Positions 1 to 64,000 of a stretch of 64,000 nt of DNA are shown piece after piece; position 1 is the first letter of the stretch, and each line of letters opens with the position of its first letter. This DNA is from Dicyema japonicum. Lineage: Eukaryota > Dicyemida > Rhombozoa > Dicyemidae. Both the position numbers and the translations under genes were made by a program. The stretch lies in assembly GCA_011109175.1 (NCBI GenBank), contig RDEW01000029.1, positions 406,158 through 470,157 of the forward strand, read 5' to 3'. The notes under the pieces are model-generated. The model was not told the DNA's origin, searched no databases, and was given only the letters and a program-made list of their open reading frames with translations.

Positions 1-1698
1 TCAGTACCAAAAATAATAATTTTAGATAAGAAATTCATTCAAACGGATGTTTAAAGCAAGATCTTCCAAAGAAAGCCTAGCCTCAATGAAAATAATTCAA
101 GAAGCGCCTTTGACGTGATCATTGGATGTTATAGACTAGATCTAACAACTCTGTGGGAGACATCAGTGATCTCTGTAAGCTATTGAGGGAAAAGGAACTT
201 ACTGTGGCTGACTTACAGCTTGAGATTGTCGCACAGAGAAATATAATAAAAGAACTGGAAAGCAAGCTCGAAGATATCCAAAAAAGCCATCAGTCAACTG
301 TCATATCTAAACGGAGACTGAGTGGAGTGGGGATCTTTACAGATGACTACAAACTAAGTTTAATGTTGATTAATTAGTAAATTTGCGAGCAAGTCAAGGG
401 AATGAGTGGGAAGAAATAATGATATCATTCTATCTCCTCCAAAAAACCAAAGGAAAGAAGGTAGTCATTCAATATAACACCAAGAGTTTTATGGGGAATT
501 TACTAATAAACAAAAGTATAAGTTGGGTTAGTCTCTTCCAAAATGCCAGGAAAATATTCAAAGTATTACACAAGATATTTTAGAATTTTATTAATTTGAT
601 TGACTCAAGATCAAATATAGGGATTGGACCTGAAAGTATCCACGCCTTGGTCGTTGGAGAAAAGTCATGGCTTGTCGGTCTACACAATTTCTTTATTAAA
701 GATAAGAACGTCCCGGTCTCCTCCCCTTGTTCTCATTTCTCCGGCTTCCACGACAGTATCTCCATTCTGTTGAAGGGATCAAAACAAAAGGCAACGGACG
801 AGATTGCCTTTGACTTGCTAATTTCAAACAAACTGATCACACGTTATATGGAAGAGATCACTAAAAGTAGGAGACTGATACTCTACGGTCCACAGCTTAG
901 TGGGAAATTCCACCTGGCGACCTCATTGGCTGAGCATATAAGAGATATCACATCGTCTGTCAATTAAAGTGATTTTTAGTTCCAAAACAACCGTGGTCGA
1001 AATCAAAAAAATATTCACGTCTGAGACAACTGTTTTGTCTACCCTTATGATGAATTTTGTTGAGAAAAATGACTGCAAGAATATTATATTTGTAGTAAAG
1101 AATATAGAAACTTGTAAATATAATTATCTGGATGTTCAATTTAGAAAGTTCTTTGCTAAAATCAGAAATTTACAGTATTAAAGTCGATTACTTTTAGAAT
1201 TTACATAATTGGAACCTGCAGGATAAACTCGAAAATTGTTAAAGATTTGGAGATGGAGTACAAATTCAAAGTATTTCGTCTTCCACTTCACATGGAACCT
1301 TTGGAGAACATAATATCTAGGTTAATTGTGAGGGAAAGCATTAACACAAACAATTCTATGATCAATTTGGAGACTGACGTTGAGATTGGCAACTTTTTTA
1401 CATCTACTTTGGTATTTATAAACGACCTCCTGGAGTCTAACGATAAGGGGGACAAAGTCTTAGGTTTAATTGTACTTTACTCTTAGGTCCCTTTATATTT
1501 GCAAACTGTCCTTTGTCAGGGAGTAAATCTGACTGGTTTGTCCGGACGTGGAATGAAAAAGTGATCCCCATTTTGAGGAATTCTTTGGACTCTACTCCCA
1601 AGGTCGAACCCTTTGATTGGGTGATGGAAAAAATTCCATGGAAGATAAGTCGAATTTCATTAAATAGACTGGGGATAATATATAAACGAGGAAATTAA
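1..1698 (+). CDS. Neuron navigator-like protein, C-terminal part (5' end outside window)
   Basis: The conceptual protein from exons 26-114, 140-357, 378-562, 584-954, 980-1174, 1198-1463 and 1487-1698 follows the C-terminal half of neuron navigators (NAV1-3, UNC-53, Sickie). It begins with an Arg-Asn-Ser-Phe basic segment, continues with a coiled coil (REKELTVADLQLE), then the AAA-like domain with GPQLSGKF, a YIIGT strand and the closing FDWVMEKIPW block. Family members act at microtubules and the cortex in cell migration and axon guidance. The seven introns, counting one at 4-25, are 20-25 nt and all have GT...AG ends; phases agree across every junction. The Walker A Ser/Thr is replaced by Phe and no Asp is seen at the Walker B position (IIFVVKN), so ATP hydrolysis is doubtful. 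The upstream part with the CH domain, if present, lies outside the window. Family assignment is by recalled motif order, not a search. Confidence 0.8.
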
Positions 1699-1747
1699 TA
1701 TTTAATATTTGTTTATTTATAAATTAAATTTTAATTATAATAAATAA

Positions 1748-1977
1748 ATGAGTGGTTGTGTGGATGATAATCTATCTGATTGTAGTAAAATATCTAATAA
1801 ATAGTACTATTTGAACTTTCTGAATTACTAAATACGGGACTTAATAGGGACACGTTGAATGTATGTATACAGTTGCTTGACTCGGGTGTTAATCCTGAAA
1901 CTCTTGCTGAGGTCGTCCAGGAATTACGGAAAGAACCCGATAAAGAAGTAAACTTTTTTATTTAAAATTAGAAATAA
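1748..1977 (+). CDS. MZT1: MOZART1 homologue (mitotic-spindle organizing protein 1)
   Basis: Exon 1 is 1748-1781, a 23-nt intron is 1782-1804, exon 2 starts at 1805. The protein is about 58-64 residues: an acidic start, then LFELSELLNTGLNRDTL, a second helix and GVNPETLAEVVQELRK, which is the three-helix MOZART1 signature. MZT1 binds the N-termini of gamma-tubulin complex proteins and helps dock the gamma-tubulin ring complex at spindle poles. The reading frame stops at 1965 if unspliced, or at 1977 if a possible 24-nt intron (1948-1971) is removed, which would leave a final Lys codon. The gene lies 50 bp after the navigator-like gene on the same strand. It was too short and too split for simple ORF calling. 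Confident in identity; less so in the exact C-terminus. Confidence 0.85.
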
Positions 1978-2059
1978 AATTTGTTTAATATTTTTTAGTT
2001 TTCTATTTGTTTTGTTATTTAACATGATTTACTTTTACGGAAAACCCAATTAATCAATA

Positions 2060-3475
2060 CGAATTTTATCCTTAAACGTGGCGTCATGCCTGTTGTTGTG
2101 GTGGCGCTCAGTGCGGCTTTTGCATGGAAGAGAACCGTTCGACTTTCCCTACCTTTCTGCGATCTTCAGACGGGTAGCTTACCAATTCCCCAGTTTTCTC
2201 TCTACTACTTCTGTGATGTAGAACCTAATCCGGGACCCAACTGCACGTTGAGTATTCCACAACTAAATGTAAATGGAATCCGCAATAAAGTATTGGAATT
2301 ACGATCCCTCTTATCCGATTTGAGAGTGGACATTGCCCTCATCCAAGAATCGAAGTTTTCTATAAAGTCCCCAACACCATGTTTTCTTGGATGTTGTGTA
2401 CTTCGCAGGGACCAAACAAGAAGTTTCGGAGGAGGATTATTGACGATCGTTAAGGATGGACTTAAATTCACTGATGTCACCCCTTCTGTATTTTATCTCT
2501 TCGAAGGGGATCTGGTCAAGTACTACTTCCTACATCCCCAACCTATTGAGCCTGTGTGGACTAAAGGATCTGCTACTATGCGGAGACCTAAACGCGAAAA
2601 ATCCACTCTGGCTCCAGACTCAATCAGTCGACAGTCGCGGCGAATACATCCTTTCCCTGATCAATGATCTGACTATCCTTAATGATCCGGACACCCACAC
2701 AAAAACTCCGTCCCGGAAAAGGAACAGTCCGACATCCCCGCACCTGTCTCTCTGCTCTCCTTTTATGGCTGGATGTATTTCATGGAATTTTCGTTATGGT
2801 TTCTCAAGCGACCATAACCCCATTGTGTTGAGACTTAGAAGGCCTATTTGTTCACCGTGTTGTTCTACAAAGTTCAAAAATTACTTGAAAGCCGACTGGC
2901 AAGGTTTCAGGACGTATGTGGACAATAGTCTCCTTGACCTTACTATGGTTAATTGCACAGTAGAGGAGACGGCCAAGATTCTGTCCGCTATCATTCTGAA
3001 AGCTGATAAACTATTTATACCTGTCGCCTCTTACAAGAAGTTCAATCCAAGATTATCATCACAAATTGTGTCACTCATCAAGAAACGAGATGCGCTGAAG
3101 AGGAATAGAACACAGACCAATAACTCCTTATACTCCATACGTTCATTGAATACCAAATTATCTGAGCTTATCCGAACTAACAACAGACTCAAATTGAGTC
3201 GCCTAGTCGGACGACTATGTGACAAAAACTCTTGTGCCACATTTTGAAAAGCGCTAAGAAGGAAAAACCCTACCTACTACCAATGATCAGGACACCATGT
3301 TTTGGTCCTATGCGGACGACCTAATTATCGCTGCAAGAAATAAATCTCCTTTCATGGCTGTAGCAACTGTTCAGATACACCTAAACCTAATTTGTGACTG
3401 GCTATCTGCAAATACGTGATTAGTTAGTTTGTTTAAGCGTGATCTCTGGTGATTTTATTATTATTAATAGCAATA
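2060..3475 (+). mobile_element. LINE family A copy (APE endonuclease plus YADD remnant), internally deleted
   Basis: The copy starts with the GTGGCG-type 5' end seen in other family A copies and ends near 3470 in a TTATTATT tail. ORF 2086-2667 encodes a hydrophobic N-terminus, a 2A-like peptide, and the start of an AP-type endonuclease (QLNVNGIRNK, ALIQESK). The frame then shifts (around 2480) into 2456-3247, which carries LLLCGDLNAKNPLW and SSDHNPI, the Asp/Asn and Asp/His catalytic blocks. Almost all of the RT is missing: 3247 is followed within about 70 bp by SYADDLIIAARN, the RT active-site box (about 3305-3345). The copy cannot be active as it stands. The clade is Jockey superfamily, CR1/L2-like by RT motifs of better copies; the exact clade would need a phylogeny. 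Confidence 0.8.
2215..2238 (+). other. 2A-like peptide motif (DVEPNPGP) in LINE A
   Basis: The codons read Asp-Val-Glu-Pro-Asn-Pro-Gly-Pro, matching the D-V/I-E-x-N-P-G-P consensus at which 2A peptides make the ribosome skip a peptide bond. It lies about 43 residues from the first Met and directly before the endonuclease domain. 2A-like motifs at this place are known in some non-LTR retrotransposons of trypanosomes and invertebrates. Activity here is inferred. Confidence 0.75.
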
Positions 3476-3489
3476 TCCGCGGAACCATA

Positions 3490-4050
3490 AAAATTAACTA
3501 ATTTGAGATTTTACTTTTACCATGCATCTCTGGATACGCCCTGCAATACATGGCCGACTAAAAATTAACACATAATACTTGGAGAATATGGACGCTATGA
3601 TATCTCGAATAATAGTAGGAGGATCCACATGCGCAATAAGATGTGAAGAAACCAGAAAAACACCAAGTTTATTACAACCTGTGTACGAATAATGATTTGG
3701 TTCCTTGGATGTCAAACCTCGACGCCAAAAGAGTCAGATAAATGTTTCAATCTTCTTCCATTCAGATTGGTTGTACCACACCCAAAAGCAACATGTTTTG
3801 AATTAAGATCTCCAACCAAATAGAGTAGTCAATAAAAAACTGGCTGATACTGTCCACACAATTATAAGAATCTTCGAATACATTGCCTTGATGGTAATCC
3901 ACACATCGTCACAGCAAAAGTCAACAGAGGTAAATTCACAACCAGTATTCCGTATGACTTGGGGTTTTAGAGTGCATTGATGTCGACGATAAAAAAGACG
4001 TACACGTGCCGGCAACAGCTACTTCCTTCCATCTTATATCTACAGACGAA
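3490..4050 (-). mobile_element. LINE endonuclease remnant, antisense
   Basis: On the minus strand this matches the copy at 7.5-7.9 kb: shared blocks include DSISQFFIDYLI, NSKH/QNM-VAF and an EPNHYSYT-like stretch followed by VFLVSS. The pattern (Asn-Gly-Arg-Arg-Leu ... then a Thr-His-Tyr-like block) is typical of the middle of LINE AP-endonucleases. Several frameshifts and stops break it. No RT is attached. Confidence 0.5.
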
Positions 4051-4466
4051 AACCCTCTAGGATGAAATCTTCTCCTTCTCTGATTTAAGTCTCGTTAACA
4101 ACGATAATATCAGCCACCTAGACTTTCAACAGTAATGAAAGTTCATCATGCCTTTTTCGAATGGATCTGGCAGTCACCAGCTTGGTATAACATTAGACTT
4201 CAACCAGCATATAAAGTATGTTATAAACCATAGAACATATGAAACAAGTCATCAATAGAGACTGTAGTGGTACATCTTTTAGGCAACAAAGAATATCTAT
4301 GCTGCTAAATAAATTGTTACTAATTATGCCTGTCAAGCATATTTACAGTTCTCTTAACCTGGAAATCAAAAAAAATACAGAATATTGTCTTACGGATTTC
4401 ATCATCTAGACGGTGTATGTTAAGAGAGATGACGTACTCTCTTGCCAAAGAAAGTCTCAGAGGAAA
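4051..4466. other. Gene-free stretch
   Basis: No reading frame or RNA gene is recognised here. The sequence is AT-rich and probably decayed transposon DNA, but I see no element end in it. Confidence 0.4.
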
Positions 4467-5048
4467 CGAACCTAAAGCTATTTGATTCCTTGTACAACTG
4501 GAACCTTTAGATCTCCACAAATAAAACTCGAAATAATAAACCTTTCTCTCAGTCTGAATAATAAGTATTTGAATTGGCAAAAAATGGGTTAATGTTTTAT
4601 TTTTTTGAGGCAATGAACCTAAATCAATTTGATTCCTTGTACAACTGCAACCTTATATAAGACTCGACAGAATAAACCATTCTCTCAGTCTGAATGGAAA
4701 GTATTTGAATTCACAAAAAATGGATTAATGTTTCATTTCTTTGATTTAATGAACCTAAAGCCATTTGAATCCTTATACAACTGGAACATTTAGATCTCGA
4801 CTGTCCAAACATAGGACATGTCAAAATAAACCTTTCTCTCAGTCTGAATGGAAAATATTTGAATTGACAAAAAATGGGTTAATGTTTTATTTTTTTAGAT
4901 AACGAACCTAGATCCATTTGATTTCTTGTACAACTGGAACCTATAGATCTCGACTGTCCAAATATAAGACTCGACAAAATAAACATCTCTCTCAGTCTAA
5001 ATGGAAAGTGTTTGAATTCGCAAAAAATTAGGTCATTGTTTTATTTTT
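4467..5048 (+). repeat. Tandem repeat, four diverged units of about 136-153 bp
   Basis: Four consecutive units start near 4467, 4614, 4750 and 4903. Each begins GAACCTA, followed by ATTTGATTCCTTGTACAACTG-like sequence, then CTCTCAGTCT, and ends in a poly-T rich stretch after AATGTTTTATT. Divergence between units is visible at many positions, including a deletion of about 25 bp in unit 2. This is a small minisatellite; no coding potential is seen. Confidence 0.8.
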
Positions 5049-6590
5049 TGACATAGTTACAGATCTGCTTTTTCATACTAGAAAAGCTGAAAACGTTTAG
5101 GGATCAATTTGTCCTCGGCCATTCGCAGTAGAAACTTCGGGGCTTATGCTTCGCCCCGATTTCGTTTAAGAGTTCGAGTCTGGTCGTACCAGTCATCAGA
5201 GATGCTATCCGAGAAATTGGAATCGCAATCTCTTCTGGTTGGGATATCCTCTAGAGCGGCATTGGTTTCGTGAACGCCTCGGAATTGCCATCGTTCGCGA
5301 CAATGCTCACTGTCTCTTGCTACTGCTGTCCGATTTGTAATAATAAATTTTTGATACTAAAAATATATTTGTCTAATCCATCGTTTCTAAGTGCCAAGAA
5401 TGTGAGATTCCAAGGAAAATCTAGAATATTCAACCACTTAAGTTCCAAATGAACGAATGAACGACTCTATTAATCAGGGAATGAAAGGTTGGGGTAGTTT
5501 ATTAAAGTCTTGCCTCTAGTCATGGACAATCCGCTAGAGTCCTTCTTCTCCATAGTTATCCAGATTTGCAAGTGGGGTCCAAACGAGGGATCCAGGAGTC
5601 CAGTCAAACGTTGACTCCCAAAGTCTTAAATAGTGATTCTACATAATGGTTAAATTATATTATATAGTTTGTGTTAGACACAGATGCCCTATTTATAACA
5701 AATATTCCAATCTTAATGAGTAAGCCTGTTTAAATGAAAGTTAATTATTATCATTATTTGTATAATTATTTTTGAAGATTGCACATATTTGAATGATCTA
5801 AAATATATAATTATCATAAACTATTGAAAATGAGCATACATAGGAAACAAATAATATTTGTCCACCATGTACTACTGTAATACGCTTAAAAGTACGTTCA
5901 CAAAGCTAAGTAATTTATAAATCATTACCACACCCACTTCATCTTCCAGAAATACAAATTTACAATTTAACTATAAATAATAATTACAATAACTGCATTT
6001 TCAATAAATTTAGGCTTATTTGATTCAAATATATAATCAATTAACCATTCTCTAATGTGGATTGCTGAGAAGATCACAATTATGGTAACATTGAATATCA
6101 AAATAAAAAATGAAATATCAAAAGCTAAAAATATAATAATTTACAACAGTTATATTTATCGGTTTAGTAATTTTCCAAATCCTTACAATTCCAAGTGTCG
6201 TCACGGGAATATAGAAAGTAGCAGTAATCAAGATACATGAAACTGAAACCCAAAAAAAGATTGGCGAATCAGTATCATCATAATTATTGATATATGCATT
6301 TATGAAGAACCCACCTCCAACAAATAGTCCAATAGAAGTTCCCTAACAATTAAAGTTATCATACAGATAAAAATATAGTTAAAATTATTGTATTTGCTAT
6401 AAACACGAATCGTTCAAATAGTATAGCCATTAATTAGAACACTTCATAAGTCTTTATTATATATTTGGTTAACCTTTGTAAATAATATTTAATAATAAAA
6501 TTATAATATTTATTTTATATTTTATTAACACTACTTCTATTTTGGTTGAGTTGGTGTCTCAATAGCACAAAGTCTTAATCACATATGAGG
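5049..6590. other. AT-rich stretch without recognised gene
   Basis: Short open frames (for example 5270-5452 and 6055-6240) have no recognisable domain and look like chance frames in AT-rich DNA. A GTTCGAGTC box near 5170 resembles a tRNA B box but no cloverleaf can be drawn around it. Confidence 0.4.
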
Positions 6591-6599
6591 CTATCCGAA

Positions 6600-6965
6600 G
6601 AGTTTACCGTTCTATCGTTTAATGTCATTAGACGCGTGGCGTTATGTGGTGCTGCGTGGTTAATCGGTTGAAGTTTTCTGATTGCTTGTCTCTTCATCTT
6701 CTCTCTTCCTATTAGAGTGGCGTCATGTGATCCACCTGGCTAGGTGACGCTTAGTGCCAGGCCGGCATGAAAAAGAATCATTTGCTTTCCCCACTCTACT
6801 GGAGGGGATTCCACAACTGCATGTATTGGACGTCTTATCTTTTATGCTGATTCCGGATGGAATCTGTTTCTGTAGAAGTGGAAACTAGATACAATAATTA
6901 ATTGTTTACTTTAACTTCTTTCGCGGTGCATCCGGGGTTAATAAATAAATAAAAAATAAATAATG
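6600..6965 (+). mobile_element. Short LINE A copy with both ends
   Basis: The left end (GGCGTCATGTGATCCACCTGG region near 6720) resembles the 5' part of the family A copies at 2.06 kb and, reversed, at 63.5 kb. The right end (CCGGGGTTAATAAATAAATA) resembles the 3' tail at 49.8 kb (reversed) and 9.6 kb. Only about 350 bp lie between, so nearly the whole coding region is deleted. Confidence 0.5.
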
Positions 6966-7326
6966 TCAGAGGCTTGAAATATATCTACAAACGAATATGC
7001 CAAGAATACTTACAGTGCCATTATTGGATGCTTAAGTGTGGACTATTTGAGTTACATAATGATTACCGATTTATCCTCCTACGATCAGAACTTTACCACT
7101 ATGGAGAGGGTTCGCTATTCACAAGAGTTATTTGAATTCAATCTAAAAGTTTTATTACATGAACGATGGATGATAGTCTCGTGTGTGGCACAGGCGGGAA
7201 CTTAATTATTTATTTGAATCATTTGTTCCTATTATAGACCAATACACTTTCCGAGGAACCATATCAGCTATCGGTCCCCTCAGGCAGAACACACACTTTA
7301 TTTTAAGCAGAGAACAGTTATCATAG

Positions 7327-7910
7327 CTAATCGATTAGGGAGAATCGAGAAAAGCTATTCACTTTTTTGTTTTCTTTTTCTTGGGTGTGTGGGCTATTTA
7401 GACGATCCGGTTTGCTTTCATAGCACTCACACCATGCAACAATATAGACATCGATAAAGAACATATCCGTCATAAAAGTCCTGTAATGACTGACATTATT
7501 AGCATTAAATTTCATAAAACCCCGCAATACATGGTAGACTTTAAATTGACACATAAGACTTGGGGAATATGGTAGCTTCCGATATCTGAAGACACCAGAA
7601 AAACATCAGGTTTATCACAACATGTGTACGAATAATGATTTGGTTCCTTGAATGTCAAAACCTTGACGCCAAAAGAGTCTAATAAATGTCCTAATCTTCG
7701 TCCATCCTGGTTGTTCATGCCACACCAAAAAGCAACATGTTTAGAATTAAGAACCAAAATAGATATCAGATAGTCAATAAAAAACTGGCTGATACTGTCC
7801 ACAAAATTAATGGTAATCCACATATCGTCACATCAAATGTCAACAGAGTAAACTACAATCCTGTTACGTATGACTTGGGGCCTTTGAGTGTATAGATGTA
7901 TGCGAAATAT
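7327..7910 (-). mobile_element. LINE endonuclease remnant, antisense (second copy)
   Basis: The minus strand reads HVAFWCGMNNQDGRRLGHLL, then FGVKVLTFKEPNHYSYT and VFLVSS, a better preserved version of the remnant at 3.5-4.05 kb. It fits the central part of a LINE AP-endonuclease. It is truncated on both sides. The frame changes near 7540. Confidence 0.55.
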
Positions 7911-8480
7911 TATTACCACACATTGACGAGTTTGTATTCTAGTGATTCTTTTCTTAGGATACCGTATATCAGTTCGCTTTGTTTGCTGCATGTTAGCTCT
8001 TGTGTACTTTATAACCTTAACCTCCAGTTAAATCTGTTTTGATTACGAAATGGCATTTAGTAGTCACTTTGTCATTTTTTATATGTCGATGACCTGCTAT
8101 AACTATAACGAACTTTATTATCAAAGTTATGCAAATAGGGTATTTTGAGGCTCCTTTTATCACAAGTCCTTCCGAAGGTTTGAATGTCCTCCTGCAACTT
8201 CAGATCCTTCTTATAATTGATTTTGTGCTGTGATTTATGTTTTTTAAGAAATTCGTTATCGTTTTCTTTGTTCCTTTATAATTCACAAAAATCAAAATGT
8301 AAAGACTCCAACAGGAATGATAAAATGATTAATTGGGGGTCATTAATTGGTTTTATCTAAATCTAGAAACATTCCTTAATGTGTATAAAGGAATTCCTAT
8401 CGAATTCAATATATTGTTATAAGATTTCCAAGGAGTCAAAAAGTTAATTAAGCTTCTCTTGTCAGAATCTTTCTGATTGA
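7911..8480. other. Gene-free stretch
   Basis: No coding or RNA feature is recognised. The sequence is AT-rich with no clear repeat end. Confidence 0.35.
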
Positions 8481-8504
8481 CGCTTAGAATGCCCCTGCAA
8501 ATAT

Positions 8505-8775
8505 AATAATGGACGATTACTTTAACAATGAGAACAAACCATCGTTCAGAAGAAGACCCAGAGTCACTCTACCCGTGGCTCTGAACAATAATTTTAATGG
8601 AATTGGAAGAAAACTTAAATCTGCAGAAGACCTAGAAGATCTACGGACAGATGCGCAAAGCAGAGGGCGATGGGGACGCCTAGTGAAGCAAATTTCTGAA
8701 CGTATAGCACAAAAAGGACCTTAGTTAATATAACGTTCTTTGGTTCTATGAAAGTGCTTTTTAATAATAAAAATA
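8505..8775 (+). mobile_element. LINE B 3' fragment (5' truncated)
   Basis: ORF 8509-8724 (71 aa) matches the C-terminus of the LINE B copy at 26.96-28.7 kb: MDDYFN, a K-P-S/F-R-R-R/G-R-P-R block, then LKSAEDLEDLR and RGRW. It is followed by a 3' tail with TCTATGAAAGTGCTTT and AATAATA, as in the other copy. A 5'-truncated insertion is typical of LINEs. Confidence 0.75.
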
Positions 8776-8989
8776 AGAACGCAGGTGGACCAAATCGATG
8801 AACTCTGGTGAAGGTAGAATCGAATATCTTTCTGATTGACGACCTATCTTAAAAAAGCAAAACCAATGAATAGAATGACTTTATTTTTATCTGAATTCTT
8901 ATACTAGATCACACGTTTTTTGGAGAACCCTAGGATGATAAATTCCAGACAGACGCCACTCAGTTTTTCTCTCAAATAAAAAATTTGTC

Positions 8990-9620
8990 TTATCCGTCCG
9001 TAACCAGGCCAACTTATTAATGGGTCACTATGCGAAGATTAACCACATTCTTTCCCCGAGAGGACTCCGCTGTATGAGACTATATGCTCCGAAGTCAACA
9101 GAGGTTTTCATTATTCGAAATCTCTAATTACGCAACTTTTTAACAACGATCGAAACTCGAATAAAAGATGGCTTGATCCTCCTTTGGAAAGACAACTGCT
9201 CATTCCGTCTTCTTCCCCGCAAATATGGTATTTCTCAAATTCAATGCATCGAAATGCAATTTCTGGCATCTGACACATCTGATTACAGAGTCTTGATACC
9301 ATTGACTGCGGATTTTCTGAAAACCAACGTGTAATCCAGATCTTATAAGAGACGTCCCCAACCATGGAATACCTTACGGAGCGTCACCGGGACTTCCTCA
9401 AGATGGCAAAGTCCTCTGACCATCCCCTCGGGCACCAAATCAAACTATATATGGACGCCTGCCCGAGATATGAGAAGAAACTTCCCCGTTGTTGAGATTA
9501 ATCCAGGACTCCAAAACTAACCGCAGGAAAAGCACTGGCATGGACACCGGGATCACTTAATTAGACTATACCTTTTATCCTCTTTCTCGTGGTTTCGGAG
9601 TTAATAAAATAAATTATACG
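8990..9620 (+). mobile_element. LINE A 3' part, heavily decayed
   Basis: A NHGIPYGASPGL stretch near 9360 recalls the NG(V/I)PQGSPLSP box of the RT, and the end (GGGATCACTTAATTAG, then a CTTTCTCG...GGAGTTAATAAAATAAA tail near 9550-9620) mirrors the 3' end of the family A copy at 49.8 kb. Stops and frameshifts are frequent and the YADD box is not seen. Confidence 0.5.
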
Positions 9621-9625
9621 TAGCC

Positions 9626-10640
9626 TCAGCTATGTATTTGACGGTCAATTTTCAACACTAAGGTTGTAACCATCTTTCTTGAAGCGATAAAAAGAAATTT
9701 CTGGCTGATGAGTAACAAACAAAAATGCACAAAGATTTTTGTCAGTAACCCATGAGGGATTCCCTCTTCAGAACCACTTCTGATGGACGTATACTCAGTT
9801 TGGAAACTCTGCCCATTCACATCAAATGGGGAACTTTTCAAGCTCCGTAGTAAAAGCATTACGGTCGTTAATATTGGAGATTAAGTGTGAAAGAGCCGGA
9901 TTTCCTCAGACTAATTCGAGCTTTACTCGAATTTCCAAATTGGCCAGAGTGTTAAAACAATAAATCGTTCCAAACACAGGATTAGTGATCACAAAAGAGA
10001 GCACTAGTGAGTTTGTCATATCCACTTACTGGGCAATTGCTTCCAGCGAAGACTTTTCATCACTTCGATTAGGAATATCTTTAGCGTTCTCAACAGTATT
10101 CTTTTCCAAGAACTTTCCAAAACTTTGGTCATATCTTTTTTCAATAATATTATTTTTAGGTACTTTTTTCACAACAGACATAATCACAACAAAACCACGT
10201 TTTGTATAAAATCAGGTTGCAAATTTATTATATAATCCGTTAAATTCAGCTTGTTTCAACATTAATGGACCAACTCGTACAGTTCAATTTCAATTAAGCA
10301 AATATAGTATTTATAGAAGGTTGATTAATAGATTTGCAGCATTGAGCTTCGTATGTAGCAGTCCGACGATCCTCTTCTTTACGTTTTCCGTGGTCGTCCT
10401 CAAAATATCTTTCTTCGTGAAGTTGCTGGAATAATCATCTAAATTCAATGTGAGAGGAATTGCGACCTCACTGCAAAGGACCTTAGTCGTTATGAAGTTT
10501 CTGTAGCCTGCCTTTAGGAAACAAAGTAAAAAGAATGAAGTCGTGGGAGCATACAAAGTTATACTGCTATAACCACAATGCAGACACTATGTACAGAGAT
10601 TTACTATTTATCGACGCTATGCCAATACGATTCAAAGATG
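9626..10640. other. Stretch without recognised gene
   Basis: Short frames on both strands (9626-9859 minus, 9985-10209 plus, 10311-10556 minus) show no known domain. It may include the 5' part of the LINE B copy that follows, but I cannot align it. Confidence 0.35.
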
Positions 10641-10659
10641 TTGGAGTGTAAGTGACAGG

Positions 10660-12875
10660 ATCTCGGTCTTCATCTGAGGTTGGGAAAAACGCTGACTACG
10701 GTTATCAACGCATATACTATGGGCCTAACAATGAAGTGTCCAGATGAAGTTGAAAACTTCTACACGCCACTCGCGATGACCATGGACGATCTCAGACAGA
10801 GAAAACAGCGGAATGGTGAGATAGTTCCGATTTACAATATACTGTGTAAGCGTGAATTCAAATGCATGCTTATGGACTCGCGATCTTATGGAGGCACTAT
10901 TCTACTGAGTGTCATCTCTCGCTTTAAATAGGAAGAAGTGAAGGAGTGATCAAAAGAAAACATAACAAACACAACTCTGAAAGATTGGTGGCAAATAATC
11001 TGAACATAAATAGCGTCATCCACAAAAGATTCGTGATAAAGTGGATGTCTTCGTCTCAAAGTTGGACATGAGAGGCCCACCAAGTCAGCGGTAGACTGCA
11101 ATAATTAATGGACTTGGAAATATTGTTTGGTCACTATTGAAGCTCAAGAAGGCCACAGTCGGCCACGTCTATTAATAAAAAATAGACTTGCTATCGGAAA
11201 CACAAAAAATTTAGAGACTCCGGAATACAAAAAGGAACTCTATCCTGTGGAACATAAAGAAAAGAGTACGCTTGAACAGTACGCAGAGGAGGTTTAGGAA
11301 CTTAATTTTGGCTTGAAAATGTCGAGAGCAATCCGGTCTTTAAACAGAGCGGAATGATTGTGAATGACAAGAATGGAAAACGAATACTAGAAAAAAAAGA
11401 GGTTGCAGAGAATATTGCTGATCACTTTGAGTCGATCTTCAAGAGTGACGACGAATGCATAACTCAATTTGTTCGACACCCCAGATCTTTGACTACGCCA
11501 ATTACTGTGGCGGAGATACAAACGGCTCTGCGAAAGCTGAACAACAACAGGAGTCCGTGCATTAAAGGTTCAACGGGGAACTTCTGAAACATTCGTCGTT
11601 CTCACTGGCCTATCACCTATGCAGCAGGCCATACGACATTTTTATGAATCACGTGCCTGTCCCACTAGGGCAGGGAATTCTGATACCTATACAGAAACCT
11701 GGGAAGCCGGTTGGACCGGTAGAAAATCTCAGATCTATAATCCTTCTAACAACTTTACGGAATCTACTATTCCCAATTATTCTGGATAGGATTTCTTCTA
11801 CTGCTGGCGAATATCTATCTTTTGGCCAAAGTGGATTCAGAAGAAAAAGTTCCAGAGTAGATATCGTTTGGACACATATATGGATATATACCATGACGCA
11901 GAGATTCCAGAAAACTGTTCATATAATGGGGATTAATCTCTTCCGAGCGTTCGCTAATTTATGCAGAGAGAAACTAATGTTGTTACTTGGTACGTTGCTG
12001 GACGGTTCAGAGCGATACCGTAATTTTGAGACACATATTGGCACTCATCAAGGAGATTCTTTATCGTCACTACTATCTGTTGTCTATCTGGAAGCTCGGC
12101 AACAACGAGACAATACTGGCCGATTTCGATTACAAAGCTAATTTACGCGGAAAACGTAGACTTTGTTTCGGACTACATAAAAGTGAGTCCAAATCATGCT
12201 CCCGGAGCATTCGCAGTATGGTCTCTGAAAATGAACGAACAAAAGACGGAGGTCACTACTGTTAAAAGAGAAACTTAATTGAAAGATGAGAAATGGAGAA
12301 CAAAGAAAGTCGGCTCACCACTCTGTGATTGGGAAGATGTTCACAGCAAAAATGCATCTATTTTGCCTATTTTGCTGTACAACCTCAGGAACGTCGGGTT
12401 TGAGTCATATTTGCACTGAAAGTTTGAATGCTTTTCACAGAAAATAACAGAATCCCTATTGTATGTTGTCCGAAAGGAACAAACCATCGTTCAGAGGAAG
12501 ACCCAGAGTGGAAGCTACCAGAACCTATACACTATCGGTAAACCTGAAAGCTCGGGGACCACAATAAGAAACACTCGATGGGAATTATTTTGACATATTT
12601 TGAGAATGGATTATGCTTCTCCCGCGAATGACATCATGGATTCGTATTTCCTACGTACCCGCCTATTTCGGATCAGGCTACGGCCAACGCTTCCACTGAC
12701 AATAAACAATGACATAAAAAATATCAAAATGCGATTGGAAAATGCTGATGACTTAACGTCTTTTGAAAAATCGCAATCACAAGATCGTGGAGGCGTCTGT
12801 ATGCAAAGATTATCCAAGGTGCGGCACAAGTGACGTCAATGTATTAAGTTTCTTACAAATGTGCATAATAATAAT
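10660..12875 (+). mobile_element. LINE B copy, decayed (endonuclease and RT remnants)
   Basis: ORF 10680-10931 recalls a LINE AP-endonuclease segment (TTVINAY...PDEVENFYTPL). From 11354 the order follows the better copy at 27 kb: NDKNGKRILEKKEVAENIADHF, ITVAEIQTALRKLNNNRSP (with Cys-Ile where the copy has Ala-Gly-Pro), LIPIQKPGKP-VGPVENLRSIILL, GQSGFRRKSSRVDIVW, and HQGDSLSSLLSVVYLEA. The C-terminal part reappears at 12600-12833 and the copy ends in an ATAATAATAATATT tail near 12870. The YADD box is lost and at least four frameshifts are present. Confidence 0.7.
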
Positions 12876-12899
12876 ATTTTTCGAAAACGAAGCTCTTCG

Positions 12900-13340
12900 A
12901 TCCGCAAGCAAGGTACCAGATCAGCAGTCATAATGGGTCATTGCTCTTGCTTTTGTAATTACAGAGGGGGAGGAATAGGACTGAAAACAAAAGGAGTGAA
13001 AAGGAAGAGTCTGGTCCAACCCATTTGTTGTTCCAAGTGAGATTGCTTTGACTTAAGTAACATCGTCGTCTCCCAAGATATTCTTCCCCAATAAAGTGAT
13101 GTCCACACATTTAAGGTCTTTCCGATATAAAATTAGTAGCCACCATTTCGCTTCTTCTTCCGGTTAGTCCGTATTAACTTGTATCCAGGGAACCTCGGGG
13201 TAGGACTGTTTACAGGGAGTTCCGTATTGAATCAAAGCCACGTAGATCTTCAGCTCCACCAGGAGAGACCGCAGTTCTAATATTTTGTCCCTTACTCCAT
13301 TGACTTTTAGTTATAGAATCGTGGTCCGTTTCTTGCCGTG
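12900..13340 (-). mobile_element. LINE A endonuclease remnant, downstream half of an interrupted copy
   Basis: On the minus strand, around 13300-13180, the reading is VNGVRDKILELRSLLVEL then ALIQ, the N-terminal endonuclease block of family A. Its upstream half lies at 16,648-16,790, on the other side of the hAT element, so the two were one LINE before the hAT inserted. The part below about 13,140 is too decayed to place. Confidence 0.6.
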
Positions 13341-13384
13341 GGCTAGGGCAGGGGTCGGCAACCGTGGCTCTTTGAGTTTTTTTA

Positions 13385-13612
13385 GACATTTTAATTCAAA
13401 GCATGGTGACTTTCTCAAGAAAATTAGGGATGCACAAAAACTAGCTGTGAAGAACTCCAAAAATTTCAAAATTAAAAGTTCAGCATTTAATTATTGTAAG
13501 CAGTCTGCGAAGACTACTAGTATTGGAAGTTTCGTGGTCAGTCATGAGATTGCAAAAATGGGAAAACATCACCGATGGTGAATATATTGGTTGAAGTGGT
13601 GACGTGCTTCTG
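13385..13612 (+). pseudogene. hAT transposase fragment (ZBED/SCAND-like)
   Basis: Frame 13285-13581 ends in SFVVSHEIAKMGKHH, and one frame over the sequence continues TDGEYIG. Together these match the 'A-S-x-x-V-(A/S)-x-x-I-A-K-x-x-K-P ... DGE-(Y/F)-I' block of ZBED5/SCAND3-type hAT transposases. It lies 140 bp inside the left terminal repeat, in the expected direction. The catalytic part is absent from this side, so the element is not autonomous. Confidence 0.6.
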
Positions 13613-13870
13613 TTTTTTCCCGGAAAAATTATGTCTTTATCATGCTTAGATTCAAACTCCTTGTTCACCATCGCCACATACAACTTTCGAGGTCTCTCTT
13701 CTCTATTCGAGAAGAAACAACTATCTAAAGATCTGTCACGTTACAAAATTGACATCTGTTGCTTACAAGAGACAAAGAATGCCTTTGAATACAAAGGAAC
13801 CTTTGGAAACTACCGAATTATCTTACTACCATCAGACAATCGTCATAACCCCGTAATATGAGAATTATCG
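13604..13870 (+). mobile_element. LINE endonuclease N-terminal fragment
   Basis: The 85-residue frame contains TIATYNFRGLSSLFEKKQL and ICCLQETKN, the Asn and Glu catalytic blocks at the start of a LINE AP-endonuclease. It breaks off after about 70 residues (DNRHN) and lies inside the hAT element on the strand opposite to the larger LINE A insertion. Family unclear; it differs from family A at this block. Confidence 0.55.
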
Positions 13871-14295
13871 GAACAGCACAAGGAAACACGTTAGAAACTG
13901 GGAAGTTCAAACGATCGAATGACCTCTGGCACAAATATTTGACGATGAGGCTACTGAAATTGAAAACTGTCAGTATGGAAGACGAATGTGGACGAAGATG
14001 GCGAGGAGGATGGCTGTAAAGTATGGCTCAAGCGAAACCCTTTTAAGGCTACGCGAAGGAGCTTTTAACTAACTAAGATGGTGAATACATCCTATTTTCT
14101 AAAATTGTCACAACAACTATTCTAAAATTTTACGAATAAAACAGGGATTTTAAATCAAATAAAATACACCGTTATCGGTAAAAACAATTGCAAACTAATA
14201 GGATATCTTGCAATGTGACGATGCAACAAGCTGATAACCTTAAAATAGCTTCTGCAATTTCACTATTGGCGAAGGAAGTGCAATATCTCATTAAA
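13871..14295. other. Internal hAT/LINE stretch without recognised coding
   Basis: No motif recognised; the region lies between a LINE endonuclease fragment and the 3' end of the antisense LINE A copy. Confidence 0.35.
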
Positions 14296-16480
14296 TATTA
14301 TTATCATTACCCCCAGGATCACTGGGTCAAAGAGAAAGAAATAAAAGTTCTCATCTAACTAAGTGATCCCAGACCGACAAAGGTGAGGACGAGTCCGGTG
14401 GGGTCAAGAATCCTGAACAGCTTTTCTCATTGGACATGGCATCGGCTCAAAATTTCTGTATGATTGTAGATAATTCGATAGTATTTGGAATAGAGGGCAG
14501 CTCGGTAGAATAGCCTCCTTTAATAGTTTCCGTTGTAGTTCGATTAAAAAGTTTTTCAATAGGTTGGATATTGTGATCTGGTCCAATTAACTTTATTGCA
14601 GTCTCCTCGATTGCAGATAATTTCAATGTGGAAGATCGTGACATTTGCATTGCCCATGAAGGACTTGCATACGTCATCGTTGGTCTGATAAATTGTTTGT
14701 AAATCGTGGCAAGGATCCCAGTTTGATCTCTAAGTGTTTTGAGAGCACTTTTAAAATTCTCATTTTTTTCAGAGCAGAAGTTACTTTGTTTTCAACATGC
14801 CGGATAAAGGTGAGTCCCTGATCAAAGGTTACTCCCAGAATCTTCGGTGTTTTGTCAATAGAGATAGCTTCGTTCTTCATAAAGACTTTTGGTTCGATAC
14901 AGAGCTGTCTCTTGTAGGTGGTAAACAGTGTGACAAAATACTTTGCTGCTGTTGTGTCAAGTCTCCGCTTCGAGAGCCATAGTTCCAAGTTGTCGAGCAT
15001 TTGTTGAGCCAACTGAGTCGCTGATTGAATGCTTCTGTTCTTGGAAGCAAAAATGATATCGTCGGCATAGGAGAGGATTAGACAGTTTTCATTACAGGTT
15101 TGTGGCATGTCGTTTATGTAGAGATTGAAAAGTAGGGGTGATAGTGGGGAGCCTTGAGGGACTCCATTTGGGAAATAGCGAGATCTTGATTTGATGTTGT
15201 TGCAGAGTACTTGTGCTCGTCTTCCATTTAGGAAGTTTCCAAGACAAAGTTTCAGATTCGGATGGATGTTGGTTTCGTATATTTTCTTTGTTAGGAGTTT
15301 CCTGGGGACTGAGTCGAACGCTTTTGTGATGTCCACGGATATAAGTACTGTCTTCTGATGTGGTTCGGGGGAGTTAAATCCTTCCGCAATGAATTGTGTG
15401 AAAGTTGTAAGGTGTGTTGTCGTCGAATGGTTGTCCCGGAATCCGTGCTGGGTCGGAGGTTTTGAGATTGAGTCTTGTATTTTTTCCAAAACAAGATTTT
15501 CAAGGATCCTTGAGACCGGACTTAGAATAGATATTGGGCGATAGGAAGATGGTTCATCTATTGGTTTGTTGGGTTTTCGGATAGGTCTGATTAGAGACTT
15601 CTTTCATATTTCAGGGATTGTATTTGTGTTAATGGAAAGGTTGAAGGTATAGGCTAATAGTTCCAGGGCTCGATGGCCTAGGTGCTTCAGTTCACATGTG
15701 GTTATGTTGTCTGGCCCTTTGGCCTCTGAGTTGTTGGCCTTAGATATGGCTCTGAGAACATCCTGACTAGTAAATAGGATCCAGTCATCGGAGCGTTTCG
15801 GTTCAATCTTTTTCAGGAATACTTGGTGTTCTTTTGAAAACTTTCTGTAGGATATAGATGTGTAATATTTTATCAGAGTGTCTGGTTTTATGTAGACTTC
15901 GACTTTTCTCTCTGGGGAGGGTCTATTGATGTTTTTGATCAACTTCCACACTCTTTGCATTGGGGGGTTTTTGTAGAGAGCTTTCGATAGTCTCGTCCAT
16001 CTATTTGCATTTTCTGTCTTTATGTTGTTGTCGATCTCTCTGTTCAATTCTCGTATTTTCTTGATGTTTTCTTCTGTTGGCGATTTTACCATCTTAAGAT
16101 TATTTCGTTCTCTGATCAGATGTTTCGTGTTGTGTTAAAACGTTTTGATGACGTTGGTTGTCTCCCCATATGAATGTACTTCTTTTTCGCATCGTTTATA
16201 ATGGAGTTGAACCATTTCACTAATTGTTCGACGGAGGGAAAAGTGGGGAAATTTAATAGTCCAATACAATTATCGACGTATTCATTGAATCCTTTCCAAT
16301 TCGCAAGGCTGTAGTTAGTTATCGTTGGGCATTGTCCTTTTATCCGTGACCTTGTTTTGACCTCCAAAAATATTTGGTTGTGGTCACTACTGGTGTCATA
16401 CTTCACTGACCAGTCAATAAGTGGGGCCAAGGACGGTGATGACAATGAGATGTCGATAAAAGAAGGTTTGACAATGAGAT
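14296..16480 (-). mobile_element. LINE A copy (endonuclease C-terminus plus near-complete RT), nested in hAT
   Basis: Reading down from 16480: DTSSDHNQIFLEV (end of endonuclease), a linker, SKANNSEAKGPDNITTCELK, SISILSP-like YRPIS block, TVLISVDITKAFDSVPRK (first catalytic Asp), PNGVPQGSPLSPLLFNLYIN, and LSYADDIIFASKN (YADD). The RT frame is open from 16092 to about 14700 except one TGA near 15604 where the family has Trp (PEI-Trp-K). A frameshift near 14700 moves the C-terminus (TYASPSWAM) to another frame. The 3' tail (TTATTATCATTACCCCC on the plus strand) is near 14296. Less decayed than most copies in the window. Confidence 0.8.
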
Positions 16481-16647
16481 GTCGATAGAAGAACCCTAAC
16501 CCTATTAAATATACTATTGTAGATAAGGCGACTGAAAAAAAAGTTGGGGATAGAATAAACTTTAAAAAGTGGCTCTTCAATTTTTTAATTGCTAAAAACC
16601 AAAAATTGGCTCTTTGGCTTAGAAGGTTGCCGACCACTGGGCTAGGG

Positions 16648-16790
16648 GATCCTTCTGGGTACTTGAGACTGAAATAGCATGACGGCAGGAGACTGTATCC
16701 TCGTATGTAAATGTTTAATGGTTCACTTTGGAGGAACATTAAATGCCCTCTAGGCATTACTAATAATTACAAAATTGGTGAGCCACATAG
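16648..16790 (-). mobile_element. LINE A 5' end, upstream half of the interrupted copy
   Basis: At 16770-16790 the minus strand has the GTGGCGC...ATGTGGCTCACC start seen at the 5' end of the 63.5-kb copy. The coding part before the hAT is broken, and the 2A-like motif cannot be recognised in it. It continues at 13,340 and below. Confidence 0.6.
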
Positions 16791-17090
16791 CGCCACAAAT
16801 AAATTTAAATAAATTTTTAGCAATGTGCATCGAAAAACCTAATGTTTGTTCCAAAGGATTTCTCTGTTAGATGTCAGGGGAAACATCCATTCTATCAGCT
16901 GGATTATTTTAAAGTCTTGTTCTGTAATAAAATTTTTTTTAATTAAAATTACATTTTGAAATATTCAGATTAAAGTGTGATCAAAAAATTATAAGATGCT
17001 ACTGACTCGGATCATTTAACTTGTCCTGAATAACCGATTACTTGACAAAATCACTTAATCTCCAATGAGAAAACAATAGTCAGCTAATAA

Positions 17091-18913
17091 TCACAAATTA
17101 TCATAAAAAGATGGGGACAGCATAAATTTTGCAATACGTTCCAACTCCTCAGATGTGGGCACGTGTTTTCCATAGTTAATGGGAGTGTAGGGCTGGAATA
17201 ACTAGATAATATACCATTAGAATAGCCAAAATGTGGTTAATAAAATCCTGTCGCTGTTGTCCATCAGTAAAATACAAATCCACCATTCTAACAAAACTTT
17301 TGTTTTTCTCATGAACCCAACTCACAGAAATACTCGAATCATAGTTTCTTCTGGGTAAGTGTAATCTCCTAATATCCGTCTCCAACAGAAAATTAGGGGA
17401 TTCCTAAACTAAATAAAATACCAACGTTGTTCCCAATCATGATAACATGACCAATTATTTCAACATTCCCCACAAACTCCAAATTGTCATTGTCCACAGT
17501 CTTATAGGAGATAACAACGTCGGGGAAAAATAATGAGACTGAGTCCAGATTGATCACCCTTTCGCAATCCTCCACCAGACTCATCAGACTAACATAATTT
17601 TGTCTGTATTCCAGCAAAATTCTGAGTAATTCAACGTTATTGTACATAAAATCCATACAAACCGACAGACAAAGCAAGTACTTTTCAACCACAACAACAA
17701 TGTTAGTCACGTAGGACTAAATTGAATAAAAAACCAACTTTTCTGCCAGCGTAAAACTCTCTGATTAGTGGAAACAACTGATAGGCAGTTTTGTTAATCC
17801 AACATAATTGTTCCTACAATAAGAAAGTACATACTCTTATTTTATTGAATTCATCAAACTCAGATGACATCAACATTTTAAATATTCCTGTCTTGGGGGA
17901 TAGAATAAACTTTTTATAGTATAATTTTGCATTTCTGTCCCTTCTTGGAGAGTTCACTTGAGGAGACTCATAATAGTCTGAAAAATTCTCAGTAAATGAG
18001 GCTTGTAAAAATGTGTCATGTTCATTGTGTTGAGTGGTAACTGGAATTCTTTCAGACCCAAAGGTAGGCTTCATTGACTCGGTGTGTTCTAAATTTACTG
18101 AATCAAATAATTCAGCTGGAGACTTGCGACTATTTTGAAGAGGTGGTCCACCAAATCCCTTTACTTCTGTGGAGTTTTGAAAGTTATGATCTAGATATTT
18201 TTGCCAAGAAAATTCTTGTTCCTTGTCAATAAACTTTTGGTGGTCAATTTCGGAAATAAAAGATTTCTGATGGTGCAATACATTACATTTTAAGTCTCCA
18301 AGTTTTTTAGAGATATCACTGAGGTTCTCCTGAACTTCTCTCACATGTAGGTCTTTCATTTCCTCCATCATCTTAATAAGGCAATCATTATCAGACTCAA
18401 TATTGTTTATTCGATCAGAATTCGCATTCACGCGCTTTCCCAGTTCCTCTAGTCTTTCAGCCATCTAAATATGACAGAAGAGTACTGAATGAATTCCTAA
18501 AGTCTGATTATACATGATTTTGGAGAATAGTTCAAACTGTTGTATCATTGACTGCTGGAAAGCATAGTTCTGTTTAACTTCTTCGTTCTTGTTCCTTAAG
18601 AGAAGGGTCATGGCGTCCTGCAAGGAATTGAGGCTGCAAGCTATTTCGTGTAATGAGTATTCTTGAGGTTTTTGGCTTAGGGAAGTAACTTCTTTAGTCA
18701 GGTCCCTTATTTTCGAATTGAGAAGGTCAAATGAAAAGTCTAGACTGTCGATGGCCTGGCAAATCATAAATCATAATAAACCATCAATTGTGGGAGTTTT
18801 TCTGAGATCTTGGTGTTTATTATTTTTGATATTTGGGCTAAATAAAAATTACTCATAATTTCGTCTTTCTTTGGTTTTGAAAAACCTGACTTGCCGACAT
18901 CACCACGATTCAT
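17091..18913 (-). CDS. Unrecognised coiled-coil protein, seven exons
   Basis: Exons (written in plus coordinates, read downward) 18782-18913, 18486-18755, 17835-18464, 17739-17813, 17426-17716, 17215-17403 and 17091-17192 join to an uninterrupted 562-residue protein. The six introns are 21-26 nt, all GT...AG and all in phase 0. Residues about 40-210 are strongly heptad-like (KIRDLTKEVTSL, SDRINNIESDN, VQENLSDISKKLGDL), a coiled coil. A Ser/Pro/polar linker follows, then a compact C-terminal part with hydrophobic strands (NIVVVVEKYLLCLSVCMDF) and a closing SEELERIAKFMLSP helix. No signal peptide or clear membrane segment. Looks like an expressed host gene because every splice junction keeps frame. 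I do not recognise the family; the architecture would suit a cytoskeletal or trafficking adaptor, but that is a guess. Confidence 0.75.
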
Positions 18914-18919
18914 TATAAA

Positions 18920-19018
18920 TTTTATTTTTTAAGCTTTTAATTTTAAATTTAATAAGCATAAATTATAATTTATATAACAATACGTATTAATATATCTAAT
19001 TAAGAATTTAACCCTGAT
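18920..19018. promoter_or_regulatory. Likely 5' flank of the coiled-coil gene
   Basis: About 100 bp of A/T-only-rich sequence (TATATAACAATA, TTAATTT) directly upstream of the predicted ATG at 18913, before the antisense LINE begins. It is the only non-repeat DNA available for a promoter; no specific element is identified. Confidence 0.2.
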
Positions 19019-19019
19019 C

Positions 19020-19810
19020 GTCGGTAATCTCTCTCCTTCTCTTAGAAGAATAGTTTGCTGCTAATTTCCTTTTCTTCATCTCCATATTAATATCTGTCAT
19101 TATATCTTCGTTCAGTCGAGTGTCTTCACGACATACCAGTTCCACATGTTGGGAGGGGGGAGGTAGCAGACGCGTACTCTATACCTTCATCCCATGCTTA
19201 TGTTCAATGAGCATACTTTCGAGCAATCTCTTTAGCACAACCGATTGGTCCTCGTTGATTTTTCAATAGATAATTTATTCATATGATTTTTGAAGCATCT
19301 TGAGACAACTCCATCCCATGTCAAAACCACTGTAATAATCTTCACTTGGCATTCATAGAGTAGCGAGAGTTCATTTGAGAACAAGTCATATTTGTTAAGT
19401 TTCTCAACTTGCTTTAGTCGGTCTTGTGAGGTAATCCCCAGTTCGATTAAGGTTCTTTCTTTAGTTGTCATAAACAAAAATATCAGGTTTATTAAATTGG
19501 ACTTTTGTCTCTGTCATAATCGACATGTCAACTTTGATTTCGACACTTTGAGTCGTTAATATTGACTAAACCGAATGTCCTTTTAACTTCCTGCTTCATT
19601 TGATTCCATAAACTTGATGAAGATGAAGATGAATACACTTTACCACTTCATTATGTCTTCGGAGATAATCACTGTTTAGTATTTTACCACACTGAGTGGC
19701 CAAATGATCGACAGTTTTCGTGCTTTTTGCAATGGTTGCATAATGACCCCGTGTGTGCTAAAAACAATTCCTATCTTGCAGAAGACATTACAATGCTTCG
19801 CTCCGTGGGC
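19020..19810 (-). mobile_element. R2-type LINE C-terminal region (zinc motif plus restriction-like endonuclease), decayed
   Basis: Minus-strand frames read TVDHLATQCGKIL then YLRRHNEVVKCIHLHL, a His/Cys/His pattern like the CCHC motif of R2/R4/NeSL-type LINEs. KPDIFVYDN follows, then (after a stop) ELGITSQDRLKQVEKLNKYD and ITVVLTWDGVV, resembling the restriction-like endonuclease region that ends such elements. The end (KRRREITDDQG) is near 19020. Related 3' parts lie at 39.1-39.46 and 40.4-41.15 kb. The RT itself is not present here. Assignment is from motif memory and moderately uncertain. Confidence 0.55.
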
Positions 19811-19829
19811 CGTTAGACACAATGAACAT

Positions 19830-20440
19830 CTTCAATTAATGGCAGAAAAAAATGCAAGTTAGTTTTAGCAGCAATATTCCCAACGATGAGATTCTTAGTA
19901 CGGAAACAAATCCTGAGGACCTTCCTACTGATTTGATGGAAGAAATACACGAAGTAGGAAATTTGGCTCCAGGGCTGCATGAACCACCTGAGGTTAGTGG
20001 TGGACCACAACGGCGTTTACCTGACCATCTACTGCCTCTGAGGACAGTGATCGCCAGTGTTTGTCACAATGACAAGTGGAAGTGGATGAGTGAAGTAGTC
20101 GGTTGTTCAGAATCTAGAATTGGGAGGATTCCTCGTGGTGGCTATCATTGATTGCCGACATTTTTAATGAGAGGTTTTCAACCAACGAGAACATTTCAAA
20201 TGTCAAGAAATTTCTTAAGGGGAAACTACTAACAAGAATAGTTTTGAATTTGGGAAGTTTCCTACAAAGGAGATTGTGACTAATGGTCCCATAATAGAAA
20301 TTCGTATATATGGAAAGTTTGTAAAGATTCAAATCAAAATTGTTCTCACCATTCCATGGGATGCGAAGGCTCCGACACGGAAAATCCCTTTGAGGCTGTT
20401 CAAAAGGGAAGTGCTTACTTGACTGAATGCAGCTATTGCA
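19830..20440 (+). pseudogene. Unrecognised coding remnant
   Basis: ORF 19852-20151 encodes an acidic stretch (DEILSTETNPEDLPTDLMEE) followed by a Pro-rich PEVSGGPQRRLPDHLLP and TVIASVCHNDKWKWM. With frameshifts the same strand continues with ADIFNERFSTNENI, VKKFLKGKLL and IEIRIYGKFVKIQIKIVL up to about 20420. It reads like real protein but no start, no intron set and no family can be fixed. It could be part of a transposon or a broken host gene. Confidence 0.4.
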
Positions 20441-20950
20441 CATTACACGATTGTCCTCAACCTGTAGAAAAGAAAGGACAGACAACGGGCATATGACATT
20501 CTAACATGGAAGTTACATAAAGTAAATGGATGGAGAATACTGAAAAGAGGATAGTCGTATTTAAGGAAAATCTGTTTAATGACTTTGAAGGCTACAGTAA
20601 TGATGATAAGGAAAAAATGATAAATATACTTCTTATGGATGTAATAAATACAAGTAGTTTCAGTCATTAATAACAAAATTAGAGTACTCGAAAAAAGACT
20701 AATAATTCATGAATCGAGGGGAGCATCCAGAAAAAATAATTATGGATTTAAATTAAACAGGAAATTCTATCATAGTCTTACCGGCGTACTCTGTGTGAAG
20801 TAAGAAAAGATGATTGTGATCTTTTTGAAAAAATGTGGAAGAAAGTTGAAAGTCAAATCTTTTAACATTGTCAGAAAATTTATAAATGGGGTGGCCTAAA
20901 AATGACATTTTATGTAAAAAAACCACCAAAGAGAAAATCACTTTAGGGCA
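20441..20950. other. Stretch without recognised gene
   Basis: AT-rich; only short minus-strand frames with no domain. Confidence 0.35.
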
Positions 20951-20959
20951 GTTGAAGAT

Positions 20960-22465
20960 CAATGGGGTAAATGGAAGATCAGGAAACTCCGCTCACTCTT
21001 GGAAAGTCAGAAGATCTAGTGGTTATGCTTCAAGAGTCCAAACTTATTTTAAACGACCCTATCCCTACATTCCCCGGATACAAGGCTATCAGGATGGACC
21101 GTAAGGAGAAAAGAGATGGAGGTCTGTTCACTTTATTAAAAAAACCTGAGATGCAGAGACATCTTCTTGTAGGTCAGGAAACTTGTTGGGGATTATGAGG
21201 TTACCGAAACAATTAGAATCTCGCTCGGAAAAACGAAACAAAACTATGACTTATGAATATCTACGTTCCTTCACCTGGTTCCTGCCCGAAGACCTATGTT
21301 ATGCTAAACCTATCAAGAATGACTTCCTTCGATGAGATCATCATCTGTGGTATCTGAATGCGAAGTACTCCTTATGGCTGTCAACTCAACTAGGCGACAT
21401 TAAAGGAAACTATTGTTATCGCCTAGCCTACGCAACAATCAGCTCCTCGTCAGTTTCATCGATAATTACTGGTCAGTCATCAATGAAACAAGAAATGATC
21501 GCAATCCGATTGTAACGAAGATCAAGAGAGATGCAAACGTCAGAAGAATTATTACAAGTGAGGCTATTCGAGATGAAGAAATTTAACTGAACAGGATAAC
21601 ATTCAAGAGATGTGAACAACTTGATAGAATTCTACACGAAAAATTCGTAAAAAGAGCACTGCAAGTTGAATGCACTCTTATCACACAGAAAATTGAAAAG
21701 AGTGTAATATCCGCTCCACTTGTCGGAGAAAGATGTGAAGGATGCAGTACGTTTCATAAGAACAATATACTCTCACAGTCCTGATAACATTCCAGTCATC
21801 CTATTAAAGAATCTTGGAGATGTGAGAGTTAGCTTCCTAACTTGGATATTAAACTATTCGATTAATCAAAATGATACCGTTAATCTGGAAACAGACACAT
21901 ATTTGGCCAATACTGAAAGCTGGAACACCAAATGATAATCCAGAATCATCTAGACTTGTGTCTCTACTAAGTTTCATATCTAAAATCCTGGATGGCTCGG
22001 GATAATAAAAGAGTTCTTACCAGATAGGCCTTTTTAGCACGGATTCAAAAACATATATCCACTTATAAACATTGTGACAGATTTCGTTCGAAATGGATTT
22101 TTAAATGAACCGAGAAATTTGAAAACAGTGCTATTCTCATTTGATATAGGCGTTCGAATTAGTTTCGAGGAAGATTTTATCCAATAATATATTTTAATAG
22201 GAGATCACAGTGAAGCTCCCTCAAGGATCTCCGTTATCTTCTGCCTGTTTAACCTTCACGGAAAGTACATCGAGGCATGTTTCTCATATGCCTGCGCCTC
22301 GTGGGGCACTCCATATCTTGGACAAACATGAGGAAGATCGAGAAAATGCGAAAGAGGGCTTTCTGAGTAGCGGAGCGTTGTATCTTTTGAGAACAACGAA
22401 CGGACCATTCCTATTGAAACCCCTATGAGTCCAGACTCCAGAATGCAGTCAGATAAATTCAATCA
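20960..22465 (+). mobile_element. LINE A copy, strongly decayed
   Basis: ORF 20971-21198 carries MLQESKLILNDPIPTFPGYK (endonuclease Glu block, compare the IQESKLS copy at 63.3 kb). RT traces follow: IYSHSPDNIPVILLKNLGD (21.75 kb), TVLFSFDIG near 22.13 kb, and C-terminal SYACASWGTP at 22.28 kb. Internal deletions remove the YADD region. Confidence 0.6.
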
Positions 22466-22800
22466 CGGGAACGAGGGAACAACATCTTGAGGTCACGAAT
22501 GAAACGCATCAGGATCACGTGATAATTAATTTGGTTTGCCGTTGTCATAGATGTTAAAAAAGAAGTGACATCGTTGATTTCAGTAACATCGTCGTCTCCC
22601 TGTGTTAAGAATCTTCTCAGTCTTTCATAAAATTGAGGGAAAAAAAACACAAGATTTCAACAAATTAACCACGTAGCACCGGATGGCAGCACTCGGCTAA
22701 AAATGATTATTTTATATTTAATAAAATTAATTTATTTTATATTTTAAATTTTTATTGTTGGACACATGTTAACTGCGACATATAAATATAAAAGTATAGT
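22466..22800. other. Repeat-like flank upstream of the prenyltransferase gene
   Basis: A minus-strand frame (22459-22650) shares the stretch GGGAGACGACGATGTTACT with 13,040-13,060, so it is probably repeat DNA. From 22,690 to 22,800 the sequence is A/T-rich and is the likely promoter region of the next gene. Confidence 0.35.
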
Positions 22801-22862
22801 CATTAAATTATTTGGTTTCCACGTACAAATGCTTTATTGTTGTCAGAAACATTACCTCAAAG

Positions 22863-23979
22863 ATGCCCCAATTACAGCAGCAAATATCTGCCATAATTAA
22901 CCACGAGTTGAGTCAATGTTCTGAAGGAATGAAAGAATCGTCGCTTTATTATTTCTTAAATGGAGGCAAAAGGATCAGATCCCGACTTACTTGTTTGGTC
23001 TCCAATATTTGCAACAGTCATTCAGAGTTGTTCCATCAGTTTATTTAGCCATTCAATTATCATAAATGAACACCAACTGAGTATTGCTGCCATTGTGGAG
23101 ATGATACATTCGGCTTCTCTCACTCATGATGATGTCATTGATATGAGTGAGGTACGCCGGAATAAAATAACACTCCCCAAAATTGTGGGGGATTATAAAG
23201 TAGACACAAGTGGTTGTTTGCAGTCGATTTTGGTAGGAAACTTTATTCTCTCACGTGCGTCAATGATTCTTGGGAGAATAAGGAGGCCCGACGTGACTGT
23301 TGTCCTTTCCAAAGTTATCAATGACCTTGTTATGGGTACTAAGACTTTAATATGTAGGGGAACTTGGCCAGATTGGGAATAAAAACAAATCGTTTGATAA
23401 TTACGATGAAATGTTGGAAGAGTATGTAGATACAATATATAAAAAGACAGCCTCTCTGTTTGCTAACAGTTTCAAAGCAGTTTGATATATTTTTGTGTTA
23501 ATTTAGGTCGCTCTTTTGTCCGGTCATCCAAAAATTGATAGAATCTCAGAAATTGCATACGAATTCGGAAAAAACTACGGACTGGCATTTCAGGCTTGTA
23601 TTTTACTTAATTTAGATAATTGACGATCTCCTTGATTTTACCTCTGCCCAAAGTGAACTTGGAAAAAAAACCAACATGGACATCCGCCAGGGATTGATCA
23701 CTGCTCCCATAATATTCGCTGCTAAACAGGTTAGACCCCCTTCTCTATGAAAAGTCAAGTGAAATGCACGCCTTACTTGCTCGTAAATTTTACAAAGTGG
23801 GAGATGTAGAACGTGCAGTAGAAATAATACAAAATGTCAATGTGCTTGATTCTGTTAGAGGATTCGCTGAGAAATTTGCCTCATTGGCTGAGGATGCTGC
23901 CATTAGACTCATTCCTGACTCACAAATGGCCAATTTACTAACGAAATATTGCAAAGATGTTATGGAAAGACGTAGTTGA
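22863..23979 (+). CDS. PDSS1: Long-chain polyprenyl diphosphate synthase subunit 1 (decaprenyl/solanesyl type)
   Basis: Seven exons (22863-23026, 23049-23199, 23224-23335, 23358-23479, 23507-23593, 23616-23729, 23755-23979) give 324 residues with no break. GGKRIR is the substrate-binding block, THDDVIDMSEVRR holds the first DDxxD motif, and IIDDLLDF the second; GDYK-SILVGNFILS and KTNMDIRQGLITAP match the chain-length-determining family. The enzyme adds isopentenyl units to make the side chain of ubiquinone, in mitochondria. Introns are 22-27 nt; the fifth (23594-23615) has GC...AG ends, since only that boundary restores Gln-Ile-Ile-Asp-Asp. The first in-frame ATG at 22863 leaves little room for a mitochondrial presequence; an upstream exon cannot be excluded. 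PDSS2, the usual partner subunit, is not in the window. Confidence 0.88.
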
Positions 23980-24019
23980 GTTGTATTATTTAATAATTTT
24001 CTATAAATTAATTTTATTC

Positions 24020-24680
24020 GAACATAAAAAATAATATTTTAAAATTTAATCCTTTACCCACAAGGAACAGCCTAGTCGTCCGTCTGATCGACTCAAAGGA
24101 TAAAATTATTCAACATCCTCACCAAATAAATTTTTCACTACAAATAGTTAAAATTTGTTGTTTTAATAATAGGAGAGAGGACGGATGCATTTATATCCAG
24201 TATCGAAAGAAAACTTCTTTCGAAGAGATGCGAGTCCCGCGTAGGAGTCTGAATTATTACAGAATGTGGGAAGTGATAAATGAAAGAACAAAAGAAAAAT
24301 GGGAGCTGCTCGTCAACGTTTCGCCAAGTTTATATAGAGACAGAAATATAAACACTGTGAATTGGACACAATATTAGTAGCAATACAGAATTTATAGACT
24401 TATTGGTCCAAACCACTCTTGAAGACTGTTAGAGTGGTTCTGGACATCCCTCGTTACTTCGATAACGTGACTAACGTGACTGTTTTTAAAGCGATAATCA
24501 GAAGTGTTTGAATTTAATTGGAATATCGCTTAAGTGCAAGTTGAATAAAGTAGGAGACACAACGAATCCTTGGGGGACTCTTTTTGGAAAGATGAAGAAA
24601 AATAGAATAGTTGCAGCAACGCATAGCAACTCCTCGCGATCCGGGAAGTGAAATGGTTAACTCCTTCACAGACGCCGTGC
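24020..24680. other. Stretch without recognised gene
   Basis: No domain seen. Lies between the prenyltransferase gene and LINE fragments and is probably degraded LINE sequence in its right half. Confidence 0.3.
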
Positions 24681-24689
24681 AAGACTGAA

Positions 24690-24880
24690 GATTCTAAAGC
24701 CCGTTGGATCCTTTTTTGACATATTCTACGGATGGGTGAAGACACACCATGCAATTCCGCTATGGAACATTTTTTAGGCCATACTGAATCTTCTACATTC
24801 AGAGGACGTCCAAGAAGTGGTATTCTCAGGAGACTTGCGACAATGCCAAAGGCGTCAATCAGAAACAAATCATAGGCCAC
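24690..24880 (+). mobile_element. LINE B-related C-terminal fragment
   Basis: The plus strand reads ARWILF-HILRMGEDTPCNSAME and FRGRPRSGILRRL, matching RWRLFGHVLRMNPDAPANKAMED and FRGRPRSTLP of the 27-28.7 kb copy. It is a short 5'-truncated or internally deleted copy. Confidence 0.55.
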
Positions 24881-24894
24881 ATCACTAGTCCATT

Positions 24895-25560
24895 GGAAGA
24901 AATGTGATCACTTGCGAATGGATGAGAAAAGGGCCGCTGATCTTCTATAGTTGCCAGCAAATCGGGCACTTTGCATACCAGTGTAAGAAAGAAGGGTTTC
25001 CGATGTGCGAGAGAACATGATATCTCCAACTGCAAGATGGATCCGGGATTAAAAACTAATTGAGATAACTGCGGATCTTCCAAACACGGGGCCAGATATG
25101 GAGGATGCCCTGTGTTATTAAAACATTAAAAGCCAAACATAAACTTGATGTTCGCAACAACATAAAGGAATCAGGACAGAATAATAAGACCAACACTGAA
25201 ATCAACAAAGAAACTCCGCTGAGAATAATCAATGAAACCGATAGAGAGAATAATAATCGCCCCCGAATTATTAACAATGAACCGGTTTGATAGGCACGAG
25301 AATTGGCCTGGAAAGCTCGAATTGATATGCCTGAAAAGATCTCAAAAGAACTAGAAGATATAATCTCAAGGCTAAAAAAACTTAGCAAAATCCTTGGTGT
25401 GGATTTAAGAAAGATGGTGGATCCCCAAGCGAGAAATAATTTTAAAAATCATGATTACTTGTACGCAAATGATCTTCAAATAAAATATATAACAAAAGAA
25501 TTTGAATACATTTATATTTTTGCAAGTTCTGGTCCCATTTGCAACAAATTGGCTATCTGA
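24895..25560 (+). pseudogene. Gag-like zinc-knuckle ORF (LINE ORF1 remnant)
   Basis: Plus-strand frames contain CQQIGHFAYQC (CCHC knuckle), C-AREHDISNC and NCGSSKHGARYGGC, the last being typical of the third knuckle of Jockey-superfamily ORF1 proteins. The first and the other two are in different frames, with stops between. A basic, Asn-rich segment (25105-25290) and a helical segment (25303-25560, KISKELEDIISRLKKL) follow. ORF1 proteins bind retrotransposon RNA. It is not clear which LINE family in the window it belonged to. Confidence 0.55.
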
Positions 25561-25578
25561 ATCTGGATTTTCATCTTT

Positions 25579-25938
25579 AATAATAATAAAGCCTTTTCAC
25601 GAGAGCCATAATATTGCATAGGCAGCTAAGAACAGTTAATTTTAACTAATCGTAGAACCAAGGAATGATCTTCACACTTTATTTAAGTAAAGAACAGTTA
25701 ATTTTAACTAATCGTACAACCAAGGAATGATCTTCATTTCTTTTTTCTTTTTCTTATGTGAGTGTCCTTTCTAGACATAACAGTTCCGCAGTGAATATCC
25801 ACTGATGACGGCGTCACTCGTCAAACCCTTTCTGCATCGTAGATGCGTGGAACCTTCCACCAGGTGAACAGCAGCGAGATTTGAACCCGTAGCCTAAGCC
25901 ACTTAAGCCCGACACCTAACCACTATGCCACCCGGCTT
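25579..25938 (-). mobile_element. tRNA-derived SINE, full length
   Basis: Reverse complement starts with GGGTGGCATAGTGGTTAGG (A box) and has GGGTTCAAATC (B box) about 50 bp later, a tRNA-like RNA polymerase III promoter. The body includes CATCAGTGGATA and GTTAAAATTAACTGTTC, and the tail is ATTATGGCTCTCGTGAAAAG followed by an ATTATT run. In this copy a body segment of about 60 bp is duplicated in tandem (25,632-25,735). It is a SINE rather than a tRNA gene because other copies with the same body lie elsewhere in the window. Confidence 0.85.
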
Positions 25939-26079
25939 ACTATATAAAAAATAAGTACTGAAAACGATCTCTGAATTGCACTAGAAAACAAAAAGCCATA
26001 TTTCGAAGAATTAATTAAAACTAAAAGGTAGGAAAAGTCTCAGGAACTTAACTAATTTTTTTGCTACCTGCGTTACCTA

Positions 26080-26330
26080 TCGCATGAGATTACATGGATG
26101 ACATAAAGGAAAGGAGAAAGAGAGCTTTTCAGTCGCTCCTATGTGAACGGAAGCTACACGTTAGCCGTGACACCTACCTGTCCATTTTCAAGGGAGTTGT
26201 TCTTCCTAGCCTACTTTATGGGTGCGAGGGGTGGTTTTTTTTCCGAAAAGGGAGAAAATCTTATCCCTCCTAGAGAAGACTAGGAAAGCTCTCCTTAAAC
26301 AAGAAACTGAAAGACTGTCTAAGCGTTTTT
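26080..26330 (+). mobile_element. LINE family C RT C-terminal fragment
   Basis: The plus strand reads DDIKERRKRAFQSLL and VVLPSLLYGCEGW, parallel to DIERRRKKALQAL and VILP-LIYGSEG in the 30.0-30.4 kb copy. This is the thumb region following the RT palm. Frame is broken by a poly-T run near 26,230. Confidence 0.55.
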
Positions 26331-26419
26331 CAGTCTTTTTCAACTTTTTTCTCCTAAGAATCATAATGATATAGTGTGGAGTTTTTTTATTTAAAAATAA
26401 TAAATTTTTTAATGACTAG

Positions 26420-26524
26420 AAATAAAAAAATAGTAATAAATTTAGTTCCAAATCGAGGTTTTCATTCAAAAGGAATAAAAATAGTAATAAATTCAGTTCC
26501 AAATCGAGGTTTTTTTAGAAAGGG
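26420..26524 (+). repeat. Short direct repeat of about 62 bp (2-3 units)
   Basis: ATAGTAATAAATT(T/C)AGTTCC followed by AAATCGAGGTTTTCATTC and AAAAGGAATAAAA occurs at about 26,431 and 26,491, and again after the SINE at 26,733. The SINE inserted inside one unit. Confidence 0.7.
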
Positions 26525-26732
26525 TTGGACGAGTGACGCCGTCATCAGTGGATACTCACTGCGGAACTGGATTGTCTAGAAAGGACACTCATACAAGAAA
26601 AAGAAAAAAGAAGTGAAGATCATTCCTTGGTTCTACGATTAGTTAAAATTAACTGTTCTTTACTTAAATAAAGTGTGTGTCCTGCCTATGCGGAGCTATA
26701 AATACTATGGCTCTCGTGAAAAGGCTTTAAAA
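26525..26732 (+). mobile_element. SINE, 5' truncated, with 13-bp target duplication
   Basis: Body and tail agree with the full-length SINE (GACGCCGTCATCAGTGGATA, then GTTAAAATTAACTGTTC, then CTATGGCTCTCGTGAAAAGG). The tRNA-like head is missing. AAATCGAGGTTTT stands on both sides (26,511-26,523 and 26,733-26,745), the expected result of target-primed reverse transcription. Confidence 0.85.
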
Positions 26733-26799
26733 AAATCGAGGTTTTCATTCAAAAGGAATAAAAAATAGTAATAAATTCAGTTCCAAACAGAGATCCTAC

Positions 26800-26960
26800 A
26801 AAGTGTTCCAAAAACTGAGATGATCCAGCCCCGAGGTCCGTTCTAAAACGAAGTCTGACTGTAGTAATAAAAATGATAAACCTGTTAGTTTGAAATGTTT
26901 ATTAGACAAAAGACTCAATAAAAAGCTGTTGTTAGAAAATTCGTGAGTTGATATAAAATT
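26800..26960 (+). repeat. Repeat X fragment (left flank of LINE B)
   Basis: TAATAAAAATGATA(A/G)ACCTGTTAG ... GAAATGTTT ... TTAGAAAATTCGTGAGTT is shared with the spacer X of the 50-64 kb array (51.87-51.96, 59.06-59.15 and 63.93-64.0 kb). It resumes at 28,713 after the LINE B insertion. Its nature is unknown. Confidence 0.7.
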
Positions 26961-28712
26961 AAAAGATGTGGAATGTCTAAAAGACAATTCAAGGATGTAT
27001 GCGGCTTTGCGGCTGCTGCGGACAAAGAAAGGACAAAACATCCTTCACATCAAAGACAAAGATGGAAAATTCGTGGGTAACCCGAAAGAAAAAGCAGAAT
27101 TGATTGCACAACACTTCGAAACACTGTTGAATAAAGAAAATAATGACTTTCCCCCTTTCCAAGGAAAAGCAAAGGCGCTAAAAATCCCAATCACAGTGGA
27201 AGAGGTGGAATTAGCGATAAATAAACTGAAGAACAACAAGAGTGCTGGGCCGGACAACATAAGCCCTGAGCTCCTAAAATATGGGCCAAAAAAACTTAGC
27301 GACACAATTGCAAAAACCTTAAATGCCGTCTTTGAAACTAATACCGATCTAGGACTTGGAAATGGATTATTAATACCCATACAAAAACCGAACAAATCAA
27401 AAGGACCAGTAGAAAATCTCCGCCCGATAATACTTCTGAATTCGATACGCAAGGTGCTGGCAAACATTGCACTAAGCCGGATAAAGGGTATGGCGAATCT
27501 ATACCTACCAGCAAGTCAAAGTGGGTTCCGAGAAGGGAGGTCTACGGCAGACATTGTATGGAGCCACAGATGGCGCTGCGCAACGCACCAAAGATTCAAG
27601 AGCGCAACAACCGTGTTGGGAATAGATCTCTCCAGAGCTTTCGACTCAATAAACAGACAGAAACTGATGAATGTGCTTGAGCAAATATTGGATGAATCGT
27701 CGGTTAGGATAATCAGACTACTACTTGCGAACACAAGACTATCTGTGAGGACAGAAGGAGCAACTTCCCGCAGTTTCAAAACAACGATTGGGACACCCCA
27801 GGGTGATTCCCTCCCTATTTACTATTCACCATATACCTGAATCTGCACTCCGCGACCTCCGTAAATGCTATATAGGAGACATAGAAGAGATATCTTATGC
27901 GGATGATGTGGATTTTGTATCACGGGATGTGACCGCACTCCAACACCTGCTAGAAAATGCACCTGCGGAGCTTGAGAAATGGTTTCTCAGCGTAAATGTT
28001 AACAAAACTGAAATTACGGAAATCAAAAGAGAAGACGATATTACTCAAGAAAGATGGAGACGTACTAATAAGCTCGGCTCTCTACTAGGAGACGCTGAAG
28101 ATGTACTGAGAAGGAAAACACTGGCAAATGCGGCAATGGCTAAACTGAAGAAAGGATGGCTAAGGGCCAAAGGACTTGGAATTGACATCAGATGCAGGCT
28201 TTACAACGCGTTTGCGAAACCGATCCTACTGTATAACGCTGGGACATGGGGAAGTTCCCTCAACGAACTATTGAAACTGGATTCGTTCCATAGAAGGCAA
28301 CTAAGAAGCTTACTCGGAATGGAGTGGCCACGTAGAATATCAACCACTGGTATCTACAACAAGTGTATGTGTTCCTACATCAGCAAGGATGTGATAGATG
28401 CCCGGTGGAGGCTATTTGGGCATGTACTAAGAATGAACCCGGACGCACCCGCTAACAAAGCGATGGAAGATTACTTTGACAGATGCGAAAAACCCTTCCG
28501 CGGACGACCTAGATCGACACTTCCGACAGCCCTAAACAAAGACTTAAATCGTGTGAGAAAAAATTTAAAGACGGGAGACGACCTGGACGAATTGAGATCA
28601 CTCGCATTCGACAGAGGAAGATGGAAAAGACTAACTATAAATATTGTTTCTTTGAGTGTTGCACATGCGGGGCTATAATCATTATGGCTTTCGTGAAAGT
28701 GCTTTAATAATA
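26961..28712 (+). mobile_element. LINE B, 5' truncated, with 10-bp target duplication
   Basis: The insertion is bounded by ATATAAAATT at 26,951-26,960 and 28,713-28,722, and the uninterrupted site is seen in spacer X near 51,955-51,985. It carries an RT remnant and a 3' tail GGCTATAATCATTATGGCTT then TCGTGAAAGTGCTTTAATAA. The tail is almost the same as that of the SINE. It lacks an endonuclease domain, as expected for 5' truncation. Confidence 0.88.
26968..28678 (+). pseudogene. LINE B reverse transcriptase (one frameshift)
   Basis: Frame 1 (26968-27840) carries ITVEEVELAINKLKNNKSAG, GPDNISPELLK, LLIPIQKPNKSKGPVENLRP, SGFREGRSTADIVW, LGIDLSRAFDSINRQK (first catalytic Asp) and GTPQGDSL. Frame 2 (27788-28678) continues with ISYADDVDFVS (YADD), KPILLYNAGTWG, RWRLFGHVLRM and a G-R-P-R block. 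At 27,805-27,830 the two frames overlap where a Ser-Pro-Leu-Leu-Phe segment is expected, so a small deletion caused the shift. Otherwise no stop in 1.7 kb, so the insertion is fairly young. The clade is not certain (RTE- or Proto2-like features). Confidence 0.8.
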
Positions 28713-28722
28713 ATATAAAATT

Positions 28723-28985
28723 CACCACCATATTTTCTAATATCAGTCTTAACCTTTTCAATGACTTGATTTGAATGCGGAAAAACAGTTGATGACACAT
28801 TAATATTTTATTCAAAACCTCTAAAAATTAATAAATAAAAAAAACGATAAAAATTTTGACTTTATTGACTTTATAACTTTTGATTTATATAATATTTTTG
28901 TTTAAAAATCACATTTTTATAAGTTTTAAACAAATTTAAAGAACAAATTAATTTTTGACTTAATTGACATAAATTGCCCTATTCA
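28723..28985 (+). repeat. Repeat X fragment (right flank) and AT-rich DNA
   Basis: TATTTTCTAAT-TCAGTCTTAACC through GTTGATGACACATTA matches 51,980-52,045 in the array spacer. From 28,820 on the sequence is A/T-rich without recognised content. Confidence 0.6.
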
Positions 28986-29039
28986 TAAACCATATTCAAA
29001 AGACCTGGATGTTCATTCATGCCATGGTCGAAGGAATAA

Positions 29040-29800
29040 TTGTCCAAACATGACTTTCTTCGATCCTTCAATGGTGAACTCAGTAGTCAGGAAAATGAAT
29101 AACTCGTCGTCCCGCGGTTTAGATGACATCTCCATTCTAGAACTGAATAACCTGGATCCTTCCGCGACGGCCGCAATAACACAAAATTTCAACCTCTCAA
29201 TAAACGAGAACAAAATTTCGTCAATATGGAATAAATCTCTGATACACCCTATCCTGAAGAAAAACTAACTACCAAACTACCCGTCTTCTTTCCGCCTGGT
29301 ATCCATCATCTGCGCCTTATCACGAGTGTTAAAAAACTGGTCCTCCTCAAGATCTGTCCTCTCATAACTCTACCATCTTATCTACACAAATACGCGATGG
29401 AAACTCATCAACAACTCATCTAACAAAACTTGTTCAGTTCATTTCGGACGGCCTGAATACCCCAATTCCACACGAGAGAACCGTGCTGGTCTCAGTGGAT
29501 GTAGAGAAGGCTTTTGACTCAATATCCCGGAAGATCCTTACAGCCAAAATTTTTACGACGTCGATCCACCCTAAATTCAAGTCATGGTTGGCTAACTTCA
29601 TCAACGGCCGAGTGGTTGCAGACAACCAGAAATCAAACGCGATACCTTCCAAATAGAATGAATCCCCGTTTCCCATTAAGAAAACCCTTTCAAGCCTTTC
29701 CTCACATTCACTCATCAAGTGGACTAGTAACCGCCAGGATCCAAAAGAAAATTGGAATTCTCAAGGCTTTCACTCACTTTCCAATATCTTAGACATGATG
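29040..29800 (+). mobile_element. LINE A RT fragment
   Basis: ORF 29050-29268 has VVRKMNNSSSRGLDDISILE, NFNLSINENKISSIWNKSLI and HPILKKN. In shifted frames KLVQFISDGLNTPIPHERTV and LVSVDVEKAFDSISRKI follow, the first RT catalytic block. The copy ends before YADD. It differs enough from the array copies to be an older member. Confidence 0.65.
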
Positions 29801-29959
29801 TGTCTTGTAACCAGCAAATTATTTAAAGTCAATAATTTAGCCGATTCAAGTCAAATCGATACTTTAATAATCCAAATCAAGTGCATTCATTGACTGAATT
29901 AATTAAAACGTGATTTTACACTTATATATATAGGAATATTTCATTTCATTTCGATAAAT

Positions 29960-30560
29960 GCATAGATCTCAGAGCGGCGACTAGGTGTTTTTATCGACGA
30001 AGTCCAAGGTTGGTGCGATCGGAGAGGCATGAAACTCTCGACGGAAAAATCCAGTTATTTGAGGATAAGCAGGCCGGGTAGACATCAGGAGGAGCCCTGC
30101 ACTCTCTGTATACCAAGAGTTTCGTCATTGAAATACCTGGGGATTTCAGTCGATGGAAGAGGATCATACATGAAAGACATCGAAAGGCGAAGGAAAAAGG
30201 CTTTGCAGGCACTGTACTGCACTAAAAGACCGAAGCTAGACGTTGATTCCATGCTCTTCATCTTCCGGAATGTGATTCTTCCAGACTGATCTACGGAAGC
30301 GAGGGATGATTCACCCCCTCGAGAGAAAGGATTCTTGCCCGACTGGAGAAAACACGGCGGGCGGCGATAAAACTAGCCCTCGGTAAGAAATTACATGAAG
30401 CCCTGACGGAGGAAGAGAACAAACTTGTCAGGGCCGATCAAGGAGGACATCCGAATCAGGACGTCAAAGTAAATAGACATAAAAAGGATTGTCAGAAAAA
30501 GGGTACCAGGATGAAGAGTCTAGGCCTAACAGGCAGATCTTCCCAATGAATATTCTTATA
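29960..30560 (+). mobile_element. LINE family C RT C-terminal fragment
   Basis: ORF 30029-30289 contains MKLSTEKSSYLRISRPGR, SLKYLGISVDGRGSYMKDIE and RNVILPD, then in another frame LIYGSEG and LEKTRRAAIKLALGKKLHE. This is the region after the RT active site in APE-type LINEs. It is unlike family A at the same place, so I call it C; 26.08 kb is a relative. The boundary with the LINE A fragment lies near 29,930. Confidence 0.6.
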
Positions 30561-30639
30561 TATTATGTAACACGCCGCCTTCTAAATAAAATATTTTATG
30601 AAATAAAATCAATAATTTAATTAATTAACACTGCCAACC

Positions 30640-31610
30640 ATCTAAAGTGGACCCCGCCGACATTATCGACGTTGCGTTGCCTCTCAAGATTGTAACAGAG
30701 ATCAACTGAGAAGTCACCGGGTCTCACGTGCGTCGTGGCTTTTAGTGCAGCTAGGCGTCCAAGTTTCTTTAGGAAGCGAAGAGGGTATCCCGCAGACTCC
30801 AGGGCTCGCTTGACAATTCCGTTGATCGCCTTGTGTCTTAGGAATCGTCCTGCACTTCTTCAACAGGAGAGGGCATGGCGTCTATAACAATCGACGGTGG
30901 CGCCACACCAGCATTTGTGAGTACGTCAAATCTCCAGTCCAAGTCTGGTGGAGATGCAGACAATATAGTCGTCAAGAGTGCATTGATCCAACCGCCACTC
31001 CACTCGCATCTTCCAGTGACTGTTGGTTTGATTGGTTCAGAAGCCTCTCATATTTATCTTCGCAGATGGTCTTGTAACGGTCTTTCTGCTCAGGCATCAT
31101 CCCTTTCAAATGCTCCATATCTATGATTTCAACTGATTCTGTTTAGAGTTGGAGAATCATCCTAATCAGCAGTCGGCTGGAGCCCAAAAAAGACAGATAC
31201 GCTGGCAAGCCAGATCTTTCGGTGAAGGGATTCCCAGTCGAATTGTTTCTGGTAGTGTCCCTGATAGCATCCTGTTCATTAGTTTGGTTGCCCGTGCTAT
31301 GAGCAATGAGGTCTTTGAGGTTCCCCGGACGGAGCCCATCTAGTCCTCCACTGCTGCTCGGGACGAAAAATAGAATCCCATCTTTAACGTTTTCTTCAGA
31401 TACAAGTAGGTTGGGTAATTATCCTGGGCAAGGCGGAATCTCATGGTCGTTGGGGGAACTTGGATGTCGCTCAACAAGTGATGCGTAGGACCGTTCAGAC
31501 GGCACAATTATACTGTGTTGATCTGCAAGGATCCTCACGGCAGCACGGATTCCTTTTAGGAGTCTGCCAATAGGTTCCTTGAGGAGAATGTGTGGACATT
31601 CTCCTTTACT
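30640..31610 (-). mobile_element. RT-type retroelement family D (invertebrate 'GLRPGNLKDL' type), fragment
   Basis: On the minus strand PSSSGGLDGLRPGNLKDLI is followed by scattered blocks and ends with a CGATVD...HALSC...RSAGRFLRHKAINGIVKRAL pattern (about 30,920-30,780). I recall this two-block arrangement from RT proteins common in invertebrate genomes. The central catalytic part is deleted. Frames are broken. Confidence 0.5.
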
Positions 31611-31639
31611 AATGACGTAAGTGATTTCTCTTCTTTCCC

Positions 31640-32920
31640 CTTCCTATGGGGTATGCATGGTGTGAATAGAGCGAGACAAAATAATCGTACCTAATCCTCA
31701 GAGTCGTCCGAAGAGACTGCACTTTCAATACACTCACATATGCAGTCCGCGACGGATATACGAGCAGCTTTGGGGATCCTGATCAAGAGTCTTCGTGTGT
31801 GTGTCAGGTTTGAGATCAATTCAAGTATTTCCTGATTGTCTAGTGGAACATGTTCAGAAGGGTATCGTAAGGCCGTATGTCGTTATCTGGTAGGAGACAT
31901 GACCGACAGTGCCAATTGGAAATGACAGCCAGGGCTCTTTTAGTCATTCCGACATAGGTCATGTGGAAGCCACATGAACAGGCCGTGCAAGGCTATCCAG
32001 TGAATCTTGTAAATGGGTACCCGCTGTGTGGATACACTGGTCTCTTGTTTCCAGGATTAAGTCGTCAGCATAAGCAAGGAATAGGGTATCGTTGCAGTGT
32101 GGGAAGACAAGTCGCTCATAAGTAGGTTGAAGAGAATAGGTGAGAGAGGGATCCTTGCGGGAAATTTAGTGACTGAAAAGATGGAATGGGAAATTCCTCT
32201 TTGTCCGTTGAGGAAGTTTACGAGCCAAATTTTCATGTTGTTCAGAATGTTAGAGCCATAGATCTTCCTAGTGAGCAGTTTTCTTGGAATCGAGTCAAAA
32301 GCCTTCTGAATATCAATGGAACACATAGTGGTCTTTTGATGCCGAGGTTTGCGTTGAAGGTCTTTGTCAAGCAAGTAAGGTGGGTAGTTATAGAACGAGC
32401 CTTCTTAAAGACATGTTGGAATGATACGTCTGGGAGGTAAGGTTTAATCTGATCGAGAATGAGTTTTTCCAGGATTTTGGAGGTGACACACAGGAGGGAT
32501 ATTGATCTGTACGAAGCTGGTGAGTCATCAGGCCGTCAAAGTTTTAAGATGGGCCGAATATGGGATAATTTCCATAGAGTAGGAATCGAGTTTCTACTGA
32601 TGGAGAGGCTGTAAATTCTGGTCAAAGCCAGGATGGTGTAGGGGCCTATCTTCTTAAGTACAATAGAGGGAATTCCATCTGGGCCACTTGCGTAAGACGA
32701 TTTCTGGTTTTGAATAGCCGCACGACGTCCGTCGTAAGGCTGTTCGAGGTTGCCTCGCGTTTTTGTTTTATTGAAGATGTAGGAGAACCTTCAATTTTCT
32801 GGTGTGGGATTAAGATCACGGAGGAGTAAACTTTTATAATCTTGTTTAAAAAGTTCTTGTTCTCTAGGTCTTCGCAAGAAGGCGGTCTTAAAGAGTTATC
32901 CGAGGAATCATAGTTTGGTA
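31640..32920 (-). mobile_element. LINE A-related RT fragment
   Basis: ORF 32057-32374 (minus) includes TTMCSIDIQKAFDSIPRKLL, MKIWLVNFLNGQRG and ARIPLSPILFNLL; the YADD block is lost to a frameshift (LLMLTT follows PYSL). Upstream (32.4-32.9 kb), other frames carry SYRSISLLCVTSKILEKLIL. The C-terminal part extends to about 31,650. It is more distant from the array copies than those are from each other. Confidence 0.65.
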
Positions 32921-32974
32921 GAGGAGACTAACTTACATTAGTAAATTCAAAACACAAACACTGATAAAATAATC

Positions 32975-34051
32975 TTAGATTAATCCAGCGGACTCCAAGT
33001 TGAATTGGATTATAATATAAATCACATTCTGGAAGACTTTTTTGACGTTATCAGTGTCCACGGCACATATATAATGAACATACACTTTTCTTTTGCTTTG
33101 TTGGTTAATTTTTCCACAAAACATATTTTTGATAAATTCCTGCACATCTGACTTGTTGGTAGGATCCCCTAACATTAAAAAATATACAAACCACTAAATT
33201 CAGGGAAGGTGTCCTTAATTGAGTGTTGGCTGAACATATTCGAGAAAAGGTCGTATTTGTTAAAAAACAAGATCACTGACTTATCTTCAAAGTTGTCGTC
33301 GTTTACAACGGAATCGAATAACATGATACTCTCCCGCATTCGATTCTGTTACTGAGACCAGAAGACAAACCGTTTTGAAATCCTCCTGCAACAAGAGGTT
33401 ATAGTCGGACATGGAGGACACAAATACAATTGCAGTCACCTCACTGAAACAATAAATCCACTTTTTTCTTTCTGATCTTTGTCCCCCCACGTCGAGGACT
33501 CTAAAATGGAATTAGAGAGAAACTTGAAAGTGGTGTCGTTGAACATAAACTCAATAGAAGTCACTCCCGTCGTCTTCACTCGTGCCCTCAACACATGATC
33601 TATTGACGGAACGTATTCAGGATCATTGATTTCGTCCAAACTGTTAAAGAAACTAAAATAGTATCCATTGCCAAAGTGAGAAAATTACAGGCAACTTCCT
33701 GAAAGAAATGCGTATTTACATTACAGAATTGTCTTCATTGATAAAGTCTATTTTGAGATCAGCCATAGCTCTGAGAATGGCCACCATACTTTGCATAACA
33801 TTAGAGTGGATAATCTTCTTGAAGGCGCGACGTTCAGATTCACTGTAGTTCCCGATATGGATTTGTCGAATTTGCTTGAGAAGTGTACTCTTCCCAGACT
33901 CACCCGGACCTACATGGAGACATTAAGAAAACCAAGTAGAATTATGTTGAAGCACTTCCTTACCTCCTTGGTGATGTTCTTCATTTTCTTTTCGGCGGCA
34001 AGTCTTCTTTTTTTTGGCCAATTGAAAGTCAGAACCATGAACACATCCCAT
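32975..34051 (-). CDS. Heterotrimeric G protein alpha subunit, shortened helical domain
   Basis: Read downward from ATG 34051 (MGC start, a myristoylation/palmitoylation pattern). Blocks in order: [13 protein letters not shown] (P-loop, Pro for the usual Ala), [26 protein letters not shown] (switch I with the catalytic Arg), [14 protein letters not shown] (switch II), [11 protein letters not shown] (NKxD), ICAVDTDNV (guanine-binding loop) and C-terminal NLESAGLI. Introns at 33910-33932, 33501-33523, 33346-33370 and 33169-33191 are 23-25 nt. The intron between IDFINEDNS and [11 protein letters not shown] is unclear: only a 67-nt intron keeps frame, and about 45-50 residues of the all-helical domain are then absent. 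An 8-A run at about 34008-34015 puts the MGC start one base out of frame with the rest. The C-terminus lacks the Cys found in Gi/o. It couples receptors to effectors at the plasma membrane. Confidence 0.8.
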
Positions 34052-34079
34052 CACCTATTTAGAAAATCTGCTGAATAAT

Positions 34080-34350
34080 TCAGACTTAATTTATGTAAAT
34101 TATGAAATCCCCTATTTTTTATTTATGATAAACTAATCATTTTTAAATAATTAAAATTTAATTATTTTATTATTTTTATACCATTTCGTGTTTTTAAATT
34201 TACCACCAATTACTTGTGGGCCCATCACTCTCAGAAGGACGTTTGATGTCACTCGGCTTCCTGCATGTTAGTGTGGTCTTGCAACTAACTCGCTAACTAC
34301 CATTCATTGTAACATTCAAATATAGAAACCTCCTTTGTGGTCAAAAAGTC
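34080..34350. promoter_or_regulatory. Upstream region of the G-alpha gene
   Basis: A/T-rich DNA between the G-alpha start and an antisense LINE B tail. No defined promoter element is recognised. Confidence 0.2.
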
Positions 34351-34640
34351 CGTTCAATTCTTTGATCTTCATTTTATTGTTATTAACACGTTTGAGAAAA
34401 CAATAATTAATTAGAGTTTTCTCTTGTGTCACATTCATTCTTTATTCGCCTTGATAATCGCATCCAGTGTATTCTATTCATTTCCTCGGCTCTTAGTAAA
34501 TCTAGATCGTCTTCAGACTCAGTTTTCATAAATCTTTAATCAGACCTATGGGTAAGGTAGTTGTCCATCGTCAAGGAAGTCACCGATTCATGGAAAACGT
34601 GGTACTTATCTATAACGTCGGAAACTTTTTTGGTGCTGGT
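34350..34640 (-). mobile_element. LINE B 3' fragment, antisense
   Basis: The minus strand reads KTESEDDLDLLRAEEMNRIHWMRL, aligned to LKTGDDLDELRSLAFDRGRWKRL at the C-terminus of LINE B, followed by a tail ending in ACAATAAAATGAAG. It is a short, old, 5'-truncated copy. Confidence 0.6.
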
Positions 34641-34799
34641 GCATTATAGTACCCCAAAGCAGGTATAGTAATCAATAATAGTAAATATTTTTATCTCAAT
34701 AAATTTTTTTGACCGCTAGAAACAATTTCCCTACTTATCACTAGACTGACGTTGCTAGGGACGAATATAGAGACCTTGAAAATTGGTCCTTCCTTTTTT

Positions 34800-36300
34800 A
34801 CATCCGAATAGATAATTAGATACGAATTGAATGCCCAAGTTTACGAGATTTTTCGTAATCCCAGGTCGAAAGTTTTACCAGTCAATGGCCAACCTTAAAG
34901 CTAATCGCACGTAAAATTGCATATAGAAATTCAAATCAAGATTTCACTGCTTCCAATGGATGGTTTTACAGATTTAAGAAGCAATTCGAAATAAAATTCA
35001 GAATATTAGATGGATAATCACAATCAGCAGATAAAGGAGGTACGAGAAACTTCCGATCAACTTTCAATGATTTGCTTGAGAAATGTGGTGAAGAAAACAT
35101 TTTTAATTGTGATGAAACTGCATTATTTAATAAAGCTGTTTCCAAAAAAGATTTGTTGAAAGAAATGAGTCACACAGCAGACATAAAATAAGAAAAGAAC
35201 GTATGACACTTCTTTTGTGTTGCAGTTACACAGGAAAAAATATAAACCGCTTATAATTGGGCGTGCGAAGTTACCAAGAATATTAAAAGGTGTGAATCTG
35301 AAAGATATCGGCATTGAATATTATGCTTTCAAAGTCTGGATGACAAAAAATATTTTTGAAAATTAGTTATCTCGATTTAACAAGAAAATGAGGGAGAAAA
35401 GAAGAAAAATAGCATTATTAATTGATAATGCAACTTGTCATGCTGTTTCTACCCAATATTCAAACGTCGACGTAATATTTTTTTCAAAAACACAACTACC
35501 TTATTTCAGCCATGTGACCAAGGATGCATTTAAGAATCATTTCAATAATTGGATAATGAAAACGATTATCTATGATAAAAATCCTGTAGCTCAAATAGAT
35601 GCTATTTCATGTTCGAATTTGGCATGAGGCGAGATTACAGAAACTTCAACACGACATTGCTTTGAAATGGCTTTGGAATATGAATATCTGGAAAAAGAGG
35701 ACACCGAATAAAGTCTGATTGATTCTGATATTTTGGAGAGCTTCTGGATGATAATAGTAGTGATGAAAAGGACTGCAGTGAACAATTTCTGGATCATTTG
35801 GATGATCAACAAGTTATAGACAATGCGGAATGCGCATTTACAATGCTGCTAATGTTATTAAACAATAGACTCAGGAAAATGCCCTTGATCTATACAGATT
35901 TAATTTTAATTTAATCAATTCCAAAGACCACTGTTAAACCAAAAAGACTAAACTAAGTGATCCCGACGAATTGGATCAAGGCTCTCATCTTTTCTCGGTG
36001 TTGATCCCTTGAGCCTACACAAGTACGTTGCGAAGCATTTTTTGGCATTGGTGTCCATTTTTGTTTTTTCGATTAGTTTCTCCATGGGCGTCAATAGATT
36101 CAAAGATTATGAGTCCATGCGAAAAAATAACAGTCGATTAAAATTAACAGATTTTTTTATTAAAAAATAAAAATTGTAATTATCCGTCTTGGTTATATTA
36201 TTAAAATAGGAAATCGAACAGTTATATTAAAAATTAGGAAAACCCTCTTTTTTGGGGAAGAAATAAAGATTTCCCCAATTCGGGGTCGCACTGTAATATA
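34800..36300 (+). mobile_element. Tigger/pogo-type transposon, inactive
   Basis: Plus-strand frames carry, in order, EIFRNPRSKVL, ASNGWFYRFKKQFEIKFR (CENP-B/Tc5-type DNA-binding helix), NIFNCDETALFNKA (first catalytic Asp, NxDET), KPLIIGRAKLPRI, KIALLIDNATCHAV (second catalytic Asp, LLIDNA) and the acidic C-terminus. At least four stops interrupt it. The right end, CCCCAATTCGGGGTCGCACTG followed by TA at about 36,277-36,299, matches the terminal repeat in the array units and ends on the TA target expected for this superfamily. The left end is not recognised. It lacks the SINE found in the other copies. Confidence 0.8.
35388..35627 (+). pseudogene. Tigger transposase, central part of DDE domain
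   Basis: The longest open piece of the broken transposase (80 codons) with KIALLIDNATCHAV and PYFSHVTKDAFKNHFNNWI. The DDE domain would cut and join DNA in the nucleus. Stops before and after prevent function. Confidence 0.75.
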
Positions 36301-37800
36301 AAAAAAGCTTTTATTAAAAAGGCCTGTTTGATTTCTGCATTTTATTCAACGCCTCAAGTACTTTGTCTTCCCTCGTCGATTTTTATACGTATTTTTAAAC
36401 TCCCTTGACGTTTCACACACTTTTTTAATGAAAGATCCAGTAATAAGCTTCATTCCTCCAGGATGTCTAGTATAATACAGCTAGAACTAAGATTAACATA
36501 AAACTCTTTTTAAAGTAAATTAAAAATTTCATTTTTCTTTCGTAAAGGGGGACCGATGTCAAGATCTCCCTTTTTTGTAACTTGCTCCAATCACTTTTTT
36601 AGACAAAATTAAAAAATTCGTCTCGCGGTGATTTAGTGATATGTAGGCAAGTTGTTTCTAGCACCAAAAAATTATTAATTCTAGCTGAAAATTATTCAAC
36701 AATTACTAGTCATCCATATTTAATTAACATCTTTCAAAATAATCCTTATGATTTAGATAATTTGTGAAATAGTTGCTCTTTCAAAGGACTTTACGATCAA
36801 TGACAACAGCAGCAATTAAAACACGTGAAATCGACTAAATTTCTATCAACAAAGATATACAGCATTTTCCTTTAATAAAATCAAAATTATTCCAATTCTC
36901 CATTTTCAATTATATAATAACAGATTGACAATTAGCTATGAAAAAATCTGTTGATTCCATATTCACTTCGGACTAAAAAATTCCATTAAAATTGAAGTGG
37001 AAGGGAAACAATACCATTAAAGAAATGGCAAAGAATTTTGGGAATAATATTCGATACGTTGACATGGTTCTCACGGCATATCTAAAATGTGGAATCAAAT
37101 GAAAAGAAAAATCAACTGAATAAAAAACCTAACACAGTTATAGACAATAGAGAATCATTCCCTCCTAAAAACTTTTAACTCGCAATAAACTTAGCCATGC
37201 ATATAAATGAATGCGACCTATGACATTCAATGGGATATCTACTTTGACTTCAAGAGACTGTCTTCCTTCCCAATCTATTATCCGGGGTTAAAAACGATGA
37301 AAAAATCTAAAAAAAAGAATTATTCACTTCGGACTAAAAAATTCAGACAAAAAATTACATGCGGTTTTGCTAATTATTTTCTAGTCGGAATGTTAAATAA
37401 TGGTACAATACGGAAGCTGCAATCCGTAGATGTTGTTGATAATGCTTCGTTTCAATGTATGCCATTCCTTATGTGATGACTTAATTTTGTATCATTACTA
37501 AATTCACAGTGGTATTTGAAGAAGCTGGAAATGTATATTTTAAGCTCAAGAGGACAGAGTCACTAGACGCATGTCTTACGAATTCTATTCTGAACCTAAA
37601 GTGCAAGAAAATGAAAAATTAGCTAGTCGGGATAGTTTTACTAGTAACGTGGTATAAAAACATTTTAGAGCAAACAAAACTTAAGAATTAATTAAAAAAT
37701 TTAGAATGAAACCAATGTAACTAAAGTCACATTACACGCTTCAAAAATAATTGCTGAATAATTTCAGCTATAAAAGGAATTTTTAAACGAATTTTGCAAT
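36301..37800. other. Stretch with possible but unassigned coding pieces
   Basis: ORF 37207-37476 (89 aa, with CGFANYFLVGMLNNGTIRKL) and 37,500-37,650 (VFEEAGNVYFKLKRTESLDA) look protein-like and could be exons of one gene, but the intron needed to join them is longer (about 54 nt) than the others here. A NTIKEMAKNFGNNIRYVD segment at 37.01-37.07 kb resembles a helix-turn-helix of a transposase. Nothing is assigned. Confidence 0.3.
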
Positions 37801-37809
37801 TTTAAGCAA

Positions 37810-38691
37810 ATGAATTTTCTCTTTTACACGTTATTCTGTGGTTTCGTTGGTAATTTATTTTTAAAAAGTTTTAGACAACAGACACTTAAACAGAAGATTC
37901 GATGTCGCCACTGTTCTGGATAAAACTTTTGTTTAGATTTAATATTTTACATATAGCAAAAAGATTACGGCTTTGATAAAAACCAAATGAGACAACACAT
38001 TAAAAAATTGTTCGATCTTGCTCAAAAAGTATATATTTATAATAATCAGTATCTTGGAACAATCAAAATTCAATTAAATCTTACAAAAATATACTTCACT
38101 GACGACATTACATCAACTGATCCTTACACTGCTTCCTTGTACGCAACTAATAAAAAATATTTACTTGATGCAGACGCAGTTTTATTCTTTGAGTAATTAT
38201 TCTAACTAATTCTCAGAAATTCTTATGTCAAAGGAAAAACAGGAACACGTAGAGTGGGAATAGCATATGTAGGAACTGTCTGCACATCTAAATCAGTGGG
38301 AATTGTTTTTAAGCAATCCTACGATAAAAAGACTGCAGCGACTATATCTCATGAGTTATTCCACTTGCTTGGTTTTTACCACGTCAAAATTACTGAGAGT
38401 AATTGCAATAAAAATTGTTTAATGAATCCTAGTAGCTATAAAAATAAGTATAAAAATTCTTAATTTTTAGACATGTGTCGAAAAAATCAATCGACACTAT
38501 GCCTTTACTGGAATACATGTGGCGGTGCCTTAAATCGAGTAATGAATTGTTTTAAATTAGTCAATGTTACTAATGATGTCCCCGACAGTGAAGGTAAAAC
38601 CGTAAATTATGAATCTAATGGAGCTAATTTCTGGATTTACTCCTTTCTTCTTTTTCTGGTACAATATGCTAATCATAATTTAGGCCTTTAA
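37810..38691 (+). CDS. Secreted ADAM/reprolysin-type zinc metalloprotease, catalytic domain only
   Basis: Exons 37810-37849, 37875-37930, 37957-38192, 38217-38431 and 38471-38691 give 255 residues without break; introns are 25, 26, 24 and 39 nt. Residues 1-13 are hydrophobic and could be a signal peptide. RRFDVATVLDKTF is the start of a reprolysin domain, GIAYVGTVCTSKSVGIV a conserved strand, HELFHLLGFYH the HExxHxxGxxH zinc site with catalytic Glu, and CLMNP the Met-turn. A Cys-rich end and a hydrophobic C-terminal segment (FWIYSFLLFLVQY) suggest membrane or GPI anchoring. There is no room for the usual prodomain or a disintegrin domain. The last intron could also be the 23-nt one at 38448-38470, but that breaks the frame. 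Confidence 0.82.
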
Positions 38692-38779
38692 TTAGATTTC
38701 TTCTCTAGCTCTTACTAATTATCTAATAATAATAATTTTTATTCAATTCCTTTATTAGTTTCAATAAAGAACCCCAAAA

Positions 38780-39000
38780 ACCGATGCTAATAAATTTTTT
38801 CGGGAAACTTCTTGTCTGGGACATCACCTGCACCTACAAGTTTGCCCCTTGCAGAGTGCCTCTGGAGCCTGTTCTTCCGCTGAGAAGGTCAAGAAGTTGA
38901 TAAGGGAAAAGTACGAGGTCCTAGTCAAGGATTTTTTGTCTGTTTTTTTCACCGTTGGGGGAAGGGGTAAATATTCTGATCAGAGATGATCCTCGAGGAG
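38780..39000 (+). mobile_element. Possible LTR-retrotransposon pol scrap
   Basis: The plus strand reads SSAEKVKKLIREKYEVLVKDF, reminiscent of the segment before the RT in Ty3/gypsy pol. It is too short to confirm. Confidence 0.2.
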
Positions 39001-39099
39001 CTCATTGTCATATGAAAAATTAAAAACGGATAAATAATCGAGTCTTATTTATTTTTTTTTTAAATATTTGTTTATAACGAGCAAATTAACTAATTAAGC

Positions 39100-39465
39100 A
39101 GATTTTGATCCAGATTGTTGGTAATCCCTCTTTTTTTCTTAGAAGAGGAGTGTGCCATAAACTTTCTGTTGTTTCTCATCTCCAATCATATCTCAGTTAG
39201 AATCCAGTGGCCTGTCCTCACGGAATGCCAGTTCCACAAGTTGGGAGGTAGTAGAGGCGTACTCTTTATCGTATACCTTCATTCCATGCTTATGTTCAAT
39301 GAGCATACTTTCAAGCGTTCTTTTCAGAACAACCGATTAGATGTAAGTCATCGTTGATTCTTCAATAGATAATTTATCCATATGATTCTTGAAGAATTTT
39401 GAGACAACTCCATCCCATGTCAAAACCAACTTCAACTTGCTTTAGTCCGTCTTGTGAGGTAAAGC
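39100..39465 (-). mobile_element. R2-type LINE 3' fragment
   Basis: Nearly the same order as 19.02-19.45 kb: CTTAGAAGA, CCAGTTCCACA-GTTGGGAGG, CTTATGTTCAATGAGCATACTTT, CATATGATT-TTGAAG and CTCCATCCCATGTCAAAACCA. The minus strand reads EHKHGMKVYDKEYAST and QLVELAFREDRPL. A segment present at 19.33-19.40 kb is deleted here. Confidence 0.65.
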
Positions 39466-39559
39466 CCACATCTTCTTTTACACTTTGAGGTAAGATGGTT
39501 ATCCAAACGAAATTGATTTGAACGATTTGTAAAATTATAAGATTCCATCGTTGATTTTT

Positions 39560-40396
39560 TAAAATTACAGGAAGAATTTGATTTGTTTAATTCCTGCAAA
39601 ATTCATAGGAAAAATATTTTTTATTTGAATTGGATTTTCAAAAAATTGAATGGAGTTTCATTGGCATTACAAAAGGATTAGTTTAATTGATTGCAAAAGA
39701 ATTATCAATGCGCTCATTAAAAAAGTTGAATTTTTTCAATTTTGCTTGATTAACAAATTTTTTGGATCTCTAGATTTTTATGTGATATTTTTGATGACAA
39801 CGATTCAAAAATTTACGAAATTCACTGGAATCTCTGACCCGAAATTTGAAAAAAAATATTTGATAAATTTAAAATTTTCAGATTGTATGATTAATCGTTT
39901 GTACCGATTCCGTATGATTGTGACAAAAAATTTCAAGAATTAATTGAATTGAAAAATGAAGAACTCAAAGTCAAATTCAAGAGGGAAAACATTTCACAGT
40001 TCTGGAAATCTAAATTAATGAAGAGAAAAGTTCAAAAATTAAGAGGAAAAGGACTTCAATCATTTTATGTTTCCCGAGTTCATATTCCGTAGAAAGAGGA
40101 TATAGCACTTTCAACAATGTCATCAGGAAATAACGAAACAAAAGTAATGTACAAAAAAACAGATGTAGGATTGCATTTAGTCAAAGAAGGGAAAATTTAG
40201 AGAATCTTATGAATACTCATAAACCAGAGGGATCTGATTAAAACTATAATTTTTAAATAAAACAAAATTTTTAAAATAATTTCTGTACGTGGTAATAACT
40301 TTTTGACTTGTAAAATAAGAGGCGATAAAAAATTGGAGGGACGAAATAAAATTCGCGGCGGTGATTAAAAAAAGGTTGAGAACACTGCTTTAGTAT
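39560..40396 (+). mobile_element. hAT transposon right part (dimerisation domain and terminal repeat)
   Basis: Frames on the plus strand give VPIPYDCDKKFQELIEL, ISQFWKSKLM, SYSVERGYSTFNNVIRK (hAT C-terminal dimerisation block, 'SVERG(F/Y)S') and NLMNTHKPEGSD. The right end GGTTGAGAACACTG at about 40,374-40,387 is the inverted form of a CAGTGTTCTCAACC hAT terminus. No matching left end is found. Many stops; inactive. Confidence 0.65.
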
Positions 40397-40418
40397 TACG
40401 GATTGCTACACAATCAGG

Positions 40419-41160
40419 AGACCCTCGTGAGCGCTGCTGATTCTCGCTTTGACATCCTAAGAGGGAATAGCCACGGTGACATGGCAGCCGATTTGTGACT
40501 ATTTAATCTCTTTTCTAAATAAAATTAATAATTTTTCACAAAATTAATTTATTTATAAACAATAATAAAAGTAATTCTATTATAAGGCTCATCTAACTCA
40601 ATCTTCTTTTCTTGAAGCCAACCTATATTGTCTGTATAGCCGTGTTCACGACGCTGCATACACCACATTCAGAGAATACTCTAGGTTGACATTCCATGGC
40701 GTATTCCTCATCAATAGGTATCGTTGCTCTATGCCTCTCCTCAGCTTGCATACTCTCCAAAGTCTTCCATAACACTGGTGTCAAAATTGTCCTCTATGTT
40801 TTCTTCTTTTTTGATTTTTTCTTTTTTGACACGATCAGAGACCCTCATGAGCGCTGCTGGTTCTTGCTCGAAAGAAAATTCGATTAAAAAGTGACATCCA
40901 GAGAGGAAATAGCCACGCAGTCAGGGCAGCCGATATATGATCATTTAATCTCTTTTCTAAATAAAATTAATAATTTTTATAATATTAATTTATTTATCAA
41001 ACAATAAGTAAAAGTAATTCTATTAGAACGCCCATATAACTCAATCTTCTCTTCTTGGGGCCAACCTTTATTGTATGCATAGCCGTGTTCACGTCGCTGC
41101 ATACCCCACATTCAGAGATTTCCCTAGGTTAACATTCCATGTGCTTTATGGCGATTATTG
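40419..41160 (-). repeat. Two tandem copies of the R2-type LINE 3' end
   Basis: ACCCTC(G/A)TGAGCGCTGCTG starts at 40,421 and 40,841, a period of about 420 bp. Each unit continues with TAATCTCTTTTCTAAAT, AAGTAATTCTATTA, CAACTCAATCTTCT-like and GCCGTGTTCACG sequence. The minus strand encodes LWKTLESMQAEERHRATIP and a Cys-rich piece, aligned with KRLLESMLIEHKHGMKV at 19.2 kb. Confidence 0.7.
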
Positions 41161-41284
41161 AATATTCTGCTTTTCCTTTTTAGAATAAAATCTTCTGTCA
41201 GAATTAATATACGAAATTAATAAAGTAGGTGATAAATAGACTATATTTAACGTTAATATGTGTTTGTCTTGTGCTATTAGCCTA

Positions 41285-41644
41285 AATTGTCTGATTCAGG
41301 CAATTTAGTTTCAGCCAACCGAAGACCGGGCGGAACCACTCTCTTCCCTGGGAGAGTGGTAAATACTTTGCCTGAGAAGCCACCTGTATCGATAGCTTCT
41401 ATTTTTCCAACCTCTCAACGACATTAACTGACCCAGGCTCAACTTCGGAAAAAGCTGAGACCCTAAAGATGAAAAATACGCATGTTTTAAAGGACAATTT
41501 ACCTTCAAACCAGTAGCAGTCGAAACCGACAGGAATAATTGGAAGCAGGTAACTGACGCTTCTAAACAGGATCGCCTCGCTCATTGCGAAGATGAAAAAC
41601 GATAGGAGATAAAGGAGCTGGCTTATTGAGCGCATTTCCTTCAA
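41285..41644 (-). CDS. Possible small secreted or membrane protein, unrecognised
   Basis: From ATG 41644 (or 41638) the protein starts MRSISQLLYLLSFFIFAMSEA, a good signal peptide or membrane segment, followed by LLPIIPVGFDCYWFEG. A GT...AG intron of about 40 nt (41,464-41,503) would then be needed, and the frame after it is ambiguous: one choice ends at 41,399, another at 41,311. It faintly recalls the start of p24/TMED cargo receptors (Cys-Tyr-Trp-Phe-Glu), but the rest does not follow. Treat as hypothetical. Confidence 0.3.
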
Positions 41645-41832
41645 TTCGTAAGGGGAAATGTGTTTTCAATTATGAGAGCAGCCAGCATTTGCTAACTTAG
41701 TTTTTGTCTTATAAAAAATCTTTTAATTTTTGTAATTTATTTTATTTATTAAAACCAAATATCATCGACAAATTAAATAACTACCACTTCGTTATGCCGC
41801 CTGAGATAAGAGCTATTCAGTATTCTCCCACA

Positions 41833-42028
41833 CCTCATCAGTGGATACTCACTGCGGAACTGGATTGTCTAGAAAAAACCACAGAAAAAGAAAAAAAAGA
41901 AGTCAAGATAATTCCTTGGTTCTACGATTAGTTAAAATTAACTGCTCTTTATTTAAATAAAGTGTGTGTCCTGCCTATACGGAGCTATAAATATTATGGC
42001 TCTCGTGAAAAGGCCGTTATTATTATTT
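41833..42028 (+). mobile_element. SINE, 5' truncated, in Tigger copy
   Basis: CATCAGTGGATACTCACTGC through the CTCTCGTGAAAAGGC tail and TTATTATTATT. It stands at the same place in the Tigger sequence as the SINEs of the array (followed by TTTGTTTTTTTTCGCATGG), so it is the same insertion event. Confidence 0.8.
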
Positions 42029-43265
42029 GTTTTTTTTCGCATGGACTCATAATATTTGCTTTGAATCTTTTTACGCCCATAAAGAAACTAATCGAAAAAA
42101 ACAAGAATGGGCATTAATGTAAAAAATGCTCATCCGCAACGTACTTGTGTAGGCTCAAGGGATGAACACCAAGAAAAGATGAGAGCCTTGATCCAATTCG
42201 TTGGGATCACTTAGTTTAGTCTTTTTGGTTTAACAGTGGTCTTTGGAATTGATTAAATTAAAATTAAATCTGAATAAATCAAAGACATTTTCCAGAGTCT
42301 CTTGTTTAATAACATTTAGCAGCATTGTAAATGCTCATTCCGCATTATTTATAACTTGTTCCAGAAATTGTTCGCTGCATTCCTCTTCATCACTACGATT
42401 ATCATCCCAGAAACTCTCCAAAATCGTATTTTCCACAATATCCAAATCAATCAGACTTTATTTGGTGTCCTCTTTTTTCCGACATTCATATTCCAAAGCC
42501 TTTTCAAAGCAATGTCGTATTGAAATTTCTGTAATCTCGCCCCATGCCAATTTCGAACATGAAATAGCATCTATTTGAGCTACAGGATTTTTATCACAGA
42601 TAATCGTTTTCATTATCCAATTATTGAAATGATTCTTAAATGCATGTATTATCCCTTTGTCACATGGCTGAACTTAGGTAGTTGTGTTTTTTAGAAAAAA
42701 TATTACGTCGACGTTTTAATATTTTAGATTCACATTTTTAATACTTTTGGTGACTTTGCTCGCCCAATTACAAGCGGTTTATAATTTTCTCCTGTGTAAA
42801 TGCAACACAAAAGAAGTGTCATACGTTCTTTTCTTATTTTATGTCCGCTGTGTGACTTATTTCTTTCAATAAACTCTTTTTGGAAACGGCTTTATAAAAT
42901 AATGCACTATCATCATAATTGAAAATGTTTTCTTCACCATATTTCTCACGCAAATCATTGAAAGTCGATCGGAAGTTTTTCGCACCTCCTTTATCTGCTG
43001 ATTGTTATTCGCCATGTAATATTCTGAATTTTATCACGAATTGGTTCTTAAATTTGTAAAGCCATCCATTGGAAGCAGTTAAATTTTGAATTAAATTTCT
43101 ACATGCAACTTTACGTGCAATTTGTTTAAGGTTGGCCCATTGATTTGATAAAACTTTCGACCTGGGATTACGAAAAATCTCGTAAACTTGGGCATTCAAT
43201 TCGTATCCAATTATCCCTTCGGATGTTGAGAAACATTGAGCTAGGATTCCTTCCTTTTTTTTCGA
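42029..43265 (-). mobile_element. Tigger/pogo-type transposon copy, antisense, inactive
   Basis: The minus strand gives NAQVYEIFRNPRSKVLSNQW, TASNGWLYKFKNQFVIKFR, NIFNYDDSALF-like and the acidic C-terminus, paralleling 34.8-35.9 kb. The first catalytic Asp block is altered (Tyr-Asp-Asp for Cys-Asp-Glu). Stops and frameshifts are frequent, and the element runs into the SINE at 42,028. Confidence 0.75.
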
Positions 43266-43619
43266 TGGGATAGCATTCCTTTTGAGATGTTAAATCGTTC
43301 TCCTTTTAATCTTTTTAAAGACCTGACTCTACATCTTTGCAAATTCTGATCTTTTCACTTCGATTTAGATATCTAGGCATTCACTTTCTAGAATTTATAG
43401 AATAACTTTAAAAATTGATAATTACAATTCCTTACCAGGTTAATTAGTTAACTATCTTACCAGGTTAAATTAATTTCAAAAATTATTGATAAATTTGGTA
43501 AAACAGCTTAGAATAAATAAATAATAAATCAAAAATTATAGAAATATATTAATGAATCAATTATGATTATTTACTTATTATTAAAAAGCACTCCCGAGAA
43601 AACATAAAATTTGTTAAGA

Positions 43620-43755
43620 TTCCATTGATTCGAATTCCGAATCATCCTCTCCGTCAGCTTCGACCACAATCTTCTGTTGCGCAATAGTTCTCTTAGGTAG
43701 TATTTCCATTATAATATCAGATGCTGTCCACACTCTTGTAGCGTCATGAATTTAC
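43620..43755 (-). CDS. C-terminal end of an unidentified acidic ORF
   Basis: The minus strand reads TASDIIMEILPKRTIAQQKI then VVEADGEDDSEFESMES and stop at about 43,620. It ends against the telomere-like tract, so whatever preceded it is lost or spliced. No family recognised. Confidence 0.25.
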
Positions 43756-43759
43756 ATAG

Positions 43760-43868
43760 AACTACCCTAAACACTGACCCTAACTAAAAACCCTAACCCT
43801 TAAAACCCTAAACACTGACCCTAGCTAAAAACCTTAAACATTAACCCTAACCCTTAAAACCTAACCAA
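43760..43868 (+). repeat. Telomere-like CCCTAA-rich tract
   Basis: Degenerate CCCTAA repeats: ACCCTAAACACTGACCCTAAC twice, with ACCCTAACCCTTAAAAC between and after. Imperfect, about 110 bp, at an interior position. Confidence 0.7.
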
Positions 43869-43899
43869 ATACCCTCAAAGTGTAAATTATTAAACATAA

Positions 43900-44960
43900 T
43901 TTATTAATTAAATTATTTACCGTTTTCGATCACTTCGAATCGTGACCTGTGAATATTTTCATCATCATTGTTATTGAGAAAACAATTATCTCCCTCAATT
44001 TTGGTAACTTCATAGATGGTACAGTCAAGCTCATCGTACAGTGTCATTGTACGATGAGCTGGATTTTCGCCATGATCTCCTTTTTTAAAGACCTTGTCAC
44101 CAACTTTTAAAGTTTCTTCGTCGTTTCTTCATTAATTTTTCAATCATTTTTGGGGCTGTTACTTTGGTATATATTCGTGCCTTATCCCTTGCTTCATCCA
44201 TTTCATAAGACAGAAAATTCGACAAATCCTCCGGAATAGCTTCCTGTGGATACTTACATCCCACAAAAATGAAAAATGACATTTGTTTCGTTGTCTCGTG
44301 TATCGACTTGTTGTAATCAAAAACAATTTTTTTAATTAAGAAAATAACTCCCAAACTCTCCACTGGAAGCGAATGTAAAAGAAATCCATTTTTTATTGAT
44401 TGGTTAAAGCTAAATTTATAATTTCTTTTTTTATTTCTCTAGTTGACCTTGTATCCATGAAGCACGCGGTCTAGCAAAGACATATTTGATCCGTAGCTCC
44501 ATTAACATGTCAGTCATCAATTTATTTTTAAATTCTATTCCGTTGTCCGTGTGTAGTAATAACGGGGGGCCATATGTATAAAAACTTTTTGAAAAGTTTT
44601 AACTACTTCCTTTGAATTTTTTGAGTAGTTTCGACCATACCAAGTTTGCTGAAACAATCAACAACTGTCAAAAGTTACAAAAAATAAATGAAAAAAATAC
44701 CCATGAATAACCCAAGTTTTTGTCTGAATAACGTCGCAAATCGATCAGATCGGCTATATATCCGTCTCGTGCGAATTTTGCAACAATTGGTGTGTGTTAT
44801 CGGAGGTTTTGTTTCCAAAAGCCTCTTAGACAGACAAAATGGACACCGCTTTACAATATCTCCAATTTCGTTCTTTGTCACATTGTAGTACAGCTTTTTC
44901 AAAATACTAAAAACTCTGTTCCTGCCCATGTGAGATTTGTTGTGTTCAGACATAGACTAA
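43900..44960 (-). pseudogene. KRBA2/Ginger-like integrase 1, decayed
   Basis: From 44,953 downward: HNKSHMGRNRVFSILKKLYY with CPFCLSK (His-His-Cys-Cys zinc domain), IADLIDLRRYSDKNLGYSW (start of the core), PLLLHTDNGIEFKN (second catalytic Asp) and ARPRASWIQGQLEK (catalytic Glu region); the C-terminal domain reads NLKVGDKVFKKGDHGENPA near 44.1 kb. At least three frame breaks. The arrangement is that of integrases of KRBA2/GIN-related elements, not of a bacterial IS. Confidence 0.7.
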
Positions 44961-45580
44961 AAACTTAAAGATCGAAAGTTAATCGTTTTAGCTCTAGTTC
45001 GTCGTTTGCAAAAAATCGTAATTTATTATTTGTTTCCTACATGAGCAATTATAAATATACCTAGATATATGGCACATCGTTTTCAAACGTAAAACTACTG
45101 GCAAGTCTTTTATAACTCCTCTTATCGGATATTGCCAGATCTGAAAAGAACAAGTCAGATTCTTTAAATTCCTTAATTATTTTCAGATCGTGAAGAAAAA
45201 TCGAACAACAAAAACCATCGATCGCATATTGATAAAAGCGTGGTAAATAAATTTTAAATAATTTAAATTAATTATTATTAAGAAACAATTTATATATTAA
45301 AAACTAAGTATTTTGATACTGTACCCATTCATTCTTCAATTTTATTTTTTCCAAAAAATTAAAAAAAAGAAGTAATTATTTTAAAATAAAAAATATATAT
45401 TTGTGATCCTTATCCAAAACGAACAAAAATATACAATTATTTTTTTAAATGATAAAAATAATTGACCATGTGTGGGCCGATACCATATACGTACAGGGCC
45501 GTGACATATTATTACCATCTTACAATATTTTACTTAAATCATCCTCATTCTTTATTTTTTGAGAAAATCTTAGGGTAAAT
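44961..45580. other. AT-rich stretch without recognised gene
   Basis: Very A/T-rich, no coding or repeat signal apart from the outermost left arm of the Merlin-type element near its right border. Confidence 0.35.
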
Positions 45581-45589
45581 TTGTTGATC

Positions 45590-46800
45590 ATTATCCAATT
45601 CGGTTCTTTTTCAATACATGCTTCATGAAAAAAGGCTCTAAATGAATTAATGAAATTTTTTTTGAATATTAGATCTAAAAATTAAAAAAATGAACAATGC
45701 CGAATTTGTAAATATTATTATAAATTTTTTAAAATAAATTTTGAATTTTCTACCGGTTTGTTGGGATGAGTGATATAGTTGTTATGCGAAAATATTTTAA
45801 ACTGAAAAACTACGAACTTCCACATTCAGAAATGGAGTCAGTTGCTTTACTTCAGGAGGTTCGAATCTTTCCGAAAGAAAGGAAATGCCTTAAAGGACAT
45901 TTGATGACCCTATGATAGCATGTTCTCTAAGAGAAAAAACAATGCAGGAAAGATTCTTCCTCAACAATGGGTGTTTGGGGGAATTTGTCGGGGAAGTAAA
46001 AACTGTTTCCTAGAGATGGTTCCTGATCGGTCGAAAAGAAATCTAACAGCGGCTATAGAGCGAAATATCGCACCGGTATGAGTGATACACACTGACAAAT
46101 GGAAGGGTAATTGTAATAATATATTCTTGGAAATAGGTTATTCAACGCCAGATCTTAATGCTCTTGCCTATGTGAACCTCAAATTTAATCACAGGTTTAT
46201 CGAAATTCGTTTATAAATTTGCAGACGAAATTTTATAGACCCGAGGACAGGTGCACATAAGCATACTGTTGAGAAATTCACAAAAAAATTAAATAGGAAA
46301 ATTTAGACTGTGGGAAAGCGCAGAATGCCGCAATAAAAGACAAAGACGTATCGCGAGTCACTTCAGTGGTTCACATTTTGCAGGTATTAAATACTCGAGT
46401 TATTTTGTAGAATTTTTCTGGAGAAGGCAAGTGAGCCTTTTGGAAAACTCCTTCGATGAATTAATAGATGCGATCGTCAGATATTGTGCACCGAACATCA
46501 CGCTGCAGAGAAACAAGTTACTTATTTTTGTAATAATGACATTTTTTTGCTAAAGGAATGATTATAAGCATCTACGATTTCTTCATAGGTAGAGGGTCGT
46601 TAATACCTCAGCTTTGACTTTTTCGGTATCGTTTTAACACCACTAAGTCGTAAAGATTCAAAATTTTATTTAAAAAAATTTATCATAATATTTACAAATT
46701 CGGCATTGTTCAATTTTTTTCATTAATTCATTAAAAAAATTCTTTAATTTATTTAGAGCATTATTTCGTGAAGAATGTATTGCAAAAGTATCTAACCCAA
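45590..46800 (+). mobile_element. Merlin-type (IS1016-like) DNA transposon with long terminal inverted repeats
   Basis: A roughly 140-bp inverted repeat frames the transposase. CAATACATGCTTCATGAAA, GCTCTAAATGAATTAATGAA and GAACAATGCCGAATTTGTAA at 45,615-45,705 return inverted at 46,700-46,790 as TTACAAATTCGGCATTGTTC, TTAATTTATTTAGAGC and GTGAAGAATGTATTG. The coding region sits between them at 45,766-46,500. The exact outer ends and the 8-9 bp target duplication could not be fixed, because a telomere-like tract follows the right arm. Confidence 0.7.
45766..46500 (+). pseudogene. Merlin transposase with 27-30 nt introns, internally deleted
   Basis: From ATG 45766: LLQEVRIFPKERKCLKGHLM (N-terminal zinc-ribbon type start), then a gap, then DSMFSKRKNNAGK (first Asp), WVFGGICRGSKNCFLEMVPD, VIHTDKWKG (second Asp), NFIDPRTGAHKHTVEKF (catalytic Glu region) and EFFWRRQV. 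GT...AG introns at 46107-46136, 46195-46224 and 46384-46410 restore WKG-YST, NHR-RNF and FA-EFFW, joining codons exactly. A TGA before VIHTD, a frameshift near 46,300 and loss of about 75 residues after the zinc part make it inactive. Family: DDE superfamily of IS1595/Merlin. Confidence 0.75.
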
Positions 46801-46885
46801 ATCCCTAACCCTAATCTATAACCCAAAATATAAACCCTAACTTTTATCCTTAAACCTAAAAATATCATAAAACCTATCCCTTAAC
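46795..46885 (+). repeat. Telomere-like tract next to the Merlin right arm
   Basis: TAACCCAAATCCCTAACCCTA, ATAACCC, AAACCCTAACTT and ATCCTTAAACC; degenerate CCCTAA repeats over about 90 bp. Confidence 0.6.
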
Positions 46886-47055
46886 CATGTCTAATTTTAA
46901 TTATAACTTTGACGTCCCTTTCCTAAAAAATAGCGCTAAGTCTAACATACCCAATACACAACATCAACTCTAATCAATATATCTGATTCGTAATCAACAA
47001 CTTAATCTAATCTCCAAGCCAAAAAGATTAAAAAATTTCTTGAATGGAAAGTCAT

Positions 47056-48209
47056 TTAAAATAATCTTCTAATTCGGCTTTGGTGGACTATTATTATTTC
47101 CGAGTTGCCACCATCTATGTGGACCATAGTTCCTTGTATATCCTCTACTAGATAAACTGTAGTGTCCAAGTGCTCATATAATTGACCTTTTTTCGTTGTT
47201 TGATTGTAGTCACAGTCAATTCGTAGAATAACCCTGTCTCCTACATTCAACGATTCTTATCATTTTTCTATCTTCTTTTTTTTCTGCAGCTACCAAAGTA
47301 TGCCTTCGTACAGGTCTTCACAAAGATAGGTCTTCGTCTTCTTCATACTGTAGTAATCTATTTAAGCGTTCATCATATATTCCTTGCGGATAATCCACTC
47401 CATTAAATATCTTGAAAAGAGCATGTTTGGTGGTTTCGAGTTTGGTAATATTGTAGCTGAATACAATATCTCCCAGACTGGATTGATATTTTCCCAGAGT
47501 TCCACCAGTAGAAGAAACGGATGATAACCATTTTTAAGAGATCGATTTAATCTATACATTATCATATAAATGATACCTCTCTACCTGGCCTTGAACGCAC
47601 GGTGCTCTTGGTCGTACAAAAATATGTTTAACATTTAGCCTGTTACAAATTTCTCTGAGAAAAGAGTTTCTGAACTCCAAAACATTGTCTGTTTGAAGTA
47701 TAATAGGTGGTCCATGGGTATAAAAAAATTTCTGGAAAATCTGAGATATTTCTTCAGTTGTTTTTGATTTAGCCATATCTACAATAGCAGAATTCGAAAA
47801 AGAATCAACAATTACAAAAATCTAAATGTAAACTGAAGAAATATTACACAAGAATATTCGTTATTCAAACTGGAATATCTTCTCAGATCCATCAAATCAG
47901 CAATATACCTATCACGCGAATATTCCACAATGATAGCAGTAATTGGAGGACTAGTCTCACTAAGTCTTTTGGTCTGACAGTAGACACATTTTTTAGGGCA
48001 TCTGCAACTTCTACACGAGTTAAATTGTAGATCTTTTTTTTTAGCAAACTAAATAAACGATCTCTCCCCATATGTGCTAAATTGTGTTCATTCTCATGAT
48101 TAAAAGGAAAAAATACTATTATAAATTGTTGTTTCAGTTTTGCTACTTTCTCACAAAAAATCGCTGAAATAATTTGTTGCCCTAATCCTATTAAAATCGA
48201 ATTACTCAA
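47056..48209 (-). pseudogene. KRBA2/Ginger-like integrase 2, with two tiny introns
   Basis: Downward from about 48,100: HNLAHMGRDRLFSLLKKK and KCVYCQTKRLSETSPPITA (zinc domain), RYIADLMDLRRYSS, IFVIVDSFSNSAIVDMAKSK (first catalytic Asp), PPIILQTDNVLEF (second Asp; Val where Gly is usual) and CVQGQVER-LNRSLK (catalytic Glu), then the C-terminal NVGDRVILRIDCDY domain at 47.25 kb. Introns 47822-47847 (26 nt) and 47552-47576 (25 nt), both GT...AG, restore SC-IFVIV and VER-LNRSL. Single-base frame shifts lie in short A runs near 48,000 and 47,530. The element ends are not recognised. Confidence 0.75.
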
Positions 48210-48559
48210 TAATAGACTATATCGTCCTCAAAAACTAGCAATGGGGCTAATCTCCAAATGCGCTGTTTACTCTTTCTTGAAAGCGATGCATCAAGATATC
48301 CACTTTCTAGATATTCGATTATCTGACGCAACTAATACATTTTCAACTTAAAGCTTTAACCATGTGCAGAAATTAATAAATTTTTATTTTATATTTAAAT
48401 ATTAATAACGTTTTTTTTGTTAATTAAGAATAATAAAATAACATTAAAATGACACTCTATTCATATTGACTGATTTTTTTGCTACTTTATGTTTTCAAAT
48501 ATTAACGATTTTAACTAAAAATTACACCATTTAACTTAGAAAATTCTGAATTATCCAGA

Positions 48560-49170
48560 GAACTAATTTTTATTTTTATTGGTTTTTTGTGGAGTTCCAC
48601 GTACGGACAGTGACAGTTATTATTTCAGCAGTAAGCTCCATGCCATTCTCACTTTGCATTATTTGCGGTGCTCCAAACATTAAAAAATATTGACAATTTG
48701 AAAAGCAACTTTTCCAGCACATTTTTGTTTTTGAGCGCGAAGGATACAAAATTTGGTTATATGATCTTAATGGACTAAAATCCAATAATAATGGTCGAAT
48801 GATAAAGATGACATGTCAATCAGATCAACCTGCGACGAGATAAAAAGTCTTTCGATAAAATTGGACGAACACTAGATTTTGATTTTGATCTGATTCTCTT
48901 TTTCTGACAATTGAATGCAAAATGACTTATATAAAGCAATTGTCTGACGAGAAATTTTGCTATATTTTTAGCCAGTTCATTGATCATTCTATCACGTCCA
49001 CCACGTCCAGCTTGTATGTCAGCTTTCTTGTAATATCGAAAAGTTCTTCTACGTAAACATAATATTTCGGAATTTCTTCTTCCGTGTTTCGTTTATATAT
49101 GAGTCTTTCAGAATCTCCACATTCAAGTACTTTGTATTTTTTTCAAATATATGATAATTTTTTCTTGATC
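48560..49170 (-). pseudogene. KRBA2-like integrase 3, decayed
   Basis: Downward from 49,150: ECGDSERLIYKRNTEEEIPK, GRGGRDRMINELAKNIAKF with NCQKKR (zinc domain; the expected His is Arg), QVDLIDMSSLSFDHYYWIL in shifted frames, and IFLMFGAPQIMQSENGMELT (second catalytic Asp replaced by Glu). This one is closer to KRBA2/SCAND3-type integrases than the other two. Frame breaks and lost catalytic residues make it inactive. Confidence 0.65.
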
Positions 49171-49780
49171 TCTTTGAATTGTTTAAATTCATTTAAAATT
49201 TTTCGATGATTGAAAAATATTCATCTTTAAAAATAAATGAGTAATTCTTATTTCCAATATGTTTCAATTTTTCCAAAAAATTGTTGCTCCAAACTTTGTT
49301 TCATTGGATAATTCATAAATAGGGCGATTTGTATTTTGACTTTATATATTCTAAATTTTAACATAAAAACTTTACTTTATTGACTTTAAAATTTCAAAAT
49401 TTTGACCATTTTTGACATTATGACAAATTTATCTAAAAATTTTTTTTTTAAATATGAAAAAACTAATCAAAAACTTTATTAAAATATGGAATAATGTAAT
49501 TCAAAACGTTTCTATGTAAAAAAAATTTTCGGTATTTAGATAATAATTTTACAATATAAAAATTTTTATTGAATAATATTGATGTGGAAGAGAATTTTTC
49601 GAATAGTCGTATAAGCATTGAGAAGTATTGTTTTTTCATTTTTGTAATAGAAAAAACTTATTGATAGAAAATATACATCTTTATTTCACATAAATCGTTA
49701 CTAAAATCTAATTTTTGAATATTCTAACTGCGTATTCTACTGTAAAGTGAGTTTTTGCTATCATACTTATAAATTTATTT
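49171..49780. other. AT-rich stretch without recognised gene
   Basis: Mostly A/T; no coding or repeat match seen. It marks the left border of the tandem array. Confidence 0.35.
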
Positions 49781-49781
49781 T

Positions 49782-51665
49782 TATTTTAATAACCCCGGGA
49801 ACACCGAGAAAGAAAGACAAAAAATCAAACAGTTAGGTGATCCCAGTCCTCGCAATCAATTGTGCCATTCGACGTGTGTGATCTTCCATCGTCCCCACTA
49901 CTTTCTGGAAGAACCTTCTCTCGGTCATGCAGAGGAATCCTGATCTGGGAGGGAAATTTCTTATCCAATCGGTTTTCTCTTCCCATGGAAAGGATCGGGC
50001 GAAGCGGATTTTCATCTTCCTCACAGACGCGAAAAATCCGGAGCCACGACTACGGATCTTAACTTCCATGAGTAGTGGTGAGTCGACTGTTGATCCATTA
50101 CGTGGGCAAAGCATACTAATTGTTTTCTGGTGTATCGAGTTGACTCTTTGGACCAAAGACTCCGATGGCGCGAATCTCCATGCAACGGAGGCATACTCAA
50201 CGGCAGGCGCGATTGTTTGTTGGTATAGGGTAGAAACGTTAAAATCCATTTTCCTCGTAATCTTTCGGACAAGGGCGCGTAAAACGTTAACTTTCTGGAG
50301 GCCCCTGGTAATCATGTCTTTAGCGTGGGAGTTGAAATTGAGTAGACTGTCGTACTTGACTCCAAGGACAGTGGGGACATTGTCACTGGAATCCGAGTGG
50401 GACCAATAAAGATACTCGGTTCATCCTTAGAACGACGGTCCGAAGTGAAAGTGGAACAGATGGATTTGGTTGCAGAAATCGTAAGTCGATTGCCAACAAT
50501 CCAATCGTGGAGACTGTTCAATTTGCCTGAGTTTAAAGGATGCGACTTGCGTCGAGCGGTTCCGTATTGCAATGACTACATCGTCTGCGTAGGATAATAG
50601 CAGGGAATCTTCGTCTCCATCATTAGGTAGGTCGTGTAGGAATAGGTTGAATAGAATTGGTAAAAGTGGAAACCCCTGGGGTACCCCGTTCGGTAGTAAT
50701 CATGATCTATATCTGAGATCACCACTGACTACTCTTTCACGTCTTCCAGACAAAAAGTTAGCCAGCCATAATTTCATATTCGGACGAATATTAGTAGAAA
50801 ATATTTTTCCAACCAGGATTTTCCTCGAAACAGTGTCAAAGGCTTTGTTGATGTCAATAGAAACGAAGATTGTGCGTTTGTGAGGCAGGGGATGGGTGTT
50901 AAACCGTCTGCAATGAACTGCGATAGGGTAGCCAAGTATGTAGCGGTGGACCTACAGCGGAGGAAACCATGTTAAAATATAGGACGTGGAAGATACGGAA
51001 TAATGACTGATAATACAAGTTTCTCCATAATTTTTGACAGTGTGCAGGTAACGGAAATAGGCCTGTAGGAGGCATGTTCAGTCTCTGGTTTCCCAGCTTT
51101 CAATATCGGTCTGATGATAGAATTCTTCCAAATCTTAGGAATAATATTATAGTTAATGGACAGGTTGTATATTTGCGTGAGGTAGCCAATTGAGTAGTGG
51201 CTTAGGTGTTTTAGGTGAATAGAAGATACTTTGTCAGGCCCGCACGCCCGTGAGCTCTTTAATCTGGTGATCACATCCAAGACTTGGTCATCTCTGAATA
51301 GTTCGTGATAAGGTTCCTTCTTCGGTTTATGGGCATGCACCTTAATGTCTAGGTGTTTTGAGAATGGTTTGAAGCTAATTCCAGCGTAATGTTTCATAAG
51401 GGAGTTAGGATTTAGGTGGCATAAGTGTTCAAAAGAAGACTTTCCGGTTCCGTCTGCATCATCCAGCTCCGACTTGACTTGTTTAAGAGTTTTCCAGAAA
51501 TGTCGGGATGTACTTTTCCTGTCGAGGTGGTTAACTAAGATGCTGCCATCTCTTGTCCTTGTGTTCTTTTATGCTCTAAGAGATCCTTATTTGGTTTTCT
51601 TGTTAGTTGTCTGAAGGCTGTCAAAGACTTCAGTCCAACAGATGGCATCTCTTCAGCCGGTCTCA
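49782..51665 (-). mobile_element. LINE A, array copy 1 (RT and complete 3' end)
   Basis: Downward from 51,397: HKPKKEPYHELFRDDQVLDV, SSRACGPDKVSSIHLKHLSH, IRPILKAGKPE, then (shifted) TIFVSIDINKAFDTVSRKIL (first Asp), PNGVPQGFPLLPILFNLFLH in plus-strand complement, LSYADDVVIAIRN (YADD), and the C-terminal ORF 49,833-50,315 (TLYQQTIAPAVEYASVAWRF, RMAQLIARTGIT and stop). It is the only array copy with the full 3' end (GTGATCCCAG on the minus strand, then a TTATTAAAATAAAA tail). The endonuclease is missing beyond the linker. Confidence 0.85.
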
Positions 51666-52235
51666 TTCTGACCTGAACTATTTTTGGTAGATATCCGTAA
51701 ATATTCTAGACTATGCATAGAAGGAATTAACATAAATCCAATACATCCAGTAGGTTTTGTAAACTTTAATGTTCAATATATGCAAAGAAAATAATATCCG
51801 AGTAAGCATTAGTGACCTCATTGAGTCTAGAGTAGATGGAATGAGAAAATCAGATATTTTATAGTAGCACCTAGTAATAAAAATGATAGACCTGTTAGAT
51901 TGAAATGTTTCATTGATGAAAGATTAAACAAAAAGCTGTTTTTAGAAAATTCGTGAGTTTATAAAAAAATTAAGCAGGACATTTTCTAATAACAGTCTTA
52001 ACCTATTCAACTACCTTCCTCATTGATCGAGGCATAGCAGTTGACGACACATTAGTTTCTCCGTTATCAAAAAACATGCTACGATCCTGAAGTAGACACA
52101 GCTTTTCCTCGGTTATAGGAGAGTGACTTCTATGCACTAGCCATCCAGAGGATTCTGCAATATTCAATTCTGTGTCTTTAAACACTGAAATAAAATAGTG
52201 TGCTGAGGCTTCTTCTTAATTTTTCCCGATAGATA
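51666..52235 (+). repeat. Spacer X, array unit 1
   Basis: Repeated at about 58,856-59,425 and 63,728-64,000, and in part at 26.8-26.96 and 28.72-28.8 kb. A 60-codon minus frame (52003-52185) recurs at 59190-59372 but has no recognised domain. Possibly an uncharacterised element. Confidence 0.75.
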
Positions 52236-52640
52236 TTTTTTTATCAATTTCGACATGTTGTATTTCCATCAATTTTGACTTTGTCAAGTCTTTCGCACTT
52301 TCAATGTTGTACTTTTGGGAAATGAATTCTACGATAGTGGTGTTTTTTTAATTCCCGCTATTCTTAGGCATTAATTTGCCTTATGTTCCAAGTCACCATA
52401 TAATTGGAGGATCATTCGTTTGCTTTGTTACTGACAGACTCACGACCTATTCCAAATTTATTTCTTGGTAAAGTCATTCTTTGTTAGCCGGTTGTAAGAA
52501 ATCTGCGGATGTTTTTATCGATCTGTTCAAATTCTGGAGGCTCTATATCAATCAGTGGTTCCCAACCTGGGTTCCGAGGAACCCCAGGGTTCGACGTAGA
52601 CAGTTTTGGGGTTCCGGGAAATTTATTATAAATTATTTAA
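52236..52640 (+). mobile_element. Spacer Y with a hAT left end, array unit 1
   Basis: Unrecognised DNA up to 52,552, then CAGTGGTTCCCAACCTGGGT at 52,553, a typical hAT terminus, with a GGTTCC...GGAACC hairpin-like palindrome inside. The hAT sequence is cut at 52,641 by a Tigger insertion. Repeated at 55,405-55,809 and 59,424-59,828. Confidence 0.65.
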
Positions 52641-53880
52641 TACAGTGCAACCCCGAATTGGGGTAATCTTTCCCAACTTTCAGGTTTTCCACAAAAAAGA
52701 GGGTTTTCCTTAAATTTGGGTCTCCCCAGTTCGACTTCCTACCTTAATAACATAACCAAGACGGATAATTACAATTATTATTTTTTAATAAAAAAATCTG
52801 TTAATTTTAATCGAGTGTTTTTTTCCCCGGGTGGCATAGTGGTTAGGTGTTCGGGCTTAAGTGGCTTAGATTACGGGTTCGAATCTCGCTTCTGTTCACC
52901 TAGTAGAAGGTTCCACGTATCTACGATGCAGGTTTGACGGTGAGGCCCGTCATCAGTGGATACTCACGGCGGAACTGGATTGTCTAGAAAAAACCAACAC
53001 ACAAGAAAATAAAAAAAAGAAGTCAAGAAAATTCCTTGGTTTTTACGATTAGTTAAAATTAACGTGTTGCCCTGCCTATAAGGAGCTATAAATATTATGG
53101 CTCTCGTGAAAAGGCCATTATTATTTGTTTTTTTCGCATGGACTCATATGGCAGAACATAATATTTGCTTTGAATCTATTGACGACCATGGAGGAACTAA
53201 TCGAAAAAAACAAAAATGGACACCAATGCCAAAAAATGCTCATCCGCAACGTACTTGTGTAGAATCAAGGGATCAAACCGAGAAAGCCTTGATCCAATTC
53301 GTCGCGATCACTTAGTTTAGTCTTTTTGGTTTAACAGTGGTCTTTGGAATTGATTAAATTAAAATTAAATCTGTATAAATCAAAGACATTTTCCTGAGTC
53401 TCTTGTTTAATAACATCTAGCAGCATTGTAAAAACGCATTCCGCATTATTTATAACTTGTTGATCATCCAAATGTTCCAGAAATTGATAGCTGCAGTCCT
53501 CTTCATCACTACTATGATCATCCCAGAAGATCTCCAAAATCGCATTTTCCACAATATCCGAATCAATTAGACTTTCTCCGGTGCCTCTTTTTCCCGACAT
53601 TCATATTCCATAGCCTTTTCAAAGCAATGTCGTATTGAAGTTTCTGTAATCTCGCCCATACCAATTTCGAACATGAAATAGCATCTATTTGAGCTACAGG
53701 ATTTTTATCATAGATAATCGTTTTCATTATCCAATTATTGAAACGATTCTAAAATGCATGTATTATTCCTTGGCCACATGGCTAAATAAGGTAGTTGTGT
53801 TTCCTGGAAAAAATATTATCTCAACGTTTGAATATTGGGCAGAAACAGCATTGCATTGTCAATAAATAATGTTATTTTAC
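52641..53880 (-). mobile_element. Tigger 3' part with SINE, array unit 1
   Basis: Starts with TA then CAGTGCAACCCCGAATTGGGG, the terminal repeat. On the minus strand ORF 53,331-53,600 (MSGKRGTGESLIDSDIVENA, then EIFWDDHSSDEEDCSYQFLE) is the acidic C-terminus of the transposase and the frame goes up to the LFIDNA block at 53,870. The remaining 5' two thirds are replaced by LINE A. Repeated at 55,810-57,054 and 59,829-61,073. Confidence 0.8.
52825..53125 (+). mobile_element. Full-length SINE inside Tigger, array unit 1
   Basis: Starts CCCCGGGTGGCATAGTGG (A box), B box GGGTTCGAATCTC near 52,876, body with CATCAGTGGATACTCAC, tail ATTATGGCTCTCGTGAAAAG and ATTATTA. TGTTTTTTT flanks it on both sides (52,816-52,824 and 53,126-53,134). 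The Tigger copy at 36.12 kb has the unfilled site. Confidence 0.88.
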
Positions 53881-54172
53881 TCTCCCCACTACGTCTGTTA
53901 TCTTCCATCGTCCCCACTACTTTCTGGAAGAGCCTTCTCTCGGTCTTGCAGAAGAATCCGATCAGGGAAAGAAATTTCTTATCCAATCGGTTTTCTCTTC
54001 CCATGGAAAGGATCGGGCGAAGCGGATTTTCATCTTCCTCACAGACGCGAAGAAATCCGGAGCCACGACTACGGATCTTAACTTCCATGAGTAGTGGATC
54101 AACTGTTGATCCATTACGTGGGCAAAGCATACTGATTGTTTTCTGGTGTATCGAGTTGACTCTTTGGACCAT
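53816..54172 (-). pseudogene. Fused LINE A C-terminus / Tigger transposase frame, unit 2
   Basis: One open frame runs from LINE A C-terminal sequence (MVQRVNSIHQKTISMLCPRN, ERRLFQKVVGTMEDN) directly into Tigger sequence (KITLFIDNAMLFLPNIQTLR) and stops. The switch is near 53,880. The same fusion is present at 56,990-57,505 and 61,009-61,458. The product would have neither a working RT nor a working transposase. Confidence 0.75.
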
Positions 54173-55404
54173 AGACTCCGATAGCGCGAATCTCCATGCA
54201 ACGGAGGCATACTCAACGGCAGGCGCGATTGTTTGTTGGTAGAGGGTAGAAACGAAAATCCATGTTCCTCGTGGTCTCGGACAAGGCGCGTAAAACGTTA
54301 ACTTTCTGGAGGCCCCTGGTAATCATGTCTTTAGCGTGGGAGTTGAAATTGAGTAGACTGTCGTACTTGACTCCAAGGACAGTGGGGACTTGTCACTGGA
54401 ATCCGAGTGGGACCAATAAAATACTCGTTCATCCTTAGAACGACGGTCCGAAGTGAAAGTGGAACAGATGAACTTGGTTGCAGAAATCGTAAGTCGATTG
54501 CCAACAATCCAATCGTGGAGAGTGTTCAATTTTGCCTGAGTTTAAAGGATGCGACTTGTGTCGAGCGGTTCCGTATTGCAATGACTACATCGTCTGCGTA
54601 GGATAATAGCAGGGAATCTTCGTCTCCATCATTAGGTAGGTCGTGTAAGAATAAGTTGAATAGAATTGGTGAAAGTGGAACCCTGGAGTACCCCGTTCGG
54701 TAGTAATCGTGATCTAGATCTGAGATCACCATTGACTACTCTTCCACGTCTTCCAGACAAAAACTTGGCCAGCCATAATTTCACATTCGGACGAATATTA
54801 GTAGAAAATATTTTTCCAACTAAGATTTTCCTCGAAACAGTGTCGAAAGCTTTATTGATGTCAATAGAAACCAATATTGTGCGTTTGTGAGGCGGAGGAT
54901 GGGTGTTAAAACCGTCGGCAATGAACTGCGATAAAGTTGCCAAGTATGTAGCGGTGGACCTACCGCGGAGGAAATAATGTTGAAATATAGGACGTGGAAG
55001 ATACGGAATAATGACTAATAATACAAGTTTCTCCATAATTTTTGACAGTGTGCTGGTAACAGAAATAGGCCTGCAGGAGGCAGGTTCTGTCTCTGTTTTC
55101 CAGCTTCAATATCGGTCTGATGATAGAATTCTTCCAAATCTTGGGAATAATATTATAGTTAATAGACAGGTTGTATATTTGCGTGAGATAGCCAATTGCG
55201 TAGTGGCTTAGGTGTTTTAGGTGAATAGAAGATACTTTGTCAGGCCCGCACGCCCGTGAGCTCTTTAATCTGGTGATCACATCCAAGACTTGGTCATCTG
55301 TGAATAGTTCGTGGTAAGGTTCCTTCTTCGGTTTATGGCATGCACCTTAATGTCCAGGTGTTTCGAGAATGGTTTGAAGCTAATTCCAGCGTAATGTTTC
55401 ATAA
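53880..55404 (-). mobile_element. LINE A, array copy 2 (shortest)
   Basis: RT blocks as in copy 1: SSRACGPDKVSSIHLKHLSH, TILVSIDINKAFDTVSRKIL (54,632-55,036) and LSYADDVVIAIRN (54,526-54,732). Joined at 55,404 directly to spacer Y, with the linker, 5' part and spacer X missing. Its 3' end is replaced by the Tigger junction at 53,880. Confidence 0.85.
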
Positions 55405-57054
55405 GTTTTTATCAATTTCGACATATTGTATTTCCATCAATTTTGACTTTGTCAAGTCTTTCGCACTTTCAATGTTGTACTTTTGGGAAATGAATTCTAC
55501 GATAGTGGTGTTTTTTTAATTCCCGCTATTCTTAGGCATTAATTTGCCTTATGTTCCAAGTCACCATATAATTGGAGGATCATTTGTTCTGCTTTGTTAC
55601 TGACAGACTCACGACCTATTCCAAATTTATTTCTTGGTAAAGTCATTCTTTGTTAGCCGGTTGTAAGAAATCTGCGGATGTTTTTATCGATCTGTTCAAA
55701 TTCTGGAGGCTCTATATCAATCAGTGGTTCCCAACCTGGGTTCCGAGGAACCCCAGGGTTCGACGTAGACAGTTTTGGGGTTCCGGGAAATTTATTATAA
55801 ATTATTTAATACAGTGTAACCCCGAATTGGGGTAATCTTTCCCAACTTTCAGGTTTTCCACAAAAAAGAGGGTTTTCCTTAAATTTGGGTCTCCCCAGTT
55901 CGACTTCCTACCTTAATAACATAACCAAGACGGATAATTACAATTATTATTTTTTAATAAAAAAATCTGTTAATTTTAATCGAGTGTTTTTTTCCCCGGG
56001 TGGCATAGTGGTTAGGTGTTCGGGCTTAAGTGGCTTAGATTACGGGTTCGAATCTCGCTTCTGTTCACCTAGTAGAAGGTTCCACGTATCTACGATGCAG
56101 GTTTGACGAGTGAGGCCGTCATCAGTGGATACTCACGGCGGAACTGGATTGTCTAGAAAAAACCAACACACAAGAAAAATAAAAAAAAGAAGTCAAGAAA
56201 ATTCCTTGGTTTTTACGATTAGTTAAAATTAACGTGTGTGCCCTGCCTATAAGGAGCTATAAATATTATGGCTCTCGTGAAAAGGCCATTATTATTTGTT
56301 TTTTTCGCATGGACTCATATGGCAGAACATAATATTTGCTTTGAATCTATTGACGACCATGGAGGAACTAATCGAAAAAAACAAAAATGGACACCAATGC
56401 CAAAAAATGCTCATCCGCAACGTACTTGTGTAGAATCAAGGAATCAACACCGAGAAAGCCTTGATCCAATTCGTCGCGATCACTTAGTTTAGTCTTTTTG
56501 GTTTAACAGTGGTCTTTGGAATTGATTAAATTAAAATTAAATCTGTATAAATCAAAGACATTTTCCTGAGTCTCTTGTTTAATAACATCTAGCAGCATTG
56601 TAAAAACGCATTCCGCATTATTTATAACTTGTTGATCATCCAAATGTTCCAGAAATTGATAGCTGCAGTCCTCTTCATCACTACTATGATCATCCCAGAA
56701 GATCTCCAAAATCGCATTTTCCACAATATCCGAATCAATTAGACTTTCTCCGGTGCCTCTTTTTCCCGACATTCATATTCCATAGCCTTTTCAAAGCAAT
56801 GTCGTATTGAAGTTTCTGTAATCTCGCCCCATACCAATTTCGAACATGAAATAGCATCTATTTGAGCTACAGGATTTTTATCATAGATAATCGTTTTCAT
56901 TATCCAATTATTGAAACGATTCTAAAATGCATGTATTATTCCTTGGCCACATGGCTAAAATAAGGTAGTTGTGTTTCCTGGAAAAAATATTATCTCAACG
57001 TTTGAATATTGGGCAGAAACAGCATTGCATTGTCAATAAATAATGTTATTTTAC
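55405..57054 (+). repeat. Spacer Y, Tigger and SINE, array unit 2
   Basis: Collinear with 52,236-53,880: hAT end at 55,722, Tigger terminal repeat from 55,810, SINE about 55,994-56,296, and transposase C-terminal ORF 56,503-56,772 identical to unit 1. Confidence 0.85.
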
Positions 57055-58855
57055 TCTCCCCACTACGTCTGTTATCTTCCATCGTCCCCACTACTTTCTG
57101 GAAGAGCCTTCTCTCGGTCTTGCAGAAGAATCCGATCAGGGAAAGAAATTTCTTATCCAATCGGTTTTCTCTTCCCATGGAAAGGATCGGGCGAAGCGGA
57201 TTTTCATCTTCCTCACAGACGCGAAGAAATCCGGAGCCACGACTACGGATCTTAACTTCCATGAGTAGTGGGTCGACTGTTGATCCATTACGTGGGCAAA
57301 GCATACTGATTGTTTTCTGGTGTATCGAGTTGACTCTTTGGACCATAGACTCCGATAGCGCGAATCTCCATGCAACGGAGGCATACTCAACGGCAGGCGC
57401 GATTGTTTGTTGGTAGAGGGTAGAAACGGAAAAATCCATGTTCATCGTGGTCTTTCGGACAAGGGCGCGTAAAACGTTAACTTTCTGGAGGCCCCTGGTA
57501 ATCATGTCTTTAGCGTGGGAGTTGAAATTGAGTAGACTGTCGTACTTGACTCCAAGGACAGTGGGGACATTGTCACTGGAATCCGAGTGGGACCAATAAA
57601 GATACTCGGTTCATCCTTAGAACGACGGTCCGAAGTGAAAGTGGAACAGATGGATTTGGTTGCAGAAATCGTAAGTCGATTGCCAACAATCCAATCGTGG
57701 AGACTGTTCAATTTGCCTGAGTTTAAAGGATGCGACTTGCGTCGAGCGGTTCCGTATTGCAATGACTACATCGTCTGCGTAGGATAATAGCAGGGAATCT
57801 TCGTCTCCATCATTAGGTAGGTCGTGTAGGAATAGGTTGAATAGAATTGGTAAAAGTGGAAACCCCTGGGGTACCCCGTTCGGTAGTAATCATGATCTAT
57901 ATCTGAGATCACCACAGACTACTCTTTCACGTCTTCCAGACAAAAAGTTAGCCAGCCATAATTTCATATTCGGACGAATATTAGTAGAAAATATTTTTCC
58001 AACCAGGATTTTCCTCGAAACAGTGTCAAAGGCTTTGTTGATATCAATAGAAACGAAGATTGTGCGTTTGTGAGGCAGGGGATGGGTGTTAAACCGTCTG
58101 CAATGAACTGCGATAGGGTAGCCAAGTATGTAGCGGTGGACCTACAGCGGAGGAAACCATGTTAAAATATAGGACGTGGAAGATACGGAATAATGACTGA
58201 TAATACAAGTTTCTCCATAATTTTTGACAGTGTACAGTAACGGAAATAGGCCTGTAGGAGGCATGTTCAGTCTCTGGTTTCCCAGCTTTCAATATCGGTC
58301 TGATGATAGAATTCTTCCAAATCTTAGGAATAATATTATAGTTAATGGACAGGTTGTATATTTGCGTGAGGTAGCCAATTGAGTAGTGGCTTAGGTGTTT
58401 TAGGTGAATAGAAGATACTTTGTCAGGCCCGCACGCCCGTGAGCTCTTTAATCTGGTGATCACATCCAAGACTTGGTCATCTGTGAATAGTTCGTGATAA
58501 GGTTCCTTCTTCGGTTTATGGGCATGCACCTTAATGTCAGGTTTTGAGAATGGTTTGAAGCTAATTCCAGCGTAATGTTTCATAAGGGAGTTAGGATTTA
58601 GGTGGCATAAGTGTTCAAAAGAAGACTTTCCGGTTCCGTCTGCATCATCCAGCTCCGACTTGACTTGTTTAAGAGTTTCCAGAAATTGTCGGGATGTACT
58701 TTTCCTGTCGAGGTGGTTAACTAAGATGCTGCCATCTCTTGTCCTTGTGTTCTTTTATGCTCTAAGAGATCCTTATTTGGTTTTCTTGTTAGTTGTCTGA
58801 AGGCTGTCAAAGACTTCAGGTCCAACAGATGGCATCTCTTCAGCCGGTCTCATTC
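57054..58855 (-). mobile_element. LINE A, array copy 3
   Basis: Same content as copy 1, including linker sequence up to about 58,855. Fusion frame 56,990-57,505 at its 3' end; RT fragments with SSRACGPDKVSSIHLKHLSH at 58,089-58,583. Frameshifts separate the RT blocks. Confidence 0.85.
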
Positions 58856-61073
58856 TGACCTGAACTATTTTTGGTAGATATCCGTAAATATTCTAGACTA
58901 TGCATAGAAGGAATTAACATAAATCCAATACATCCAGTAGGTTTTGTAAACTTTAATGTTCAATATATGCAAAGAAAATAATATCCGAGTAAGCATTAGT
59001 GACCTCATTGAGTCTAGAGTAGATGGAATGAGAAAATCAGATATTTTATAGTAGCACCTAGTAATAAAAATGATAGTCCTGTTAGATTGAAATGTTTCAT
59101 TGATGAAAGATTAAACAAAAAGCTGTTTTTAGAAAATTCGTGAGTTTATAAAAAAATTAAGCAGGACATTTTCTAATAACAGTCTTAACCTATTCAACTA
59201 CCTTCCTCATTGATCGAGGCATAGCAGTTGACGACACATTAGTTTCTCCGTTATCAAAAAACATGCTACGATCCGGAAGTAGACACAGCTTTTCGTCGGT
59301 TATAGGAGAGTGACTTCTATGCACTAGCCATCCAGAGGATTCTGCAATATTCAATTCTGTGTCTTTAAACACTGAAATAAAATAGTGTGCTGAGGCTTCT
59401 TCTTAATTTTTCCCGATAGATATTTTTTTATCAATTTCGACATGTTGTATTTCCATCAATTTTGACTTTGTCAAGTCTTTCGCACTTTCAATGTTGTACT
59501 TTTGGGAAATGAATTTTACGATAGTGGTGTTTTTTTAATTCCCGCTATTCTTAGGCATTAATTTGCCTTATGTTCCAAGTCACCATATAATTGGAGGATC
59601 ATTCGTTTTGCTTTGTTACTGACAGACTCACGACCTATTCCAAATTTATTTCTTGGTAAAGTCATTCTTTGTTAGCCGGTTTTAAGAAATCTGCGGATGT
59701 TTTTATCGATCTGTTCAAATTCTGGAGGCTCTATATCAATCAGTGGTTCCCAACCTGGGTTCCGAGGAACCCCAGGGTTCGACGTAGACAGTTTTGGGGT
59801 TCCGGGAAATTTATTATAAATTATTTAATACAGTGCAACCCCGAATTGGGGTAATCTTTCCCAACTTTCAGGTTTTCCACAAAAAAGAGGGTTTTCCTTA
59901 AATTTGGGTCTCCCCAGTTCGACTTCCTACCTTAATAACATAACCAAGACGGATAATTACAATTATTATTTTTTAATAAAAAAATCTGTTAATTTTAATC
60001 GAGTGTTTTTTTCCCCGGGTGGCATAGTGGTTAGGTGTTCGGGCTTAAGTGGCTTAGATTACGGGTTCGAATCTCGCTTCTGTTCACCTAGTAGAAGGTT
60101 CCACGTATCTACGATGCAGGTTTGACGAGTGAGGCCGTCATCAGTGGATACTCACGGCGGAACTGGATTGTCTAGAAAAAACCAACACACAAGAAAAATA
60201 AAAAAAAGAAGTCAAGAAAATTCCTTGGTTTTTACGATTAGTTAAAATTAACGTGTGTGCCCTGCCTATAAGGAGCTATAAATATTATGGCTCTCGTGAA
60301 AAGGCCATTATTATTTGTTTTTTTCGCATGGACTCATATGGCAGAACATAATATTTGCTTTGAATCTATTGACGACCATGGAGGAACTAATCGAAAAAAA
60401 CAAAAATGGACACCAATGCCAAAAAATGCTCATCCGCAACGTACTTGTGTAGAATCAAGGAATCAACACCGAGAAAGCCTTGATCCAATTCGTCGCGATC
60501 ACTTAGTTTAGTCTTTTTGGTTTAACAGTGGTCTTTGGAATTGATTAAATTAAAATTAAATCTGTATAAATCAAAGACATTTTCCTGAGTCTCTTGTTTA
60601 ATAACATCTAGCAGCATTGTAAAAACGCATTCCGCATTATTTATAACTTGTTGATCATCCAAATGTTCCAGAAATTGATAGCTGCAGTCCTCTTCATCAC
60701 TACTATGATCATCCCAGAAGATCTCCAAAATCGCATTTTCCACAATATCCGAATCAATTAGACTTTCTCCGGTGCCTCTTTTTCCCGACATTCATATTCC
60801 ATAGCCTTTTCAAAGCAATGTCGTATTGAAGTTTCTGTAATCTCGCCCCATACCAATTTCGAACATGAAATAGCATCTATTTGAGCTACAGGATTTTTAT
60901 CATAGATAATCGTTTTCATTATCCAATTATTGAAACGATTCTAAAATGCATGTATTATTCCTTGGCCACATGGCTAAAATAAGGTAGTTGTGTTTCCTGG
61001 AAAAAATATTATCTCAACGTTTGAATATTGGGCAGAAACAGCATTGCATTGTCAATAAATAATGTTATTTTAC
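58856..61073 (+). repeat. Spacer X, spacer Y, Tigger and SINE, array unit 3
   Basis: Spacer X 58,856-59,425; hAT end at 59,741; Tigger terminal repeat from 59,829; SINE about 60,013-60,315; transposase C-terminal ORF 60,522-60,791. Order and length equal unit 1. Confidence 0.85.
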
Positions 61074-63560
61074 TCTCCCCACTACGTCTGTTATCTTCCA
61101 TCGTCCCCACTACTTTCTGGAAGAGCCTTCTCTCGGTCTTGCAGAAGAATCCGATCAGGGAAAGAAATTTCTTATCCAATCGGTTTTCTCTTCCCATGGA
61201 AAGGATCGGGCGAAGCGGATTTTCATCTTCCTCACAGACGCGAAGAAATCCGGAGCCACGACTACGGATCTTAACTTCCATGAGTAGTGGGTCGACTGTT
61301 GATCCATTACGTGGGCAAAGCATACTGATTGTTTTCTGGTGTATCGAGTTGACTCTTTGGACCATAGACTCCGATAGCGCGAATCTCCATGCAACGGAGG
61401 CATACTCAACGGCAGGCGCGATTGTTTGTTGGTAGAGGGTAGAAACGGAAAAATCCATGTTCTCGTGGTCTTTCGGACAAGGGCGCGTAAAACGTTAACT
61501 TTCTGGAGGCCCCTGGTAATCATGTCTTTAGCGTGGGAGTTGAAATTGAGTAGACTGTCGTACTTGACTCCAAGGACAGTGGGGACATTGTCACTGGAAT
61601 CCGAGTGGGACCAATAAAGATACTCGGTTCATCCTTAGAACGACGGTCCGAAGTGAAAGTGGAACAGATGGATTTGGTTGCAGAAATCGTAAGTCGATTG
61701 CCAACAATCCAATCGTGGAGACTGTTCAATTTGCCTGAGTTTAAAGGATGCGACTTGCGTCGAGCGGTTCCGTATTGCAATGACTACATCGTCTGCGTAG
61801 GATAATAGCAGGGAATCTTCGTCTCCATCATTAGGTAGGTCGTGTAGGAATAGGTTGAATAGAATTGGTAAAAGTGGAAACCCCTGGGGTACCCCGTTCG
61901 GTAGTAATCATGATCTATATCTGAGATCACCACTGACTACTCTTCCACGTCTTCCAGACAAAAAGTTGGCCAGCCATAATTTCATATTCGGACGAATATT
62001 AGTAGAAAATATTTTTCCAACCAGGATTTTCCTCGAAACAGTGTCAAAGGCTTTGTTGATGTCAATAGAAACGAAGATTGTGCGTTTGTGAGGCAGGGGA
62101 TGGGTGTTAAAACCGTCTGCAATGAACTGCGATAGGGTAGCCAAGTATGTAGCGGTGGACCTACAGCGGAGGAAACCATGTTAAAATATAGGACGTGGAA
62201 GATACGGAATAATGACTGATAATACAAGTTTCTCCATAATTTTTGACAGTGTGCTGGTAACGGAAATAGGCCTGTAGGAGGCATGTTCAGTCTCTGGTTT
62301 CCCAGCTTTCAATATCGGTCTGATGATAGAATTCTTCCAAATCTTAGGAATAATATTATAGTTAATGGACAGGTTGTATATTTGCGTGAGGTAGCCAATT
62401 GAGTAGTGGCTTAGGTGTTTTAGGTGAATAGAAGATACTTTGTCAGGCCCGCACGCCCGTGAGCTCTTTAATCTGGTGATCACATCCAAGACTTGGTCAT
62501 CTGTGAATAGTTCGTGATAAGGTTCCTTCTTCGGTTTATGGGCATGCACCTTTCTGAATGGCAGCGCTGATAATTTCTGCGGCCTCATCAATAGATCGTA
62601 TTAAGGAGGATAATCTCCGGGCCAAGAATTTATCGACAAGGTTACTGAAACCAGACCAGTCAACCTTCGTATAATCCTTGAATCTTTTTGAATCGGCGGG
62701 CCGTCTCCTGTATCGTCGAAGACCTCTCAATTTTAGATAGATTGGATTGTGGTAAAAGACGTTCCAGGAAATGAGTCCAGCCAGAGAACGTGAGCATAGT
62801 GTTAAGTCGGGGGATGTGTAGCTATCAGTCATCCTTAATGGGGTTCTCGTATGTGAGTTAAGGTTGTTCAGTATATTCAGGTCAGGAAGATAATTTGCAA
62901 TGAATTCTCATCGGTTATCAGAGGATTGGGAAGTGAGCCAAACTGGATGTCGTGCATTAAGATCCCCACATAATAGTAGATTTTTTTATGTTGAAATGCG
63001 TGATAAATCAGGGGTGTAAGATGACGGACACGATCCTTGTGGAGGAATATATAAATTAGACAAATGGATCCAAAAGGACGGGAATAACTCGATTTTGACA
63101 GTAATCTGCTCCAAAGTCTTGTCGATGCCAAGAAGAACTGAGGTTCGTTGAGTTGTATCCATAAAAGGAATGTCGTTCTTTATAATAGTAAGTAGTCCTC
63201 CTCCGCGTCCTCCCTGACGATCTTTACGGATCACTGTGTATCCGGGAAAAGAGGGTGTTGGTATGGAGGGAGATAGCTTGGACTCCTGTATTAAAGCGAG
63301 GTCAGCCTCATTTTCGCGGATGAGTGCCCGGAGTTCAAAGATTTTCTTCCTGATCTCATTCGTATTCAGTTGTATAATTGTAAAACTTCTCCATGGACCA
63401 GGATTGGTTTCGACGTCTCCACATAGAAGACCACCGGACGGTGGGGAGAAGCTGTTGGCTCTTTTCGTTCTTTTTTGGAATGGGTGATAACATTTCTGGT
63501 GAGCCACATGACACCACGCTAACGCCACGCTAACAACATTTCTCAGAATCACAGAATCGT
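61073..63560 (-). mobile_element. LINE A, array copy 4 (with 5' end, endonuclease and 2A-like motif)
   Basis: ORF 62,986-63,552 begins MILRNVVSVALAWCHVAHQK, has the 2A-like motif, then IIQLNTNEIRKKIFELR, LALIQESKLSP, SFPGYTVIRKD and GGGLLTIIK of the AP-endonuclease. The second endonuclease half is at 62,536-62,832, where the SDHNP block is damaged (FYHNPIYLKL). At 62,552 it jumps into the RT linker (HAHKPKKEP), losing the part present in copies 1 and 3. RT follows to the fusion frame at 61,009. The 5' end lies near 63,560. Confidence 0.85.
63394..63417 (-). other. 2A-like peptide motif (DVETNPGP) in LINE A copy 4
   Basis: Codons on the minus strand read Gly-then-Asp-Val-Glu-Thr-Asn-Pro-Gly-Pro, preceded by GGLLCG. 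It fits the full D-V-E-x-N-P-G-P consensus and stands about 45 residues from the first Met, right before the endonuclease, as in the 2.2-kb copy. Confidence 0.8.
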
Positions 63561-63727
63561 TATAAATTTATAAACCAACATTGACATAATATAAAAGATA
63601 AATTGCTCCGTAGTTCATTTTAATAGATTACTTTCCAAGCATCTTTTGATTAAAAGTATATTTAAAAAAAAAATTATAGTTATTTTTTACTTCAATAAAG
63701 ACTTACTTCATGACAACTCTCCATTCT
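63561..63727. other. Unique DNA between LINE A 5' end and spacer X
   Basis: A/T-rich sequence not found in the other units; probably the pre-insertion flank of the LINE or part of X lost elsewhere. Confidence 0.4.
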
Positions 63728-64000
63728 GACCAGAAATATTTTTGGTAGATATCCGTAAATATTCTAGACTATGCATAGAAGGAATTAACATAAATCCAAT
63801 ACATCCAGTAGGTTTTGTAAACTTTAATGTTCAATATATGCAAAGAAAATAATATCCGAGTAAGCATTAGTGACCTCATTGAATCTAGAGTAGATGGAAT
63901 GAGAAAATCAGATATTTTATAGTAGCACCTAGTAATAAAAATGATAGACCTGTTAGATTGAAATGTTTCATTGATGAAAGATTAAATAAAAAGCTGTTTT
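63728..64000 (+). repeat. Spacer X, array unit 4, cut by the window edge
   Basis: Collinear with 51,672-51,944: TTTTTGGTAGATATCCGTAA through GATGAAAGATTAAA. Suggests another unit to the right. Confidence 0.8.

What the first reader, a model, noticed from the sequence alone, without database searches (positions are those of the whole stretch)
1..38691. Introns of 20-27 nt in every host gene
In five host genes the frame closes only after removing about two dozen GT...AG introns, mostly 20-27 nt (for example 358-377 is 20 nt, 563-583 is 21 nt). Exon phases agree at nearly every junction. Introns of this size are known in dicyemids and very few other eukaryotes; combined with metazoan-specific genes, they point to a dicyemid. 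The splicing machinery must work with almost no room between donor, branch point and acceptor.
Basis: partly seen in the sequence, partly recalled or inferred. Interest (0 to 1): 0.75.

Follow-up and report, generated by a model that had tools for sequence, protein, structure and literature searches.

The report
Tiny spliceosomal introns of a dicyemid
The genes in this stretch of animal DNA are interrupted by what look like real introns of only about 20 to 27 bases, a trait already published for dicyemids (minute parasites of octopus kidneys), so the finding is sound but mostly confirms what is known.

Summary
Confirmed, and ordinary for its likely lineage. The window lies in a 64.7 Mb animal genome. 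In the five host genes that I find there are 27 short introns (20-27 nt), including the two cited.

A gene finder with a flat length prior, run on 20 kinase regions outside the window, gives 65 GT-AG introns of 20-29 nt against 11-26 for 11 decoy dinucleotide pairs. Neighbouring Pfam matches imply 20-27 nt in 16 of 23 closely spaced pairs; 10 wider pairs cannot be resolved. Retaining one intron lowers a kinase-profile score in 76 of 78 informative cases, of 119 tested. Two of four paralogue pairs share six intron positions and phases while lengths drift by 1-3 nt.

Dicyemid introns of this size have been in print since 2007 (PMC2222250, PMC6543705). A dicyemid is the best assignment, but no match to a named dicyemid was made.

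Two details go beyond the passages I read: a weak branch-point signal 6-8 nt from the last base, and U12 and U6atac snRNA genes with one tentative U12-type intron of about 52-58 nt.

The parts
47..1698 (+). Neuron-navigator (NAV)-like gene, 7 exons
   Evidence: Pfam AAA_lid_NAV1 48.0 bits and Ubiquitin_6 28.9 bits on the spliced product
115..139 (+). intron, 25 nt, phase 2
   Evidence: frame and coding score only
   Evidence: junction at residue 157 inside Pfam Ubiquitin_6
955..979 (+). intron, 25 nt
1175..1197 (+). intron, 23 nt
1464..1486 (+). intron, 23 nt; junction at residue 434 inside AAA_lid_NAV1
17193..18913 (-). host gene of unknown family, introns 18756-18781, 18465-18485, 17814-17834, 17717-17738, 17404-17425, 17193-17214 (26, 21, 21, 22, 22, 22 nt)
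   Evidence: no Pfam match, so coding score only; the automatic model runs on into a LINE and was cut by me
22863..23979 (+). polyprenyl synthetase-like gene
   Evidence: Pfam polyprenyl_synt 141.8 bits on the automatic model, which skipped one exon; frame change by one base near 23733
23027..23048 (+). intron, 22 nt
23213..23236 (+). intron, 24 nt
23336..23357 (+). intron, 22 nt
23480..23506 (+). intron, 27 nt
23594..23615 (+). GC-AG intron, 22 nt, joining ...GLAFQ to IIDDLLDF...
   Evidence: read by eye, translated; not found by the GT-AG finder
33025..34038 (-). G-protein alpha subunit gene (C-terminal end not resolved)
   Evidence: Pfam G-alpha 294.8 bits; aligned to Gi-alpha-1
33910..33932 (-). 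intron, 23 nt, phase 1, in the P-loop region
   Evidence: junction without gap against Gi-alpha-1
33501..33523 (-). intron, 23 nt
   Evidence: junction without gap against Gi-alpha-1
33346..33370 (-). intron, 25 nt
   Evidence: junction without gap against Gi-alpha-1
33169..33191 (-). intron, 23 nt
   Evidence: junction itself without gap against Gi-alpha-1, a one-residue gap a few residues further on
37207..38658 (+). reprolysin (M12B)-like metalloprotease gene, introns 37364-37384, 37850-37874, 37931-37956, 38193-38216, 38448-38470, 38539-38560 (21-26 nt); ends approximate
   Evidence: Pfam Reprolysin 46.5 bits

Best explanation
These are genuine U2-type (major-spliceosome) introns of a dicyemid, shrunk to about 20-27 nt (median 23). 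Layout: a weak 5' site (GT, then A or T), about 10 nt of spacer, a loose TNAY branch site whose A lies 6-8 nt before the last base, a T-rich stretch of about 4 nt, then AG. Shown: the introns interrupt conserved coding sequence with consistent phase; lengths peak at 22-23 nt; a positioned A/TNAY signal exists; U1-like, U2 and U6 snRNA genes and U2AF large-subunit-like exons are present, with the usual 5'-site and branch-site pairing stretches in U1 and U2. Inferred: splicing works by intron definition, with U1 or U6 and U2 bound almost side by side on about 16 nt between donor and branch A; the space left is too short for a classical polypyrimidine tract, so 3'-site choice leans on the branch site plus the first AG; the introns shrank by deletion to about the smallest length the spliceosome tolerates.
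For: GT-AG excess at 20-29 nt over 11 decoy pairs (65 against 11-26). Implied lengths from neighbouring Pfam matches with at most 8 unmatched profile positions: 16 of 23 in 20-27 nt, 14 of them 22 or 23. Intron retention lowers leave-one-out kinase profile scores in 76 of 78 informative cases of 119 tested, median about 61 bits. Two of four paralogue pairs share 6 intron positions and phases with lengths 23/24, 26/25, 26/25, 23/26, 23/22, 22/23; 5 of 6 differences would break the frame if not removed. G-alpha joins to Gi-alpha-1 without a gap at four junctions. In a set called with no interior information (155 introns), A at 6 and 7 nt from the last base is 71 and 67 against about 42 expected, TNAY at 6-8 nt is 68 against about 30. 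U2: 22 of 25 matches over cut-off, branch-pairing GTAGTA in 10 of 10 read. U1: ACTTACCTG in 9 of 10 read, ACTTACTTG in one. U6: 9 of 10 matches over cut-off. U2AF large subunit: matched exons at C114. Literature.
Against: No RNA data were available, so splicing is inferred. Irimia and Roy saw no branch-point signature in 41 Dicyema introns, and the signal here is weak. All 11 U1 matches score below Rfam's cut-off (best 69.0 against 69.5 bits); no single U2AF exon reaches its family's cut-off (best 82.6 against 310.3); U4 and U5 were not searched. Species identity is by elimination: no match to a named dicyemid, and the homeodomain count disagrees with the D. japonicum paper. By the decoy level about a quarter of the first-stage 20-29 nt calls are expected to be false. 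Seven of 23 close Pfam pairs imply other lengths (-7, 1, 2, 13, 38, 47, 68; several are alignments that run into the intron or overlap), and 10 pairs with 9 or more unmatched positions give 24-225 nt in sum. The gap test did not discriminate: 48 of 67 junctions gapless against 697 of 918 random positions. 41 of 119 retention tests were uninformative and 2 went the other way.
Confidence: 0.93

Rival explanations
1. The segments are removed at DNA level, like the internal eliminated sequences of ciliates (dicyemids carry many small circular DNAs), so mature somatic genes lack them.
For: Size overlaps the shortest ciliate eliminated sequences (recalled), and circular contigs are reported for Dicyema sp. 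(passage).
Against: Ends are GT and AG with a T-rich acceptor and a positioned A, which is spliceosomal. A published comparison of cDNA and genomic clones in D. acuticephalum shows spliceosomal introns. The genome keeps U1-like, U2, U6 and U2AF-like genes.
Confidence: 0.02
2. The frame breaks are pseudogene decay or assembly errors, joined by chance GT and AG.
For: One frame change by one base sits in the polyprenyl synthetase-like gene near 23733, and the right part of the window holds several LINE copies.
Against: Length peak specific to GT-AG, shared positions in paralogues, 76 of 78 profile-score falls on retention, 16 of 23 close Pfam pairs implying 20-27 nt.
Confidence: 0.02
3. The introns are real but the host is another animal lineage with extreme intron shrinkage, not a dicyemid.
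For: No sequence match to a dicyemid; 67 homeodomain matches against 16 gene models in D. japonicum.
Against: Orthonectid median intron is 57 bp. I know of no other animal with a modal intron under 30 nt (recalled). Gene-model counts and six-frame domain matches are not the same measure.
Confidence: 0.06

Closest known systems
Dicyemid introns (Aruga 2007 PMC2222250; PMC6543705 of 2019; Lu 2019 PMC6736024)
   Same: Spliceosomal introns of about 26 nt, several per gene, weak splice-site consensus, metazoan genes, genome of about 65-67 Mb.
   Different: Here the median is 23 nt (mode 22-23), a little below the published mean 26.2 and median 27; a weak positioned branch site is detectable; minor-spliceosome RNA genes are noted.
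Paramecium tetraurelia introns (20-35 nt, quoted in PMC2222250)
   Same: Size class and weak signals.
   Different: Ciliate, not animal; presumably reached independently.
Bigelowiella natans nucleomorph introns (18-21 nt, quoted in PMC2222250)
   Same: Extreme uniform shortening.
   Different: A relict algal nucleus with an even narrower length range.
Human short introns spliced with SPF45/RBM17 and without U2AF (PMC8363638, start of abstract seen in a search listing)
   Same: Little room for a normal polypyrimidine tract.
   Different: The human test intron is 56 nt; whether RBM17 exists or acts here was not tested.

Membership tests
U2-type spliceosomal introns | GT-AG ends in excess over other dinucleotide pairs | tested here: met
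U2-type spliceosomal introns | Removal restores the reading frame and conserved protein | tested here: met
U2-type spliceosomal introns | Branch-point adenosine upstream of the 3' end | tested here: inconclusive
   weak positional A/TNAY signal; branching itself not testable here
U2-type spliceosomal introns | U1, U2, U4, U5, U6 snRNAs with pairing stretches | tested here: inconclusive
   U2 and U6 over cut-off, U1 just under; U4 and U5 not searched
U2-type spliceosomal introns | Absence of the segments from mRNA | not testable with these tools
   no RNA data
Dicyemida | Animal gene set | tested here: met
Dicyemida | Modal intron under 30 nt | tested here: met
Dicyemida | rRNA, mitochondrial or Hox sequence match | not tested
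   no 18S, COI or Hox comparison was run; the one protein search found no relative
Dicyema japonicum (species) | 16 homeobox gene models | tested here: inconclusive
   67 six-frame homeodomain matches, some of them split genes or fragments
U12-type intron (PLC gene at G000:C126:181460) | 5' ATATCCTT and branch TTCCTTAAC motifs, homologous coding on both sides, defined 3' end | tested here: inconclusive
   motifs met by the way it was found; Pfam match extends over the junction but most PDB alignments cover the downstream exon only; 3' end chosen to keep the frame, AT-AC 58 nt or AT-AA 52 nt

The most novel reading that the evidence does not exclude
In a genome whose major introns have shrunk to about 23 nt with the branch adenosine 6-8 nt from the 3' end, the minor spliceosome is still functional and its introns have not shrunk alike (one candidate of 52-58 nt in a phospholipase C gene). 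One animal would then hold two spliceosomes with different minimal intron lengths, which lets the physical lower limit of each be measured in the same cell.
Probability: 0.5. Interest if true: 0.55.

Novelty: new member of a known kind. Interest (0 to 1): 0.38.

Why it matters
Introns this short test how little RNA a spliceosome needs between its contact points. The trait itself is in print for dicyemids. What this genome adds is a larger set of introns with a measurable, if weak, branch-site position and lengths a little below the published ones, and signs that the minor spliceosome survived the same shrinkage, which would give an internal comparison.

Tried and rejected
A first codon-model run with strict thresholds found almost no genes and was replaced. 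The gapless-junction test in kinases did not discriminate (48 of 67 at junctions of 20-29 nt, 697 of 918 at random positions). A shortage of intron lengths divisible by three (72 of 285) was seen but not claimed, because the finder prefers to read through such introns when they hold no stop. My first list of Pfam neighbours (17 of 20 in 20-27 nt) was picked by eye and favoured close pairs; one search lists all 33 neighbour pairs that I find within 300 nt and replaces it.

U12-type pattern scans: the tight pattern gave 9 matches against 32 for the reversed control, the longer one 2 against 4, so there is no overall excess. Of these 11, three were read: C2 lies in a LINE reverse transcriptase and C141 in DNA with no consistent open frame, both taken as chance; C126 borders a phospholipase C Y domain. 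Eight were not read. For C126 the two 3' ends first tried do not join the open upstream frame to the phospholipase C frame; a 3' end 5 bases further on (AT-AC, 58 nt) does and was chosen afterwards. Pfam PI-PLC-Y: 57.5 bits for that join, 61.3 for a 52 nt join with AT-AA ends, 49.2 for a GT-AG alternative, 48.7 for the downstream exon alone, nothing for the upstream exon alone. Against PDB chains the join gains nothing (best 31.3 bits against 32.2 for the downstream exon alone); only the gamma-1 chains align far into the upstream exon. U4atac gave no hit, with a silent control. U11 was not searched. A protein search with the NAV-like product gave no relatives at E <= 0.001.

Paper searches for minor splicing in dicyemids: (188 papers, 15 listed) listed one paper with all three terms, PMC2483917; among the 12 of 98 listed none held Dicyema together with the minor-intron terms. 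That is not proof that nothing is in print.
Full report
Setting. The window is C114:406158-470157 of a 64.67 Mb assembly in 191 contigs. Window GC is about 37%. PAX, NAV1-like and reprolysin domains and homeodomains make it an animal.

The cited introns. Both are in the sequence as described. The five host genes that I find are a NAV-like gene (47-1698 +), a gene without Pfam match (17193-18913 -), a polyprenyl synthetase-like gene (22863-23979 +), a G-alpha gene (33025-34038 -) and a reprolysin-like gene (37207 to about 38658 +). They carry 26 GT-AG introns of 20-27 nt and one GC-AG intron of 22 nt. From the list I dropped four short calls at 24318-24671, beyond the probable stop at 23977-23979, and long calls of 137, 104, 375 and 67 nt. 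The polyprenyl synthetase-like gene changes frame by one base near 23733; whether that is a sequencing error is open.

More than chance. A Viterbi gene finder with only a codon model, GT and AG, and a flat length prior of 10-400 nt was trained and run on 20 regions around kinase genes (190 kb; window excluded). It gave 65 introns of 20-29 nt. Eleven decoy dinucleotide pairs under the same codon model gave 11-26 in that bin, with similar numbers of genes (29-36 against 33) and no excess for GT-AG in the other bins. A second stage with splice-site weights and a length prior, whose later rounds included the window, gave 361 introns in genes scoring at least 22, of which 298 are 17-29 nt. Some of the longer ones are plain mispredictions, such as the repeated 51, 57 and 79 nt gaps in LINE copies of the window; the rest were not checked one by one.

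Homology without the gene finder. From all 33 neighbour pairs that I find (same contig and strand, within 300 nt) of Pkinase, PAX, U2AF and homeodomain matches, 23 leave at most 8 profile positions unmatched; the implied intron is 20-27 nt in 16 of these (22 or 23 nt in 14) and -7, 1, 2, 13, 38, 47 and 68 in the other seven. The other 10 pairs leave 9-63 positions unmatched and give 24-225 nt, which may sum several introns (it replaces the hand-picked list). In 18 predicted kinase gene models, restoring one intron of 20-29 nt changes the score against a leave-one-out kinase profile by more than 0.5 bit in 78 of 119 cases, and in 76 of these the score falls. The spliced G-alpha product aligns to Gi-alpha-1 without a gap at four junctions; one of them has a one-residue gap a few residues further on, and the region of 33653-33723 is unresolved.

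Evolutionary test. Two of four paralogue pairs compared share intron positions and phases (three each, within one alignment column). The six intron pairs have diverged in sequence, with lengths 23/24, 26/25, 26/25, 23/26, 23/22 and 22/23. Five of six length differences are not multiples of three, so the segments should be absent from the mature message if both genes are functional.

Anatomy. In a set called with no information on intron interiors beyond GT, AG and a preferred length of 17-31 nt (155 distinct introns, median 23), the donor is GT followed by A (45%) or T (31%). A is enriched 6 and 7 nt before the last base (71 and 67 against about 42 expected), TNAY at 6-8 nt is 68 against about 30, and T makes up 45-54% of the four positions before AG. 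Irimia and Roy found no branch signature with 41 Dicyema introns and the weakest known 5' consensus; the larger set here shows a weak, positioned one. U2 genes keep the branch-pairing GTAGTA (10 of 10 read) and U1-like genes the 5'-site-pairing ACTTACCTG (9 of 10 read; the tenth has ACTTACTTG). U6 has nine copies over cut-off. U2AF large-subunit exons lie at C114:219969-221071, two of their gaps implying introns of 22 and 23 nt.

Minor spliceosome. A U12 snRNA gene scores 85.4 bits (cut-off 53; sequence) and a U6atac gene 37.0 bits (cut-off 33; sequence). U4atac gave no match, with a silent control. Pattern scans for U12-type introns showed no overall excess. Of the 11 hits three were read: two are taken as chance. 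The third, at C126:181460, carries the 5' and branch motifs by construction and splits a phospholipase C Y domain. With a 3' end chosen to keep the frame, the product of a 58 nt AT-AC intron scores 57.5 bits over Pfam profile positions 18-82, the downstream exon alone 48.7 bits over 50-82; a 52 nt AT-AA join scores 61.3 and a GT-AG alternative 49.2. Against PDB chains the join scores no better than the downstream exon alone, and only the gamma-1 chains align far into the upstream exon. I take it as a tentative U12-type intron of 52-58 nt. Larue et al. give Blastocystis the shortest mean minor intron in their survey, just under 42 bp, having excluded introns under 30 bp, so the length is no record.

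Comparison with print (passages only). Dicyema acuticephalum: 26.2 +/- 1.9 nt, n = 16, from cDNA and genomic clones. Dicyema sp.: median 27 bp; orthonectid median 57 bp. D. japonicum: mean 38.2 bp, 67.5 Mb, 36.7% GC. The median of 23 nt here is a little lower. I cannot say whether this is D. japonicum or another species: size fits, but 67 homeodomain matches against 16 reported gene models do not fit simply.

Verdict. The core is known. The branch-site position and the surviving minor-spliceosome RNAs are the parts worth following. The confidences given for rivals are rough and were not made to sum to one.

Noticed in passing
G000:C68:163471-163599 (L053) and G000:C34:237761-237858 (L056): U12 and U6atac snRNA genes, one match each, in a genome of 23-nt introns.
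   Followed up: partly
G000:C126:181460-181517 (L057): Tentative U12-type intron of 52-58 nt inside a phospholipase C Y domain.
   Followed up: partly
window 49833-63990: Four copies of one LINE reverse-transcriptase unit in the same orientation, spaced about 3.2-4.0 kb, with several 300-base stretches identical in three copies: recent tandem-like amplification or an assembly effect.
   Followed up: partly
window near 23733: Frame change by one base in the polyprenyl synthetase-like gene, beside a short C run; sequencing error or real is open.
   Followed up: partly
window 33653-33723: The G-alpha product lacks part of the helical domain here; the intron structure of this spot is unresolved.
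   Followed up: no
whole genome: 67 homeodomain matches, far more than the 16 homeobox gene models reported for D. japonicum.
   Followed up: no
whole genome, e.g. L037-L040 on C115: 16 nearly full-length U2 matches, five of them on contig C115; the U1-like genes read differ more from one another outside the 5' end.
   Followed up: no
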